The position numbers and the translations under genes are program-made. Positions 1-64,000 of a stretch of DNA of 64,000 nucleotides are shown one piece after another. Positions within the stretch are counted from its first letter, which is position 1; every line of letters begins with the position of its first letter. Source of the stretch: Modestobacter sp. DSM 44400 (GTDB lineage Bacteria > Actinomycetota > Actinomycetes > Mycobacteriales > Geodermatophilaceae); contig NZ_FNOZ01000001.1 of assembly GCF_900107175.1 (NCBI RefSeq), positions 124,001 to 188,000 on the forward strand. Reading direction: 5' to 3'. The notes below the pieces were generated by a model. It was not told the origin of the DNA. It saw only the letters and a program-made list of their open reading frames with translations, and made no database searches.

Positions 1-1940
<1,940 letters not shown>

Positions 1941-2027
1941 GACCCCAGCGTAGGCGGCCGAGCTGGGAACGGGTTCCGGCGCGGCCGAGAGCGGTACCCG
2001 CGAGCGCCGCTCCGTACCCTCGCGGAC

Positions 2028-2423
2028 GTGCGCTCCCTCGACCTCGACCACCTCAGCGACGACCTGCTGGCCTTCCTGACCGAGCGGCACCTGGCCACGC
2101 TGACCACGCTGCGCGCCGACGGCAACCCGCACGTCGTCCCGGTCGGGGTCACCTTCGACTCGGCCACCCGCACCGCGCGGGTCATCACCTCGGGCGCCTC
2201 GGCCAAGGTCCGGCACGTGCGCGCCGGGCAGCAGCGGGTCGCGGTGTGCCAGGTCGACGGGCGTCGCTGGGTCACCTTCGAGGGAACGGCGGTGGTGCGG
2301 GAGGACGCCGCCGCGGTCGCCGACGCCGTGGCACGCTACGCGGTCCGGTACCGCACGCCGCGGGAGAACCCGGCCCGGGTGGTGCTGGAGATATCGGTCG
2401 ACCGGGTGCTGGGCAACGCGTGA
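2028..2423 (+). CDS. PPOX-class F420-dependent enzyme (TIGR03618-like)
   Basis: A 131-residue split-barrel flavin/deazaflavin-binding protein of the pyridoxamine-5'-phosphate oxidase superfamily. The N-terminal pattern [17 protein letters not shown] followed by [11 protein letters not shown] is typical of actinobacterial members annotated as F420-dependent (TIGR03618). Members of this group reduce or oxidise small molecules with F420; the substrate here cannot be told. The GTG at 2028 is chosen because the fold begins within ten residues; the open frame extends much further upstream but only as an antisense shadow of secA. It is divergent from secA. F420 biosynthesis genes cofD and cofE lie about 17 kb downstream in this window, which fits F420 use. 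Confidence 0.85.
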
Positions 2424-2433
2424 GGATGCGGCG

Positions 2434-2810
2434 GTGACCTTGGACCTCTCCGCCGTCGACCTGACCACCGAGGTGGTCCGCACCGAGCGGCTGGTGCTGG
2501 CCCGTTCCGGCCCGAGGACGTCGATGCGGTGTTCACTGCCTGCCAGGACCCGTTGATCCAGCGCTGGTCGAAGGACCCCCGTGCCCCCAGCTCTCGCACG
2601 CTCGCGCCGGGGCCCTGCACGGGGGCCAGGCCCTGGGGGCCGCGGCTGGGCGCGCCCCGGGTGCACCTGGTGGCGACGTCCGCAACGCCGCGTCGCAGGC
2701 GGTGGCCCGGCGCGCCCGTTTCACCCAGGAGGGGTGCTGCGTTCTTACCTCCCTACCGGGACGGCTCCCGCGGCGACGCCGCGCTCTTCTCCCGGCTGCC
2801 CGGCGACTGA
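2434..2810 (+). pseudogene. GNAT N-acetyltransferase relic, frameshifted and interrupted by a repeat
   Basis: Pieces of a RimJ-type GNAT acetyltransferase are readable in different frames. The GTG at 2434 opens with a typical RTERLVLA start. After one frame shift the next piece reads [17 protein letters not shown] up to about 2578. A GC-rich dispersed repeat then interrupts it. A C-terminal piece reads [11 protein letters not shown], then FTQEG, then LRSYLPYRDGSRGDAALF to a TGA at 2808, again needing several single-base shifts. Total length is about 125 codons against roughly 180 in intact relatives, so the middle of the fold is also lost. It follows the PPOX gene by 10 nt. The multiple indels make a sequencing error unlikely. 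Confidence 0.8.
2568..2627 (+). repeat. Dispersed ~60-bp repeat, copy 1 (inside GNAT relic)
   Basis: Reads TCGAAGGACCCC, then a C-rich spacer, then CTCGCACGCTCGC, then GGGGCCCTGCACGGG. The same ordered blocks occur at 8851-8921, 15801-15864, 18899-18957 and 20571-20630. Here the copy falls inside the reading frame of the acetyltransferase relic. Confidence 0.75.
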
Positions 2811-2825
2811 CCCCTCGGCACACGA

Positions 2826-2860
2826 CGGCGGGCCGCCTCCCCGAGGGAGACGGCCCGCCG
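2826..2860 (-). terminator. Hairpin terminator downstream of hpf
   Basis: A 10-bp perfect stem, CGGCGGGCCG (2826-2835) with its complement at 2851-2860, encloses a short loop that can itself pair. It sits 12 nt beyond the hpf stop codon and just after the acetyltransferase relic, so it could stop transcription from both sides. There is no clear U tract. Confidence 0.5.
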
Positions 2861-2872
2861 CACGGTGCCCGG

Positions 2873-3556
2873 TCAGACGGTCGCCGGTTCCCGTTCCACG
2901 CTGTCGGTGGCCTCGCCGGCGTGCCCGAGGGCCAGCGGTGCACCCAGCCTGATGAGGCCGTAGTCGTAGGCGTGCCGCCGGTAGACCACCGACGGCTGGC
3001 CGGTGTCGGCGCAGGCGAAGAGGAAGAAGTCGTGCCCCACGAGTTCCATCTCGTGCAGCGCCTGGTCGACGGTCATCGGGGTGGCCGGGTGCACTTTCTC
3101 CCGGACGACCTGCCCGGGCAGGTGCTCGTCGAGGTCGGTCACGTGCGGACCGGCCGCGAGCTCCTTGTCCAGCGCCATCGCGGCCAGCGCGGTGCCGTCG
3201 GCCTCCACGGGCATTCCATCCAGCCGGACGCTGGCCGGCGTGCGCCGGCCGTGGTGGATCCGCCGGCGGTCGTTGGCCCGCCTCAGACGGTTCTCCAGCT
3301 TGTGGGCGGCGAGCTCCAGGGCGGCGTAGAAGTCCGGGGCGCAGGCCTCGGCGCGGGCCACCGGCCCCTTGCCGCGCAGCGTGATCTCCACACGCTGACA
3401 GTTGGCGGACTGGCGGGGGTTCTTCTCGTGCAGCAGTTCGACGTCGATGCGAATCAACTTGCCGTCGAAGCGTTCGAGCTGGCCGACCTTGTCTTCGACG
3501 TGCTGCCGAAAGTGCTCGGGCACCTCGACGTTGCGACCACGGACCACGATCTCCAT
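2873..3556 (-). CDS. hpf: Long-form ribosome hibernation promoting factor
   Basis: A 227-residue protein that binds the 30S decoding channel and, through its C-terminal domain, dimerises 70S ribosomes into inactive 100S particles. The N-terminal ribosome-binding domain (about 1-100: MEIVVRGRNVEVPEHF at the start, then VEITLRGKG) is followed by a linker rich in Arg and the C-terminal dimerisation domain, with the typical MTVDQALHEMELVGHDFFLF and YDYGLIRL segments. This is the usual long-HPF size in actinobacteria. The ATG at 3556 is chosen because it begins the conserved domain and has a strong GGGAGG site 5 nt upstream. It lies between comF and secA, as in many actinobacteria. Confidence 0.95.
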   Translation of the reverse strand: MEIVVRGRNVEVPEHFRQHVEDKVGQLERFDGKLIRIDVELLHEKNPRQSANCQRVEITLRGKGPVARAEACAPDFYAALELAAHKLENRLRRANDRRRIHHGRRTPASVRLDGMPVEADGTALAAMALDKELAAGPHVTDLDEHLPGQVVREKVHPATPMTVDQALHEMELVGHDFFLFACADTGQPSVVYRRHAYDYGLIRLGAPLALGHAGEATDSVEREPATV

Positions 3557-3591
3557 CAGACCTCCCGGTCGAGCGGGCTGTGATCGGACCG

Positions 3592-3597
3592 ACGCTA
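3592..3597 (-). promoter_or_regulatory. Candidate -10 box for hpf
   Basis: TAGCGT on the minus strand, 35 nt before the hpf ATG. It would give a leader of about 29 nt that carries the GGGAGG ribosome site. No convincing -35 was seen, so confidence is low. Confidence 0.25.
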
Positions 3598-3647
3598 GCC
3601 GTCCCCGCCGCACCACGACAGTCGAGACGCGCGCCTTGGTCCTCCCG

Positions 3648-4442
3648 TCAGGTGCGCACCGTGAAGGTCCCAGGTGAGCGCGCCGCAACCCGGTGCCCGG
3701 ACCGTCGAGGGGTCGCCGCGACCACCGCCGCGAGCACGGGCTCGTTCCCGGAGGAGAGTCCGGCGGCCAGCGCCCGGGCCGCCTCGGTCAGCGTCGCGCC
3801 GCTGCTCACCACGTCGTCCACGAGCACCAGGACGGCACCGACCGGCGGCCCGTCCCGGGGCGCCCGGACCGCGAAGCGCCCGGCCAGGTTCGCCCGCCGG
3901 GCGGCGGCGTCCAGGCCGGCGGAGTCGCGGGTGCCCCGCGGACGGCGCAGCAGGGCCGCCGGGCGGGCGGCCAACCCGGCGGCGCGCAGCTCGGTGGCCG
4001 CCGCGCGGGCCAGTTCCCCGACGTGGTCGCGGCCACGCCGCTGCACCGCCGCGGTGGAGCTGGGCACCGGCACCAGCAGCACCGGCCTCCCCCGCCCCGC
4101 GCCGGGCAGCCCGGCCAGCACGCCCGTGACGGCCAGGGCCAGCGCCCGGCCCAGCGGTGTGGCCAGCTCGGCGCGGCCGTGCTCCTTGAACGCCAGCACT
4201 GCCGGGCGGACCGGTCCGGAGTACGCCCCGGCGGCGACCGTCGGCGGGAAGCCGTCGGGGTGCCGGCGGGGTTCGGCCAGCCGTGGCTCCGCAAGCCGGC
4301 CGCGGCAGTCCGGGCACAGCACGTCCCCGGGGACGGCGCAGCCGGCGCACGTGCGCGGCAGGACCAGGTCGGCCAGCGCAGTCCAGCCCGCGACGAGGGC
4401 ACCCGCAGCCGGTCGTCCGACCCGCCCGCCCCCTGCCGCCAC
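3648..4442 (-). CDS. comF: ComF family phosphoribosyltransferase-like protein
   Basis: 264-residue double zinc ribbon and phosphoribosyltransferase-fold protein, related to ComF, which in naturally competent bacteria acts in the handling of imported single-stranded DNA. The N-terminal zinc-ribbon cysteines are visible as CAGC and CPDC (about residues 32-50). The C-terminal PRPP-binding loop reads VLVDDVVSSGATL near residue 215. Its start is GTG at 4442, about 95 nt downstream of lpqB's stop in the same direction. The lpqB-comF-hpf-secA order is conserved in actinobacteria, but its role there is not settled. Confidence 0.9.
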   Translation of the reverse strand: MAAGGGRVGRPAAGALVAGWTALADLVLPRTCAGCAVPGDVLCPDCRGRLAEPRLAEPRRHPDGFPPTVAAGAYSGPVRPAVLAFKEHGRAELATPLGRALALAVTGVLAGLPGAGRGRPVLLVPVPSSTAAVQRRGRDHVGELARAAATELRAAGLAARPAALLRRPRGTRDSAGLDAAARRANLAGRFAVRAPRDGPPVGAVLVLVDDVVSSGATLTEAARALAAGLSSGNEPVLAAVVAATPRRSGHRVAARSPGTFTVRT

Positions 4443-4538
4443 CCGGACAGCCTGCGCGCGGCGCGGGTCCCGGGTGCGCGGTCCGCTCCCGTTCGGGGAC
4501 GACGGCCGCGGCTGGGGACGGCGGCCGGCGAGCTCGGG

Positions 4539-6281
4539 TCAGAGGGGGTAGAACGGCGCCGTCCCGGCGACCGGCTGCTCTCCGCGCAGCAGGGTGACCC
4601 AGTTCCCACCCGACAGCATCCACAGCGTGCCGTCGGCGGTGACCAACGGCTGCCGGCTCGGTGTGGCCGCCAGCGCGGTCGGCTGACCCGGCAGACCGGC
4701 CATCGTCACCGTCGTCAGGTCCCAGCCGTCCACCCTCACCGTGTACGGCTCCGTGCGCTGGGCGCTGGGGTCGCCGGCCAGCAGCATCAGCAGACCGGAG
4801 TTCCGCCAGCCGACGTCGACGACCTGGCGCACCGAGGGCGCGACCGAGCGCAGGTCGCGCACGCTGACCGTGTCGTCGGCGCGGACCACCGTGCCCACGT
4901 AGAGCTGGCCGCCCTGCGGGGTCTCCACGACCACTGCCGCCCGGACACCGTCCGGGGACAGCTGGAGGGTCGAGGTGCGTCCCAACCCGGCCAGCGTGGC
5001 GGCGTTCACCGGCTGCGGGGTCCCGCTGGCCGGCACCCGCACCACGTCGGTGCCGTTGCGCACCGTCCAGACCTCCGATCGGGTGCCCGCCGTCGTCGGT
5101 GCGGTGAAGCTGCCGCCGGTCAGCACCGGCGCCAGCTCGCCGCCGTAGGGCCCGGCGAGCAGGCTCGCGGTCGGTCCCGCCACCGACACCCCCGCCGTCA
5201 GCCCCAGGGCACCGGTCCGCCGGTCCGCGGAGATCGCGGCCGAGGACAGCCCGTACGCGCCTGTCCCGGCCGGACCGGGCGCGGGCGCCCCGTCGGTGGC
5301 CCGGTGCAGGGCGCCGTCGACCAGGTAGTGCCCCACTGCGTCGGCCGGGGCCGCGTCGGGGTCCAGCGCAGCCCAGTCGTCGACGCTCTGGATGGCGGGC
5401 ACACCGGGCAGTCCCAGTGGCTGCCCGTCACGGAGCACCTCGACCGAGCGTAGGTCCAGCGCGTCCAGCGACCACACCACCTGGGCCGACAGCCCGGACA
5501 GCGCCGCGTCGGTGGTTCCCTCCGGGAAGGTCAGGTCGACCCGCGCCGTGGTCCCGGCGACGCTCACCGTGCTGCGGAGCTGCACTTTGGCCAGCGCGTT
5601 GACCACGCCGGCGGCGATCGCGGTCGAGGGTCCGGCGATCAGCCGCTCGACCAGCGCGTTCGGCTGCGCTTCTCCGGAGACCAGATAGCGCGGGTCGGGC
5701 ACCACCCGGGTCCTGGTGGGGTCGAGGAAGTAGGCGTTGACCGCGTCGTAGGTGCGGACGAAGTCCGGCTGCAGCATGAGCAGGCCGTCCTGTGGGTCGA
5801 TCACCTGCCATTCGCCGGAGTCGTCGCTGAGGGTGAAGGCGCGGGTGAACAGCGCGCCGTCGCCGACGGTGAACACGCCCCGCTCGTCGACCGTGCCGAC
5901 CAGCGGCGCGCTCAGCTCCACGGTGCCGTGCGCCGTCTGGCGGGTGGAGTACGACGCGCCGATGACGGTCACCCCGCCGCTGTCCGACCACGACGTCGCG
6001 GCATCCGCGGCGAGGAACTGGCGGGCGACCGGGTGGTTGCGCGCAGTGCTGGCGCTGGCGTCGATGAACCCGCGCACCACCTCCTCGGGGGTGGCGCCCG
6101 CCTCCGGCGGGATCGGCTCGATGCCGACCGGCGCGTCCGGCGGGTCGGCGAGCTGGGTGATCTGCACCGTCGGCGAGTTCTCCGGCACGGTGCTGCAGCC
6201 GGCGAGCACCGCGGTCGCGAGCAGGACGGCGAGCAGGACGGCGACCACGGCCCGCACGGGGCGTCGCCCTCCCGGCCTCAC
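4539..6281 (-). CDS. lpqB: Lipoprotein LpqB, accessory to the MtrAB two-component system
   Basis: 580-residue secreted lipoprotein. The signal peptide ends in a lipobox LAGC with the lipidated Cys at residue 29. A GerMN-type domain follows (about residues 200-340) and a C-terminal beta-propeller-like region fills the rest. In mycobacteria LpqB binds the extracytoplasmic part of MtrB and modulates MtrA signalling and cell-wall properties. The GTG at 6281 overlaps the mtrB stop by 4 nt (GTGA), which argues for translational coupling and fixes this start; an in-frame extension upstream only shadows mtrB. Confidence 0.95.
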   Translation of the reverse strand: MRPGGRRPVRAVVAVLLAVLLATAVLAGCSTVPENSPTVQITQLADPPDAPVGIEPIPPEAGATPEEVVRGFIDASASTARNHPVARQFLAADAATSWSDSGGVTVIGASYSTRQTAHGTVELSAPLVGTVDERGVFTVGDGALFTRAFTLSDDSGEWQVIDPQDGLLMLQPDFVRTYDAVNAYFLDPTRTRVVPDPRYLVSGEAQPNALVERLIAGPSTAIAAGVVNALAKVQLRSTVSVAGTTARVDLTFPEGTTDAALSGLSAQVVWSLDALDLRSVEVLRDGQPLGLPGVPAIQSVDDWAALDPDAAPADAVGHYLVDGALHRATDGAPAPGPAGTGAYGLSSAAISADRRTGALGLTAGVSVAGPTASLLAGPYGGELAPVLTGGSFTAPTTAGTRSEVWTVRNGTDVVRVPASGTPQPVNAATLAGLGRTSTLQLSPDGVRAAVVVETPQGGQLYVGTVVRADDTVSVRDLRSVAPSVRQVVDVGWRNSGLLMLLAGDPSAQRTEPYTVRVDGWDLTTVTMAGLPGQPTALAATPSRQPLVTADGTLWMLSGGNWVTLLRGEQPVAGTAPFYPL

Positions 6282-8029
6282 GAGTCCTCCGTCCGTCGCG
6301 CGGGAGACGACGGTCGAGGACCGGCCTGCCGCGTCGCCGCCGCGCGCAGCGCCGTGGGCCGCAACGGCAGCGGCGAGCCGGTCAGCTCCCCTCCTGCGGT
6401 CAGCGGCACGGTGAGCCGGAACTGGGCGCCCTGCCCGGGTAGCCCCCAGACCTGCAGCCACCCGCCGTGCAACCGCGCGTCCTCCAGGCTGATCGACAGG
6501 CCCAGCCCGCTGCCGCCCACCGTGCGCACCCGGGCGGGGTCGGCGCGCCAGAAACGGTCGAAGACGTGCTGGGCATCCGCCGAGCTCAGTCCGACCCCGT
6601 GGTCGCGCACCGTCATCGCCGCGGCGGTGCGCGAGGCGGCCAGGGTGATCTCCACCGGGTCCCCCGCCCCGTGTTCGATGGCGTTGCCGACCAGGTTGCG
6701 CAGCACCCGTTCCACCCGCCGGGCGTCGACCTCGGCGATCACCGGCTCGGCCGGCTGGGTCACCCGCAGCTCGCACCCCCGGCGGGCGGCCAGCGCCGAC
6801 ATCCCGGCCACTACCCGGTCGACGACCTGGGGGAGGTCCTGCGGCTCGGCCTCCAGCACCGCCGCCCCGGCGTCGTAGCGGCTGATCTCCAGCAGGTCCG
6901 ACAGCAGGACCTCGAAGCGTTCGAGCTCGTTGTGCAGCAGCTCTGCGGAGCGGGCCACCGCCGGGTCGAAGTCGGCCCGCGCGTCGTGCAGCACGTCGGC
7001 GGCCATCTGCACGGTGGTCAGCGGGGTGCGCAGCTCGTGGCTGACGTCGGAGGTGAAGCGCTGCTGCAGCTGGGAGAGCCCCTCCAGCTGGGTGATCTGC
7101 GTCTGCAGGCTGTCGGCCATCGCGTTGAAGCTGGTGGCCAGCCGGGCCAGGTCGTCCTCCCCGCGGACGGCGAGCCGTTCCTCCAGCCGGCCCTCGGCCA
7201 GCCGCTGGGCCGTGCTCGCCGCCCGTCGGACCGGGTAGACCACCAGCCGGGTCACCAGCACGCCGATGCCCACGACGAAAAGCACCAGGACGACGCCCAT
7301 GATCGCCACGGTGCTGCGGATGAGGACCAGGCTCTCCTGTTCCTGTTCCAGTGGAAAGGCGAAGTAGACCTCCACCCGGTCACCGCTCTGCCCGTCGGCG
7401 GGCACCGGCGCCCCGACCAGCAGCGTGGGCACGAGGCGGACGGCGGCGTCCGGAACGGGCGCGTACTGGTAGGCCTGCGAGCCACTGGCCACCTGGACCC
7501 GCAGCTCGCTCGGCAGGTCGCGGAAGGTGAGCGTCGTCCGGCTGGCGGCCACCCGCTCCTGGTCACCGGAGCGGTAGACCATCACCACGTCGAAGTCACC
7601 GGCCGCCCCGCCGCGGGAGCGCAGGCCCTGGACGGTGCGGGCCAGCGTGGACCGGACGCTGGCCGAGTCGCCGGTGGCGATGCCGCTGACCTCGGACCGG
7701 GCGTACTGCACCCCGGCGAGCGACTGGTCGACCGCGGCCTGGCGCTTGACGCGGAGCAGCTGGTCGCTGATCTGCCGGAACAGCACCAGGCTGACGATCA
7801 CCACCACGACCGCCGCCACGACCATGGTGATCGCACCGATCCGCAGCTGCAGCGACGAGCGCCAGGTGTGCACGGCGCGGCGCACGCCCCGGCGGGTGAG
7901 CCGGCGGCCCCGGGCGACCCGCACCAGCGCGGCGCGCCGGACGCGCCGCGCTCCCGAGGCGCGCGGGCGGGCGGCGTCCGACCGGTCGCCGTCCGCGCCG
8001 ACTGTCCCCGGACGCGCGGTCGCGCTCAC
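6278..8029 (-). CDS. mtrB: Sensor histidine kinase MtrB
   Basis: About 583-residue membrane histidine kinase, partner of MtrA; it senses envelope state and controls cell division and wall hydrolase genes in actinobacteria. A basic cytoplasmic N-terminus precedes a first membrane segment (GAITMVVAAVVVVIVSLVLF). An extracytoplasmic domain, a second membrane segment, HAMP, HisKA with the phospho-accepting His in FTSDVSHELRTPLT, and a HATPase domain (VGNAIEHG, GGSGLGLS) follow. The GTG at 8029 is chosen: it begins 7 nt after the mtrA stop. A further in-frame start at 8065 would overlap mtrA by 29 nt. It ends in GTGA overlap with lpqB. Confidence 0.96.
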   Translation of the reverse strand: MSATARPGTVGADGDRSDAARPRASGARRVRRAALVRVARGRRLTRRGVRRAVHTWRSSLQLRIGAITMVVAAVVVVIVSLVLFRQISDQLLRVKRQAAVDQSLAGVQYARSEVSGIATGDSASVRSTLARTVQGLRSRGGAAGDFDVVMVYRSGDQERVAASRTTLTFRDLPSELRVQVASGSQAYQYAPVPDAAVRLVPTLLVGAPVPADGQSGDRVEVYFAFPLEQEQESLVLIRSTVAIMGVVLVLFVVGIGVLVTRLVVYPVRRAASTAQRLAEGRLEERLAVRGEDDLARLATSFNAMADSLQTQITQLEGLSQLQQRFTSDVSHELRTPLTTVQMAADVLHDARADFDPAVARSAELLHNELERFEVLLSDLLEISRYDAGAAVLEAEPQDLPQVVDRVVAGMSALAARRGCELRVTQPAEPVIAEVDARRVERVLRNLVGNAIEHGAGDPVEITLAASRTAAAMTVRDHGVGLSSADAQHVFDRFWRADPARVRTVGGSGLGLSISLEDARLHGGWLQVWGLPGQGAQFRLTVPLTAGGELTGSPLPLRPTALRAAATRQAGPRPSSPARRTEDS

Positions 8030-8036
8030 GGACGAG

Positions 8037-8744
8037 TCACGGCGGGCCGGCCTTGTACCCGACACCGCGCACCGTGAGCACCACCTCCGGCTTCTCGGGG
8101 TCGCGCTCGACCTTGGCCCGCAGCCGTTGCACGTGCACGTTCACCAGCCGGGTGTCGGCCGCGTGGCGGTAGCCCCAGACCTGCTCGAGCAGCAGCTCCC
8201 GGGTGAACACCTGCCGCGGCTTGCGGGCCAGCGCGACCAGCAGGTCGAACTCCAGCGGCGTCAGCGGGATCGCCGCGCCGTCGCGGGTCACCGCGTGGGC
8301 CGGCACGTCGATCTGCACGTCGCCGATGGTGAGGTTCTCGGCCTGGCCGTTGTCGCCGCGGCGCAGCTGGGCGCGGACCCGGGCCACCAGCTCCACGGGC
8401 TTGAACGGCTTGGTCACGTAGTCGTCGGCGCCGGCCTCCAGCCCCTGAACGACGTCGATCGTGTCGCCCTTGGCGGTGAGCATCACGATCGGCACGGTCG
8501 ACTGGGTGCGGATGTCGGCACAGATCTGCAGGCCGTTGCGGCCGGGCAGCATCAGGTCCAGCAGCACCAGGTCGGGGCGCAGCTGCTGGAAGGTGGCGAC
8601 CGCCCGGGCGCCGTCGGAGACGAAGGCCGGTTCGTACCCCTCCCGGCGCAGCACGATGCCCAGCATCTCGGCGAGGGCGGCGTCGTCATCGACGACGAGG
8701 ACACGGCCGCGGCTGGTCCCCGCGGGGGGAGCGGAAGGTGACAC
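8037..8744 (-). CDS. mtrA: Response regulator MtrA
   Basis: 235-residue OmpR/PhoB-type response regulator. The receiver domain has acidic residues VVDDD near 18-22, the phospho-acceptor Asp in LLDLMLPG (residue 63), and Lys in VTKPFKP. The winged-helix DNA-binding domain ends in a recognition helix with TRLVNVHVQRLRAKVE. It regulates cell-wall hydrolase, replication and division genes in relatives, and LGFP/amidase genes such as those later in this window are plausible targets (inference). The GTG at 8744 is preferred over an earlier in-frame start because the domain starts directly after it and a -10-like CAGAAT lies 6 nt upstream. Confidence 0.97.
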   Translation of the reverse strand: MSPSAPPAGTSRGRVLVVDDDAALAEMLGIVLRREGYEPAFVSDGARAVATFQQLRPDLVLLDLMLPGRNGLQICADIRTQSTVPIVMLTAKGDTIDVVQGLEAGADDYVTKPFKPVELVARVRAQLRRGDNGQAENLTIGDVQIDVPAHAVTRDGAAIPLTPLEFDLLVALARKPRQVFTRELLLEQVWGYRHAADTRLVNVHVQRLRAKVERDPEKPEVVLTVRGVGYKAGPP

Positions 8745-8750
8745 GGGTCC

Positions 8751-8756
8751 ATTCTG
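8751..8756 (-). promoter_or_regulatory. Candidate leaderless -10 box for mtrA
   Basis: CAGAAT on the minus strand ends 6 nt before the mtrA GTG, so transcription would begin at or next to the start codon. No ribosome site is visible, which fits a leaderless message. The match to TAnnnT is imperfect at the first base. Confidence 0.3.
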
Positions 8757-8850
8757 CCGCGCCGAGGGCCCGAAGACGGCCCCACCCGCCCGGGAGGACA
8801 CCCGGGCGGGTGGTGGACGAGCTGTTCAGCGGCCGGTCACGGGGCTGTCC

Positions 8851-8918
8851 GACCCCGTGCGGGGCCACCTGCAGGGTCCCGCCGCGAGCTTGCGAACGGT
8901 GGGGGCAGGGGGTCCTTT

Positions 8919-8921
<3 letters not shown>
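8851..8921 (-). repeat. Dispersed ~60-bp repeat, copy 2 (starts at ahcY stop codon)
   Basis: On the minus strand it begins with the ahcY stop codon, TGAAAAGGACCC, and continues with CCCCCACCGTTCGCAAGCTCGC, broken here as CCCCCACCG and TTCGCAAGCTCGC. It then reads GGCGGGACCCTGCAGG and ends in a GGCCCCG/CGGGGTC inverted repeat. It fills most of the gap between ahcY and mtrA. Confidence 0.8.
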
Positions 8922-10403
<1,482 letters not shown>

Positions 10404-10540
10404 GTCGCTCCAGTGTCCGGCCCGGCGGCGTCCCGGGATCGGGACGGGCGGGCGTACGTGCGGTCGCTGTGCGAGCATGCCGAGGCTTCGGCGGGGCTCG
10501 TGCCGGGATCAAGGGTACGTGCTCGGGCGGCGGACAGACG

Positions 10541-10696
10541 TCAGCGGATGAGGTGGACCTCGATGGGGAGGTCGAGCCCGGACCAGGCTCGGTCCGCGGT
10601 GAGCACCTCGGGGGGACGGCTGCGCAAAGTCAGCGCCAGGCAGAACCGGTCCCCGAGCGAGAGCGCACGTCCGCCCTGCAGCGACCTCGTCGCGCC
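10541..10696 (-). pseudogene. C-terminal fragment of a PIN-domain toxin (VapC-type)
   Basis: About 51 codons to a TGA at 10541 read like the end of a VapC PIN domain: a [14 protein letters not shown] segment with the acidic Asp, then [13 protein letters not shown] and a short EVHLIR tail. The N-terminal acidic residues needed for nuclease activity are missing. No antitoxin gene is beside it, and upstream bases in this frame are antisense or unrelated sequence from manA. It is best read as a decayed toxin tail left between manA and ahcY. Confidence 0.6.
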
Positions 10697-10734
10697 CGTC
10701 GGACCGAGGAATATGCCACGCCTCCGCGTGACCC

Positions 10735-11916
10735 TCAGCCGGCTCGCAGGGCGGTGGTGGCCCGGTAGAGCAGTCCCGGCCCGCGGGCGGTCAGCGGAGA
10801 TCCGGCCGGCACGAACGCCGACCGGCCCGGGCTCAACTCGAGTTCGCCGTCGGCCGAGCCCAGCACCGCGGTGCCCTCGGCGCACAGCAGCACCTGCGGG
10901 CCATCGGTGGTCAGCACCCCCGGGTCGGCGCCCAACTGGCAGCGGGTGAGCTCGAAGTCCTCCACCGGCACCTGGTAGCGCAGGCCGCCGGGGCCGAGCA
11001 CCGGGTGCAGCACCGGCACCTTGCCGTCGGTGAAGTCGAGCACCTCGATCAACGCGGCCAGGTCGACGTGCTTGGTGGTCAGGCCACCGCGCAGCACGTT
11101 GTCCGAGCTGGCCATCACCTCGATGCCGGCGCCGCACAGGTAAGCGTGCAGGTTGCCGGCGGGCAGGAAGACCGCCTCGCCGGGGGCCAGCCGCAGGTGG
11201 TTGCACATCAGCGAGATGACCACGCCCGGGTCGCCGGGGTAGGTCTCGGCGAGGGTCGCCGCCCAGCGGTAGGTGTTGATGAATTCCGGGTCGTGGGCGT
11301 TGACGAAACTGAGCGCCCGCATGGCGACGGCCGCGACCAGCGACTCCCGCCGCTTCGCCGACAGGGCAATCACCTGGGGGATGGCCGCCCGCAGCCCGCC
11401 GCGGGCGAGCGCGGCGATGGTCGACTTCAGCTCGGGCAGCTGCAGCTTGGCCAGGCAGTGCAGCGACTCCTCGACCGGGCGGAAGCCGCACAGCGCCTCG
11501 ACCGGGGTGATGGCCAGCAGCACCTCGGGCTTGTGGAACGGGTCCTTGAAGGTGCGGGTCGGGTCGTCGCGCGGGATGCCGGCGGCCTCCTCGGCGGCGA
11601 AGCCGGCCTCGGCCTGCGCCGTGGTCGGGTGGGCCTGCAGCGACAGCGGGGTGTCGGCGGCCAGCACCTTCATCAGGAAGGGCAGCCGGGTGCCGAACCG
11701 CTCGTGCACCAGCACGCCCAGCAGCTCGTCGGGTGCGCCGGCGATCGCGGCGTCCAGCCCGCGGCCGTCGGGCAGCACACTGGGCGCGTCGGGATGGGCC
11801 CCCATCCACAGCTCGGCGTGCGGCTGGTCAGCCGGTGAGGGCTCACCCAGCAGTTCGGGAATGACGGTCCGACTGCCCCAGGGATAGTGCCGGACGGTGC
11901 TGCTCAGCTGCCACAT
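10735..11916 (-). CDS. manA: Mannose-6-phosphate isomerase, class I
   Basis: 393-residue zinc enzyme that interconverts fructose-6-phosphate and mannose-6-phosphate, feeding GDP-mannose synthesis with manB and manC. Zinc-site and family motifs include [33 protein letters not shown] and [23 protein letters not shown] (the last split as [10 protein letters not shown] and [10 protein letters not shown]). The ATG at 11916 starts the conserved [15 protein letters not shown] segment; upstream in-frame codons read as low-complexity sequence. It sits downstream of the cation transporter on the same strand, with a gap of about 73 nt. Confidence 0.95.
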
Positions 11917-11989
11917 CGTCCCGGAGGTTACTGGTGTCGCGGTCACTCCCGACAGGTCGGCAGGATGCGCGCCACACCACAGCGGCCTC

Positions 11990-13027
11990 TCACCCGTGCG
12001 GGGCGGTCCCGCCCGTGGAGCCGCCACCTCCGGCGGGAGCCGGACGGCGGATGTCGGGCTCGAGGTAGATCACCCGGGCGATGGGCACCGCCGCGCGGAT
12101 GCGTGACTCGGCGGCGTCGATCGCCTGTGCAACCGACCCCGCGGTGTCGTCGGAGCGCACCGCGATCTTGGCGCCGACCAGGAGCTCCTCGGGCCCGAGG
12201 TGCTGGGTGCGCATGTGGATGACCGACAACACGTCATCGCCCTCCTCGAGCGCGGCGACGATGGCCCGCCGGTCGGCCGGAGTCGCCGCCTCACCGATGA
12301 GCAGGCTCTTGGTCTCCATGCCCAGCACGATGGCCACGACCACCAGGAGCAGGCCGATGGCGATGGTCCCCAGGCCGTCGTAGAGCCCGTTGCCGGTCAG
12401 CGCGGACAGCCCGACGCCCAGCAATGCGAACACCAGGCCGGCGAGCGCCGCGGTGTCCTCCAGGAGGACGACGGGCAGCTCGGGGGCGCGGGCGTGCCGG
12501 ATGAAGGCCCAGTAGCTCTCACCGGGCTTGCGGACGGCGTTGGTCTCCTTGACCGCGGTACGCAGCGAGAAGCCCTCCAAGCCCATGGCGATGACCAGCA
12601 CGCCGATCGCCCAGGCCGCCGAGTCCACTTCCTCCGAGCCGAGGATCTTGTGCACACCCTCGTAGATGGCGAAGAGCCCACCGACGCTGAACAGGACCAC
12701 GGCGACCAGGAAGCCGTAGAGGTACCGGTCCCGGCCGAAGCCGAACGGGTGGTCCGGCGTGGCCTCCCGCTTGGAGGTGCGCCCACCCAGCAGCAGCAGC
12801 CCCTGGTTGCCCGAGTCGGCCAACGAGTGGATCGCCTCGGCGAGCATCGAGGAGGCGCCGGTGACCAGGAAGGCGATGAACTTGGCGACCGCGATACCGA
12901 GGTTGGCGGCCAGCGCGGCGAGGATGGCCTTGTTGCTGCCACCGTGCCCGCCGGCTGACTCGCTGCCGTGGTCGCCGTTGCCGTTCGCCGTCGACGGGGC
13001 CTGTGCGCTCGCTGTGTGTTCGCTCAT
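11990..13027 (-). CDS. Cation diffusion facilitator (CDF) family transporter
   Basis: 345-residue integral membrane protein, likely a divalent-metal/proton antiporter that exports Zn2+, Fe2+ or similar ions. Five or six membrane spans are evident, with the metal-site pattern HSLAD in TM2 and LEDTAALAG in TM5, and a C-terminal cytoplasmic domain of about 90 residues. The N-terminus carries a Ser/Gly/His-rich stretch of about 30 residues that could bind metal. The ATG at 13027 is chosen; it starts 10 nt after the SIS gene stop, so the genes are likely co-transcribed. The metal cannot be named from sequence. Confidence 0.9.
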   Translation of the reverse strand: MSEHTASAQAPSTANGNGDHGSESAGGHGGSNKAILAALAANLGIAVAKFIAFLVTGASSMLAEAIHSLADSGNQGLLLLGGRTSKREATPDHPFGFGRDRYLYGFLVAVVLFSVGGLFAIYEGVHKILGSEEVDSAAWAIGVLVIAMGLEGFSLRTAVKETNAVRKPGESYWAFIRHARAPELPVVLLEDTAALAGLVFALLGVGLSALTGNGLYDGLGTIAIGLLLVVVAIVLGMETKSLLIGEAATPADRRAIVAALEEGDDVLSVIHMRTQHLGPEELLVGAKIAVRSDDTAGSVAQAIDAAESRIRAAVPIARVIYLEPDIRRPAPAGGGGSTGGTAPHG

Positions 13028-13037
13028 GACCTGCCCA

Positions 13038-14183
13038 TCATGGATGGAGAGCCCGCTCGTGGTCCAACGCGAGCGCCAGGTAGACGGCGCTGAAGTCGGC
13101 GACGGCCAGCTGGCGGGCCAGCTGGACCAGCCGCGGGTACCGGTCCGGCTCACCGTGGTCGGCCAGCGCGCTCACCGGGACGTTGCGCGCGGTCGCGGTG
13201 CGCAGCACCTCCTGCAGCGCCACGGCCGCCGACCGGGGCTCGCGCTCGGAGGTGCCGTCGTCGTCGCCGACGTCGCCGTCCCGGATGGTCAGCAGCCGTA
13301 GCCGCCGGCCGGGGTCGGCCTCCCGGTCGCGGAAGAAGTCGTCCTGCCCTCCCGCCGGGGCCAGCGGCCCGCCGAGCACGGTGCGGGCGGCGACCCGCTG
13401 GTCGGGCAGCCGGAAGGTGGGAACCGGCAGGCCGGCCAACGTGGCGAGCTGGTCGGCGACCCGCTCCGCGGCCGCGCCGGCCAGCGGTCCCTCGGCGGCG
13501 ATGACCGGCAGCGCGTCCAGCAGTTCCAGGGCCAGCGTCTTGGCCGGGTTGACGAAGGACTCGCGGGCCGGGCCGCACTCGGCGGCAACCTCGTCCAGTG
13601 CCCCGGCCACTCCCTCGGTGTCGGCCGTGCCCGCGGGCAGCAGGCCCAGCTGGTCGGCCAGCAGCAGCATCGGGGTCAGCAGCGACCACAGGGTCGTGTG
13701 CCGCACCCGGGAGGCCGGCAGCGACACGTACGGGGCGCGGGCGCCGCCGCAGGCGGCGTGCAGCGGCGCGTCCTCGGCGCCGATGCCCACCAGCGCCACG
13801 CCGCGGCGGGCCGCTTCGTAGGCCGGGGTGACGGCGTAACGGCCGGCGCCGGTCCGGGTGGCGACCACGACGACGTCGGAGGCGCCCATCCACACCGGCA
13901 GCGCCGGGCCGGGCACCACGTCGACGGTGACCGGACTGCTCGGCCCCAGCAGGGCGCGCAGCACCGAGGCGGCCACCGCGCCCTCCCGTCGGGCGACGAT
14001 CACGAGGCCGCGTGGGCGGCCGCCGGCGGTCACCCGCTCCAGCGAGGCCTCCCCGGTCAGCCGGGCGGTCTCCCGCACCTGGGCACCGGCGCCGGCAACG
14101 GCCGGCAACAGCCCGCGGGGGTCGCGGGCGCGCAGCAGGTCGAGGTCGTCGAGGACCTTCTCGGCCAGCTCCGGAGAGGTCAT
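13038..14183 (-). CDS. SIS-domain protein, phosphoglucose/phosphomannose isomerase-like
   Basis: 381-residue protein with two sugar-isomerase (SIS) folds, like the bifunctional phosphoglucose/phosphomannose isomerases (TIGR02128 group) but divergent. Visible pieces are a Gly/Ala-rich first SIS core (ASDVVVVATRTGAGRYA and RRGVALVGIG) and a second half with ESFVNPAKTLALELLDALP. It is encoded between Trm112 and the cation transporter, next to manA and manB, which supports a phosphosugar role. The ATG overlaps the Trm112 stop as ATGA, so start and coupling are clear. Catalytic residues are not certain and it may be regulatory. Confidence 0.8.
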   Translation of the reverse strand: MTSPELAEKVLDDLDLLRARDPRGLLPAVAGAGAQVRETARLTGEASLERVTAGGRPRGLVIVARREGAVAASVLRALLGPSSPVTVDVVPGPALPVWMGASDVVVVATRTGAGRYAVTPAYEAARRGVALVGIGAEDAPLHAACGGARAPYVSLPASRVRHTTLWSLLTPMLLLADQLGLLPAGTADTEGVAGALDEVAAECGPARESFVNPAKTLALELLDALPVIAAEGPLAGAAAERVADQLATLAGLPVPTFRLPDQRVAARTVLGGPLAPAGGQDDFFRDREADPGRRLRLLTIRDGDVGDDDGTSEREPRSAAVALQEVLRTATARNVPVSALADHGEPDRYPRLVQLARQLAVADFSAVYLALALDHERALHP

Positions 14184-14386
14184 GCCGGCCGCTGCCGGGC
14201 CTCGTCGAGCAGCAGAACCGGGATGCCGTCACGCACGGGGAACGCCCGGTGGCAGGTGCCGCAGACCAGCTCGGCGGCCGCCACGTCGAGGGTGAGCGGG
14301 CTGTGGTGCGTGTCGGGGCAGGCCAGGATCTGCAGCAGCGCCGGGTCGATGCCCAGCGTCGCGGTGTTCGTCTCGGGACCGGTCAT
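14180..14386 (-). CDS. Trm112 family zinc-ribbon protein
   Basis: 68-residue Trm112-like protein. It has the family core LLQILACPDTHHSPL and ELVCGTCHRAFPVRDGIPVLL with one CPxxH and one CGTC cysteine pair, a zinc-ribbon layout. In eukaryotes and archaea Trm112 activates methyltransferases; the bacterial role is poorly known. It overlaps manB upstream and the SIS gene downstream, each by ATGA, so the three are almost surely translated together. Confidence 0.9.
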   Translation of the reverse strand: MTGPETNTATLGIDPALLQILACPDTHHSPLTLDVAAAELVCGTCHRAFPVRDGIPVLLLDEARQRPA

Positions 14387-15765
14387 GACCGCACCATCTC
14401 CAGTACCTCGTCGCGCACGGCCGCCATCCGCGGCTCGTCCGGTGCCTCCACGTTCAGCCGCAGCAGCGGCTCGGTGTTGCTGGCCCGCAGGTTGAACCAG
14501 GCACCGTCGGGCAGCTGCACGGTGAGCCCGTCCAGGTCGTCCAGGGTCACGCCCTCGCGGGAGCCCCAGGTCGCGCGGACCGCGGCGACCCGCCCGGGGG
14601 CGTCGGCCACCGTGGAGTTGACCTCCCCGGAGGCTGCGTACCGGCTGTACTCGGCGGTCAGCTCCGACAGCGGGCGGAACTGCTCGCCCAGCGCCGCGAG
14701 CACGTGCATCGCGGCGAGCATGCCGGTGTCGGCGCGCCAGAAGTCGCGGAAGTAGTAGTGCGCCGAGTGCTCGCCGCCGAAGACCGCGTCGGTGCGGGCC
14801 ATCTCGGCCTTGATGAACGAGTGCCCCACCCGGGTACGCACCGGCTCGCCGCCGTGCTCCCGGACGATCTCCGGCACTGCCTTGGAGGTGATCAGGTTGT
14901 GGATGATCGTGGTGCCCCGGCCCTTCGCCAGCTCTCGGACGGCGACCAGGGCGGTGATCGCCGAGGGACTGACCGCCTGCCCGCGCTCGTCGACGATGAA
15001 ACAACGGTCCGCGTCGCCGTCGAAGGCCAGTCCGATGTCGGCGCCGTGCTCGACCACCGCGGCCTGCAGGTCGACCAGGTTGGCCGGGTCGAGCGGGTTG
15101 GCCTCGTGGTTGGGGAAGGTGCCGTCGAGCTCGAAGTACATCGGGACGACGTCCAGCGGAAGACCGGACAGCACCACGGGCACGGTGAACCCGCCCATGC
15201 CGTTGCCGGCGTCGACGACGACCTTCAGCGGGCGGATGCCGGACAGGTCGACCAGCTGGCGGAGGTAGCCGGCGTACTCGGCGGCGAGGTCGCGGCTGCT
15301 GACCGAGCCGAGCCGCTCGGGCCTGCGGTCGAAGACGCCGTCCCGGCCGTCGACCAGCCGCTGGGCGCACTCCCGGATCTGCACCAGCCCCGAGTCCCGG
15401 CCGATGGGCGCCGCGCCGGCCCGGCAGAGCTTGATGCCGTTGTACTGCGCCGGATTGTGGCTGGCGGTGAACATCGCACCGGGCAGCTGCAGCGACCCGG
15501 CCGCGAAGTAGAGCATGTCGGTGGAGCCCAGTCCGGCCTCGACGACGTCCAGCCCGCGGCCCAGCACGCCCTCGGCGAAAGCCCGGGAGAGCGGAACCGA
15601 GCTCTCCCGCATGTCGTGCGCGGTGACGACGGCGGGAGCTCCGGTCTCGGCGTGCACGAACTCGGCGAACGCGGCACCGATGGCCCGCGCGACGTCGACG
15701 TCCCACTGGTCGGGCACCACCCCGCGCACGTCGTAGGCCTTGATGATCGACGACAGGTCTGACAC
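14383..15765 (-). CDS. manB: Phosphomannomutase/phosphoglucomutase
   Basis: 460-residue alpha-D-phosphohexomutase that interconverts mannose-6-phosphate and mannose-1-phosphate (and often the glucose forms). The active-site phosphoserine loop is FTASHNPAQYNGIK, the Mg-binding loop is DGDADRCF, the sugar-binding GEHSAHYYFRD is present and the phosphate-binding RASNTEPLLRLN ends the fold. Its start is GTG at 15765 with TAGGGT 7 nt upstream. Together with manA and manC it completes the route to GDP-mannose within this window. Confidence 0.96.
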   Translation of the reverse strand: MSDLSSIIKAYDVRGVVPDQWDVDVARAIGAAFAEFVHAETGAPAVVTAHDMRESSVPLSRAFAEGVLGRGLDVVEAGLGSTDMLYFAAGSLQLPGAMFTASHNPAQYNGIKLCRAGAAPIGRDSGLVQIRECAQRLVDGRDGVFDRRPERLGSVSSRDLAAEYAGYLRQLVDLSGIRPLKVVVDAGNGMGGFTVPVVLSGLPLDVVPMYFELDGTFPNHEANPLDPANLVDLQAAVVEHGADIGLAFDGDADRCFIVDERGQAVSPSAITALVAVRELAKGRGTTIIHNLITSKAVPEIVREHGGEPVRTRVGHSFIKAEMARTDAVFGGEHSAHYYFRDFWRADTGMLAAMHVLAALGEQFRPLSELTAEYSRYAASGEVNSTVADAPGRVAAVRATWGSREGVTLDDLDGLTVQLPDGAWFNLRASNTEPLLRLNVEAPDEPRMAAVRDEVLEMVRS

Positions 15766-15772
15766 GCGGACG

Positions 15773-15778
15773 ACCCTA
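15773..15778 (-). promoter_or_regulatory. Candidate leaderless -10 box for manB
   Basis: TAGGGT on the minus strand ends 7 nt before the manB GTG. Spacing matches the other leaderless candidates in this window. Confidence 0.35.
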
Positions 15779-15800
15779 TCGGCGAGCCCGGCATCCCGCG

Positions 15801-15864
15801 TCGGCCCCGCTGCAGGGTCCCGCCGCGAGCGTGCGAGCGGTGGGGGGCAGCGGGTCCTTCTTCA
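15801..15864 (-). repeat. Dispersed ~60-bp repeat, copy 3 (starts at DUF3499 stop codon)
   Basis: Minus strand: TGAAGAAGGACCC, where TGA is the stop of the DUF3499 gene, then CCCCCCACCG, CTCGCACGCTCGC and GGCGGGACCCTGCAG. This is the cleanest copy and closely matches copy 2 over its whole length. Confidence 0.85.
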
Positions 15865-16212
15865 GGGAAGGTTGGGCAGGACCCGCAGGTGCCCGCGCCG
15901 CGTGCCGCTGCCGTCGTCGGCGGGGTTGCGCACGGGCTCGGGCCGGGCCGCCTCACGGACGGCGTCGGCCAGCGCGAGCAGGTCGTCGCCGGTCGGCCCG
16001 GCGTCGTCGGCGTCCATCTCGTGCCGCACGACCTCCCAGCCGCGCGGGACGGTCAGCCGCTCCGCGTGGAACTCGCACAGGTCGTAGCTGTGCGGCTCCG
16101 AGTAGGTCGCCAAGGGACCGACGACGGCCGTGGACTCCGCGTACACGTAGGTCAGGGTCGCCGCCGCCGGTTGCGCGCAGCCGCTGCGCGAGCAGCGACG
16201 TGACTGCCTCAC
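15862..16212 (-). CDS. DUF3499 family protein
   Basis: 116-residue actinobacterial DUF3499 protein of unknown function. It has a conserved cysteine-rich N-terminus RRCSRSGC, the ATLTYVYAESTAVVGPLATY strand and YDLCEFHAERLTVPRGW, which together look like a small zinc-binding fold. Two adjacent GTG codons at 16215 and 16212 could start it; 16212 is preferred because a GAGGA site lies 7 nt upstream. It is divergent from the metallopeptidase-family gene, its usual neighbour. Its stop codon is the start of a dispersed repeat. Confidence 0.88.
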   Translation of the reverse strand: MRQSRRCSRSGCAQPAAATLTYVYAESTAVVGPLATYSEPHSYDLCEFHAERLTVPRGWEVVRHEMDADDAGPTGDDLLALADAVREAARPEPVRNPADDGSGTRRGHLRVLPNLP

Positions 16213-16362
16213 CACCGGGTCCTCACAGATCGGCACACTAACCGCGATTCGTCCATCTGGGGCGCAGGCACACCGGAAACGCCGCGCGCGTGCCGCGGGA
16301 CACCTCCCGGCGGGGCGCGAAGGGGTCCGGGTGGGGCGGCGACCCGTACGCTCGCACCCGCG

Positions 16363-16821
16363 ATGTCCCGCTCTCCTGCCCGCGCCCGGCGCGACCGCCA
16401 CGGCCGCGGTCTGCGCGGCCGCCTCGTCCCCCCGACCGTGCCGCTGTCCCGCAGCCGCGCGGAACAATTCGACGACCTGGTGCTCGACGCCGTCGAGGAG
16501 CTGGAGCGGCGCTGGGAGCGCGAGCTGGCCGGCGTGGAGTTCGCCGTCGAGGACGTGCCCTGGGTCGACCACAGCAGCCCCGACGAGGTCGTGCTGGACG
16601 CCGACGTGCTCGACGACGCCAGCGTCCCGCTCGCCCGCGTGCTGCCCGCCCACCGTGAGGACGGCCGGGAGCACCCCGCCCGGATCGTGGTCTACCGGCG
16701 GCCCCTGGAGATCCGCGCCGCCGACCGCGACGACCTCGCCGACCTGGTCCGCGACGTCGTCGTCGACCAGGTCGCGGTGCTGCTGGGCCGCGACCCGGAG
16801 GAGATCGATCCCCCCGGCTGA
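16363..16821 (+). CDS. Metallopeptidase-family protein without HExxH
   Basis: 152-residue protein of the minimal-MMP-like or zincin-like family (PF06262 type). The body matches the family: FDDLVLDAVEELE, then VEFAVEDVP, and RIVVYRRPLEIRA. The helix that should carry the zinc motif HExxH reads VVVDQVAVLLGRDPEEIDP, so the histidine ligands and the catalytic Glu are absent. It probably is not a working protease. A basic N-terminus (RARRDRHGRGLRGR) may bind nucleic acid. The ATG at 16363 is chosen. It is divergently paired with DUF3499. Confidence 0.8.
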   Translation: MSRSPARARRDRHGRGLRGRLVPPTVPLSRSRAEQFDDLVLDAVEELERRWERELAGVEFAVEDVPWVDHSSPDEVVLDADVLDDASVPLARVLPAHREDGREHPARIVVYRRPLEIRAADRDDLADLVRDVVVDQVAVLLGRDPEEIDPPG

Positions 16822-16869
16822 TCGGGTCCTCCCCGGAACCGGCCGGGCGCCACTGCCATGCTGCCGGGG

Positions 16870-18006
16870 ATGAGCACGCACAACCTCGCCTCGGGCGCCG
16901 CCCTCGCCTCGGTGTCCACGGCCACGCTGACCGCCTGGGTGGTCCTGGCCGTCGCGGTGGGCATCGCGCTGGGCCTGCTGGGTGCCCGGCTCACCGGCCG
17001 CCGACACAGCGCCCGGCCCGCACCCACGGCGGCACTCCCTCCGGACGCGCCGGTCCCGCCAGCGGGCGGCGCACTGCGGGGGACGGTCCCGTTCGTCGAC
17101 GACCTGCCCGGGTTCCTCGAGCACCCGCCGGGCACACCTGCCCCCAGCACCTCCCGGGCCCCTTCGGCGCCGCGCACCGGGGCCACGGCGTCCACGGTGT
17201 CCGCGCCGTCGACCGGCGACGCCGGGGGCGGCCCCTCGGCGCGGTCGGCGGTGCTGGCCATGGTGGTGGCCGCGGTGGTGCTCGTCGTCCTGGCGGTCGT
17301 GGTCGCAGTGACCGCCGGCCGGGGCCCGGCCGACACCACCTCCACCGCACCCACCTCCGCCGCAGCCACCTCCGCCGTTGCCGGCGCGGCGACCGCCGGC
17401 ACCACCGCGCCGGCAACGGCACCGACCGGGTCGGCCGCCGCGGGCGTGGACCCGGCCGTCCCGACCACGGTGGCACCGGAGACGACGACCGAGACCGCCG
17501 CAGCGGCGCTGGCCTTCAGCTCCGTGCCGCTGGGCGACGACGGGGTCGCGGCCAGCGTCACCTTCGGTGGCGTGCTGCTCGAGCAGCGCGCCGTCGGGCT
17601 CACCGTCACCTATCCCAGCCTGAGCGTCAGCAGCGACGGAGCGCAGGCGCTGGCCCACGTCCGACTGCCGACGTTCAACTGCCTGACCGACGAGCCGCCC
17701 GCCGACCCGATGGCGGCCGGCTGCAGCCGCTCACTGACCGAGTACGCCGACCTCGCCAGCCCTGCCCTCCAGGTCAGCCGGGACGGCGAGAGGCTCGACG
17801 TGCTCGGCCTGTTCCCCACCTACACCCGGTTCAAGGGCTCGTCGCCGGCCTACACCGGGCGGGCCTACCAGCTCACCGCAACGATCTCCCCCGCCGGCGC
17901 GGTTCGCGGCGGGGTGGCGGCGGCCAGCGGCGTGGTGCGGATCGGCCTGGACAGCGCGCCCAGCACGCCGGTGCCCGGCGTCAACGTGCTGCAGTACGCC
18001 GGCTGA
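16870..18006 (+). CDS. Hypothetical two-span membrane protein with Ala/Thr/Pro-rich linkers
   Basis: About 378 residues, no family recognised. A first hydrophobic span (about 21-42) is followed by a Pro-rich stretch with the motif VPFVDDLPGFLEHPPG. A second strong span follows (about 125-147), then a Thr/Ala/Pro-rich linker, and a C-terminal folded region of about 160 residues with two cysteines (FNCL, AAGC). The layout suggests a short cytoplasmic part, a flexible extracytoplasmic stalk and a globular surface domain. An alternative start at 16858 adds four residues. It is convergent with the next gene, 18 nt apart. Confidence 0.75.
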   Translation: MSTHNLASGAALASVSTATLTAWVVLAVAVGIALGLLGARLTGRRHSARPAPTAALPPDAPVPPAGGALRGTVPFVDDLPGFLEHPPGTPAPSTSRAPSAPRTGATASTVSAPSTGDAGGGPSARSAVLAMVVAAVVLVVLAVVVAVTAGRGPADTTSTAPTSAAATSAVAGAATAGTTAPATAPTGSAAAGVDPAVPTTVAPETTTETAAAALAFSSVPLGDDGVAASVTFGGVLLEQRAVGLTVTYPSLSVSSDGAQALAHVRLPTFNCLTDEPPADPMAAGCSRSLTEYADLASPALQVSRDGERLDVLGLFPTYTRFKGSSPAYTGRAYQLTATISPAGAVRGGVAAASGVVRIGLDSAPSTPVPGVNVLQYAG

Positions 18007-18024
18007 GCCGATAGCGCCGCACGG

Positions 18025-18852
18025 TCAGCGGCGTCCGAGCACCCGCAGGCCGGCCGAGGCGGTCAGGGTGACCACCGGCGAGCCGAGCTCGCGGCGCAGG
18101 CCGCCCACGGCGGAGGCGCCCCACCACGGCCACCGGTCGCCGGAGACGGGGTCGAGCAGGGTCAGCAGCAGGGCCGCGGGCGCATCGTCCCCCGGGACGA
18201 CGGCCAGTTCGAGGGCGCCGACGGCGGCGTGCAGGCGGGCGCTGGCGCGCACGAACGGCCGGTCGGGCGCGGGCAGCCGGTCCAGCACGGCGGGCAGCCA
18301 GCGGTCCAGCCCGGCCGGGTCGGTCGTACGGACGACGTCGGCCACCGAGTCGAGCTCGTCGACCAGCCGGCGGCTGCGGGCATTGGCCAGCGAGGCCGAC
18401 GGCAGGGCGGCGGCCAGGTGCCGCACGGTGGGGTCGCCCAGCGGTAGGCCGCCCAGGCGCATCGTCCACGGGCCGCGGAGCCGGTCGAGAGTTTCCAGCA
18501 CACCCTCGGCGAGCCGGCGGGCGACGTCGTCGTCCCGCGCGAGGAGGCGGCTCGGCGGCCGGCCGCCGGGGACGGGCCCGACGGCGTCGCCCAGCAGGGT
18601 CACCGCGGTGGCCGGGCCCCGGCGGGAGAACGACAACAGGGCCGCCCCGTCGGGACGGCCCTGCCGGTGCTGCTCGACCACCACCGCCCGGGGGCGGCCC
18701 GAGGGGACGAGGGAGGCGGACTGCACGTTCAGCACGGCGGTCAGCCACGGCCCACGGGCGGTGACAGGCGCTGCGAGGTCGGATATGAGGGGTGCCGCGG
18801 CACGGACCTCGCGGACCACTCGGGTGCGTCCGACGGCGACCCGGGTGACCAC
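18025..18852 (-). CDS. Hypothetical protein (275 aa)
   Basis: A soluble-looking, Leu/Ala/Arg-rich protein without a recognised domain. It has no signal peptide or membrane span. Readable pieces include WTMRLGGLPLGDPTVRHLA and a C-terminal DPVSGDRWPWWGASA. The start is GTG at 18852. Codon use and GC3 look like the neighbours, so it is probably real. It lies between the convergent membrane-protein gene and the whiB gene. Confidence 0.65.
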   Translation of the reverse strand: MVTRVAVGRTRVVREVRAAAPLISDLAAPVTARGPWLTAVLNVQSASLVPSGRPRAVVVEQHRQGRPDGAALLSFSRRGPATAVTLLGDAVGPVPGGRPPSRLLARDDDVARRLAEGVLETLDRLRGPWTMRLGGLPLGDPTVRHLAAALPSASLANARSRRLVDELDSVADVVRTTDPAGLDRWLPAVLDRLPAPDRPFVRASARLHAAVGALELAVVPGDDAPAALLLTLLDPVSGDRWPWWGASAVGGLRRELGSPVVTLTASAGLRVLGRR

Positions 18853-18898
18853 GGGAGTCAGTCGACCACACCGGGAGGTTCGGCCGCCTCCAGGGCGT

Positions 18899-18957
18899 CC
18901 CCGAGCCTGCGAGGTGACCCAGGAAGGGGTCCTCTCTCCAGGAGGGGTCCTTCTTCA
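18899..18957 (-). repeat. Dispersed ~60-bp repeat, copy 4 (starts at whiB stop codon, divergent)
   Basis: Minus strand: TGAAGAAGGACCCC, where TGA is the whiB stop, a short insert with a second AGGACCCC, then CTGGGTCACCTCGCAGG and CTCGGGG. The start block appears twice, as if the end had been duplicated. The core is more diverged than in copies 2 and 3. Confidence 0.6.
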
Positions 18958-19314
18958 GCCGGCGCGGCGACGCAGGCGGCGCCGCTCACGCTCGGACAGG
19001 CCGCCCCAGATGCCGAAGCGCTCGTCGTTGCCCAGGGCGTACTCCAGGCACTCGGAGCGAACCTCGCAGCCGGTGCAGATCTTCTTCGCCTCGCGGGTCG
19101 AGCCGCCCTTCTCCGGGAAGAACGCCTCGGGATCGGTCTCGGCGCACAGCGCGCTCTCCTGCCAGCCCTGTTCGTCCAGCAGCCCCCCGGGCAGGCCGGC
19201 GTCGAAGGTCGCCCCGCCCTGCGGGCTCATGCCGAGCACGTCGGCCACGTAGGCGGACGGCGCGGAACCGGCCGCTGCGCTGTTGTACTCGCTCAACCAC
19301 GACACCTCAGCCAT
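18955..19314 (-). CDS. whiB: WhiB-family iron-sulfur transcriptional regulator (WhiB2/WhmD type)
   Basis: 119-residue WhiB-like protein. Four cysteines bind a [4Fe-4S] cluster: one in ESALCAETDP and three in KKICTGCEVRSEC. The G(V/I)WGG turn appears as FGIWGGLSERERR, followed by a basic C-terminus. The unusually high identity around DPEAFFPEKGGSTREAK and the N-terminal extension of about 45 residues match the WhiB2/WhmD group, which controls septation and sporulation in relatives. The ATG at 19314 is chosen; a GTG sits one codon earlier. A good promoter lies about 83 nt upstream. Confidence 0.93.
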   Translation of the reverse strand: MAEVSWLSEYNSAAAGSAPSAYVADVLGMSPQGGATFDAGLPGGLLDEQGWQESALCAETDPEAFFPEKGGSTREAKKICTGCEVRSECLEYALGNDERFGIWGGLSERERRRLRRRAG

Positions 19315-19627
19315 CACGATGCGTCCCCTCACGTCTCGTTCCGGCGAGCCTTCCCGGGCGGTTCCCGAGCGGCCAGCGCCTGATGACAACGTTGGAATTA
19401 CACGCGTGTCGTGAAGGCCGGGTCAAGTTGACGGGGTGTAACGCCGGACCACTCCGGTCCCACCCGTCACCCCTGGTCCCCGGGGGGTCACGATCCACCT
19501 CGACACGCCGCCGGGGCAGTCAGGTTCTGCCCAGTCCGGCGCACAGGTTTCGTCCAGATCGATCGGCCCTCGACCGGTCCCCCCGGGGTCCTGCGGTCGA
19601 CTTCTGCCCATCAGGCACCATGGACCG
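19315..19627. other. Intergenic region between divergent whiB and cofD
   Basis: 313 bases with no gene. It holds the whiB promoter at 19397-19426. Close to cofD, CACCAT ends 6 nt before the GTG and could be a weak leaderless -10. Nothing else was recognised. No riboswitch was seen. Confidence 0.5.
19397..19426 (-). promoter_or_regulatory. Sigma70-type promoter of whiB
   Basis: Minus strand TTGACC (19421-19426), an 18-nt spacer and TGTAAT (19397-19402). Transcription would begin near 19390, leaving a leader of about 75 nt before the whiB ATG. This is the best two-box promoter seen in the window. Confidence 0.6.
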
Positions 19628-20641
19628 GTGCAGATCGTCGTGCTGGCCGGAGGCGTGGGCGGCGCCCGTTTCCTGCGCGGGGTGCTCGCCGCGGCGCCCG
19701 GCGCCGACGTCACCGTGGTGGTGAACACAGGCGACGACGTGACGATGCACGGGTTGCGGATCTGCCCCGACCTGGACACCGTGATGTACACGCTGGGGAA
19801 CGGGATCGACGAGGAACGCGGCTGGGGCCGGCGCGGTGAGAGCTGGACGGTCAAGAACGAACTGGCTGCCTACGGCGCCGAGCCGACCTGGTTCGGGCTC
19901 GGCGACCGCGACCTCGCGACCCATCTCGTCCGCACCCGCATGCTGGACGCCGGCTACCCCCTCTCGGAGGTCACCGCGGCGCTGTCCACCCGCTGGCAGC
20001 CCGGCGTCCGGCTGCTGCCGATGAGCGACCAGCGGGTCGAGACCCACGTCGTCGTGGCCGACCCCGAGACCGGGCGGCCGCAGGCGATCCACTTCCAGGA
20101 GTGGTGGGTCCGGCACCGTGCGTCGCTGGAGGCCAGCGCCTTCGTCCAGGTCGGCGTGGACAGAGCCCGCCCGGCCCCCGGCGTCGTCGAGGCCCTCACC
20201 GGCGCCGACGCCGTCCTGCTCGCCCCGTCGAACCCGGTGGTCTCCATCGGCACCGTGCTCGGCGTCCCCGGCATCCGCGAGGCGCTGCGCGGCACGGCCG
20301 GCCGGGTCGTGGGCGTGTCCCCGATCGTCGGCGGCGAGGTGGTGCGCGGCATGGCCGACCGCTGCCTGCCGGTCGTCGGCGTCGAGGTCAGCGCCGAGGG
20401 CGTGGGTCGCCACTACGGCGCCCGCTCCGACGGCGGCCTGCTCGACGCCTGGCTGGTGCAGACCGGCGATGGTGCCTCCGTCCCCGGCGTCGACGTCCGC
20501 CCGGTGCCGCTGCTGATGAGCTCGCCGGAGACCACCGAGGCGCTGGCCCGGGCCGCGCTGGACGCCGCGGTAGAAGGACCCCGTCCTCCCCACCCTTCGC
20601 ACGCTCAGGGCGGGCCCCGGGACGGGGCCGGCGGCCGATGA
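19628..20641 (+). CDS. cofD: 2-phospho-L-lactate (phosphoenolpyruvate) transferase, F420 biosynthesis
   Basis: 337-residue CofD/FbiA. It moves the (enol)pyruvate- or lactate-phosphate moiety from its GDP-activated form onto the deazaflavin Fo to give (dehydro-)F420-0. The N-terminal [13 protein letters not shown] nucleotide-binding loop, [11 protein letters not shown], the [12 protein letters not shown] segment and [14 protein letters not shown] are typical. Start GTG at 19628. The last 21 residues (from about 317) are Pro/His/Gly/Arg-rich and are encoded by a dispersed repeat, so the tail is probably not part of the ancestral fold. The stop overlaps the cofE ATG as ATGA. Confidence 0.95.
20571..20630 (+). 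repeat. Dispersed ~60-bp repeat, copy 5 (inside the cofD 3' end)
   Basis: Plus strand: TAGAAGGACCCC, then CCCCACC, CTTCGCACGCTC, GGGCGGGCCCCGG and a closing GGCCCCG/CGGGGCC inverted repeat. The leading TAG is out of frame with cofD, so the element is translated. It ends 7 nt before the cofE start codon and so supplies that gene's leader. Confidence 0.8.
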
Positions 20642-21723
20642 CCGAGCCGGCTGCCGGCTACTCGGTGTTCCCGGTGCTCGGCCTGCCGGAGTTCGCGCCC
20701 GGCGACGACCTGGCCGCCGCGATTGCCGCCGCCGCCCCGTGGCTGACCGACGGGGACGTCGTGGTGGTGACCTCCAAGGTCGTCTCCAAGGTCGAGGGCA
20801 ACCTCGTCCACGTCGAGCCGGGCACCGACCGGGAGGCGGCCCGCCAGCGCGCGGTCGATGCCGAGACCGTCCGGGTGGTCGCCCGCCGCGGACCGCTGCG
20901 GATCGTGGAGACCCGGCACGGCTGGGTGGTCGCCGCGGCCGGCATCGACGCCTCCAACGTGGCCGCCGACAGCCTGGTCCTGCTGCCCGCCGACGCCGAC
21001 GCCTCGGCCCGGGAACTCCGCACGGGCCTGGGCCGGCTGCTGAGCGTGCGGGTGGGCGTCGTGGTCAGCGACACGTTCGGCCGCCCGTGGCGCGACGGGC
21101 TCACCGACGTCGCGGTCGGCGCTGCCGGGGTCCCGGCTCTGCTGGACCTGCGCGGCGAGGTCGACGCGTACGGCAATCGGCTGGAGACCACGCAGGTCGC
21201 CCTGGTCGACGAGCTCGCCGCCGCGGCGGACCTGGTGAAGGGCAAGCTGGCCGGGGTGCCGGTCGCCGTCGTCCGCGGGCTGGCGCTGCCCGACCCGGCC
21301 GGCGACGACGCCGGCGCCCGCCCGCTGGTCCGGCTCGGCGCCGGCGACCTGTTCCCGTTCGGCAGCCGCGACCTGGTGGCCGGTCGCGCCCCCGCCGAGC
21401 GGATCACCCCCCGGCCCGGGGACCTCGACGCGGTCGCCGAGGCCTTCCGAATCGCCGCGGTCGCGCTGCCGGAGTTCCCCGTCGTGCTGTCCTACGGCCG
21501 GGAGAGCGACGGCGGCATCGACGTGCACCTCGCTGACGCCGTCACCCGGACCACCGCCATCGCCCTGGGGGCCGTGCTGGGCGCCGTCCTGGTGCACCTC
21601 CGCGCCGAGGGCTGGGCGACCCGCTGGGAGCCGGTGAGCACGCCGGGCGCCTCCTCGCTGGTGGGCCGGCTCTGGCTGGGCGCCGACGACTCCGCCCAGG
21701 AGCAGCCCGGCTCGCTCGATTAG
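20638..21723 (+). CDS. cofE: Coenzyme F420:L-glutamate ligase with a short C-terminal domain
   Basis: 361 residues. The first ~245 are the CofE ligase that adds gamma-linked glutamates to F420-0, with [34 protein letters not shown] and [13 protein letters not shown]. In mycobacterial FbiB (about 450 residues) a full FMN nitroreductase-fold domain follows and reduces dehydro-F420-0. Here only about 110 residues follow; they lack the usual Arg-rich FMN-binding start of that domain but end like one ([20 protein letters not shown]). The reductase part may thus be remodelled or non-catalytic. ATG at 20638 overlaps cofD. The stop TAG is part of the rmlC -10 box. Confidence 0.9.
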
Positions 21724-21726
21724 CCT
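21721..21726 (+). promoter_or_regulatory. Candidate leaderless -10 box for rmlC
   Basis: TAGCCT ends 7 nt before the rmlC GTG. Its first three bases are the stop codon of cofE. Confidence 0.35.
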
Positions 21727-21733
21727 GCCCGCC

Positions 21734-22336
21734 GTGGAGATCCACGAGCTCGCCGTCCCCGACAGCTATGTGCTGGACCTGGTGCCGCACGGTGACTCCC
21801 GCGGCCGGTTCACCGAGTGGTACCGGGCCGACGTGCTGGCCGAGGCGACCGGCCTCGGGCTGACGCTGGCCCAGGCGAACCACTCCGTGTCCGCCCGCGG
21901 CGTGCTGCGCGGCGTGCACTTCGCGCTGGTGCCGCCGGGACAGGCCAAGTACGTGTACTGCCCGGCTGGAAAGGTGCTGGACGTGGTCGTTGACGTGCGG
22001 GTCGGCTCCCCCACGTTCGGTGTGCACGACTCGGTAGTGCTCGACAGCGAGCAGCCCCGGGCGGTGTACCTGGCCGAGGGGCTGGGGCACGCCTTCGTGT
22101 CGCTGGCCGACGGCAGCTCGGTGACCTACCTGGTGTCCACCGGCTACTCCCCCGGCCGCGAATTCGGCATCCACCCGATGGACTCCGTCCTGGACCTGCC
22201 CTGGCCGGCCGACGTGGAGCTCGAGCTGTCGGCCAAGGACCTCGCCGCCCCCACGCTCGCCCAGGCCCGGGAGCAGGAACTGCTGCCGACGATGGCGCAG
22301 TGCTCCGCGCGGTACGCGGAACTGCGGGCAGGCTGA
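21734..22336 (+). CDS. rmlC: dTDP-4-dehydrorhamnose 3,5-epimerase
   Basis: 200-residue cupin-fold epimerase for the third step of dTDP-L-rhamnose synthesis. The catalytic His (residue 62) lies in LRGVHFALVPPGQAKYVYC, DSRGRFTEWYR gives substrate-binding Arg residues, and LGHAFVSLADGSSVTYLVST holds the Tyr/His region. The length is near the usual 180-200. Start GTG at 21734, 10 nt after cofE. It is separate from rmlD/rmlB/rmlA, which are 0.3-3 kb downstream in two divergent units. Confidence 0.94.
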   Translation: MEIHELAVPDSYVLDLVPHGDSRGRFTEWYRADVLAEATGLGLTLAQANHSVSARGVLRGVHFALVPPGQAKYVYCPAGKVLDVVVDVRVGSPTFGVHDSVVLDSEQPRAVYLAEGLGHAFVSLADGSSVTYLVSTGYSPGREFGIHPMDSVLDLPWPADVELELSAKDLAAPTLAQAREQELLPTMAQCSARYAELRAG

Positions 22337-22340
22337 GTCC

Positions 22341-22577
22341 GTGCGGAGTCCCCGACTGCTCCACTGGCTGTGTGTCCTGGTGGCGGCCGGCGTCCTCACC
22401 GGCTTCGCCTTGCTTCTGCTGACCGGGAAGTACGTCAGCGACGGCCCCGTGGTTGTCGCGGTGACGCACGATCACGGCGTGCACGCCGGCGACCCGTTCG
22501 TGGTCGCGGGCTGGGCCCTGGGCATGCTGGCGGTGGGCCGCCTCGCCCTGGCCCCCGGCCGCGGGTCGTCCGGCTGA
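22341..22577 (+). CDS. Small two-span membrane protein
   Basis: 78 residues with two predicted membrane spans (about 8-28 and 54-70) joined by a hydrophilic loop with DHGVHAGDPF. No family is recognised. It begins 4 nt after the rmlC stop with GTG and so is probably co-transcribed with rmlC. It could be a membrane anchor or assembly factor, but there is no direct evidence. Confidence 0.6.
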   Translation: MRSPRLLHWLCVLVAAGVLTGFALLLLTGKYVSDGPVVVAVTHDHGVHAGDPFVVAGWALGMLAVGRLALAPGRGSSG

Positions 22578-22608
22578 CCGCGCCGTCTCGTACGGAGCGC
22601 CCGCGTCC

Positions 22609-23511
22609 TCAGGCCGCCCCGGGCGACCTCAGCTGGTCGAGGCACACCTGCAACGACTGCTGCCACGCCGGGAGTGGCGTGAGGCCGGCAGCGGTCCAGC
22701 TGGCCGGGTCCAGGACGCTGTAGGCAGGCCGCTGCGCCGGCCGGGGGAAGGCCTCGGTGGTGGTGGGCAGTACCCGGTCGGGGTCGGCACCGGTGCGGGC
22801 GAAGACCTCGCGGGCCAGACCGTGCCAGGTGGTGCTGCCGGCGTCGGTGGCGTGCAGCACCCCCCGGGTGCCGGTGGCCGCCAGCTCGACCAGACCGGCG
22901 GCCAGATCCGCGGACCAGGTGGGGCTGCCGGTCTGGTCGGCCACCACGGGAACGGTGTCCCGCTCGCCCTCGAGCCGGAGCATGGTGCGCACGAAGTTGC
23001 TGCCGTGGGCGGCGTAGACCCAGGCGGTGCGGACGACGACGGCGTCATCGTCCACGGCGGCAACCGCGCGTTCCCCGGCGAGCTTGGTGCGGCCGTAGGC
23101 GGTGCGGGGGGCCGGGGTGTCGCCGGCGCCGTAGGGAGTGGTGGCAGCGCCGTCGAAGACGTAGTCGGTGGAGACGTGCACCAGCCGGCCGCGACCGGCC
23201 AGCTCCTGCGCCAGCCAGCCGGGGGCGGTGCCGTTCAGCAGGGCGGCGGTGTCCTCGTCGGCCTCCGCAGCGTCGACGGCCGTGTAGGCAGCGGCGTTGA
23301 GCAGCACCGGCCGGTCCCCGCGGCCCTCGGCCGCGACCAGCCAGCCGCGCACGGTGGCACGGACGCCGTCCTCGTCGGTGAGGTCCAGCTGCGCCCGGCC
23401 CAGCGCGGTGACGGTGTCGCCGTCCCGGCCGGCGAGCACGGCTCGCAGGTCGGTGCCCAGCTGCCCGGTGGCGCCGGTCACCAGCCAGGATACCGGCGGC
23501 GAGGAGCTCAC
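22609..23511 (-). CDS. rmlD: dTDP-4-dehydrorhamnose reductase
   Basis: 300-residue extended short-chain dehydrogenase that catalyses the last step of dTDP-L-rhamnose synthesis with NAD(P)H. The cofactor motif GATGQLG, the VHVSTDYVFDG segment and the catalytic YGRTK are all visible, and the substrate region ends in PAYSVLDPASW-type sequence. GTG at 23511 overlaps the rmlB stop by GTGA, so the pair is translationally coupled. Confidence 0.95.
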   Translation of the reverse strand: MSSSPPVSWLVTGATGQLGTDLRAVLAGRDGDTVTALGRAQLDLTDEDGVRATVRGWLVAAEGRGDRPVLLNAAAYTAVDAAEADEDTAALLNGTAPGWLAQELAGRGRLVHVSTDYVFDGAATTPYGAGDTPAPRTAYGRTKLAGERAVAAVDDDAVVVRTAWVYAAHGSNFVRTMLRLEGERDTVPVVADQTGSPTWSADLAAGLVELAATGTRGVLHATDAGSTTWHGLAREVFARTGADPDRVLPTTTEAFPRPAQRPAYSVLDPASWTAAGLTPLPAWQQSLQVCLDQLRSPGAA

Positions 23512-24488
23512 GCGCGCACCTTGAGCGGTTCCCACCAGGCGCGGTTGTCCCGGTACCACTGCACGGTCAGCGCCAGGCCGTCCTCGAAGCTCATCCGGGG
23601 GGCGTAGCCGAGGGCGGCGGTCATGGTGAAGTCGACGGAGTAGCGCAGGTCGTGGCCGCCGCCGCGGGGGTCGACGATGTTCTCCACGTAGGACCAGTCG
23701 CGGCCGGTGGCGGCCAGCAGCTGCTCGGTGAGCTCCTTGTTCGACAGCTCCCGGCCGCCACCAATGTTGTAGAACTCCCCGGCCGCGCCCTTCTCCAGCA
23801 CGAGCTGGATGCCGCGGCAATGGTCGTCGACGAACAGCCAGTCGCGGACGTTCGCGCCCTCGCCGTACAGCGGCACCTTGTGACCGTCGAGCAGTTTGGT
23901 GACGAACAGCGGGATGACCTTCTCCGGGTAGTGGTAGGGCCCGTAGTTGTTCGAGCAGCGGGTGATCGAGATGTCCAGGCCGTAGGTCTTGGCGTAGGCG
24001 CGAGCGATCAGGTCGCTGCCCGCCTTGGCCGCCGAGTACGGGGAGTTCGGCTCCAGCAGGTGGTCCTCGGTCCAGGAGCCCTCGGTGATGGAGCCGTAGA
24101 CCTCGTCGGTGGACACGTGCACCACCCGGGGCACCTGGTGCCGGACGGCGGCGTCGAAGACCTGCTGGGCGCCGAGCACGTTGGTCAGCACGAAACCGGC
24201 TGCGCCGGTGATGGAGCGGTCGACGTGTGACTCGGCCGCGAAGTTGACCACCACGTCGTGCCCGGGCAGGGCGGCGTCCAGGTCCGCGGCCGAGCAGATG
24301 TCGCCGCGCACGAAGGTGTAGTTCGGGGAGTCGGCGACCGGGGCGAGGTTGGCCAGGTTCCCGGCGTAGGTCAACTTGTCGAAGACGGTGACCTGCGCGT
24401 CCTCGTAGCCGGGATAGCCACCCGCGAGCATTGTTCGTACGTAGTGCGAGCCGATGAAGCCCGCTCCGCCGGTGACCAGGACGCGCAT
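23508..24488 (-). CDS. rmlB: dTDP-glucose 4,6-dehydratase
   Basis: 326-residue NAD+-dependent dehydratase, second step of dTDP-rhamnose synthesis. It has the N-terminal TGGAGFIGSHYVR, the STDEVYG (Asp/Glu) catalytic pair, YSAAK with the catalytic Tyr and Lys, and RCSNNYGPYHYPEKVIP. ATG at 24488 begins the Rossmann fold; a TAGCGT box 7 nt upstream supports it. It is divergent from rmlA with a 119-nt gap. Confidence 0.96.
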   Translation of the reverse strand: MRVLVTGGAGFIGSHYVRTMLAGGYPGYEDAQVTVFDKLTYAGNLANLAPVADSPNYTFVRGDICSAADLDAALPGHDVVVNFAAESHVDRSITGAAGFVLTNVLGAQQVFDAAVRHQVPRVVHVSTDEVYGSITEGSWTEDHLLEPNSPYSAAKAGSDLIARAYAKTYGLDISITRCSNNYGPYHYPEKVIPLFVTKLLDGHKVPLYGEGANVRDWLFVDDHCRGIQLVLEKGAAGEFYNIGGGRELSNKELTEQLLAATGRDWSYVENIVDPRGGGHDLRYSVDFTMTAALGYAPRMSFEDGLALTVQWYRDNRAWWEPLKVRA

Positions 24489-24495
24489 GACCTGC

Positions 24496-24501
24496 ACGCT
24501 A
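24496..24501 (-). promoter_or_regulatory. Candidate leaderless -10 box for rmlB-rmlD
   Basis: TAGCGT on the minus strand ends 7 nt before the rmlB ATG. The same hexamer at the same distance precedes wzm (36238-36243). Confidence 0.4.
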
Positions 24502-24595
24502 GTTGCTGCACCGGCGCGGACGGGAATGCCCAGCCCAGGACCTACCACGGGGGAGTCGAGACGGCTCGGCGGGAGCGTCCCCCGATGGAGCCCCA

Positions 24596-24601
24596 TAACG
24601 T
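24596..24601 (+). promoter_or_regulatory. Candidate leaderless -10 box for rmlA
   Basis: TAACGT ends 6 nt before the rmlA ATG. It lies back to back with the rmlB box about 95 nt away. Confidence 0.4.
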
Positions 24602-24607
24602 CTCCCC

Positions 24608-25471
24608 ATGCGCGGGATCATCCTCGCCGGGGGAACCGGTAGTCGTCTGTGGCCCATCACCCTCGGGGTGAGCAAGCAGCTCATGCCGGTCTACGACAAG
24701 CCGATGATCTACTACCCGCTGTCCACGCTGATGATGGCCGGCATCCGCGAGGTCCTGGTCATCACCACCCCCGGTGACTCGGCGGCCTTCGCGCGGCTGC
24801 TGGGCGACGGCTCCCAGCTGGGCATGCGCATCGAGTACGCCGTCCAGCCCGTACCCGAGGGCCTGGCGCAGGCGTTCCTCATCGGCGCAGAGTTCCTCGA
24901 CGGGCAGGCCGCCGCCCTGGTGCTCGGCGACAACATCTTCTACGGCGCCGGCCTGGGCACCGCCCTCTCCCGGATGCCCGAGCCCGACGGCGGGCACGTG
25001 TTCGCCTACCACGTGGCCAACCCCGGCGAGTACGGCGTGGTGGAGTTCGACGGCACCGGCCGGGTCACCTCCATCGAGGAGAAGCCCGCCGAGCCCAAGA
25101 GCTCCTACGCCATTCCCGGCCTGTACTTCTTCGGCCCCGACGTCGTCGACGTCGCCCGCACGATCACCCCAAGCGCCCGCGGCGAGCTGGAGATCACCTC
25201 CGTCAACGAGCACTACCTGCGCCAGGGCCGGCTCACCGTTACCGTCCTGGACCGCGGTACCGCCTGGCTGGACACCGGTACCTTCACCAGCCTGCGCCAG
25301 GCCGGCGAGTTCGTCTCCGTCGTCGAGGAACGCCAGGGCCTCAAGATCGGCTGCATCGAGGAGGTCGCCTGGCGCAACAGCTGGCTGGACGACGACGGTC
25401 TGCGGGCCGTCGCGGAGCCGCTGGCCAAGAGCGGCTACGGGGACTACCTGCTGGGCCTGCTCGCCGGCTAG
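24608..25471 (+). CDS. rmlA: Glucose-1-phosphate thymidylyltransferase
   Basis: 287-residue nucleotidyltransferase that makes dTDP-glucose from glucose-1-phosphate and dTTP, the first step to dTDP-rhamnose. The signature loop GGTGSRLWP is at residues 8-16, followed by [20 protein letters not shown] (metal-binding Asp), SIEEKP and DTGTF. Its stop TAG shares the palindrome CTAG with the stop of the convergent glycosylase gene. Complete and of normal length. Confidence 0.96.
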
Positions 25472-26406
25472 ATCCCGCGGTACTGGGTGGGGACCATCCG
25501 AGGTCCGCGCTTGGGCGGCATGCTGCCGCCCACCTCCAGCAGCCGCACCACCCGCTGACGGTGCCCCGACCAGGGCTCGAGCAGCTGCAGCATCCCGACG
25601 TCATCGGTCTTCCGGCCGGCCAGCGACCAGCCGACCAGGTTCTTCAGGTGGTAGTCGCCGACGCTGACCGTGTCCGGGCAGCCCAGCGCCCGCTGCACCA
25701 CCTCGGCCGCCGTCCACACGCCGATGCCCGGCACGGTATGCAGGCGGCGCTGCAGCGTCGGGGAGTCGCAGCCGTCGTCCGGCTCCAGCCGGTGCGCCAC
25801 GCTCGCCACCGCCCGCAGCGCCCGGCGGCGGGCGCCGTCCAGTCCGCAGCGGTGCCACTCCCAGTCGGTCACCGCGAGCACCCGTTGCGCGGACGGGACG
25901 ACCCGCATGCCCGCCGGCGCGGGCCCCGGGGCCGGCTCGCCGGCCAGCCGGAGCAGCTCCCGCCAGGTGCGGTGCGCCTCGAGGCCGGTCACCTTCTGCT
26001 CCAGGACGGCGGGGACCAGCGCGTCCCAGGTCCGCCCGGTGCTGCCCAGTCGCAGCCACGGGGTACTGCGGTGCAACCGCACGACCAGCGGGTGCTCATC
26101 GGGCCGGAACTCCGCACACGGGTCCGCGGCGCCCAGCCAGCGCGGCACCGCACTCCCCGCCCAGCCGGCGCCCGGGCCCCAGGCCGCGACCCGGACCTCT
26201 CCGCCGTTCCCGGACAGGTGCACCGTCGCCGGCCCGTCGGGGGTGGTGGTCGTGCGCCAGATCCCGTCCTCGGCGTAGCGCAGTGTGGGGTCGCCGGTGC
26301 CCCGCCGGTCCCGGGACAGGGCGCGGCGGACGTCGGCCGGCCAGTCCGGCCGCCAGACCGACTCGTGCGCGGGCGCGCTGGTGGTCGTGCTCCTCGCTGC
26401 CGTCAG
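25468..26406 (-). CDS. DNA-3-methyladenine glycosylase-like HhH-GPD protein
   Basis: About 312 residues, HhH-GPD superfamily, AlkA-like base-excision enzyme that would remove alkylated bases. The helix-hairpin-helix reads [21 protein letters not shown], and the catalytic Asp follows in [13 protein letters not shown]. No ATG or GTG lies near a sensible N-terminus: the best start is CTG at 26406, which overlaps the upstream stop as CTGA and would give MTAARS at the N-terminus. The next options are far upstream inside the SDR gene or well within the fold. It is convergent with rmlA, sharing CTAG. Confidence 0.8.
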
Positions 26407-27173
26407 CGGGGGGCCATCCGCAGCGCGCCGTCCATCCGGATGACCTCGCCGTTGAGGTAGCCGTGCTCGACGATGTCCAGGGCGAGCTGGGCGAAGTCCT
26501 CGGGGCGGCCCAGTCGCTTGGGGAACGGGATGCCGGCGGCCAGCGCCGTCCGGGCCTCCTCGGGGAGCCCCGCGAGCAGCGGGGTGTCGACCAGACCCGG
26601 CGCGATGGTGCACACCCGGACGCCGACCGAGGACAGGTCTCGCGCCGCCGGCAGGGTCAGGCCCACGATGCCGCCCTTGGAGGCGGCGTAGGCGATCTGG
26701 CCGATCTGCCCGTCGTAGGCCGCGATCGAGGCGGTGTTGACGATCACGCCGCGCTCGCCGTCCTCCTCGGGCTCCGTGCGGGCCATCGCGGCGGCGGCCA
26801 GCCGGAGCACGTTGAAGGTGCCGATCAGGTTGACCGTCACCGTCCGGGTGAACGGCACCAGCTCGTGGGCGGAGCCGTCCCGGCCGAGCACCCGGGCGGC
26901 GTAGCCGATGCCGGCGCAGTTCACCGCGATGCGCAGCGGGCGGTCCTTGCCGGTCGCGTCCTCGATCGCCGCCTGCACGGAGGCCTCGTCGGTGACGTCG
27001 GTGCGCACGAATGTCGTGTGGCCGCCCAGCTCGGCCGCGAGGGCCTGTCCGCGGTCGGCCTGCAGGTCCATGATCGTGACGGCGGCCCCCCGGGCGGCCA
27101 GCGCGCGGGTGGTGGCCTCGCCGAGCCCGGAGGCACCCCCGGAGACGACCGCGGCGACGTCGATGCTTTTCAT
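26403..27173 (-). CDS. Short-chain dehydrogenase, 3-hydroxyacyl-CoA dehydrogenase type II-like
   Basis: 256-residue classical SDR. The NAD(P) loop is [11 protein letters not shown], the Asp in IMDLQADRG suggests NAD+ preference, NCAGIGYA follows, and the catalytic Ser and YAASK are in [21 protein letters not shown] (Tyr about residue 154). Closest in pattern to HSD17B10-type 3-hydroxyacyl-CoA dehydrogenases of fatty-acid or sterol oxidation. ATG at 27173 has TAATCT 7 nt upstream. It is followed by the glycosylase gene with a CTGA overlap. Confidence 0.88.
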
Positions 27174-27180
27174 GCCCGGG

Positions 27181-27186
27181 AGATTA
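27181..27186 (-). promoter_or_regulatory. Candidate leaderless -10 box for the SDR gene
   Basis: TAATCT on the minus strand ends 7 nt before the ATG at 27173. Confidence 0.4.
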
Positions 27187-27219
27187 GTTGCGCCGCGGGG
27201 CAGGACGGCGAGGGCCCGG

Positions 27220-27615
27220 TCAGTGCCCGGCGCCGCTGCCGGTCACGCCGGGCGACGGCTCGTGGTCCTGCGCAGCCCGCATGCCCACGCGTGCCTCCGC
27301 CTCGGCCAGGGCAACCTCGCGCGACAGCCGGACCAGTCGCGCCTCCTGCTCGCGGAACCGGACCCCCGTGCTGCCCATCATGTAGATGAGCAGGAGGGCG
27401 AGCACGTACAACAAGAGGTCAGCACCACGGGTCACCCCCACCCAGTCGGCCAGCTGCTGGGTGGCGTTGGGGAAGATGACCGCCAGCACTCCGACCACGA
27501 CGGTGATGCCGGCCAGGATCTTGCGGCGCGCCTGCCCCCGCAGTGATGCACGGGAGCGCAGCGAGAACCACACGGCGAAGATCAACGCCGGGACGAGCAG
27601 CCACTTGATGATCAC
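27220..27615 (-). CDS. DUF2304 domain-containing membrane protein
   Basis: 131-residue protein with three hydrophobic segments in the first 80 residues ([16 protein letters not shown], then [17 protein letters not shown], then [14 protein letters not shown]) and a cytoplasmic coiled-coil-like tail ([20 protein letters not shown]). DUF2304 proteins usually accompany a polyprenol-phosphate glycosyltransferase, as here. GTG at 27615 overlaps that gene's stop as GTGA, so they are coupled and likely form a complex. Confidence 0.88.
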
Positions 27616-28397
27616 CGACGCCTCCCATGGCTGATTCGGTGCGCGACGGTGTCGGCGAGGATGTTCACGCTGTTGAGCAGGGGTTGGCCCTTCGAGCGCG
27701 AGTAGTCGGTGTAGAGGATGTGCACCGGGTACTCCACGATCCGCCGACCCGGTCGGGTCAGGTGTTCCTCCAGCTCGGAGGCGTAGGCCATCCCGGAGTG
27801 GGCGAGCTTGATGCTCGCCGCCACCTCGCGGGTGATCAGCCGCAGACCGTTGTGGGCGTCGGTGAGCTTGGTGCCCGACTTGCGGTTCATGAGCTTGGCC
27901 GCCAGTCGGAGGATCATCCGCCGCAACGGACTCATCTCGGTCTTCTGGTCGAGAAAGCGGGAGCCCATGACGACGTCGTAGCCCTCCCGGATCCGCCGGA
28001 TCATCCCGAGCAGGTCCGCCATCTGGTGCTGGCCATCGGCGTCGAAGCACCCGATGTAGCGCGCGGTGGTGAACCGGAGCGCGGCCTCGTACCCCGTCTG
28101 CAGGGCACCGCCGGCTCCCAGGTTGACCGGGTGGCTGACGCGGAGCGCGCCGGACGCGTCGATCTGCTCGGCCGATCCGTCGGTGCTGGCGTCGTCGACG
28201 GCGATGACGTGCAGCCCCTCGGCCACCAACTCGGCAATCACCCCGCGGACCACCGGCGCCTCGTTGTAGACGCGCACGATCACGACCGTGTCGTCCCACG
28301 GCCCGGGGGGCGGCGCCGTGGCCAGTTCAGGCGGCGTCGCGACGTGGAGCCCGTTCCGCTCGCCGGACTGCCACGCACCTTCTCCGACTGCGCTCAT
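27612..28397 (-). CDS. Family 2 glycosyltransferase, polyprenyl-phosphate mannosyl/glucosyltransferase-like
   Basis: 261-residue GT2 enzyme in the dolichol-phosphate mannose synthase style. It has IVRVYNEAPVVRGV at the N-terminus, the nucleotide-binding AVDDASTDGS, the metal-binding FDADGQH and the MGSRFLD region, and ends without its own membrane spans. With the DUF2304 partner it likely makes a polyprenyl-phospho-sugar used by membrane glycosyltransferases. The neighbour manC suggests GDP-mannose as donor (inference). ATG at 28397; TACGCT lies 8 nt upstream. Confidence 0.88.
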   Translation of the reverse strand: MSAVGEGAWQSGERNGLHVATPPELATAPPPGPWDDTVVIVRVYNEAPVVRGVIAELVAEGLHVIAVDDASTDGSAEQIDASGALRVSHPVNLGAGGALQTGYEAALRFTTARYIGCFDADGQHQMADLLGMIRRIREGYDVVMGSRFLDQKTEMSPLRRMILRLAAKLMNRKSGTKLTDAHNGLRLITREVAASIKLAHSGMAYASELEEHLTRPGRRIVEYPVHILYTDYSRSKGQPLLNSVNILADTVAHRISHGRRR

Positions 28398-28405
28398 CGG
28401 GACGG

Positions 28406-28411
28406 AGCGTA
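28406..28411 (-). promoter_or_regulatory. Candidate -10 box for the GT2-DUF2304 pair
   Basis: TACGCT on the minus strand ends 8 nt before the GT2 ATG at 28397. Confidence 0.35.
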
Positions 28412-28456
28412 GACGGCCGAGGACCTCAGCATGGGGACGCAACGCGCTGGGCACGG

Positions 28457-29560
28457 TCAGGCGAAGCGCTCCCCCGCACCTTCCGTCACTGCAGCAAGCA
28501 GCTCTTTCACGCGTTCGGCGTCGCCGACCGGGCACATCATCGTGACGTCGGCCGTGTGCACGACCACGCTGTCGCGCACGCCGACCAGGGCGACCAGGTG
28601 CGCGGGGTCGTCGCTGAGCACCACGTTGCCGCTGCTGTCGAGCAGCACGGTGAGCCCGCGGACGGCGTTGCCCGCCGCATCGGTCTCCAAGGTGTGCGCC
28701 AGCGCCGGCCAGGATCCGACGTCCAGCCAGTCGACGTCCAGGTCGACCACGGCCACCCGGCCGGGCTGGGTGGCCGCCGGCTCCAGCACCGCGTAGTCGA
28801 CGCTGATCTTCGGCAGCGTCGGGAAGACCTCGGCAAGGACGGCGTCGCGCTCCGGACCGGCCGGCGCCGCGACGATCGCCGCCAGCCCAGCCGCCGACTC
28901 CGGCAGGTGGTCGGCAAGGGCGTCGAGCACCGTCTGCGCGCGCCAGACGAACATCCCGGAGTTCCACACGTACTCGCCGCTGGCCAGATACTGCTCGGCG
29001 GTCGCCCGGTCCGGCTTCTCCCGGAACGACGCCGCCTCGGCCGCGCCCGGCACCTCGATCGGCGCGCCCTTCTGCACGTAGCCGAACCCCGTCGCCGGCG
29101 AGGTGGGGGTGACGCCGAGGGTGACCAGGGCACTCGGCCGGACGGCGAGCACGTCGTAGGCGGTGCGCAGCGCGTCGGCGAACCGTTCCACCGGCCGGAT
29201 CACGTGGTCGGAGCTGACCACGGCCAGCTCGGCGTCGGGGTCGACGTCGGCGACCAGCGCGGCGGCCAACCCGACTGCGTTGGCGGTGTCCCGGGCAACC
29301 GGCTCGAGCACCAGCCGGTCGGCGCCGAGCTCGGGCAGCGCGGCGCGCACCAGGTCGCCGTACCGGGCGGCGGTGCAGACCCAGATCTGCTCCGTCGGGA
29401 GCACCGCCTGCAGCCGAGTGAACGCCTCGGCCAGCAGGCTGTGCGCTCCCCCGCCGTCGGCGTCGGCGATGACGTCGAGCAGCTGCTTGGGCCGCTGCGC
29501 CCGGGACAGCGGCCACAGCCGCATCCCCGATCCCCCCGCCATGATCACCGCGTGTCGCAT
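28457..29560 (-). CDS. manC: Mannose-1-phosphate guanylyltransferase
   Basis: 367-residue GDP-mannose pyrophosphorylase without the second isomerase domain of bifunctional forms. The signature GGSGMRLWPLSRAQRPKQ lies at residues 9-26, then VSSDHVI, FGYVQKG, FREKP and DWLDVGSWPAL. With manA and manB in this window the full route from fructose-6-phosphate to GDP-mannose is present. ATG at 29560 is 4 nt after the wbbL stop, so it is in the wbbL operon. Confidence 0.95.
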   Translation of the reverse strand: MRHAVIMAGGSGMRLWPLSRAQRPKQLLDVIADADGGGAHSLLAEAFTRLQAVLPTEQIWVCTAARYGDLVRAALPELGADRLVLEPVARDTANAVGLAAALVADVDPDAELAVVSSDHVIRPVERFADALRTAYDVLAVRPSALVTLGVTPTSPATGFGYVQKGAPIEVPGAAEAASFREKPDRATAEQYLASGEYVWNSGMFVWRAQTVLDALADHLPESAAGLAAIVAAPAGPERDAVLAEVFPTLPKISVDYAVLEPAATQPGRVAVVDLDVDWLDVGSWPALAHTLETDAAGNAVRGLTVLLDSSGNVVLSDDPAHLVALVGVRDSVVVHTADVTMMCPVGDAERVKELLAAVTEGAGERFA

Positions 29561-29564
29561 CCGA

Positions 29565-31801
<2,237 letters not shown>

Positions 31802-31806
31802 GCACC

Positions 31807-33753
31807 ATGACCACGACCGACTCCGCGGTGTCGCCCGAGCGGGTCAGTGAGCCCTCGGCCGCCGACCTCTCCTCCCAGAAGGCAGTCACCCTGCTCCAGC
31901 GGGTCATCCTGCCCCGCCCCGGTGACCCCCTGAAGGTCCGCTCGCTGTACGTCGACGAGGAGCGCGCCAAGCGGGTCAAGTCCGCTTCGCGTTCCGAGGC
32001 GACCGTCGCCGCCGGGAACGAGGTCTCCTTCGCGACGTACTTCAACGCCTTCCCGGCCAGCTACTGGCGCCGGTGGACGGTGCTGCCGACCGTCATCCTC
32101 GGCCTGGACGTCTCCGGCCCCGGGCGCATCGACGTCTACCGGTCCAAGGCCGACGGAAGCGTCATCCACGTCACCGGCGTGGCCACCTCGGGCGAGCGGC
32201 GCCGGCTGGAGTTCGATCTGGACCTGACGCCGTTCGAGGACGGCGGCTGGTACTGGTTCGACGTCACCGCCGACGACGGCACCTTCACCCTCCACCAGGG
32301 GGCGTGGTCGGCCCCCCTGGCGCCGTCCGACGAGACCCGCCTCTCGATCGGCATCTGCACCTTCAACCGACCCGACGACTGCGTGGCCGCTCTACAGGCG
32401 CTGGCCGACGATCCCGTCGTCGTCGAGCTGATCAACCGGGTCGTCGTCGCCGACCAGGGCAACAAGAAGGTCCGTGACGCGACCGGGTTCGCGGCCGCGG
32501 CGGCGGCCCTGGGCGACCGGATGCTGCTGGTCGAGCAGCCGAACTTGGGCGGCAGCGGCGGCTTCTCGCGCACGATGTACGAGATGCAGACGTCGACCGA
32601 CGCCACGCACCACATCTTGCTCGACGACGACGTCCAGCTCGAACCGGACAGCATCGCCCGCGCCTACGCGTTCGCCCGCTTCGCCAAGCGGCCGATGCTC
32701 GTAGGCGGTCAGATGCTCGCCCTGCAGGACCGGTCAGTCCTGCACACCATGGGCGAGGTCGTCACCATGGACAAGTTCTTCTGGCGGGCGGCCCCGAACA
32801 CCGAGTACGGGCACGACTTCGCCAGGAAGAGCCTGCGCAAGTCGCCTCAGCTGCACCGGCGCATCGACGTCGACTACTCCGGCTGGTGGATGTGCCTCAT
32901 CCCCCGCGTGGCGATCGAGCAGCTCGGTCTGGCCCTGCCGCTGTTCATCAAGTGGGACGACGCCGAGTACGGCATCCGCGCCGGCGAGCGGGGCTTCCCG
33001 ACCACGACGCTGCCGGGCGTTGCGGTGTGGCACCTGTCCTGGAGCGACAAGGACGACACCGCGGGGTGGCAGGCCTACTTCCACACCCGCAACAGGCTGG
33101 TCGCGGCTGCGCTGCACAGCCCGTACAAGCGGGGCGGGTCGCTGCTGCGGGACACCTTCAAGTTCGACCTGAAGTTCCTGATCATGCTGCAGTACGCCAC
33201 CGCGTCGCTGCACCACCGGGCGTACGAGGACTTCCTCGCCGGCCCCGACCGGCTCTTCCCGCTGCTGCCCACCGCCCTGCCGACGGCGCTGGAGCACCAG
33301 GGCGACTACCCCGATGGCCGAGTGGTCGCCTCCTCCTCGGACCTGCCCCTCCCGTCCATGGGAGCGGTCAAGGCGGAGCGGTTCATGAAGCCGCCGACCA
33401 CCCCGGGGACCATCGGCCGCACCCTGCTGGCCGCGCTGTCGCACAACCTGCGCGCCCCCAAGCCGGGCACCGCCGAGCGGCCGGAGATGAACATCTCCGC
33501 CCAGGACGCCCGCTGGTTCCTGCTGTCGCGGCTCGACAGCGCGACCGTGGGCACGGCTGATGGCCGTGGTGTCACGTTCCGCCGTCGGGAGCCCGACACC
33601 TTCTGGCGGATGCTGCGACAGTCGGTCCGACTGCACGCCCGGTTGCTTCGCGAGTTCCCGGCGCTCCGTGAGCAGTACCGGGAGCACCTGGACGAGCTGA
33701 CCTCGCTGGAGAACTGGGGCAAGGCCTTCGCCGGGGACGTCAGGGGCGCGTGA
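31807..33753 (+). CDS. glfT2: Galactofuranosyltransferase GlfT2-like
   Basis: 648-residue processive galactan polymerase of the GlfT2 type, which adds alternating beta(1-5) and beta(1-6) galactofuranose units at the inner membrane face. An N-terminal beta-barrel part (about 1-170) precedes the GT-A fold. The metal-binding DDD is at residues 273-275, the catalytic-base region WDDAEYG at 383-389, and WHLSW near 408. The C-terminal helical region is complete. ATG at 31807 has a GGAGGA site. Its last 14 bases overlap the 3' end of the convergent glfT1-like gene. Confidence 0.95.
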   Translation: MTTTDSAVSPERVSEPSAADLSSQKAVTLLQRVILPRPGDPLKVRSLYVDEERAKRVKSASRSEATVAAGNEVSFATYFNAFPASYWRRWTVLPTVILGLDVSGPGRIDVYRSKADGSVIHVTGVATSGERRRLEFDLDLTPFEDGGWYWFDVTADDGTFTLHQGAWSAPLAPSDETRLSIGICTFNRPDDCVAALQALADDPVVVELINRVVVADQGNKKVRDATGFAAAAAALGDRMLLVEQPNLGGSGGFSRTMYEMQTSTDATHHILLDDDVQLEPDSIARAYAFARFAKRPMLVGGQMLALQDRSVLHTMGEVVTMDKFFWRAAPNTEYGHDFARKSLRKSPQLHRRIDVDYSGWWMCLIPRVAIEQLGLALPLFIKWDDAEYGIRAGERGFPTTTLPGVAVWHLSWSDKDDTAGWQAYFHTRNRLVAAALHSPYKRGGSLLRDTFKFDLKFLIMLQYATASLHHRAYEDFLAGPDRLFPLLPTALPTALEHQGDYPDGRVVASSSDLPLPSMGAVKAERFMKPPTTPGTIGRTLLAALSHNLRAPKPGTAERPEMNISAQDARWFLLSRLDSATVGTADGRGVTFRRREPDTFWRMLRQSVRLHARLLREFPALREQYREHLDELTSLENWGKAFAGDVRGA

Positions 33754-34639
33754 ACCTCTCCCGCCGCCCGGCCCGGGTGAGGCGCAGCCAACTGCGCCAG
33801 GCACCCGGGTCGCGGCGGTGGACGAGGAAGAAGTAGGAGAAACGCACCCACTCGAGGGGCAGCAGCCAGCGCATGCCCGGCTGGGCCATCAGGTAGCCGC
33901 GGTTGCGATAGGTGAAGAAGCGCTTGACCTCGTCGGTGGGGTACTGCGCCGACAGCCGGCCGCCCAGGATGGGCTCGAACTCGCTCGTGCCCTGCGGGTG
34001 CAGGTACGCCGCCTGGACGGCGGTGCCGAACGACAGCCCCGAGCGCACGAGTCGCCGGTGGACCTCGGTCTCGTCCCCCCGGAAGAACAGCCGGTAGTCC
34101 GGGACACCGACGACGTCGAGAGCGGCGGCGGTGAACAGGGCCCCGTTGAACAGCGACGCGTAGGAGGGCAGCACCTCCAGACCGCTGAAGTCGCTGCGGG
34201 CCCGTCGCCAGCGCAGCCCGCGGCGCAGGGGGAAGGCCAGCCGGTCGGGGTCGGACATGTCGGTGACCAGGGGTGAGACCTCGGCAAGGCCGTGCCGCCT
34301 CGCCGTGGCCAGCAACGTGGCCAGCACCGTGTCGTCCGCCGGACGGCCGTCGTCGTCGGCGCACCAGACCCAGTCCGCGCCCAGCGCCAGCGCGTGCAGC
34401 ATCCCCAGGGCGAACCCGCCGGCACCGCCGAGGTTGCGCTCACTGGGCAGGTAGGTGACCGGCAGGCCGCTGGCGTCCACCACGTCACGGGCCGGCTGGT
34501 CGGGACCGTTGTCCACCACGACCACGTGGTCCACCGGCCGCGTCTGGCCGGCGATGGCCGCCAGGCTGAGGGCCAGCAGCCGCTGCCGGTGTCGGGTGAC
34601 GATGACCGCCACCACCCGGTCGCCGTCGGGAGTGCTCAC
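33740..34639 (-). CDS. glfT1: GlfT1-like galactofuranosyltransferase (GT2)
   Basis: 299-residue GT2 enzyme. It has TRHRQRLLALSLAAIAGQ at the start, VVVDNGPDQPA, NLGGAGGFALGM, the CADDDGRP metal site at about 93-100 and FFRGDETEVHRRL. Its place directly downstream of Wzm and Wzt ABC genes matches the Mycobacterium order Rv3783-Rv3781 around GlfT1 (Rv3782), which adds the first galactofuranose units to the rhamnose linker. GTG at 34639 overlaps the wzt stop by GTGA. Assignment rests on motif and context; another Galf or sugar specificity is possible. Confidence 0.82.
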   Translation of the reverse strand: MSTPDGDRVVAVIVTRHRQRLLALSLAAIAGQTRPVDHVVVVDNGPDQPARDVVDASGLPVTYLPSERNLGGAGGFALGMLHALALGADWVWCADDDGRPADDTVLATLLATARRHGLAEVSPLVTDMSDPDRLAFPLRRGLRWRRARSDFSGLEVLPSYASLFNGALFTAAALDVVGVPDYRLFFRGDETEVHRRLVRSGLSFGTAVQAAYLHPQGTSEFEPILGGRLSAQYPTDEVKRFFTYRNRGYLMAQPGMRWLLPLEWVRFSYFFLVHRRDPGAWRSWLRLTRAGRRERFTRP

Positions 34640-35403
34640 TGCCGTGAGGTCCGGTAGGCGGCCAGGACCTCCTCCAGCTCTCCCTGCTGCCGCACCCGGC
34701 CGTGTTCCATCCAGATGGCGGTGTCGCACAGCTCGCGGAGGAACTCGTCGGAGTGGGAGGCGAACACCAGCAGCCCGGCCCGGTCCACGAGCTCGGAGAG
34801 GCGGCGCTTGGACTTCTCCAGAAAGGCCGCGTCGACGGCGCCGATGCCCTCGTCGAGGAGCAGGATCTCCGGGTCGATGCTCGTCACGACACCGAGGGCG
34901 AGCCGGACCCGCATGCCCGTGGAATAGGTGCGCAACGGCATGCCGAGGAAGTCGCCGAGCTCGGTGAACTCCGCGATGTCGTCGACCCGGGTCTCCATCT
35001 GCTTTCGGGTCATGCCGAGGAAGAGGCCGCGGATCATGATGTTCTCGATCCCGGAGATTTCCGGGTCCATGCCCACGCCCAGGTCGAAGACCGGCGCGAC
35101 GCGACCATGGATCTCCGTCACCCCGCGGGTCGGTTCGTAGATGCCGGCGAGCAGACGCAGCAGGGTGGACTTGCCGGCGCCGTTGTGCCCGACCAGACCG
35201 ACCCGGGCGCCGTGTTCCAGGTGCAGACTGATGTCGCGCAACGCTTCGATGATCGGCACCCGCGCCCCGCTGTCGATGTTGCCACCGACCAGCCCCATCA
35301 CCGTCTTCTTCAGCGAGCGGCTCTTGGCGTCGAAGATGGGGAAGTCGACGGACGCGTCCTTGGTGAGGATGCTGACCTGCTGACTGCTCGTGGACACGTT
35401 CAC
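34636..35403 (-). CDS. wzt: ABC transporter ATPase for polysaccharide export (Wzt type, short)
   Basis: 255-residue ATP-binding subunit. Walker A GHNGAGKSTLLRLL, signature YSTGMRVRLALG, Walker B ILLLDEGIGAVD and the switch FASHS are visible. There is no C-terminal carbohydrate-binding domain of E. coli O9a Wzt, so it resembles Rv3781 and should export a lipid-linked glycan without reading its end group. GTG at 35403 overlaps the wzm stop as GTGA; an in-frame TTG at 35409 is less likely. Confidence 0.92.
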   Translation of the reverse strand: MNVSTSSQQVSILTKDASVDFPIFDAKSRSLKKTVMGLVGGNIDSGARVPIIEALRDISLHLEHGARVGLVGHNGAGKSTLLRLLAGIYEPTRGVTEIHGRVAPVFDLGVGMDPEISGIENIMIRGLFLGMTRKQMETRVDDIAEFTELGDFLGMPLRTYSTGMRVRLALGVVTSIDPEILLLDEGIGAVDAAFLEKSKRRLSELVDRAGLLVFASHSDEFLRELCDTAIWMEHGRVRQQGELEEVLAAYRTSRQ

Positions 35404-36230
35404 ACCCAATACGCGACGCGGGACCGGTACTTGCGAAGGACGAACAGGGCCAGCGCCCAGCCCACGACGGTGATCGCGAGGACCACGATCCAGTGCCGCG
35501 GGACCTGGTCCTGACCGAGCATGGGCGCCCGGATGATCTCCACGAAGTGCAGTAGCGGGTTGAACTCCGCCAGCCGGGCACGCTCGGCGATCGAGGGGTT
35601 CGGGCTGTTCAGCAGGTCGCCGTAGATCCAGACGATCGGCGTCAGGAAGAACAGCAGTTGGACCACGCTCTGGGTGATCGGCGTCAGATCACGGAAGCGG
35701 GTCGTCACGATGCCGAACAGCAGCGCGACCCACGCGCCGTTGAGCGCCAGGAGCACGAAGGCCGGGATCGCGGCGAGGTCGGTCCAGTGCAGCGGCTGCG
35801 GGAACACGATGAGCATGACCGCGTAGACGAGCAGGTTGTGGGCGAACAGCAGGGTCTGCCGCCAGACCAGCCGGTACACGTGCACGCTGAGCGGTGAGGG
35901 CAGGTGCTTGATCAGGCCCTCGTTGGCGATGAAGACCTCGGCGCCCTCGGTGATGCACCCGCTGATGAACGCCCAGACGATGAACCCGACCAGGATGTAG
36001 GGCAGCTGCACCGAGAGGTCGTTGCCGAACAGGCCGGCGTAGAGGATTCCCAGGGCGATCGCGGTCACCGCCATGCTGATCGTGATCCAGATGGGACCGA
36101 GCATCGACCGGCGATAGCGCTGGCGGATGTCCTGCCATCCCAGGTGCCCCCACAGGGGACGCATGGCCCAGCCGTTCCTGAGATCAGCCAGCGCGCGCCC
36201 GAGAGTGACGGTCGCAGTCACTGCAGCCAT
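35400..36230 (-). CDS. wzm: ABC-2 type polysaccharide export permease (Wzm type)
   Basis: 276-residue inner-membrane permease with six predicted spans. The family start is present as WGHLGWQDIRQRYRRSMLGPIW, then several spans and the LTPIVWIYGDLL segment and FNPLLHFVEIIRAP. Paired with Wzt it should carry lipid-linked galactan across the membrane, as Rv3783 does. ATG at 36230 follows a TAGCGT box by 7 nt. First gene of the wzm-wzt-glfT1 operon. Confidence 0.93.
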   Translation of the reverse strand: MAAVTATVTLGRALADLRNGWAMRPLWGHLGWQDIRQRYRRSMLGPIWITISMAVTAIALGILYAGLFGNDLSVQLPYILVGFIVWAFISGCITEGAEVFIANEGLIKHLPSPLSVHVYRLVWRQTLLFAHNLLVYAVMLIVFPQPLHWTDLAAIPAFVLLALNGAWVALLFGIVTTRFRDLTPITQSVVQLLFFLTPIVWIYGDLLNSPNPSIAERARLAEFNPLLHFVEIIRAPMLGQDQVPRHWIVVLAITVVGWALALFVLRKYRSRVAYWV

Positions 36231-36237
36231 GCCGCGA

Positions 36238-36243
36238 ACGCTA
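36238..36243 (-). promoter_or_regulatory. Candidate leaderless -10 box for wzm-wzt-glfT1
   Basis: TAGCGT on the minus strand ends 7 nt before the wzm ATG. It is the same hexamer and spacing as the rmlB box. Confidence 0.4.
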
Positions 36244-36406
36244 CATGGGCGGGGGCGGCGACCCGGCCGGTGACGCGTCCCGGTGAGGCAGGCGGGACCA
36301 GTGTGGTGGGACGTCGTACGGAAGACCTGCGGACGGCCGGGAGCAGGCGGACGCTGACGTACCGTTGCGCTGATCGCCCTGGATCCCCAGAGACTGGACC
36401 CCGTTC

Positions 36407-38410
36407 GTGAGTTTGCACGCCTTCGTCATCCCGGTGGTCAGCTTGCTGGCCCTCTCCCTGCCCGGAATGGCGTTGGGTCTACTGGCCGGTCTTCGCCCCA
36501 GCACCGCCCTGGCGTGCTCCCCGGTGTTCAGCTACGGGGTCATCACGACCTCAGCGACGGTCGCCTCCTTCCTGCCTTTCTCCTGGAATCCGGTGGCCCT
36601 GGTCGTGGCCACCGGATTGGCCGGGCTGCTGGTCGTCGCCGCCCGCCTTGCCACCGGACGCGCCCGCCCGTGGCGCGAGCGCCTGGCGATCGAGCGCCCG
36701 CAGCGACCCAGCCTGCGCGGCCTGCTCGTCGCCGGTGGGGTGGCGGGCGGCGGGCTCCTGTCGGCCGGGGTGCTCCTCGCCGGCTTCGGCCGCCTGGGGG
36801 CCCCCAATCAGGACTGGGACTACGTGTTCCACGCGAGCGCGGTGCGCCTCATCGCCGACTCCGGGGACCTGGCACCGACCGCGATGCGGCAGATCAACGA
36901 CTGGGAATCCACGTCGTTCTACTACCCCAACACCTTCCACGGGCTGGCCGCCGTCGTCGAGGACCTCACCGGCGGCACGGTGTTTGAGGTGCTCAACAGC
37001 CAGGCGATGCTGGTCTGCCTCGTGGCCGGCCTGGGCCTGGCGGGGCTGCTCCACCGACTGGGCGCGCCGCTGGCCGTCACCGCCACCGCGCCCGTCCTGC
37101 TGGCCGGGTTCGCGAGCTTTCCCTACGACGTGCTCTGGCGCGGTCCCCTGCTGCCCTACGCGGCCGGGGTGGCCGCCATCCCAGCCTTCCTGCTGGTGCT
37201 CGACATCGCACTGTCGCGGCGGAGCCCGGCGCTGACCCTGCTGTTCGGGCTGAGCGCGGCGGGTCTGCTGGGGCTCCACCCCAGCACGGCCTTGTCGGCG
37301 GGGATCTTCGTGATCGTCTACTTGCTCGTGCGCTGGGTGCGGTCCCCTCGCACGGTCGCCCCTGACCTGCTGGTGCTCGTGGCCGCGGGCGTGCTGGCCG
37401 TCGCCGCCGCCGTACCGGCCATCCGGGGCGCCATCACCACCGGTGAGGCCGCAAACATCGACTGGCCGGCCGTGGAGTCCCCCGGTCAGGCAGCCGGCGA
37501 CCTGCTGCTGCTCAACCACGAGGCCCCGGCCCCGCAGTACTGGCTGGCGGCGCTGCTCGTCGTGGGGCTGCTGACCGTGGTCCGGGCGCGGTACATGTGG
37601 GGCTGGCTCGGCGGTGCGGCGGTCACCTTCGGGCTGTTCGTGATGGCCGCGGCTTCGGACAGCCAGCTGGTCGCCGCCGTCACCGGCCCCTGGTGGAACG
37701 ACCGGTGGCGGTTCGCCGCGCTCACCGTCCTCGGCTTTGCGCCGCTGGCTGCACACGGGCTGTGGACCCTCGCGCAGACGGCGCAGCGCGGATTCCGCCG
37801 GGTGCTGGGTGCCCGGGGCCGACGGGTCACCGTCCGGACGGCGACCGGGGCCCTGGTCGCGGCGGGCCTGCTCCTGGTCGTCGCCGGGTCCAACGGTCTC
37901 TACGCCGGTAGCAACGCCACGCGGGTGGAGCCGAACTACCGGCAGGAGCGGACGCTCAACGCCACGGAGGTGGCCGCCATGCTGTGGCTGGCCCGGCACT
38001 CGAGCGGCGGCACGATCATGAACGACTCCAAGGACGGATCGGCGTACCTCTCAGCCGTCGCGGGGTTGCACCCGCTCTTCGGGCACATCGTGGAACCACG
38101 CGTCATCCCGACCATGGGACCCACGCAGCAGCTGCTCCTGGAGCACTTCAACTGCCTGGACTCCGACGCCGACGTCCGGGCGGCCGTGGAGGAGCTGGAC
38201 ATCCGCTACGTGTTCCTCGGCAGCGGCTACGTCCGGCCGGACTTCGGCCGGGTGCCCGGCCTGGTGGGCGTCGACGAGTCACCGTCCCTGGAGCTCGTCC
38301 ACACCGCGCCCGGCGTGCAGGTCTACGCCGTGGACCTGAGCCCGAACGAGACGGCGCCGATTCCGGCGTGCACGCTCCCGGGGCCCAACCTGACCGACCC
38401 CACCGGCTGA
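36407..38410 (+). CDS. DUF6541-type membrane glycosyltransferase, Rv3779-like
   Basis: 667-residue polytopic membrane protein with about 11-13 spans, a hydrophilic loop with HASAVRLIADSGDLAP and DWESTSFYYPNTFHG after the second or third span, and an external C-terminal domain of about 150 residues. The length (Rv3779 is about 666 residues) and position beside the wzm-wzt-glfT1 unit match Rv3779 of M. tuberculosis, a GT-C-type enzyme involved in adding galactosamine to the wall arabinogalactan. It probably uses a polyprenyl-phospho-sugar; the sugar cannot be told. Start GTG at 36407. It is divergent from wzm. Confidence 0.8.
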   Translation: MSLHAFVIPVVSLLALSLPGMALGLLAGLRPSTALACSPVFSYGVITTSATVASFLPFSWNPVALVVATGLAGLLVVAARLATGRARPWRERLAIERPQRPSLRGLLVAGGVAGGGLLSAGVLLAGFGRLGAPNQDWDYVFHASAVRLIADSGDLAPTAMRQINDWESTSFYYPNTFHGLAAVVEDLTGGTVFEVLNSQAMLVCLVAGLGLAGLLHRLGAPLAVTATAPVLLAGFASFPYDVLWRGPLLPYAAGVAAIPAFLLVLDIALSRRSPALTLLFGLSAAGLLGLHPSTALSAGIFVIVYLLVRWVRSPRTVAPDLLVLVAAGVLAVAAAVPAIRGAITTGEAANIDWPAVESPGQAAGDLLLLNHEAPAPQYWLAALLVVGLLTVVRARYMWGWLGGAAVTFGLFVMAAASDSQLVAAVTGPWWNDRWRFAALTVLGFAPLAAHGLWTLAQTAQRGFRRVLGARGRRVTVRTATGALVAAGLLLVVAGSNGLYAGSNATRVEPNYRQERTLNATEVAAMLWLARHSSGGTIMNDSKDGSAYLSAVAGLHPLFGHIVEPRVIPTMGPTQQLLLEHFNCLDSDADVRAAVEELDIRYVFLGSGYVRPDFGRVPGLVGVDESPSLELVHTAPGVQVYAVDLSPNETAPIPACTLPGPNLTDPTG

Positions 38411-38487
38411 CCCGGACCGCTCACGCGGACGGGCCGGCTGCGCACGGGCTGGATCGCCGAGACCGACGGTCCAGCGACGGACGTCGG

Positions 38488-39432
38488 TCAGCGCGGGTTC
38501 GACGTCCCCCCGGCGGACTGGCGCAACCGGCCGAGCTCGTCGCGGAGCCCACCGAAGCCGTGGTCGAGCAACACCCGCACCGCCCCCAGCTTGCGCTTGC
38601 GCACCGCCACCGGCAGGTAGGTCAGCGCGTGCATCCGGGACGACGCGTGCAGCCGGGCAGCCCGGGCCGCACGGGTCCAGCCGAGCTTCTCGAGCTCGGC
38701 CGCGGCACCGAGGAAGAACGCCCGCTCTTCACGGAACCGGCTGCCCTCGACGGCCCGCCACGAGCTGTCGCTGCCGCCGTGGCGACGGTAGGCGAAGCAG
38801 GTGGTGGGGTCGACGACGAGGGACTCACCGCGCATGACCAGGTCCAGCACGAGCGCGAGGTCCTGGACGACGTCCAGCCCGGGGCGGAAGCCGATGGCCC
38901 GCACCTTCTCCACGTCGAAGACCAACGAGGGGAAGTACAGCCAGTTGCCCCGCAGGAGGCTGCGTGCCAGCTCCTCCCCCGACATGGACGCGCGCTGGGA
39001 CAGCTTGGGCGCATAGAGGCGCTTCTTGGTCTCGTCGACCAGCGTGCGGGACTCGACGCCGTGCTCGTCGATGACCTTCACGCCGGGCTGGATGACCGCC
39101 GCCTCCGGGAACGCTGCCCGGGCCCGGGTCACCACGGACACGTACTCCGGCATCAGCAGGTCGTCGGCACCCAGGATGACCACGTCCTGCTCCGTGGCGA
39201 GGGTCATGCACTTTTCGTAGTTCTTGTTCGCGCCGAGGTTCTGCTCGTTGCGAACGTAGGTGACCCGCTCGTCGTCCAGGGCACCGAACCACTCCGCCAC
39301 CGAGGGGTCGGGGTAGCCGTCGTCCACGACGGTCAGGCGCCAGCCGGGGTCGGTCTGGGTGAGCACGCTGGTGACCGTCTGCCGCAGCATGTCGGGGTCC
39401 CCGTAGAACGGGATCATGATGTCGAGCGTCAT
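38488..39432 (-). CDS. Family 2 glycosyltransferase
   Basis: 314-residue GT2 enzyme. MTLDIMIPFYGDPDMLRQTV is at the start, then TVVDDGYPDPS, NEQNLGANKNYEKCM and LGADDLLMPEYV with the metal-site Asp pair. It has no membrane span. Acceptor and donor sugar are unknown; context is surface glycan assembly. ATG overlaps the flippase stop as ATGA, so it is co-made with the flippase. Convergent with the DUF6541 gene. Confidence 0.85.
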   Translation of the reverse strand: MTLDIMIPFYGDPDMLRQTVTSVLTQTDPGWRLTVVDDGYPDPSVAEWFGALDDERVTYVRNEQNLGANKNYEKCMTLATEQDVVILGADDLLMPEYVSVVTRARAAFPEAAVIQPGVKVIDEHGVESRTLVDETKKRLYAPKLSQRASMSGEELARSLLRGNWLYFPSLVFDVEKVRAIGFRPGLDVVQDLALVLDLVMRGESLVVDPTTCFAYRRHGGSDSSWRAVEGSRFREERAFFLGAAAELEKLGWTRAARAARLHASSRMHALTYLPVAVRKRKLGAVRVLLDHGFGGLRDELGRLRQSAGGTSNPR

Positions 39433-40868
39433 GTCGCCTCCTCGTCGATCGCTCCCGCTGGGGAGGCCGTGGATGCCTCGTGGCGCTGCGGTTCCCGCAG
39501 GCCGAGTCGGATGAAGCCGTACCGGGAGCTCAGTTCGTGCGCCGCCAGGGTGCCAGCCGCCACGATCGTGGTGACGAGGACCATCCGGCCCGGGGTGTCG
39601 CCCAGCAGCAGCAGACCCGCGGCCTGCGCGACCGCGGCCACCGCGACGATGCCGATCAGTACCCGGTCGCCGCGCGCAAGACTCACCATGATGTGGACGT
39701 GCACCAGGGCCAGCAGCGTCATGGCCGCGGCGAGCGGGGCAGCCAGCCGATAGGCGCCGGCGTAGGCCTCGCCGAAGACGGCACCGGCCAGCGACGCCGG
39801 GGCCAGTGCGATGGCCACGGCGACGGCGGCTCCGGTCAGCACCGTGGCCGCCATGGTGAGCAGCGCGGGGCTGCGCACACTCAGCGAGGACGCCACCCGT
39901 GCGGTGACCTTGGGCAGCAGCATCAGCGCCAGCGCGGAGGGCCCGTAGAGGGCGATCTTGCCCAGCAGCGCCGCCGAGGCATACAGGCCGGCCTCGGTCG
40001 GGCCCAGCGTCACCTTGGCGATCAGCAGGTCGATGTTGGTCAGGGACGCGAACGCCCCCAGCGCGATCAGCGCCGTCCGCACCTGCGGGAGCCGCGCCGG
40101 ACCGGCGGTGCCACCCCGCCGGGACCGGGCGCCCCAGGAGGTCATCACGAGGCCGACCACCGTCGCGGCCGCCAGCGCGGCGAGCGCGCCGACCACCCCG
40201 GCGGCGAGGACGAAGGGGATGAGCAGCATCGGCCGGAGCACGCCCATGGGGCCGCCCAGCACCGCGCCGACCAGGCCGAAGCGCTCGCGGCCCTGGTGCA
40301 CGCCGAGGCTGATCTGCAGACCCAGCCCGAGCACGATCCACACCGAGCCGGCCAGCCACACCCACGCCGAGGACAGGTCCAGCACGGCCACCGCGGCCGG
40401 CGCACCCAGGCAGAGCACGAGGAGCAACCCGACCTGGACCAGCCCGACCCGCCGGCTGACGGCGCGGGCGAGCGCGGCCGCCTCGGCGGCCAGGCCCCGC
40501 GCGGTGAGCGCGGCGACGTCGCGCGCCACCGCGGCCTGCACCCCGGTGGCCGGCATGAAGGCGATGGTGGCCAGGCCGGTCATCGCGCTCACCTCGGCGA
40601 ACTCCGCTGGCGACAGCGCCCGGGCGGCGAGCACGTAGTACAGGTAGTTGCCGATGTGCCCGGCCAGCGAAAAGACGAGCAGGAGCACGCCGGACCGGGC
40701 GGCGGGCGAGGTCACCAGCCGCCGCAGCGGCGAGACGACTCGGTCGTCCACCGAGGTGTCGTCGCCCGTCACTGCGCCCGGCTCGGACGAGGACTGCGGG
40801 GCGCGGTGCGCGGTGACGTCGCGCGGCTCCCGCCCGGCGCACCGTCTGGTCTCGAGCGCATCATGCAC
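39429..40868 (-). CDS. Polysaccharide flippase (MOP superfamily, MATE-like)
   Basis: About 479 residues with 12 or so membrane spans, like Wzx-type lipid-linked sugar flippases and MurJ relatives. The region begins with SGVLLLVFSLAGHIGNYLYYVLAARALSP (first span and the usual ARxLSP turn). Start choice: GTG at 40868 has an AGGAAG site 5 nt upstream; GTG at 40772 lies closer to the first span but has no ribosome site. The N-terminal tail is hydrophilic. It could flip a different glycan from the Wzm/Wzt substrate. Confidence 0.85.
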   Translation of the reverse strand: MHDALETRRCAGREPRDVTAHRAPQSSSEPGAVTGDDTSVDDRVVSPLRRLVTSPAARSGVLLLVFSLAGHIGNYLYYVLAARALSPAEFAEVSAMTGLATIAFMPATGVQAAVARDVAALTARGLAAEAAALARAVSRRVGLVQVGLLLVLCLGAPAAVAVLDLSSAWVWLAGSVWIVLGLGLQISLGVHQGRERFGLVGAVLGGPMGVLRPMLLIPFVLAAGVVGALAALAAATVVGLVMTSWGARSRRGGTAGPARLPQVRTALIALGAFASLTNIDLLIAKVTLGPTEAGLYASAALLGKIALYGPSALALMLLPKVTARVASSLSVRSPALLTMAATVLTGAAVAVAIALAPASLAGAVFGEAYAGAYRLAAPLAAAMTLLALVHVHIMVSLARGDRVLIGIVAVAAVAQAAGLLLLGDTPGRMVLVTTIVAAGTLAAHELSSRYGFIRLGLREPQRHEASTASPAGAIDEEAT

Positions 40869-41111
40869 CGTCGCTTCCTGGTCACCTGTGCCCGGCCACC
40901 GGGTGGATGCGGGCGCACATCGGGGGGTCGATGCCCGGGCTCGCCACCGCCGGGACCGGCGGGGGGACACCGGACCAGCACCACCCCGGCGACTCCGCCC
41001 GCGGCGCGGTCTCCGCCGGCGCGCCCGGCGACATCGGGTGCGCCGCCGGGACCGCCGACAGTATCCCAGCGACGTCCCGCGGCCCGGACACCCGGACACC
41101 CGGTCATCCGG

Positions 41112-44033
41112 TCATCCGGTCACCACCTCGGCCGGCTGTCCCGGACGGATGGTGATGCGTCCGTGCTGGAAGTCGACCCGCTGCGCCTGGTCCTGCACGT
41201 ACTGATCGGCGAGGGGCTCGCCCAGGGTCCCGGTCGGCCCGCCGGCCTTGATCCAGGCAGCCAGCACGTCCGCGCCCATGCGGCGGGTGCCCGCGGCGGG
41301 GGCCCAGTAGAGGGCACCGCCGCGGAACTGCTGGACCACCCCGGAACCGAGCGGCGTCTCGTCGCCGGTCGGGACGCCCAGCGGTCCCTGGAGTCCGCCC
41401 GTCGCCGACCACGTCGCCCCGACCGCGCCGCGCACCGGGTGCGCACCGGACGCGGCCGTCCGGTACACCGACCCGCTCTGGAACTGCTGCACCTGCGTCG
41501 ACCCGACCGTCTGCTCCTCGGTCAGCGGCAAGCCCAACGGCCCGGCCGGCCCACCCGCGGCCAGGTAGGCCGCCGCGACCGCGCCCCGCACCACGTGACC
41601 TCCACTACCGCCCGACCAGTACACCGTCCCGCCGGTGAACGACTGCCCGCGACCCGCCCCGGCGTCGAACTCGTCACTCGTCGGCACACCCAGAGCGCCA
41701 CCAAGGCCACCGGCCGCCGACCACGCCGCCGCGATCGCACCCCGCACCGGGTGCGCACCGGACGCGGCCGTCCGGTACACCGACCCGCTCTGGAACTGCT
41801 GCACCTGCGTCGACCCGACCGTCTGCTCCTCGGTCAGCGGCAGGCCCAACGGCCCGGCCGGCCCACCCGCGGCCTGGTAGGCCGCCCAGATGGCGCCCCG
41901 CACCACGTGACCTCCACTACCGCCCGACCAGTACACCGTCCCGCCGGTGAACGACTGCCCGCGACCCGCCCCGGCGTCGAACTCGTCACTCGTCGGCACA
42001 CCCAGAGCGCCACCAAGGCCACCGGCCGCCGACCACGCCGCCGCGATCGCACCCCGCACCGGGTGCGCACCGGACGCGGCGGTCCAGTACACCGACCCGC
42101 TCTGGAACTGCTGCACCTGCGTCGACCCGACCGTCTGCTCCTCGGTCAGCGGCAGGCCCAACGGCCCGGCGTCGGCGTCGTACTTCCGGTAACTCGTCAG
42201 GACCGCACCGCGGACGGTGACGCTCTGGGTCGCCGAGAGCCCGTAGAGGACGCCGTTCTGGAAGTCCTGAGCGACGGCGCCGCCCGTCAGCCGGCGTTGG
42301 TCACCGACCGGGAGCCCGAGGAGGCCGACTGCGCCACCACGCTGGGCCCAACCGTCGGCGAGCGCCCGCAGGACCGCGTGCCCGCCGGTGGCCGGTGACC
42401 AGTGCGCCGCACCGCCCTGGAACTGCTGGACGACGCTGTCGGCGGCGGCACCTGGCACCTCCACTCCCGTGGGGTAGCCGAGGGCGCCGGCGTCTGCTCC
42501 CAGCCGGGCCCAGGCCGCGAACATGGCGCCGCGCACCGGCTGTGCGCCGGTGGTCGGGGACCAAAAGATCGACCCGCCCTGGAACTGCTGCAGCCGGCCG
42601 ACGCCGTCCGCCGCCACCAGCTCTCCGCTCGTGGGGTAGCCGAGGACCCCAGTGTCAGCGCCCATGCCGGCCCAGGTGGTGAAGATGGCGGCCCGGACCG
42701 GCCGGGCGCCGGTGGCCGGCGACCAGAAGATCGACCCGCCCTCGAACTGCTGCAGCCGGCCGACGCCGTCCGCCGCCACCAGCTCCCCGCTGATCGGGTA
42801 GCCGTAGGGCCCGGTGTCCGCACCGACCGCGGCCCAGGCCGCGAACATGACACCCCGGACGACCTGGGCGTTGGTGGTGGGTGACCAGAAGACCGACCCG
42901 CCCTGGAACTGCTGCAGGCGGCCGACGCCGTCCGCGGCCACCAGCTCGTCGGAGATGGGGTAGCCGAGGGCGCCGACCTCCCAGCCGGCCCGGGCCCAGG
43001 CGGTGAATATCGCTCCGCCGAGGACGTGCGCACCGCTGCCGGGGGACCAGTAGATCGAGGCCCGCTCGAAACGCTGGACACACCCGCCACCGGCCAGGCC
43101 GCAGCCGACGTCCCCGAGGGGGCCACCGAGGGACGACGGGCCAACGCGGTAGTACGCCAGGGAGATCTGGGTGGCACCGAGCTCGTGCGTGGAGCCGAAC
43201 CAGTCGGTGAAGTAGCTGTAGAAGTTCCGGTTGCCGTAGGCCGAGCACCCGTCACCAGAGCCGTAGCCGGCGTTGAGAGCCGCAGTGTTGGGCTGGTACG
43301 GCGTGTAGTTGTACAGCCCCGCCGTGGCCTGGTTGAGGATGTAGACTTGCGGGCTGCCGCAGGCCGCATTCGGCGAGAACCGCACCTGATTGACAAGACC
43401 GGCTCGGTAGCCGTACTTCTGGGGCGTGGCGGCGTAGTTCTGGGGCGTGGCGGCGTAGTTCTTGAACTGCCGTGCAGCGCTGTAGACCTGGTTGTAGAAG
43501 CCGTAGTAGAGGGTGTCGCACGGCGCGGTGTCCGGACAACCAAAGCCCATCGCGCTGCGGTACCGGGTCGCGTTGAGACTCGCCCCGCTGTTGGTCACGA
43601 GGGCCTGCTCCTTCTGGAGCATGACCAGCAGCACCCGGGGGCTGATGCCGCACGCCTGCGCGACCTTGGTGATGATCACCGCCGCGCTCTCCTGCAGTCC
43701 ACCCTGGTAACCGGCGCAGCGGTCGTCGCCGGCCCGCGACGCGGTGTCCTGCCGGAAGACCTTCAGGCAGGAGGTCCCGTCGGCGCCGGTGCGGCACGAT
43801 GCGCCCTTCTGGTCCAGGAACGCCTGGACGTCGCCGGCCGACATCGCCCAGCCGTCGTAGAAGAAGGCGTCACTGATGATGTCGCCTGCCTGGAACCGGC
43901 TGAGATCGGCCGCTTGGGCGGTGTCCCGCGGCCCGAGCCAGGCGATCCCGGCGACCACCACGGCGACAAGGATGATGACACTGAGGCCGCGGCGGATGCG
44001 GCCGTGGGGGGAAATCATCGTGGTCTCCGTCAT
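41112..44033 (-). CDS. Large secreted LGFP-repeat surface protein
   Basis: About 973 residues. After a basic N-terminus and an export signal (SVIILVAVVVAGIAWLG), a domain of about 250 residues has DAFFYDGWAMSAGDVQAFL, a CGISPRVLLVMLQKEQALVT helix like lysozyme-like folds, and several paired cysteines. About 13 LGFP repeats of roughly 52 residues then run to the end, each with a GxP and a W(S/T)P-type core. LGFP repeats occur in corynebacterial surface proteins and are thought to bind the wall. Two exact-looking 104-residue units repeat in tandem. ATG at 44033 overlaps the lipoprotein stop as ATGA. Confidence 0.9.
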   Translation of the reverse strand: MTETTMISPHGRIRRGLSVIILVAVVVAGIAWLGPRDTAQAADLSRFQAGDIISDAFFYDGWAMSAGDVQAFLDQKGASCRTGADGTSCLKVFRQDTASRAGDDRCAGYQGGLQESAAVIITKVAQACGISPRVLLVMLQKEQALVTNSGASLNATRYRSAMGFGCPDTAPCDTLYYGFYNQVYSAARQFKNYAATPQNYAATPQKYGYRAGLVNQVRFSPNAACGSPQVYILNQATAGLYNYTPYQPNTAALNAGYGSGDGCSAYGNRNFYSYFTDWFGSTHELGATQISLAYYRVGPSSLGGPLGDVGCGLAGGGCVQRFERASIYWSPGSGAHVLGGAIFTAWARAGWEVGALGYPISDELVAADGVGRLQQFQGGSVFWSPTTNAQVVRGVMFAAWAAVGADTGPYGYPISGELVAADGVGRLQQFEGGSIFWSPATGARPVRAAIFTTWAGMGADTGVLGYPTSGELVAADGVGRLQQFQGGSIFWSPTTGAQPVRGAMFAAWARLGADAGALGYPTGVEVPGAAADSVVQQFQGGAAHWSPATGGHAVLRALADGWAQRGGAVGLLGLPVGDQRRLTGGAVAQDFQNGVLYGLSATQSVTVRGAVLTSYRKYDADAGPLGLPLTEEQTVGSTQVQQFQSGSVYWTAASGAHPVRGAIAAAWSAAGGLGGALGVPTSDEFDAGAGRGQSFTGGTVYWSGGSGGHVVRGAIWAAYQAAGGPAGPLGLPLTEEQTVGSTQVQQFQSGSVYRTAASGAHPVRGAIAAAWSAAGGLGGALGVPTSDEFDAGAGRGQSFTGGTVYWSGGSGGHVVRGAVAAAYLAAGGPAGPLGLPLTEEQTVGSTQVQQFQSGSVYRTAASGAHPVRGAVGATWSATGGLQGPLGVPTGDETPLGSGVVQQFRGGALYWAPAAGTRRMGADVLAAWIKAGGPTGTLGEPLADQYVQDQAQRVDFQHGRITIRPGQPAEVVTG
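41431..42169 (-). repeat. 312-bp tandem repeat within the LGFP protein gene (about 2.3 copies)
   Basis: The block starting at 41431 recurs at 41743 and again at 42055, a period of 312 bp (two LGFP units, 104 codons). The copies are almost identical over at least 300 bases, far more alike than the other LGFP repeats, so the expansion is recent. The third copy stops near 42169. Confidence 0.9.
43417..43458 (-). repeat. Perfect 21-bp tandem duplication
   Basis: Two identical 21-base units side by side encode NYAATPQ twice in the N-terminal domain of the LGFP protein. Frame is kept, so it only lengthens the protein. Confidence 0.9.
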
Positions 44034-44635
44034 GGTGTGGGGATAGTCAGCGGGTCTGACGTGCCGGACGAACGACCCGACCGGTAGGTCAGCAGGGCGG
44101 TCACCGGACCTGGACCCAACTGGTCCAGCCGCACGGTGAGCGCGCCGCACGAGGTGCTGCGCGCGTCCGGGACGGCCTCGGCCCGGGTGCTGACGTCGGC
44201 GAAACCCGGCTGGCTGAGGGTGAGGACACAGGTCCCGTCGAACTCCACGACGCCGTCGGCGAACCCGCTGACCTCCAAGAACCCGGTGTCGTCCTGGACG
44301 GCGCCGTAGGTGATCACGACGGCAACGGAGTCGCCGCGCGACGAGGACGCGGTGGGGGTCGCCGAGGCGACCGCCCCCTCGTCCGTCCCCTCCCCGTCAG
44401 ACGCGCCGTCGCTCCCCGCGTCCGTCTCCGCGTCCACCGTGCCGTCCACCGTGCCGTCCACCGTGCCGTCCGCGGCACCGGCGGACGGGGCCGCGGCGGT
44501 GCCGTCGACCGGGTCGGCGGCACTTCGTGACTCGACCGGGTCACTGCCGCAGCCGGCGGTGAGACCGGCCCACACCGCGGCGACCAGGACCACGCCCCGC
44601 CACCGTGCGGCCGCTCGGCCTGCCCGGCGGCTCAC
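44030..44635 (-). CDS. Small secreted lipoprotein with GTVD repeats
   Basis: 201 residues, no family recognised. The signal peptide ends in a lipobox LTAGC with Cys at residue 29. An acidic Asp/Ala/Gly/Ser-rich linker carries three GTVD units from a 12-bp repeat. The C-terminal ~95 residues look folded (VAVVITYGAVQDDTGFLEV) with two cysteines that could pair. GTG at 44635 overlaps the amidase gene stop by GTGA and the gene ends in ATGA overlap with the next LGFP gene. The three-gene unit suggests it works with the two LGFP proteins at the membrane or wall. Confidence 0.85.
   Translation of the reverse strand: MSRRAGRAAARWRGVVLVAAVWAGLTAGCGSDPVESRSAADPVDGTAAAPSAGAADGTVDGTVDGTVDAETDAGSDGASDGEGTDEGAVASATPTASSSRGDSVAVVITYGAVQDDTGFLEVSGFADGVVEFDGTCVLTLSQPGFADVSTRAEAVPDARSTSCGALTVRLDQLGPGPVTALLTYRSGRSSGTSDPLTIPTP
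44431..44471 (-). repeat. 12-bp tandem repeat (three units plus a part)
   Basis: The unit CGTCCACCGTGC occurs three times in a row from 44431 and begins a fourth. It encodes GTVD on the minus strand in the lipoprotein linker. In-frame slippage would change only linker length. Confidence 0.85.
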
Positions 44636-47268
44636 CGGGGGCTCACAGCGGTCGAGTAAGTGGTCGTCGGCCAGGTGACCGAGCCACCCTGGAACTCCTG
44701 GACGACCCCTGCCGAGGTCCCCGTCTCACTACTCGTCGGGTAGCCCAACCGGCCGGTCGGACCGCCGCCCGCCAGCCAGGCCGAACCGATGGCGCCGCGC
44801 ACGACGTGCGCGCCGCCCGCCGCCGACCAGTACACCGGTCCACCCTGGAAGGACTGGACGCGTCCGACGCCGTCGGCAGTCGCCACGGCCTCGGTCACCG
44901 GCAGACCCATGACGCCGCCGACCCCACCGGCCGCCTCGTAGGCGGTGGCGATGTCGCCCCGGACGATGTGCGCGGCAGTGGCCGCCGACCAGTAGACCGC
45001 CCCGCCCCGGAAGAGCTGGACGCGGGCAGCGCGACCCGGGACGTCCTGCTCGTCCGAGGTCGGGTAGCCCAGCCGGCCGGACACCCCACCGGAGGCCAGC
45101 CACTGGCTGCCCACCGCCCCACGCACCATGCGGGCGCCGGTCTCGGGCAGCCAGTAGACCTGCCCGCTCTGGAACTGCTGGACGATGCCAGCGCCCTGAC
45201 CGGTCGGCGCCTCCTCCGATGTCGGGTACCCGGCCGGACCGGCCTCGGCCCCGGCGGCGACCCAGGTGCTCCTGATGCCGCCCCAGATCCCGTGGGCGCC
45301 GGTGGCCGCCGTCCAGTAGACCGAGCCGCCCTCGAAGAGCTGGACACGGCCCTTGCCGTCCGGGGCGGTCCATTCAATGGACGTCGGGAAGCCGAGGACA
45401 CCGGTCGGACCGCCGAGCGAGGCCCAGGTCGCGCCGACACCGCCGCGCACGACGAGCGCGCCGAAGGCCGGCGTCCAGTAGACCGAGCCGCTCGTGAACT
45501 GCTGCACCCGTCCCCGGTTCCCCGCGACAGTGGTCTCCTCGGACACCGGGTAACCCAGCACGCCCGTCTCCGCGCCGGCCACCTCGTAGGCGGCCGCGAC
45601 GCCACCGCGGACCGTCCGGGCGCCAGTGGTCGGCGACCAGTATACGGTGCCGTTCTCGAATCGCGACACGGCGCCGACCCGATCGGCCGAGATTTCGCTG
45701 ACGACCGGGTACCCCAGCGGGCCGGTCTCGGCACCGGTGGACGCCCAGTAGGCCAGCAAGGCGCCGCGGACGACGTGCGCACCGGTCGCCGCCGTCCAGT
45801 AGACGGCCCCCTGCTCGAAGTCGGCCCGCACGCCGCGCCCGTCGGGCAGCCCGCGCTCCTCGGCGTTCGGGGCGCCGAGGGAGGCAGGCCCCCCGGCCGC
45901 CAGGTACCGGCTCAGCACGGCGCCGTGCACGTACACGACCCCCGTGGCCGGGCTGTAGTAGAGGTTGCCCCCCACGTACGGCTGCCAGCTGACCCCCGCC
46001 GCCGTAGCCTCGATGCCCGTCTTCGCGCCGAGCGCGGCCCGCAGCGTGACGTCCGAGTCGTAGCGGGCGGTGATCTGCGGGGTGTCGGTGCCCATCAGAC
46101 TGGTGACCCGGTCCCGGATCTCGGCGAGGCGGGAGTAGCCGTACTGGCCGGGACACGCGGTGCTTCCGACGTCACGGTGCCCGAAGATGGTGGGCAGGGT
46201 GACCTTCGTCCCCGCTGCATACCGGGACGTGCCGCCGCCGCTGGAGGTGAGCACCGTCGTGCCCTGCGGGTTCATTCCGAAGAGGGAGAACTTCCAGGCG
46301 ATGATCGCCGAGACGGCGTCGACGGTGGCCTGGGGCACGCCCACGACGTCATAGTTGCCCAGCATCGACACGCCGAACGTCGAGGTGTTGAAGCCACCGG
46401 CGTGAGCTCCGATCACGGTGCTTGCCAGGCCGCCGTAACGGCCCTCGAACATCCGGCCGAACTTGTCGACGATGACGTTGTAGCCGATGTCGCCCCAGCC
46501 CAGGCTGACCGTGTGATACCGGTAGATCGAACGCATCATCGCCGGCACGTCGGCGGCGGTGTAGTTGTTGGTGTCGGCGGTGTGGTGCAGGGTCGCGGCC
46601 TTGATCGTCGCCGCGTACTGCGGAGCCCAGGTACGGATGGACTCGTCGGCTCCCCACTGCGCCCGGGAGTAGACGGCCGGCATGGTCGTGGCCGCGTGCG
46701 CGGTGTCGGTGATGTCCGGGACGCCGAGTGCCGTATCCGCCTCGCTCGTGCCCGGATCCACGAGGTCCAGCTGGACGTCGGTGGGCTGTGCGCCCGACCG
46801 GGTCACGAGCTCCAACTCGACGCCGGTGCTCCGCCCGGTCCACAGCGGGCTGGTGCCGCCGCGCAGCTCCGCACCGGTGCGCGTCGTCGTCCCCTGGTCG
46901 GCGGTCTCCGTGCTGACCTCAGTCCACGCACCCCAGCCGCCGCCCGCCTCCAGCACCCGGACCTGGACGACGGTGTCGGTGACTGCCGGGTCGTAGGCCC
47001 AGGTGACGCCGACGAGGGAGAACGGGTCGACCCCGGTACGGGTCACCGTGAGCGTCGGTGCCGTCGCGGTGACCCCGGCGACCGGGTCGGTGGTGCCGGC
47101 CTGGACGTCGGCGGCCGGGGCCGGTTCCTCGACCGAGCCGAGGTCCACAAGGTCGCTCGAGGTGGTGACCGGCTCCGGCTCCGGCGCAGGCGCGGCGTAG
47201 ACGGGCAGGACGAGCAGGGTCGCGGTCAGGGCCACGATGGCGGTGAGACCCACGAACATTCGGCGCAC
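44632..47268 (-). CDS. Secreted N-acetylmuramoyl-L-alanine amidase with LGFP repeats
   Basis: 878 residues. An export signal (about 1-26) is followed by a spacer region and an amidase_2/PGRP domain at about 195-395, which cuts the amide between muramic acid and L-Ala of peptidoglycan. The zinc ligand sites are visible as LHHT (228-229), FGHRD (His 364) and ACPGQ (Cys 372), so it should be active. Nine LGFP repeats fill residues 400-878. Start is GTG at 47268; an ATG nine bases later is an option. It heads the three-gene surface operon and is divergent from the LCP gene. MtrA control is possible but no site was proved. Confidence 0.93.
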   Translation of the reverse strand: MRRMFVGLTAIVALTATLLVLPVYAAPAPEPEPVTTSSDLVDLGSVEEPAPAADVQAGTTDPVAGVTATAPTLTVTRTGVDPFSLVGVTWAYDPAVTDTVVQVRVLEAGGGWGAWTEVSTETADQGTTTRTGAELRGGTSPLWTGRSTGVELELVTRSGAQPTDVQLDLVDPGTSEADTALGVPDITDTAHAATTMPAVYSRAQWGADESIRTWAPQYAATIKAATLHHTADTNNYTAADVPAMMRSIYRYHTVSLGWGDIGYNVIVDKFGRMFEGRYGGLASTVIGAHAGGFNTSTFGVSMLGNYDVVGVPQATVDAVSAIIAWKFSLFGMNPQGTTVLTSSGGGTSRYAAGTKVTLPTIFGHRDVGSTACPGQYGYSRLAEIRDRVTSLMGTDTPQITARYDSDVTLRAALGAKTGIEATAAGVSWQPYVGGNLYYSPATGVVYVHGAVLSRYLAAGGPASLGAPNAEERGLPDGRGVRADFEQGAVYWTAATGAHVVRGALLAYWASTGAETGPLGYPVVSEISADRVGAVSRFENGTVYWSPTTGARTVRGGVAAAYEVAGAETGVLGYPVSEETTVAGNRGRVQQFTSGSVYWTPAFGALVVRGGVGATWASLGGPTGVLGFPTSIEWTAPDGKGRVQLFEGGSVYWTAATGAHGIWGGIRSTWVAAGAEAGPAGYPTSEEAPTGQGAGIVQQFQSGQVYWLPETGARMVRGAVGSQWLASGGVSGRLGYPTSDEQDVPGRAARVQLFRGGAVYWSAATAAHIVRGDIATAYEAAGGVGGVMGLPVTEAVATADGVGRVQSFQGGPVYWSAAGGAHVVRGAIGSAWLAGGGPTGRLGYPTSSETGTSAGVVQEFQGGSVTWPTTTYSTAVSPR

Positions 47269-47730
47269 GAGGAGGTCCTCCGATGAGCGGTTGCCCGGTC
47301 GGCACGCTGCTGCCGACCGCTTCCTCCTGCTTCATCGACCCCGGGGAACCGCTTCTTGAGTCGGCGGCGTGGCCGGCCGACACCGGACTGCCCGCCGGCC
47401 CGGGCAGGCAGGTCCCCGGGCGGCACACATGACCAGCCGCCCGCCGGACGATGGACGCGCGGGACTTGAACCGTCTCGACCGCGGGCTCCACTGTGGCCG
47501 GACCGGGCGGCGGGTCCTCCACCGGCCGCCCGACCGGAGGTGCCGTTGGTGCGCGTGCGACGAGACGGACGCGGTGGGTCTGGCGGGACGGGACACGGCG
47601 GCCGCCAGGCGGCGCGACCGACCGGACCGCCCGGTCCTGCGACGTACAGTCGCCGACGACCACGCCGCCAGACGACGGGCCATCCTGGGCACCTCACCGA
47701 CGTCGGGCCCGCAGACGTGAGGACGACGCC
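47269..47730. other. Intergenic region between divergent amidase and LCP genes
   Basis: 462 bases without a gene. It holds the inverted repeat at 47296-47319. TACAGT at 47645-47650 could be a -10 for the LCP gene with a leader of about 75 nt and GAGGAC near the start codon. No c-di-AMP or other riboswitch pattern was recognised in either direction. Confidence 0.4.
47296..47319. promoter_or_regulatory. Inverted repeat upstream of the amidase gene
   Basis: CGGTCGGCA (47296-47304), a 6-nt loop and TGCCGACCG (47311-47319) form a perfect 9-bp dyad 28 nt before the amidase start. It could be a regulator-binding site or a leader hairpin. No factor is assigned. Confidence 0.45.
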
Positions 47731-49284
47731 GTGAGCACAGACGACGAGCGCCAGGCGCCGAACGCCTCGCGCGCCCTGCCGCCGCGGCTGGACCCCCGCC
47801 TCGGCCGCTCCCCCCGCTCCGGGCCCGGCTCGACGGCCGCCGAGACCGGGTCCCCCCGCCCCGCACGGGGTGGCGCCCGGGCGGCGACGACCGCCCGGGT
47901 CGTCGCCGGTCTGGTCTCGCTCGTGCTGCTGGTGGCCAGCGGCTGGGGCTGGTACCTGGGCCGCGTCGCCGAGGCCACAGTGAACCGGACCGACGCCATC
48001 CCGACCGCCGGGAACGACGACGTAGGCGACGTCGGCGAGGCGCTGAACCTGCTGCTGGTCGGAAACGACAGCCGCGCCGCGCTCACCGACGAGCAGCTGG
48101 CCGAGCTCAACGCCGGCACCGACTCCGGCACCAACACCGACACGATGATCCTCGTGCACGTCCCGGCCGACGGGTCGAAGGCCTCCTTCGTCTCCTTCCC
48201 CCGCGACTCCTACGTGTCGATCCCCGGGCACGGACAGGACAAGCTCAACGCGGCCTACTCCTACGGCATGCAGGACGCCGACGAGGGCGCGAGCGACGCC
48301 GACGTGCGCGCCGCCGGGGCCCAGCTGCTCGTCCGGACGATCAGCCAGCTCACCGGCCTGCAGATCGACCACTACGCCGAGGTGGACCTGCTCGGCTTCT
48401 TCCAGCTCTCCAGCGTCGTCGGCGGTGTCCAGGTCAACCTCTGCGAGGCGGTCGACGACTCCTTCTACTCCGGCGCGGTGTTCCCCGCCGGCCCCCAGAC
48501 GATCAGCGGCGCCGACGCGCTGAAGTTCGTCCGGCAGCGGCACGGCCTGCCGCGGGGCGACTTCGACCGGATCATCCGCCAGCAGGTGTTCATCGCCGGC
48601 GTGCTGCGCAACATGCTGTCGGACAACGTGCTGCTGGACCTGGGCAAGCAGCGTCAGCTGGTGCAGGCCGCGGCGGAGGCACTGACGGTCGACCAGACGC
48701 TGAACCTGCTGCAGCTGGCCCAGCAGATGCAGTCGGTGACCGCCGGCAGCATCGACTTCCAGACCATCCCCTACGTCGGCGACGACACCGACGACGCCGG
48801 CCGCTACATCCTGCGGCTGGAGGACACCGACAAGTTGCACGCGTTCTTCGCCGAGCTGTCCGCGGAACCGAAGGCGGCGGAGACGACGGCGGCCACCCCG
48901 GCCGCACCGGCGACCGTGGCCCCCGCCGACGTGTCCGTGGAGGTCTACAACGGCTCGGGCACCAAGGGGCTGGCCGCCACCGCCGCCTCGGACCTGGCCG
49001 GCGCGGGCTTCAAGGTCACCAGCACCGCCAACGCCGACTCGTCGGACTACACCGCCACCGAGGTCCGGTACGCCAGCGGGGACGAGGCGCTGGCTGCCAC
49101 GCTCGCGGCCGCGATCCCCGGCGCCGTCACCTCGGTGTTGGACAGCGCGACCACCGGCACCGTCCAGCTGGTGCTCGGTTCGGACTTCAACGGCATCGGA
49201 CAGCCGGTGGTGGTCGCTCCCCCGGCCGCGACCACCACCGGCGAGGACCCGCGTACCGCGGCGGACACGAGCTGCATCAACTGA
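47731..49284 (+). CDS. LytR-CpsA-Psr (LCP) family protein
   Basis: 517 residues. A cytoplasmic Arg/Pro-rich N-terminus and one membrane span (about 57-75) precede the external LCP domain with LLLVGNDSRA, DTMILVHV, SFPRDSYVSIPG, FVRQRHGLPRGDFDRI and a C-terminal LytR_C domain (VEVYNGSGTKGLA). LCP enzymes move a lipid-linked glycan onto peptidoglycan (Lcp1 joins arabinogalactan in mycobacteria), so this is the likely attachment step for the galactan made nearby. GTG at 47731; TGATG overlap with the next gene. Confidence 0.9.
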   Translation: MSTDDERQAPNASRALPPRLDPRLGRSPRSGPGSTAAETGSPRPARGGARAATTARVVAGLVSLVLLVASGWGWYLGRVAEATVNRTDAIPTAGNDDVGDVGEALNLLLVGNDSRAALTDEQLAELNAGTDSGTNTDTMILVHVPADGSKASFVSFPRDSYVSIPGHGQDKLNAAYSYGMQDADEGASDADVRAAGAQLLVRTISQLTGLQIDHYAEVDLLGFFQLSSVVGGVQVNLCEAVDDSFYSGAVFPAGPQTISGADALKFVRQRHGLPRGDFDRIIRQQVFIAGVLRNMLSDNVLLDLGKQRQLVQAAAEALTVDQTLNLLQLAQQMQSVTAGSIDFQTIPYVGDDTDDAGRYILRLEDTDKLHAFFAELSAEPKAAETTAATPAAPATVAPADVSVEVYNGSGTKGLAATAASDLAGAGFKVTSTANADSSDYTATEVRYASGDEALAATLAAAIPGAVTSVLDSATTGTVQLVLGSDFNGIGQPVVVAPPAATTTGEDPRTAADTSCIN

Positions 49285-50087
49285 TGGGCCCGGACATCCC
49301 AGCGACCCCGGCAGACCTGCTCGCCGCCCGCGTCCGCGCCGCCGGCACCGCACCGCTGATCACCCACTACGACGACGCGACCGGGGAGCGGGTCGAGCTC
49401 TCGGCGACCACCCTGGCTAACTGGGTGGCGAAGACGGCCAACCTGCTGCAGGACGAGTTCGACGTCGGCCCCGGGAGCACCGTCGCCGTCGCCCTGCCGG
49501 TGCACTGGCAGACCGCCGCGGTGCTGCTGGGCGCGTGGAGCTGCGGGGCCGCGGTGCTCGACACCGCCGCCGAGGACGACGACCGCCTCGACGGCGCCGA
49601 CATCGTGCTGGCAGCGGCCGACCGACTGCCCCCGTTGGAGGATCAGGGCATCGAGGAACTGCTCGGCCTGTCCCTGCACCCGCTCGGCATGGGGATGGCC
49701 GGGTACGTGGGACCGGCCCGCGACTTCGCCCTGGAGGTCCGGGCGCACGGTGACCACTTCTCCCCCTACGCCCCGGTGGACCCCGCGGCCCCCGGGCTGC
49801 TGCTCGGCGGGGTGCAGCTGACCCTGGGCGGCCTGGTCGAGACCGCCCAGGAACTTGCCGGACGACTGGGCCTCTCGCCCGGCGACCGGGTGCTCGTCGA
49901 CGACCAGACCGCCACCGCCGCGGGGCCGGTCGCCTGGCTGCTGGCCCCCCTGGCCGCCGGCGCCTCGCTGGTGCTGTGCCGGCACGCCTTCGCCGACCGC
50001 CTGCCGGGTCGCGCTGAAGCCGAACGGGTGACCGCTACGCTCGGGCTGAAGCTCGACGGGATCCGCGAGCTGGGCCGCCCCGCCTGA
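49284..50087 (+). CDS. TIGR03089 family protein (acyl-CoA synthetase N-terminal-like)
   Basis: 267-residue actinobacterial TIGR03089 protein. It resembles the N-terminal part of AMP-binding acyl-CoA synthetases (TTLANWVAKTANLL and GSTVAVALPVHWQTAAVLLGAW) but lacks the P-loop and C-terminal domain of active synthetases, so it is probably not an adenylating enzyme. The function is unknown. The ATG shares an A with the LCP stop (TGATG), so the genes are coupled; this pairing is common in actinobacteria. Confidence 0.9.
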   Translation: MGPDIPATPADLLAARVRAAGTAPLITHYDDATGERVELSATTLANWVAKTANLLQDEFDVGPGSTVAVALPVHWQTAAVLLGAWSCGAAVLDTAAEDDDRLDGADIVLAAADRLPPLEDQGIEELLGLSLHPLGMGMAGYVGPARDFALEVRAHGDHFSPYAPVDPAAPGLLLGGVQLTLGGLVETAQELAGRLGLSPGDRVLVDDQTATAAGPVAWLLAPLAAGASLVLCRHAFADRLPGRAEAERVTATLGLKLDGIRELGRPA

Positions 50088-50111
50088 CGCTGCCAGCCCA
50101 GCACTCGATGG

Positions 50112-50948
50112 ATGGTGGTCGAACAAGTGGACAAGGTCGTTTCCAACGCCCGTGAGGCGGTGGCCGACATCCCGGACGGCGCCACCGTGGCCGTGGGCGG
50201 GTTCGGGCTGTGCGGCGTGCCGTTCGCCCTCATCGACGCGCTCCTCGAGCAGGGCACCAGCCGGCTGACCACGATCTCGAACAACTGCGGGGTCGACGAC
50301 CAGGCGCTGGGCGTGCTGCTCTACGCCGGCCGCATCTCCCGGACGATCAGCTCCTTCGTCGGTGGCAACAAGGAGCTCGCCCGGCTCTACCTGTCCGGCC
50401 AGCTGGAGGTCGAGCTGACCCCGCAGGGCTCCCTGGCCGAACGGCTGCGCGCCGGCGGGTCGGGCGTTCCGGCCTTTTACACCCCGACCGGGGTGGGCAC
50501 GCTGGTCGCCGACGGCGGTATCCCGGTCCGCTACGACGCCGAGGGCACCGTCGTGCAGACCAGCCCGCCCAAGGAGGTCCGCCGCTTCGGCGACCAGGAC
50601 TACGTGCTGGAGACCGCGCTCACCGCCGACTACGGGCTGGTCCGGGCGGCGCTGGCCGACCGGCACGGCAACCTGGTGTTCCACGAGTCGGCCCGCAACT
50701 TCAACCCGCTCTGCGGCATGGCCGCCCGGGTCACCATCGCCGAGGTCGAGCGACTGGTCGAGCCCGGGGAGATCCTGCCCGAAGCCGTGCACCTACCCGG
50801 AATCTACGTGCAGCGGGTCGTGGTGGTAGGCCCCGAGGGTAAGAAGATCGAGAACCGCACCACCCGGCCCCGCCCCGGCGCCGGTGCCCCGGCCGACGAC
50901 CCGGCCACCCCGGCGGCAGCCGGCACCGACGGAACGCAGGAGAGCTGA
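50112..50948 (+). CDS. scoA: 3-oxoacid CoA-transferase, subunit A
   Basis: 278 residues. Alpha subunit of a heterodimeric CoA transferase of the succinyl-CoA:acetoacetate type. The Gly-rich CoA-binding loop [13 protein letters not shown] and the SNNCGVDD and FVGGNKE motifs are present. A Pro/Ala-rich tail of about 25 residues follows the fold. ATG at 50112 is taken, but GTG at 50127 is equally possible. It is followed after 2 nt by the beta subunit. Confidence 0.92.
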
Positions 50949-50950
50949 CG

Positions 50951-51619
50951 ATGTCCTTGACCCGCGACCAGCTCGCCGCCCGCGTCGCTCTCGACCTGCG
51001 CGACGGCCAGTACGTCAACCTCGGCATCGGCATGCCGACCCTGGTGCCCAACTTCGTGCCCGACGGTGTCCAGGTGGTGCTGCAGAGCGAGAACGGCGTC
51101 CTGGGCGTCGGCCCCTATCCCTACGAGGGCGAGGAGGACCCGGACCTGATCAACGCCGGCAAGGAGACCATCACCCTCCTGCCCGGGGCGAGCTTCTTCG
51201 ACTCCGCCCAGTCCTTCGGCATGATCCGCGGCCGGCACATCGACGTCGCCGTGCTGGGGGCCATGCAGGTCAACACCCGCGGCGACCTGGCCAACTGGCT
51301 GATCCCCGGCAAGATGGTCAACGGCATGGGCGGCGCCATGGACCTGGTCCACGGCGCCCGCAAGGTGATCGTGATGATGGAGCACGTCGCCCGCGACGGC
51401 TCGGCCAAGATCGTCGAGGAGTGCTCGCTGCCGCTGACGGGCAAGGCCTGTGTCGACCGCATCGCCACCGACCTGGCCGTCATCGACGTCACCCCCGCGG
51501 GTCTCGTGCTGCGCGAGGTCGCCCCCGGCGTCACCGTCGACGAGGTCATCGCGGCCACCGCCGCCCCGCTCCAGGCCGACGGGGACGTGCCGACCATGGC
51601 GCTGCCGGCGGCCGTCTGA
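50951..51619 (+). CDS. scoB: 3-oxoacid CoA-transferase, subunit B
   Basis: 222-residue beta subunit. The catalytic Glu (residue 47) lies in [14 protein letters not shown], with the [13 protein letters not shown] start and [10 protein letters not shown]. Together the pair moves CoA between succinyl-CoA and acetoacetate or similar 3-oxoacids, for ketone-body or fatty-acid use. A GGAG site lies before the ATG. Confidence 0.95.
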
Positions 51620-51626
51620 CCTGCTC

Positions 51627-52448
51627 GTGACCTTCTCGGTCATCGGCCGGGACGCCGGCACCGGCGAGCTGGGCATCGCGGTCGCCTCCTGCATCCTGGC
51701 GGTCGGCCGGGCCGTGCCCAGTGCCCGCCCCGGGGTCGGCGTGGTCGCGGTGCAGGCCCGCAGCCGGCGGGGCCTGGGCGGATCGCTGCTGACCGGGCTG
51801 GCCGAGGGTGCCTCGCCGCAGGCGCTGGTGCGGCGGACTGCGCACGCCGCGGAGGACGTCGACCGGCAGATCGCGGTGGTCGACATGGCCGGCCGGGTGG
51901 CGGCCGACACCGGCCGCGGGTCGCTGCCGGTGAGTGGCCACCAGCTCGGGGACGGGTTTAGCGTGCAGGGCAACATGCTCGCCTCGGACGACGTCCTGCC
52001 GGCGATGGCGGCGGCCTTCACGGCGGCCACCGGGACGCTGGCCGATCGACTGCTGGCCGCCCTGGCCGCCGGGCAGGACGCGGGCGGCGACCTGCGCGGC
52101 CGGCAGTCCGCGGCGCTGCTGGTGGTCAGCGGCTCCCCGGCGACCGACGACGACGACGGCGTGCGCACCGACCTGCGGGTCGACGACTCCGGTGACCCGG
52201 TGGCCCAGCTACGGATGCTGCGGAACCTGCAGCGCGCCTATGACGAGCGCGACTACGAGACGCTTGCCGTCTTCGCCCCGGAGGGCGCCCGCGATCTGTA
52301 CGGCGCGCTGGCGGCCTCGCGGCGGGGCGACCGCGACGCCGCACGGGCCGCCCTGCTCGCGGTGCGCACCCGGCCGGGCTGGTCGACCTGGCTGGCCTCG
52401 ATGGCCGAGGACTCCCGATTGTCAGCCGTCAGCAGCCTGCTGGACTGA
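51627..52448 (+). CDS. DUF1028 family protein (putative Ntn-type hydrolase)
   Basis: 273 residues. The DUF1028 core VTFSVIGRDAGTGELGIAVASCILAVG and SARPGVGVVAVQA matches this widespread family, thought to be Ntn-hydrolase-like with the start residue exposed after Met removal. A C-terminal TPR-like part (RAYDERDYETLAVF and RRGDRDAARAAL) follows. GTG at 51627 is 7 nt after the CoA-transferase subunit, so probably one operon. Substrate unknown. Convergent with the SGNH gene. Confidence 0.85.
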   Translation: MTFSVIGRDAGTGELGIAVASCILAVGRAVPSARPGVGVVAVQARSRRGLGGSLLTGLAEGASPQALVRRTAHAAEDVDRQIAVVDMAGRVAADTGRGSLPVSGHQLGDGFSVQGNMLASDDVLPAMAAAFTAATGTLADRLLAALAAGQDAGGDLRGRQSAALLVVSGSPATDDDDGVRTDLRVDDSGDPVAQLRMLRNLQRAYDERDYETLAVFAPEGARDLYGALAASRRGDRDAARAALLAVRTRPGWSTWLASMAEDSRLSAVSSLLD

Positions 52449-52454
52449 ACCGCC

Positions 52455-53210
52455 TCAGAAGCCGAGCTTCCCCAGCGCGCGGACCAGTCGTGCGGCGATC
52501 TGGGCATACCCGGCGTCGTTGGGATGCAACTTGTCACTGGCGTACAGGCCGTCGGGGGGCTGGAGCCACGCGGCCGCGATCGGGTCGACGAACGACAGGC
52601 CGGCCCGGGCGGCCGCCGCGGCCAGCGCGTCCCGGATGGACAGCACGCCGGCCGGGTCGACGCTCGGCGCGGCCAGTGGCCCCACGACGACGATCCGGCT
52701 GCGCGGCAGGGCAGCGGCCAGTGCCCCGTAGAGGTGGTCGGCTGCCTGACCGACGGCGTTGGGGTCCTGCCCGACGTCGTTGGTGCTGCCCTGCACCACG
52801 ACGACGTCCGGGACCTCGGCGGCGACGGCCGGGACCCGGCCGGCGAAGACCGACGTCCCAGCGCCGGGGCCGGGATTGAGGTAGCCGGTTCCCGACTGTC
52901 CGTCGTTGACCGCCTTCCAGCCCATCCCATCGGCGACCGCGGCGACGTAGCCCGCGATCGAGGAACCGACACCGACCGTGTACGAGTCGCCCAGAAACGC
53001 CACCCGGAGGACGGCTGCCGCGTCCGGGGAAGTGACGGTCGGCGTGTCGGTGGCCGCCGGGGTGTCGGTGGTGGTGGGTGCGGCCGGCGTCGCGACCGCT
53101 GCGGCGCTCCCCCTCCCGCTCCCGCTCTCGCCTGAGCCGCACGAGGTGAGCGGCAGGAGCAGGAGCAGGGTCCACGCCGAGGTCAGCAGCGTCCGGCGAT
53201 GCGGGCTCAC
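52455..53210 (-). CDS. Secreted SGNH/GDSL hydrolase lipoprotein
   Basis: 251 residues. The signal peptide ends in LLPLTSC with the lipid-modified Cys at residue 24. An Ala/Thr/Pro linker precedes an SGNH-hydrolase fold: block I FLGDSYTVG (Ser), block III VVQGSTNDVGQ (Asn) and block V LHPNDAGY (Asp/His). It should cleave an ester on the cell surface, perhaps an acyl group on a glycan or lipid; the substrate is not known. GTG at 53210. Confidence 0.88.
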   Translation of the reverse strand: MSPHRRTLLTSAWTLLLLLPLTSCGSGESGSGRGSAAAVATPAAPTTTDTPAATDTPTVTSPDAAAVLRVAFLGDSYTVGVGSSIAGYVAAVADGMGWKAVNDGQSGTGYLNPGPGAGTSVFAGRVPAVAAEVPDVVVVQGSTNDVGQDPNAVGQAADHLYGALAAALPRSRIVVVGPLAAPSVDPAGVLSIRDALAAAAARAGLSFVDPIAAAWLQPPDGLYASDKLHPNDAGYAQIAARLVRALGKLGF

Positions 53211-53325
53211 GTTTCCAGGATGCCGGGGCGCGACCCGGCCGGCCGGAACCGACCGACATGGCGGCCGCCACATCCGGCAGCCGCTCGCACCGCGGCCGGC
53301 GGTCGTCCTGGCGGCGACGGCCGGC

Positions 53326-54480
53326 TCAACACAGCAGTGACCGGGCGATGACCATCCGCTGCACCTGGTTGGTGCCCTCGTAGATCTGGGTGATTTTGGC
53401 GTCGCGCATCATCCGCTCGACCGGGAAGTCCTGGGTGTAGCCGGCGCCACCGAACAGCTGCACCGCGTCGGTGGTCACCTGCATGGCCACATCGGAGGCA
53501 AAGGCCTTGGCCGAGGCGGAGACCCGCGTGACGTCCGGGCGCCCCTGCTCGCCGGCGGCGGCGGCGACGTAGACGAGGTGCCGGGCGGCCTCGATCTTCA
53601 TCTCCATGTCGGCGAGCATGAACTGCACGCCCTGGAACGCGGAGATGGCCGAGCCGAACTGGCGGCGCTCCTTGGTGTAGGCCACCGCGGCATCCAGTGC
53701 GCCCTGGGCGATGCCTACCGCCTGCGCGCCGATGGTCGGGCGGGTGAAGTCGAGCGTGCGCAGCGCGGTCTTGAAGCCGGTGCCCGGCGCCCCGATGACC
53801 CGGTCAGCCGGGATGGTGCAGCCGGTGAAGTACAGCTCGCAGGTGGGTGAGCCCTTGATGCCCATCTTCCGTTCCTTGGGGCCAACGGCGAAGCCCGGGT
53901 CGTCGCGGTGCACGACGAAGGCGGAGATGCCGTTCGCACCCTTCTGCGGATCGGTGACTGCCATGACCGTGTACCACTCGGAGACGCCGGAGTTGGTGAT
54001 CCAGGCCTTGGTCCCGTTGAGCACCCAGGTGTCGCCCTCCCGGCGGGCCTGGGTCTTCATCGCCACGGCGTCCGAGCCGGCCTCGCGCTCGGACAGCCCG
54101 TAGCTGATCATCGCGTCGCCGGCGGCGATGGAGGGCAGCACCGCCTGCTTCAGCTCCTCCGACGCGGACAGGATGATCGGCATCGAGCCGAGCTTGTTCA
54201 CCGCTGGGATCAGCGACGCGCTCGCGTCGACCCGGGCGACCTCCTCGATGAGGATGCAGGTGGCGATGGCGTCCGCGCCCTCGCCGCCATAGGCCTCACC
54301 GATGTGGGTGGCGTGGAGACCGGCGGCCGTGAGTGCTTTCTGCGCCTCGACCGGGAACCGGGAGCGGGCGTCCACCTCGGCGGCGAACGGCGCGATCTCG
54401 CGCTCGGCGATGTTCCGCACCGCCTCACGGACGGCCTCGTGCTCGTCGGTCAGCGCGTACAGCGCGGCGTTGTTACCCAC
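53326..54480 (-). CDS. Acyl-CoA dehydrogenase
   Basis: 384-residue FAD-dependent acyl-CoA dehydrogenase of beta-oxidation type. SYGLSEREAGSDAV, WITNSG, FTRPTIGAQAVGIAQGALD and the catalytic Glu in IYEGTNQVQRM are all present. GTG at 54480 starts the domain, preceded by TACGCT at 6 nt. It is downstream of purE on the same strand but with its own likely promoter. Confidence 0.93.
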   Translation of the reverse strand: MGNNAALYALTDEHEAVREAVRNIAEREIAPFAAEVDARSRFPVEAQKALTAAGLHATHIGEAYGGEGADAIATCILIEEVARVDASASLIPAVNKLGSMPIILSASEELKQAVLPSIAAGDAMISYGLSEREAGSDAVAMKTQARREGDTWVLNGTKAWITNSGVSEWYTVMAVTDPQKGANGISAFVVHRDDPGFAVGPKERKMGIKGSPTCELYFTGCTIPADRVIGAPGTGFKTALRTLDFTRPTIGAQAVGIAQGALDAAVAYTKERRQFGSAISAFQGVQFMLADMEMKIEAARHLVYVAAAAGEQGRPDVTRVSASAKAFASDVAMQVTTDAVQLFGGAGYTQDFPVERMMRDAKITQIYEGTNQVQRMVIARSLLC

Positions 54481-54486
54481 GGGTAC

Positions 54487-54516
54487 AGCGTAGGTCCGCC
54501 GTCCGCGCCTGGTCCA
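54487..54516 (-). promoter_or_regulatory. Candidate leaderless promoter of the acyl-CoA dehydrogenase gene
   Basis: Minus strand TGGACC (54511-54516), an 18-nt spacer and TACGCT (54487-54492), which ends 6 nt before the GTG. Transcription would begin at or next to the start codon. Confidence 0.45.
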
Positions 54517-54536
54517 CGGACTCACCGCCAAAGGAG

Positions 54537-55043
54537 TCAGTCGGTGGCAGCGAGCCGCTCCTGCAGCCGTGTGTCCCGGACCACCACCTCGTCGGCCAGC
54601 TCGGTCTGGAAGCGCTCGACGGCGGCGCGCAGCCGGTCGTCGCCGGCGGCCAGGATGCGGACGGCGAGCAGCCCGGCGTTGCGGCCGCCGCCGATGCCGA
54701 CGGTGGCCACCGGTACGCCCGCGGGCATCTGCACGATCGACAGCAGGCTGTCCAGACCATCGAGGGAGTCCAGCGGCCGGGGCACGCCGATCACCGGCAG
54801 CGGCGTGGCCGCGGCGACCATCCCGGGCAGGTGGGCCGCTCCCCCGGCCCCGGCGATGACCACCCGCAGGCCGCGGCCCGCGGCGCCCTCGGCGTAGTCG
54901 AGCATCCGCCGGGGTGTGCGGTGGGCGGAGACGACGTGCACCTCGTACGGGACACCGAACTCCGCCAGCGCCTCGGCCGCTGACGCCAACATCGGCCAGT
55001 CGGAGTCGCTGCCCATGACGATGCCGACGATCGGGTCGCTCAT
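54537..55043 (-). CDS. purE: N5-carboxyaminoimidazole ribonucleotide mutase
   Basis: 168-residue class I PurE of purine synthesis; moves the carboxyl group of N5-CAIR to C4. Core motifs [16 protein letters not shown] and [10 protein letters not shown] are intact. ATG at 55043. It lies 24 nt after purK on the same strand. Confidence 0.96.
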
Positions 55044-55067
55044 GTGGGGCTCCGTCTGCTCGGGGGG

Positions 55068-56273
55068 TCAGTGCTCGTCGGCGAAGGCGAACGCGTCGTC
55101 GACGACGCCGTCGGCCAGGTAGCGGGCGGCGGCGCCCGCGCGGGCCCGCACCTCGGCCAGGTTCTCGCCCAGGGCCGTGACGTGGCCCAGCTTGCGGCCG
55201 CGCCGCTGCCCCTTGCCGTACCAGTGCAGCTTGACGTCGGGCCAGTGCGCCATGAAGTGGTGCACCCGCTCGTCCAGGCCCGGCCCCGCCCAGTCGTCGG
55301 CGGCGGTGTCGCCGCCCAGCACGTTGGCCATCACCACGACCGGCGCGGTCATCGCCGTGGAGCCGAGCGGGTAGTCCAGGACGGCGCGCAGGTGTTGCTC
55401 GAACTGGCTGGTCCGGGCACCCTCGATCGTCCAGTGCCCGGAGTTGTGGGGCCGCATGGCCAGCTCGTTGACCACGATCCCGTCGGCGGTCTGGAACAAC
55501 TCGACGGTGAGCATGCCGACCACCCCGAGCCGGTCGGCGATCCGGACGGCGAGCTCCTGGGCCGCGGTGGCCAGCTCGTCGTCCAGGCCAGGGGCGGGGG
55601 CCAGCACCTCGTTGCAGACGCCGTTCCTCTGCACCGTCTCGACCACCGGCCAGACGGCCACCTGCCCGAACGGCGAGCGCGCCACCTGGGCGGCCAGCTC
55701 GCGGACCATCGCCACCCGCTCCTCGGCCAGCAGGCTGCCGTGCTGCTCGAGGAGGTCGGCCACCTCGCCGGGACCGTCGACGACGAACACGCCCTTGCCG
55801 TCGTAGCCGCCCCGCGGCGTCTTGAGCACGACCGGCCACCCGACGTCGTCGGCGAAGGCGGTGACGTCGTGGACGGTGCGCGCCTGCGCCCACGCCGGCT
55901 GCGGCTCCCCCGCCTCCGCAAGCGCGCGTCGAAGCACCAGCTTGTCCTGGGCGTGCACCAGCGCGGCCGGGCCGGGGGCGACCCGGTGCCCGGCGTCCAC
56001 CAGGGCCTGCAGGTGCTCGGTGGGCACGTGCTCGTGGTCGAAGGTGACCACGGTCGCGCCGTCGGCCAGGCGGCGCAGGTCGGCGAGCTCCCGGTGGTCG
56101 CCGAGCTGGACGTCGGCGGTGACCAGGGCGGCGCACTCGGTGGAGTCGGTGGCCAGGACCCGGAGCGTCTGGCCGAGCGCGATCGCGGCCTGGTGCGTCA
56201 TCCGGGAGAGCTGACCGCCGCCGATCATGGCCACGACGGGCAGGCGGGTGCGCGGGTCGAGAGAGGCGGCCAT
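55068..56273 (-). CDS. purK: 5-(carboxyamino)imidazole ribonucleotide synthase
   Basis: 401-residue ATP-grasp enzyme that carboxylates AIR with bicarbonate and ATP to N5-CAIR, the substrate of PurE. The GGGQLSRM start, VLKTPRGGYDGKGVF glycine-rich loop and NELAMRPHNSGHWT active-site segment are complete. ATG at 56273. First gene of a purK-purE unit; divergent from the gtrA-type gene. Confidence 0.96.
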   Translation of the reverse strand: MAASLDPRTRLPVVAMIGGGQLSRMTHQAAIALGQTLRVLATDSTECAALVTADVQLGDHRELADLRRLADGATVVTFDHEHVPTEHLQALVDAGHRVAPGPAALVHAQDKLVLRRALAEAGEPQPAWAQARTVHDVTAFADDVGWPVVLKTPRGGYDGKGVFVVDGPGEVADLLEQHGSLLAEERVAMVRELAAQVARSPFGQVAVWPVVETVQRNGVCNEVLAPAPGLDDELATAAQELAVRIADRLGVVGMLTVELFQTADGIVVNELAMRPHNSGHWTIEGARTSQFEQHLRAVLDYPLGSTAMTAPVVVMANVLGGDTAADDWAGPGLDERVHHFMAHWPDVKLHWYGKGQRRGRKLGHVTALGENLAEVRARAGAAARYLADGVVDDAFAFADEH

Positions 56274-56334
56274 CGTGGGGTGAGGCTACCTGCGTCCGTC
56301 CCCGCTCGACCAGCGGCGACGCGGACCGACGACC

Positions 56335-56340
56335 TACAGT
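56335..56340 (+). promoter_or_regulatory. Candidate leaderless -10 box for the GtrA-type gene
   Basis: TACAGT ends 6 nt before the GTG at 56347. Confidence 0.4.
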
Positions 56341-56346
56341 CGGCAC

Positions 56347-56841
56347 GTGCCGCTGCAGACCGTCCCCCGCCGCTGGCTCGGCACGTGGCGGCTGCTCCTC
56401 AAGGAGCTGGGCGCCTTCGGCGTCGTCGGCGGCACCTGCTTCGTCATCGACATCGCGCTGTTTCAGCTGTTGTACGCCCACCTGGGCGTGGGCGCGGTGA
56501 CGGCCAAACTGTTGTCGACGCTGGTCTCCATGTCGGTGGCATACGTCGGGCACCGGTACTGGTCGTTCTCGCACCGGGCCCGTACTGGTGTGCGCCGCGA
56601 GTACCTGCTGTTCACCGCCATCAACGGCGTCACCCTCCTGCTGGCCGTGGGCATCGTGGCGGTCGTGCGCTACCCGCTGGCCCAGGACGGCGCGTTGATG
56701 CTGCAAGCGGCAAACATCGCCTCGATCGTGATGGGAACGGTCATTCGCTACCTCTGCTACCGCCGCTGGGTCTTCCCCGCACCGGACCCGACACCGAAAG
56801 GTGGCGTCGCCCGGTCCCGCCCGCTCGACCGGGCGAGCTGA
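56347..56841 (+). CDS. GtrA family membrane protein
   Basis: 164 residues with four membrane spans and the GtrA pattern FGVVGGTCFVIDIALFQLL, SYV-type SMSVAYVGHRYWSF and a C-terminal FRYxxxRRWVF-like RYLCYRRWVF. GtrA proteins assist flipping of polyprenyl-phospho-sugars and work with a GT2 synthase; the GT2/DUF2304 pair at 27-28 kb is a possible partner. The gene is often next to purK in actinobacteria. Convergent with sbcC. Confidence 0.9.
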   Translation: MPLQTVPRRWLGTWRLLLKELGAFGVVGGTCFVIDIALFQLLYAHLGVGAVTAKLLSTLVSMSVAYVGHRYWSFSHRARTGVRREYLLFTAINGVTLLLAVGIVAVVRYPLAQDGALMLQAANIASIVMGTVIRYLCYRRWVFPAPDPTPKGGVARSRPLDRAS

Positions 56842-56871
56842 CAGCGCCGTCAACCGTCAGGTCCGCGTCGC

Positions 56872-59832
56872 TCAGCCCGCCAGCCGGGAGCCGTGCCGGC
56901 CGGCGATCACCTCGACCCGGCTGCTGATCCGGGTACGCAGCTCCTCGACGTGGCTGATCAGCCCCACCGAGCGCCCGCCCCGCCGCAGCTCGTCCAGCAC
57001 GGTCATCACCGCATCCAGCGCCTGGGGGTCCAGAGTGCCGAAGCCCTCGTCGACGAAGAGGGTGTCCAGCTGCACTCCCCCGCTCTCGGCGGTGACCACG
57101 TCGGCCAGGCCGAGCGCGAGGGCGAGCGAGGCCATGAAGCTCTCCCCGCCGGACAGCGTCTTGGTGGGCCGCTGAACCCCGGTGTACTCATCCAGGACGT
57201 CGAGCCCGAGGCCCCCGCGGGCACCGTGCCGGCCGAGCGCGTCGCTGTGCACGAAGGTGTAGCGGCCGCCGGACATGTCCTGCAGCCGGCGGCTGGCCAC
57301 CTCGGCGACCTGTTCGAGGCGGGCGGCGAGCACGAAGGACTGCAGCCGCATCCGCAGCGTGTTGGCGCCCCGGCCGTTGACCAGGTCGGCCAGGGCGGTC
57401 ACCTGGTCGGCCCACGCCCGCCGCTCGTCCAGCTCGAGCTCGACAGCGGTCACCTCACCGGCGAGGTCGTCGAGGGAGATCGCGCACCGGCGCGCCTGCA
57501 CGGCCACCGTCACCGCTTCCTCGCGGGCTGCGGTGCTGCCCTGACACCGCGACCGGGCGGCGTCGAGGTCCGGTCGCGGCTCGAGGTCGGCCAGCTCCGG
57601 CTCGGCCAAGGCGGCGCTGAGCACCGCCCGCTGATGGTCGTGCTCCTCGACCCCCGTCGCGAGCGCGGCAAGCCGTTCGCGGTCGAGCAGGGCGTCGGCG
57701 GCGGCGAGCAGGTCGGGGAAGCCGCTCTCGGCAACCCGCTGCTCGGCGGCCCGCCGGCCACTGTCGGCGGCGGACTGGGCGCGCAGCTCGGCCCCGTCGG
57801 CCTCGACCAGCGCTTCGCAGCGCTCGGCCTCGGCGACCAGCCGGGTGATGCGCGCGTCCAGGTCGGCGTCCTGCCCGCAGGCAGCGGTCAGCCGTTCCTG
57901 GAGCTCGGTCCAGGCAGCGGAGGCAGCGGCGGACTCGGCGCGCGCCCGCTCGAGCGCCTCCCGGTCGTCGGCGACCTGGCGCTGCGTGGCGTCGCGCTGG
58001 GCGGTGACGGCGACCATCTCGGCCTCGCCGGCTGCCAGCCCGGCGGCCAGCTCGGCGGCGACGCGCTCGTCCGCGCGGGCTGCGGCCAGCGCGGCCCGCA
58101 GCTCCTCCGGCGGGGCGTCGCCGGCCCGGGCCTGCTCGGCGGCCAGCCGGCGCTGCCTGTCCTCCAGGGCGGCACGCGCGACCGCGGCACGCTCCTCTGC
58201 GTGCTCGACGGCCCGGCGGGCGCGCTCCTCGTCGTCGGCCGTCACCGCCGACGGAGCGGCAGTGGCCGGCCTCGGGTGCTCGGTCGACCCGCACACCGGG
58301 CAGTCGGCGCCCTCGGTGAGCTGCGCGGCGAGTTCGGCGGCCATCCCGTCCAGCCGTGCCGACCGCAGCCGGCCCAGCTCGTCACGGGCGTCGAGCACGA
58401 CCTCGCGGGCGTCCTGGTCGGCGGTGCGGGTCAGGCTCACCTCGGCGGTGAGCTGTTCGGCGGCCTGCGCGGCCTCGGCGGCTACCTCTGCTGCCGATAC
58501 TGCAGCCGACAACCCGGGGAGCCGGCTGGCGGCGTCCCGGGCGGCCGCGATGGCCGCTTCGTGCTCGGCCAGCCGGGCCGGCCAGCCGGCGAGGTCAGCC
58601 GCGCCCCGCTCTGCCCGGCGGTCCAGCTCGTCGATCGCGACGGCGAGCTGATCGGCGCGGCGGCGCAGCTCCTCGGCACGGTGCACCTCCGGCCACAGCG
58701 CGCGGGCGGCCGCCGCGCCGTCGCGCAGCTCCCGCGCCAGCATGATGGTGGCCTCCCGGCCGGCCGCGATCGCCGTCCAGCCGGAGTTGGCGCGCTGCAG
58801 AACCTCGGCGGCCTCCTCGGCCACCAGCGCGCTGCGCCCGGCGGACTCCAGGGCATCGCGCAGTGGTTCGGCCCGCCGGCCGGCGTCCAGCGCGGCGCGC
58901 ACCCCGGCCAGCTCGGGCTCGGCCGCGGTGAGCCGTTCCAGTTCCCGGCGGGCCCGCTCCCGGCGGACGTGCCGGTCCTCCAGCGCGCGGGCGGCAGCCA
59001 GCGCGCGGTCCACCTCCGCCACGCGCTCGGCGGCCCGCTGGGCCTCGGCCTGCGCGGTGGCCAGCCGGCCCGCCGCAGCGGCGCGCACCCCGGCGACCCA
59101 TGGGTCGACGCGGCCACCGGCCGCCGCGCCCACCAGTTCGGGGACCAGCTCCTCGGGCACGTCGACGTCGGCGACCTGCGCGACCAGGGCCACCAGAGTG
59201 CCCATCCGGCCGGTGGCCTTCTCCAGGGCCTGCGCGGCGCTGCGCCGCTCCTCGGCCAGCCAGTCCTCGGCGCGGGCGAACCTGCCGACGTCGAACAGCG
59301 TGCGCAGCAGCCGGCCGCGGTCCTCCGGCTCGGCCCGCAGGAAGCGGGCGAAGTCGCCCTGCGGCAGGAGCACGACCTGGCAGAACTGCTCGGCCGACAG
59401 TCCCAGCCGGGTGCGCAGGTGTTCGGACCCCTCGTCGATGCGTGTGCTCACGGGTTCCCAGCTGCCGTCGGCCCACCGCTGGACGGTCAGCTTGGCCTGT
59501 TCGGTGGTCCAGCCGGTGCCGCGCAGCTTGGGGCGCTGCTGCTCGGGCCGCCGGCGGACCAGCAACCGCTCTCCACCCAGCGTGACCTCGCACTCGACCT
59601 CGGTGCGCACCCCGGAGGACGCGTGGTCGCTGCGCAGTCGCCGTTCCTCGCCCCGCGCGCCGGGGACGGTGCCGTAGAGGGCGAAGACGATCGCGTCGAG
59701 CAAGGTGGTCTTCCCCGCCCCGGTCGCTCCCCAGAGCAGGAATAGGCCGTCGCGGCCGACCTCGTCGAGGTCGATGGTGACCGGGTCGGCGAAGGGCCCG
59801 AAGGCGGTGACGGTCAGCCGGTGGACCCTCAC
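56872..59832 (-). CDS. sbcC: Exonuclease subunit SbcC (Rad50-like ATPase)
   Basis: 986-residue SMC-like ATPase; with SbcD it cuts DNA hairpins and ends. Walker A in WGATGAGKTTLLDAI near residue 35, two long Ala/Glu/Arg coiled-coil arms, a zinc hook CPVC with a GSTEHP turn near residue 508, the signature LSGGESFMASLALALG near 891 and Walker B LFVDEGFGTLD near 922. GTG at 59832 overlaps the sbcD stop by GTGA. Confidence 0.95.
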   Translation of the reverse strand: MRVHRLTVTAFGPFADPVTIDLDEVGRDGLFLLWGATGAGKTTLLDAIVFALYGTVPGARGEERRLRSDHASSGVRTEVECEVTLGGERLLVRRRPEQQRPKLRGTGWTTEQAKLTVQRWADGSWEPVSTRIDEGSEHLRTRLGLSAEQFCQVVLLPQGDFARFLRAEPEDRGRLLRTLFDVGRFARAEDWLAEERRSAAQALEKATGRMGTLVALVAQVADVDVPEELVPELVGAAAGGRVDPWVAGVRAAAAGRLATAQAEAQRAAERVAEVDRALAAARALEDRHVRRERARRELERLTAAEPELAGVRAALDAGRRAEPLRDALESAGRSALVAEEAAEVLQRANSGWTAIAAGREATIMLARELRDGAAAARALWPEVHRAEELRRRADQLAVAIDELDRRAERGAADLAGWPARLAEHEAAIAAARDAASRLPGLSAAVSAAEVAAEAAQAAEQLTAEVSLTRTADQDAREVVLDARDELGRLRSARLDGMAAELAAQLTEGADCPVCGSTEHPRPATAAPSAVTADDEERARRAVEHAEERAAVARAALEDRQRRLAAEQARAGDAPPEELRAALAAARADERVAAELAAGLAAGEAEMVAVTAQRDATQRQVADDREALERARAESAAASAAWTELQERLTAACGQDADLDARITRLVAEAERCEALVEADGAELRAQSAADSGRRAAEQRVAESGFPDLLAAADALLDRERLAALATGVEEHDHQRAVLSAALAEPELADLEPRPDLDAARSRCQGSTAAREEAVTVAVQARRCAISLDDLAGEVTAVELELDERRAWADQVTALADLVNGRGANTLRMRLQSFVLAARLEQVAEVASRRLQDMSGGRYTFVHSDALGRHGARGGLGLDVLDEYTGVQRPTKTLSGGESFMASLALALGLADVVTAESGGVQLDTLFVDEGFGTLDPQALDAVMTVLDELRRGGRSVGLISHVEELRTRISSRVEVIAGRHGSRLAG

Positions 59833-60977
59833 CGGGCGACCTCGTCACGGCCCGCGGCGAGCAGTGCGCGGCCCAGCAGCTCACGCTCGGTGGAGCCGGC
59901 GTCCAACCCGCGGACGTGCCGGACGAACTCCCCGGCCACCTCGAGATCGCTGCGGCCGGCGAGCCGCTCCTGGTAGCTGCGCCCGTCGGTGACCTCGGCG
60001 CCACCGGTCCACTCCAGGTGCACGCAGTGCGGGAAGCGGGCCTGCAGGCGGCGCATGGGGTCGGCCGGGCGCACCGGGTCGGTGAGCCGCGCGGAGACGA
60101 AGTGCTCCTCGAGAGGTGCGTGCGCCGCGTCGGCGAGCAGCTCCTCCAGCTCCCCGGTGAGCACGGTCAGCGAGCGGGGGGCGGCGAGTGGCACCGGGCG
60201 CACGTCGGCCAGACCATCGGCGTCCAGGTCGACCAGCCAGGCCTGCTTGTCCTGGCCGGCCTCGCCGAAGGAATAGGCCAACGGCGAACCGCTGTAGCGA
60301 ACCCGCGGGCTGAGTGACTGTGGCCGGTGCAGGTGTCCGAGGGCCACGTAGTCGACGCCGTCGAAGACCGACGCCGGCACCAGGTCGACGCCGCCGATGC
60401 AGATGTCGCGCTCGCTGTCGCTGGCCACGCCACCGCCCACGAAGGCGTGCGCGAGCACGACCGACCGGGTGCCGGGCCGGAGGAGCAGGTCGGCCCGGAC
60501 CCGGTCCATGGCCGCGGTCAGCACCGCCTCGTGGCTACGCGCCTCGGCCAGGCCGAGCTCGTGCCGGGCCACCTCCGGCTCCAGGTACGGAAGCCCGTAG
60601 ACCGCGACGTCGCCGTGCTCGTCGGCTAGCAGCACCGGTTCGTCGAGCCTCGGCGTGGACGCGCGCACGTGCACGCCGGAGACCGCCAGGAGGCCCGAGG
60701 CAAAGCCCAGCCGGCGGGCCGAGTCGTGGTTGCCCGGCGTCAGCACCACCGCCGCGCCCGCCGACCGCAACCGGGTCAGCGCCCGGTCGAGCACCGCTGT
60801 CGCGTCGGCGGAGGGCACGGCCCGGTCGTAGACGTCGCCGGCCACCAGGACTACGTCGACCCCCTCGGTCGCCACCACCTCGGCCAGCCGCGCCAGTACC
60901 CGGTCCTGCTCGGCGAGCAGGTCGGTGCCGTGGAGCGAACGGCCGATGTGCCAGTCGGAGGTGTGCAGCAGCCGCAT
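59829..60977 (-). CDS. sbcD: Exonuclease subunit SbcD (Mre11-like nuclease)
   Basis: 382-residue metallophosphoesterase nuclease. The metal-binding set is complete: TSDWHIG, GDVYDRAVP, GNHDS, LAHAFVGG and GHLHRPQ. Works as a complex with SbcC on hairpins and double-strand ends. ATG at 60977 follows a TAGCCT box by 6 nt and is 9 nt after the acyltransferase stop. Confidence 0.95.
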   Translation of the reverse strand: MRLLHTSDWHIGRSLHGTDLLAEQDRVLARLAEVVATEGVDVVLVAGDVYDRAVPSADATAVLDRALTRLRSAGAAVVLTPGNHDSARRLGFASGLLAVSGVHVRASTPRLDEPVLLADEHGDVAVYGLPYLEPEVARHELGLAEARSHEAVLTAAMDRVRADLLLRPGTRSVVLAHAFVGGGVASDSERDICIGGVDLVPASVFDGVDYVALGHLHRPQSLSPRVRYSGSPLAYSFGEAGQDKQAWLVDLDADGLADVRPVPLAAPRSLTVLTGELEELLADAAHAPLEEHFVSARLTDPVRPADPMRRLQARFPHCVHLEWTGGAEVTDGRSYQERLAGRSDLEVAGEFVRHVRGLDAGSTERELLGRALLAAGRDEVAR

Positions 60978-60983
60978 GCGGGG

Positions 60984-60989
60984 AGGCTA
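60984..60989 (-). promoter_or_regulatory. Candidate leaderless -10 box for sbcD-sbcC
   Basis: TAGCCT on the minus strand ends 6 nt before the sbcD ATG. It overlaps the stop codon of the upstream acyltransferase. Confidence 0.4.
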
Positions 60990-62564
60990 GGACGAGCGTC
61001 CGACAGTTCGGGCGTGCGCCCCGTCCGCGGCCGGTCCGCGCCCCCGCGAGCCGGGGTGCGCGCTGCGGGGCACAGAGCCGGCGCGCACGCCGTGGGCTGC
61101 CGAGGCGATGGGCCGACGGGGCACCACGGTCATCGGGCCCTGGCGAGGAACGTCGGCGGCGTGGTGCCCCAACGCCGGCCGAACTGGCAGGGGCTGCCGC
61201 ATGCCGCCGACCGCGGCCAGCCGCTGTGTCGGCGGCCCGAGGACCTGGCGCAGCCCCCGCGCCTCGGTGACCAGCGCGGGCGCCGCCGGGACGGCGGCCA
61301 CCTGGACGCGACGCCTACCGGCCTCGCCCGGAAGTCGCCTCCAGAGAGCCAGCAGCAGTCGTCGGGCCGGCTCCTCGACACCGTGGTGCAGGCCGGCGGC
61401 CAACACCCCGGAAAGCAGGACCAGCGCCGGGACGGCGAGGACCAGCCCCGGGGTCAGCGCTCCGGGCGCGTCGCCCGGGCGCCAGACGAGGGTCAGCGCG
61501 ACCTCCTTGACCAGGAAGTGCACCAGGTACAGGCAGTAGGAGATGCGGCCCCCGTAGAGCAGCGGCGCCGAGGCCAGGACCCGGGCCGGCCCGCGCCTGG
61601 TCAACATCAGGCCGGCGACGAGGAGCGGGTAGCAGGCCGTAACCACACCGGCGAAATCGACGGTCGGGTCACCCGCCCGCCGCCACGTGTTCCAGAAGCA
61701 GGCGAGGACGACCCCGGCGAGGGAGACGACGGAGAGGAAGAGCCCCCAGCTGTCGGCACTTTTGCGCTCCTCCATCCCGCGGACGGCGAGGGAGACGAAG
61801 ACCCCGGCGACGAAGCAGCACGCGATGCGGAGGACCCAGTTGACCTCGGTGTCATGCGGTCCCTCCTGGAACGCCCGCAGGAACAGCGGCGCGGTCGCGG
61901 CGACGGCGAGGGTGAGAGACACGGCCGGGTGCAGGCGCCGGAAGCGGCACATGGCTAGGGCGAGCAAAGGGAAGCACAGATAGGCCAGCCACTCTGCGCT
62001 GATCGACCACGCGGGGTTGACGAAGCTCGACCCGACCAGGGTGTCCCGGCCCCACATCTGCGTCATGGACAACTGACTGGCGAGGTGACGGAGATCGGCT
62101 GCCGGGTGCGGCGACACGACGTCGGTCCGCAGCCCGATGTCCTGCGCGACCAGGATGAGCGAGAAGGCGACGACGGTAACCACCGCATAGGCGGGCCAGA
62201 CCCGGGCGAACCGGTTGAAGAGGAACCGCAGCGCTCCGCGCGTGCTCCACCGCCGGCCACACTCGTCGAGGTAGCTGCGGGCGATCACGACTCCGCTGAG
62301 CACGAAGAACAGCTCGACGCCGGTCCAGCCCGCGTTGAGGAGCGGCTTCAGGAACGGCGCCTGGTCGGTGATCGGCCACAGCTGTCCCTGGAAGTGGTAG
62401 AGCACGACCCAGGTTGCGGCCACCGCCCGGAGCCCGGTGAGGGCCTTGATCTCCCCCCGGGGCGCCGTGGACCCCTGCGGGCTCCGCGCTGGACGCAGTG
62501 CAGTGGACAACAGGACTCCCCCGGGACGAACGACGTGAAGGAACGGTCCGCGAGCCTTCGTCAT
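60987..62564 (-). CDS. Acyltransferase 3 family membrane protein (OafA/YrhL-type)
   Basis: About 525 residues, with ten or so spans and the family motifs LTGLRAVAATWVVLYHF, GVELFFVLSG, RFARVWPAYAVV and WSISAEWLAYL. It should move acetyl or other acyl groups onto a surface glycan or lipid. A low-complexity Arg/Ala/Pro-rich tail of about 120 residues takes the place of any SGNH domain. Start is unsure: ATG at 62564 lies 2 nt after a TAGCGT box, while TTG at 62510 has a GGGGGAG ribosome site 5 nt upstream and would suit a promoter at that box. Confidence 0.85.
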   Translation of the reverse strand: MTKARGPFLHVVRPGGVLLSTALRPARSPQGSTAPRGEIKALTGLRAVAATWVVLYHFQGQLWPITDQAPFLKPLLNAGWTGVELFFVLSGVVIARSYLDECGRRWSTRGALRFLFNRFARVWPAYAVVTVVAFSLILVAQDIGLRTDVVSPHPAADLRHLASQLSMTQMWGRDTLVGSSFVNPAWSISAEWLAYLCFPLLALAMCRFRRLHPAVSLTLAVAATAPLFLRAFQEGPHDTEVNWVLRIACCFVAGVFVSLAVRGMEERKSADSWGLFLSVVSLAGVVLACFWNTWRRAGDPTVDFAGVVTACYPLLVAGLMLTRRGPARVLASAPLLYGGRISYCLYLVHFLVKEVALTLVWRPGDAPGALTPGLVLAVPALVLLSGVLAAGLHHGVEEPARRLLLALWRRLPGEAGRRRVQVAAVPAAPALVTEARGLRQVLGPPTQRLAAVGGMRQPLPVRPALGHHAADVPRQGPMTVVPRRPIASAAHGVRAGSVPRSAHPGSRGRGPAADGAHARTVGRSS

Positions 62565-62678
62565 CGACGCTATCCGTGGCCGCCGCGCGTCACTCGGGCA
62601 TGACGTTCCACAATCCTCACCGCTGCGTCGTCAGGTACTGACAGTCCGTGACCGAAGGCGCCGCGCTGGGGCACGCGG

Positions 62679-63221
62679 TCAGCCAGAGCCGAGGCGGTCC
62701 CCCGGATACCCGGACCTTCCCTGCGCCCGGCGGTCGGCGTCCTCCTCGACCAGCTGGTTGAGCAGCTGCTGGGCCTCGTCACTGTCGGGCAACGAGGAGA
62801 AGACGGTGGGGCCTCCTTCGCCGGCCGTCTCCACCGTGAGGCTGCCCGAGTTGATCATGCGTTCCCACAGGCTCTGCCGGTAGGAGACGTCCGTGATCCG
62901 GGACAGCCCGATGTCGCGACCGCTGCGGGACAGGATGCCGGTGCGGTAGAGCAGCCGGTGCGTGGTGATGACGTAGTGGGTGGTCCGCCACCGCAGCAGC
63001 GGCACGGCCACCAGCACCAGGGCGAGCACCAGGGCCACCCCGGCCACGACCAGTCGCCAGAGGGCCTGCTGGTTCCCGGCCGGCACGACCGCGGCGCCGA
63101 AGGAGGCCCCGCCCACCAGCAGCAGGAAGACCACGAACGGCCAAAAGACGGTCAGCCAGTGCGGGTGCAGGTGACGCACGACCTCTTCGTCGTCACCGAG
63201 GATCCGGTCGGGGTACGCCAC
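62679..63221 (-). CDS. Bacterial PH-domain (bPH2) membrane protein
   Basis: 180 residues. Two membrane spans (about 26-46 and 56-77) are followed by a bPH2 domain with HYVITTHRLLYRTGILSRSGRDIGLSRI and VTVETAGEGG-like strands. It commonly sits beside birA in actinobacteria, as here. Function unknown; perhaps membrane organisation. GTG at 63221. Confidence 0.9.
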   Translation of the reverse strand: MAYPDRILGDDEEVVRHLHPHWLTVFWPFVVFLLLVGGASFGAAVVPAGNQQALWRLVVAGVALVLALVLVAVPLLRWRTTHYVITTHRLLYRTGILSRSGRDIGLSRITDVSYRQSLWERMINSGSLTVETAGEGGPTVFSSLPDSDEAQQLLNQLVEEDADRRAQGRSGYPGDRLGSG

Positions 63222-63398
63222 GCCTACAAGGATGGCGCACCCAGGCGGCCTGATCCCGGAAAGCGCCCGTCGCGGCGCCGTCCGCTCCGGACGACGAGGC
63301 GGGCCGGAGTCTCGTCGAGGAGGACCGGAAAGAGCCTCAGCGCCGCCGGACCACTCCCCTGGCCGCGATGTCGCCCGACAGGGTCACGATCTGCACGG

Positions 63399-64000
63399 TC
63401 ACGATGTCGTCCCCCGCACGTGTAGCACGTCGCCGGAGGCCAGCTCGACCACGCCGCCGTGGGTGCGAACGACCAGCCGCCCGTCCCAGTCGACCGCCTC
63501 GGCGACGCCGTGCAGCGCCGACCCGTCGGGCATCGTCACGGTGACCGCCGTCCCGACCGTCGAGCACCAGGCCAGGTAGTCCTGCGCCAGCCCCGAGGAG
63601 ACCGGGTCGCCGAGCGCCCCGACCCAGCGCAGGTAGCGGCGCTCGAAGGCCCGCAGGTAGGCGAGCAGGACCGCGCCCCGGTCCACCGGCCCGCCGGCGA
63701 CCAGCGCCAGAGCCGTCCCGGTGTCGGGCAACTCGTCGGCCCGGGTGGACACGTTCAGCCCCGTGCCGATCACCACGGCCCGCCCGCTGGTCTCGGCGAG
63801 GATGCCGGCGAGCTTCGCACCACTGGGGGCGAGCAGGTCGTTGGGCCACTTCAGCGAGGTCCGGACGCGGGCGACCTCCGACACGGCCTCGGCCAGCGCC
63901 ACGCCGGTGAGCAGCGACAGCCAGGCCCGGCGCGCGGCCGGCACGTCGGGGCGCACCAGCAGCGAGACGGTCAGGCCGGCGCGCGGCGGGGAGGTCCAGA
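63399..64000 (-). CDS. birA: Biotin--[acetyl-CoA-carboxylase] ligase (3' part; start beyond window)
   Basis: About 200 C-terminal codons of BirA, which attaches biotin to acyl-CoA carboxylases. SLKWPNDLL with the lysine and GAKLAGILAE, VVIGTGLNV, and a C-terminal SH3-like domain (GVAEAVDWDGRLVVRTHGGVVELASGDV) are present. The N-terminal catalytic GRGR-type loop lies outside. No DNA-binding domain can be judged. Stop TGA at 63399. Confidence 0.93.
   Translation of the reverse strand, partial: WTSPPRAGLTVSLLVRPDVPAARRAWLSLLTGVALAEAVSEVARVRTSLKWPNDLLAPSGAKLAGILAETSGRAVVIGTGLNVSTRADELPDTGTALALVAGGPVDRGAVLLAYLRAFERRYLRWVGALGDPVSSGLAQDYLAWCSTVGTAVTVTMPDGSALHGVAEAVDWDGRLVVRTHGGVVELASGDVLHVRGTTS

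What the first reader, a model, noticed from the sequence alone, without database searches (positions are those of the whole stretch)
2568..20630. Family of about 60-bp dispersed repeats that begin at stop codons
Five copies share ordered blocks: GAAGGACCC, a C-rich spacer, CTCGCACGCTCGC, and GGGACCCTGCA with a closing GC hairpin (2568, 8851, 15801, 18899, 20571). In three copies the first bases are the TGA stop of the flanking gene (ahcY, DUF3499, whiB). Copies occur in both orientations and none is seen after 21 kb. This looks like a REP/MITE-like element, or a mobile terminator, with insertion or selection at the 3' ends of genes. I know no named family that matches.
Basis: seen in the sequence. 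Interest (0 to 1): 0.72.

Follow-up and report, generated by a model that had tools for sequence, protein, structure and literature searches.

The report
Mobile hairpin repeats at stop codons
A family of soil bacteria carries many copies of a 60-base hairpin that has moved around their genomes and mostly sits, almost to the base, right after the stop codons of genes, sometimes inside older copies of itself, and the enzyme that moves it is unknown.

Summary
The five window copies belong to a dispersed family: 147 model matches in this genome with 150 candidates scored, 85 of 96 sampled genomes of the taxonomic family, probably Geodermatophilaceae, and 0 of 40 genomes of other families of the order. 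The unit, about 60 nt (GAAGGACC…GGCCG), folds into a two-tier hairpin with a bulged A; its stem shows strong compensatory change.

In 1.25 Mb of the own and two sister genomes, 61 of 79 copies begin 0-4 nt after a same-strand stop codon. At the modal distance, 42 of 43 copies follow a called TGA stop and the 43rd a small uncalled ORF, although the same DNA holds 2347 other intergenic TGA words. Two sister species share 8 called sites and have about 11 clean one-sided ones. In another genus 7 of 16 high-scoring copies clearly sit inside older copies.

No RAYT transposase exists in 96 genomes; reverse transcriptase and IS110 do not co-distribute. It behaves like a REP element but carries neither REP tag. 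How it finds stop codons is unknown; I favour targeted insertion over selection of position.

The parts
2570..2628 (+). Element copy, about 147 nt downstream of the end (2423) of a plus-strand ORF; not stop-anchored
   Evidence: CM R1 69.3 bits; ORF list
8861..8918 (-). Element copy starting directly after the ahcY TGA
   Evidence: CM R1 57.4 bits; ortholog comparison
8919..10403 (-). ahcY (S-adenosylhomocysteine hydrolase), target gene; 15 of 21 genomes compared have an element at its stop, one of them internally deleted
   Evidence: PF05221
15802..15860 (-). Element copy in the modal register TGA-A-GAAGGACC after the DUF3499 stop
   Evidence: CM R1 76.7 bits
15862..16146 (-). DUF3499 gene, target gene
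   Evidence: PF12005; gene call
18881..18935 (-). Variant copy lying inside a 5' fragment of another copy
   Evidence: CM R1 27.2 bits, E 0.005, weak; sequence
18936..18954 (-). 5' fragment of the outer copy, AGAAGGACCCCTCCTGGAG, directly after the whiB TGA
   Evidence: read from the sequence
18955..19317 (-). whiB gene, target gene
   Evidence: PF02467; gene call
20573..20630 (+). Element copy read through in the cofD frame; CofD ends at a TGA (20639-20641) overlapping the next gene's start
   Evidence: CM R1 64.5 bits; ORFs 19628-20641 and 20638-21723; CofD domain match ends at residue 280 of 337

Best explanation
This is a non-autonomous mobile element of about 60 nt, a REP-like structured hairpin, copied around genomes of this family by an enzyme I could not identify. 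New copies go mainly to two kinds of place: directly after the translational stop codon of a gene, nearly always in sense orientation and most often one base after TGA; and into the apical part of copies already present. Shown by computation: the family, its fold, its dispersal, the differences between sister genomes, and the single-base register at in-frame stops. Inferred: that the register comes from how insertion is targeted (something that distinguishes the 3' end of a translated gene, and the exposed tip of a hairpin) and not only from selection after random insertion. Also inferred: that the folded single strand is the moving or recognised form, since the pairing, the bulged A and the apical loop are what is conserved.
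For: Dispersal: 147 matches in this genome and 147 in G007, both with 150 candidates scored, some matches partial; 85 of 96 family genomes. Fold: in A3 (15 gap-free copies picked from 30 that were found by the 5' half only) 93.3% of cells pair versus 83.9% shuffled, and 22 both-side changes versus 6.9. In all 30 pattern copies 25 have at least 8 of 9 outer pairs, mean 7.9 against 6.6 with other copies' 3' arms. In A4, 292 both-side changes versus 74, but that alignment is fitted to the model. Register: 61 of 79 copies 0-4 nt after a called stop, 44 at exactly 4, at most one at any distance from 5 to 50. In other genera 17 of 20 top-scoring copies lie within 5 nt of a stop that ends a long open frame. 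The stop, not the word: of 67 copies with an intact AGG[AG]CC (12 of 79 dropped), 43 have TGA at distance 4; 42 are called stops and the 43rd ends an uncalled 54-codon frame, against 1037 TGA stops and 2347 other intergenic TGAs in the same DNA. The stop is probably not part of the unit: 12 of 15 copies without a stop triplet at 0-4 nt still begin GAAGGACC, though some of these were found by that pattern; in 16 G099 copies the three bases where TGA would stand agree in only 43-50%. Mobility: filled and empty sites between sister species; proteins end at the same codon in 21 of 24 G006/G007 pairs called one-sided, 20 of 24 for G000/G007 and 14 of 17 for G000/G006; one identical 60-mer in four places of G099, three of them clearly inside older copies and one in a degenerate one. 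Against pure selection on distance: in G099 four copies sit 22-30 nt after the outer copy's stop inside that copy, while none of the 16 lies at such a distance outside an older copy (read).
Against: No mobilising gene was found: PF01797 in 0 of 96 genomes; PF00078 in 45 of 96 and PF01548 in 63 of 96, both missing from element-rich genomes. I know of no transposition system that reads reading frames. No target-site duplication was evident in the three cleanest pairs. Nesting in element tips does not follow from a stop-codon mechanism. 18 of 79 copies are not within 4 nt of a called stop, and one (G006, about 140260) abuts a gene's stop in antisense. Strong selection for position could mimic targeting. 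The higher share of C at third codon positions in element genes (0.569 against 0.538, p 5e-6, 59 against 910 genes) counts orthologs more than once. Of the 24 G006/G007 pairs only about 11 are clean; 10 of those 11 end at the same codon, the other (G006_295) has a doubtful gene call.
Confidence: 0.6

Rival explanations
1. Random insertion followed by strong selection of position: the element inserts anywhere, but copies abutting a stop codon are the ones kept, because there the hairpin is useful at termination (ribosome release, readthrough block, 3' end stability) or harmless.
For: Compensatory change in the stem fits a structure under selection. Element genes have slightly stronger C-ending codon bias. 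Known REPs also lie close to the 3' ends of upstream genes (PMC3733652, section 15).
Against: Cliff after 4 nt with almost nothing at 5-20. One-sided sites are common between sister species. Nested copies 22-30 nt after a stop are tolerated in G099.
Confidence: 0.25
2. A mobile intrinsic terminator placed at gene ends because it ends transcription.
For: Strong GC hairpin at gene 3' ends; co-directional to convergent 38:21 against 655:255 in other genes.
Against: At ahcY another GC-rich hairpin is visible further downstream in genomes with and without the element (8 of 15 and 4 of 6 by eye). Seven of 79 copies lie 12-30 nt before the next co-directional start. No T-run in the copies read. Single-base adjacency to the stop is not needed for termination.
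Confidence: 0.07
3. A classical REP element mobilised by a RAYT/Y1 transposase.
For: Copy number, imperfect palindrome with a bulge, location at gene 3' ends.
Against: PF01797 in 0 of 96 family genomes while the same search rings in 5 of 14 control genomes. The unpaired end is GAAG or close to it, not GTAG or CGTC.
Confidence: 0.04
4. Conserved 3' UTR structures inherited vertically, not a mobile repeat.
For: At the ahcY stop 15 of 21 genomes have an element.
Against: Those elements differ in stem and loop class, other sites are filled in one sister species only, and copies occur inside other copies.
Confidence: 0.02

Closest known systems
REP elements, GTAG and CGTC superfamilies (PMC3733652: abstract, section 15 and passages seen)
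   Same: Palindromes in high copy, mostly downstream of genes, convergent copies mostly within 20 bp of both gene ends in the species shown there; GTAG REPs often supply the TAG stop; [quoted passage not shown]
   Different: No GTAG or CGTC at the unpaired end; about 60 nt and not 20-40; the stop codon is probably not part of the unit; fixed single-base register at TGA; no Y1 transposase in 96 family genomes; the word Actinobacteria does not occur in that paper's main text
MIRU, mycobacterial interspersed repetitive units (one passage of the review PMC12548453 seen; a DTGA target is recalled only)
   Same: Small, apparently mobile repeat in Actinobacteria placed relative to translation signals
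   Different: MIRUs are said to insert at start codons with an internal ORF coupled to the gene; this element is a hairpin that usually follows the stop of a gene not overlapping the next one
MITEs (general knowledge)
   Same: Non-autonomous, inverted ends
   Different: No target-site duplication evident; no parent insertion sequence known
Integron attC sites (recalled only)
   Same: Folded-strand architecture with an extrahelical base and a variable stem, found after stop codons
   Different: Target genes here are syntenic chromosomal genes, not cassettes; integrases were not searched

Membership tests
REP (GTAG or CGTC superfamily) | Unpaired GTAG or CGTC at one end of the palindrome | tested here: not met
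   The unpaired 5' end is GAAG or a near variant
REP (GTAG or CGTC superfamily) | High-copy dispersed imperfect palindrome | tested here: met
REP mobilised by RAYT | RAYT/Y1 transposase in the genome | tested here: not met
   0 of 96 family genomes including the own one
MITE | Terminal inverted repeats | tested here: met
   GGACCCC/GGGGCC arms
MITE | Target-site duplication | tested here: inconclusive
   None evident in three clean filled/empty pairs; flanks too diverged elsewhere
MITE | Parent insertion sequence with the same ends | not tested
   No systematic search; only PF01797, PF00078 and PF01548 were sought
MIRU | Insertion at a start codon with an internal ORF coupled to the next gene | tested here: not met
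   Most copies follow stops, with the next gene tens of bases away or convergent; the cofD copy at 20573 is an exception-like case
Intrinsic terminator | GC hairpin followed by a run of T | tested here: not met
   Flanks after GGCC in the copies read show no T-run
Known RNA family (Rfam 15) | Match over a family's gathering score | tested here: not met
   Window 1-22000: 4 matches with E <= 1, none over its gathering score and none overlapping an element

The most novel reading that the evidence does not exclude
A DNA element whose insertion is directed by translation termination: something in the cell marks the 3' end of a translated reading frame (ribosome release, the naked transcript or R-loop that begins there, or a cut at the stop codon) and the folded 60-nt hairpin is joined in at that base, or into the exposed tip of an older hairpin, by an enzyme outside the transposase families tested.
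Probability: 0.3. Interest if true: 0.92.

Novelty: new variant of a known kind. Interest (0 to 1): 0.7.

Why it matters
Mobile DNA is thought to read DNA, not reading frames. Here a small hairpin occupies in-frame stop codons with single-base precision while ignoring more than twice as many other TGA words between genes, and the pattern recurs in several genera. Either insertion is coupled to translation, which would be a new targeting principle, or selection at the stop codon is strong and precise enough to sort random insertions, which would point to an unexpected role for structure right after the stop. A map of fresh insertions separates the two. An inserter that leaves the upstream protein intact would also be of practical interest.

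Tried and rejected
RAYT/Y1: absent. Reverse transcriptase (PF00078): 45 of 96 genomes, missing for example from the element-rich G014 and G003. IS110 (PF01548): 63 of 96, missing for example from G014 and G020. DNA word TGA as target: rejected by the count of non-stop TGAs. TGA as part of the element: disfavoured (see evidence for the limits). Replication strand: 88 of 147 scored G007 matches are on the leading strand if the terminus lies opposite dnaA; in the 400 kb with gene of 20 anchored copies lie on the strand that holds 241 of 375 genes, so nothing beyond gene orientation. tRNA 3' ends: 0 of 21 tRNAs found have an element at the 3' end, too few to matter (compared by eye). Phages and plasmids: no match to one typed copy. 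One viral contig matched the pattern but its sequence does not look like an element. A simple bulge-A hairpin scan gave 25 hits against 21 in reversed DNA and was dropped. Single-sequence folds beat shuffles clearly in only one of five window copies. Papers: ten searches listed nothing that describes this family; I saw listings, passages of PMC3733652, PMC2817692, PMC9686282 and PMC12548453, and section 15 and the abstract of PMC3733652. The library holds only part of the literature.

Caveats on my own counts. The stem counts come from a detector that required pairing and are not used. Of the 23 one-sided sites I count, by reading the printed sequences, about 11 as clean (G006_64, 115, 252, 295, 337, 363 and G007_145, 229, 235, 296, 370); the rest are detector misses, native hairpins, remnants or sites with an element in the other orientation. 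Four of 30 CM rows (25.8 bits and below) were dropped before the 79-copy count. Genes were called by my own codon-bias finder; uncalled small genes put their stops among the 2347 'other' TGAs. The 20 copies from other genera and the 16 from G099 were top-scoring rows, not random. An earlier count said that all genomes keep the downstream ahcY hairpin; rereading one search does not bear out 'all', and the report gives the smaller count. A note calls eight copies nested; one search supports seven clearly and leaves two doubtful. One search printed no stop for L264 because of the script's 60-codon cut-off, although TGA stands 4 nt before GGACC.
Full report
What was checked. A strict pattern on the 5' half of the repeat matched 45 times in the 5.0-Mb genome (182 contigs, 99.93% complete) and 0 times when reversed. 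A covariance model (R1, 60 positions, 18 pairs), built on 15 gap-free copies, gave 147 matches at E <= 0.1 in the own genome with 150 candidates scored; some matches are partial, and the cap hides others. In 448 kb of the window's contig it gave 30 matches at E <= 1, five of them in the window. Scaling the 26 matches above 26 bits gives roughly 290 per genome (my arithmetic).

Anatomy. The unit is an outer stem of about 11 pairs with a bulged A (GG-a-CC...GG-CC), an internal loop, and an inner stem with an A/C mismatch and a conserved 10-nt loop UCGCANGCUC. A3 holds 15 copies picked for equal length from the 30 loci fetched with the 5'-half pattern: 93.3% of cells pair (83.9% after shuffling), 22 both-side changes against 6.9, and sliding the 3' arm destroys the signal. 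In all 30 loci 25 have at least 8 of 9 outer pairs. In A4 (126 distinct copies, aligned to the model and so leaning to it) 14 of 18 pairs show changes on both sides. Other loops occur on the same frame at the ahcY stop of relatives: ACACGCTCCGCGCG and ACGAGCAAGCTCGC types. A tail GYTCCAG..., typically GYTCCAGCACGTCACC, follows 21 of 103 copies. No Rfam family covers the window copies.

Where it lives. The family is probably Geodermatophilaceae: named loci with the closest AhcY are Modestobacter, Geodermatophilus and Blastococcus, one unverified 'Bacillus' record and one Geodermatophilaceae isolate, and the Modestobacter contig has the same length as G001:C2. R1 finds the element in 85 of 96 genomes of the family at E <= 1e-6. 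In a search of 97 relatives 47 had matches, all among the 57 of the same family and none among the 40 of other families of the order. The distribution is patchy: G039 and G139 have none while several congeners reach the scoring cap.

Position. I fetched syntenic regions of G006 and G007 (400 kb each) and called genes with my own finder. Of 79 copies in 1.248 Mb, 61 begin 0-4 nt after a same-strand called stop, 44 of them at exactly 4: TGA-N-(G/C/A)-AA-GGACC. Six more lie at 6-50 nt, 12 have no same-strand stop within 200 nt. Without gene calls, 86 of 101 copies have a stop triplet at 0-4, and all 61 at distance 4 are TGA. Four of the remaining own-genome copies follow a gene's stop by 5, 5, 7 and 12 nt. 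In other genera 17 of 20 top-scoring copies lie within 5 nt of a stop ending a long open frame, in seven of eight genera; L229, L241 and L243 do not.

It is the stop, not the word TGA. Of 67 copies with an intact AGG[AG]CC, 43 have TGA at distance 4; 42 of these are called stop codons, and the 43rd ends an uncalled 54-codon frame ...KKSGANHGKRPNA, which I recall as a small ribosomal protein. The same DNA holds 1037 TGA stops and 2347 other intergenic TGAs, 1082 of them in sense downstream of genes. If the word alone were the target, 42 of 43 would have a chance of about 1e-20, or 2e-12 against the sense set alone (my arithmetic).

Mobility. G006 and G007 share 323 reciprocal best hits at median 94.7% identity. 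The detector called 8 sites filled in both, 11 only in G006, 12 only in G007 and 292 in neither; about 11 of the 23 one-sided calls are clean by eye. Proteins end at the same codon in 21 of 24 one-sided pairs (10 of the 11 clean ones), 20 of 24 for G000/G007 and 14 of 17 for G000/G006; a few filled genes are 1-8 residues shorter. Clean cases (G000_227 against two empties, G007_370 against G006_361, G006_115 against G007_115) show insertion directly after the stop with the downstream sequence kept and no evident target duplication. In two convergent regions the sister species carry elements in opposite orientation, each attached to the other gene's stop (G006_21/G007_28 and G006_262/G007_264). 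In two more (G006_35/G007_40, G007_130/G006_129) the sister has an element in the other orientation that is not at a facing called stop, and the copy at G006_129 abuts that gene's stop in antisense. At shared sites the element itself may differ, for example at ahcY, G006_256 and G006_271.

Nested copies. Sixteen G099 copies (another genus; the rows listed) were read with flanks. Seven stand directly at stops (TAG in four, TGA in three). Seven clearly lie in the apical half of an older copy with a recognisable 5' end and a matching 3' arm (L245, L248, L249, L250, L254, L257, L260), and two (L246, L247) in degenerate hosts. One 60-mer is identical in L247-L250. Four of the seven hosts start at a TGA, the inner copy 22-30 nt later; in L248 the reading frame runs through the host and ends at TAG at the inner junction. 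The window's 18899 copy looks like the same nested kind. So the element reaches two kinds of target, and a copy 22-30 nt after a stop is tolerated when an older copy is there. That weakens, but does not exclude, selection on distance alone.

Function. I do not favour a terminator: at ahcY a separate GC-rich hairpin is visible further downstream in at least 8 of 15 filled and 4 of 6 empty genomes (by eye; in the others the 150 nt shown hold another hairpin or end too early), and seven of 79 copies lie 12-30 nt before the next co-directional start. Element genes have a slightly higher share of C at third codon positions (0.569 against 0.538, p 5e-6, orthologs not independent), which would fit insertion or selection linked to expression.

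Machinery. A Y1/RAYT match is found in 0 of 96 genomes. Reverse transcriptases are in 45 of 96 and IS110 in 63 of 96, both missing from element-rich genomes. Strand follows gene orientation. The enzyme remains unknown; other transposase families were not searched.

Known relatives. REP families also sit at gene 3' ends, and GTAG REPs often provide the TAG stop (PMC3733652: abstract, section 15 and passages). MIRUs are said to insert at start codons with a coupled ORF (one passage of PMC12548453). This family fails the REP tag and RAYT tests, so I call it REP-like, not a REP. Ten paper searches listed no description of it (calls named under tried and rejected). The mends made on checking did not change my odds.

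Noticed in passing
window 19628-20641: CofD runs in frame through the element at 20573 and ends at a TGA overlapping the next start codon, so this protein carries a C-terminal extension encoded by the element.
   Followed up: partly
L264 (G134:C18), about 950-1000 on the minus strand: The end of the upstream gene including its stop is duplicated (about 22 bp) directly before the element; possibly a trace of the insertion event.
   Followed up: no
L251 and L252 after position 1060 (G099): Further short hairpin-like repeats follow the element in tandem, as if elements seed local arrays.
   Followed up: no
G000:C123:32330-32530: Four matches to the model, three of them partial, in tandem within about 200 bases on the minus strand.
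   Followed up: no
L251, L252, L253, L258 (G099): In this genome four of seven directly stop-anchored copies use TAG, three of them with the junction inside the stop (T-AGAAGG), unlike the own genus where TGA at distance 4 dominates.
   Followed up: partly
G000:C77:3252-3944 and the genus members: Reverse transcriptase matches occur in 16 of 18 genus genomes of that search, many in open frames of about 476-490 residues; not linked to the element but unexplained.
   Followed up: no
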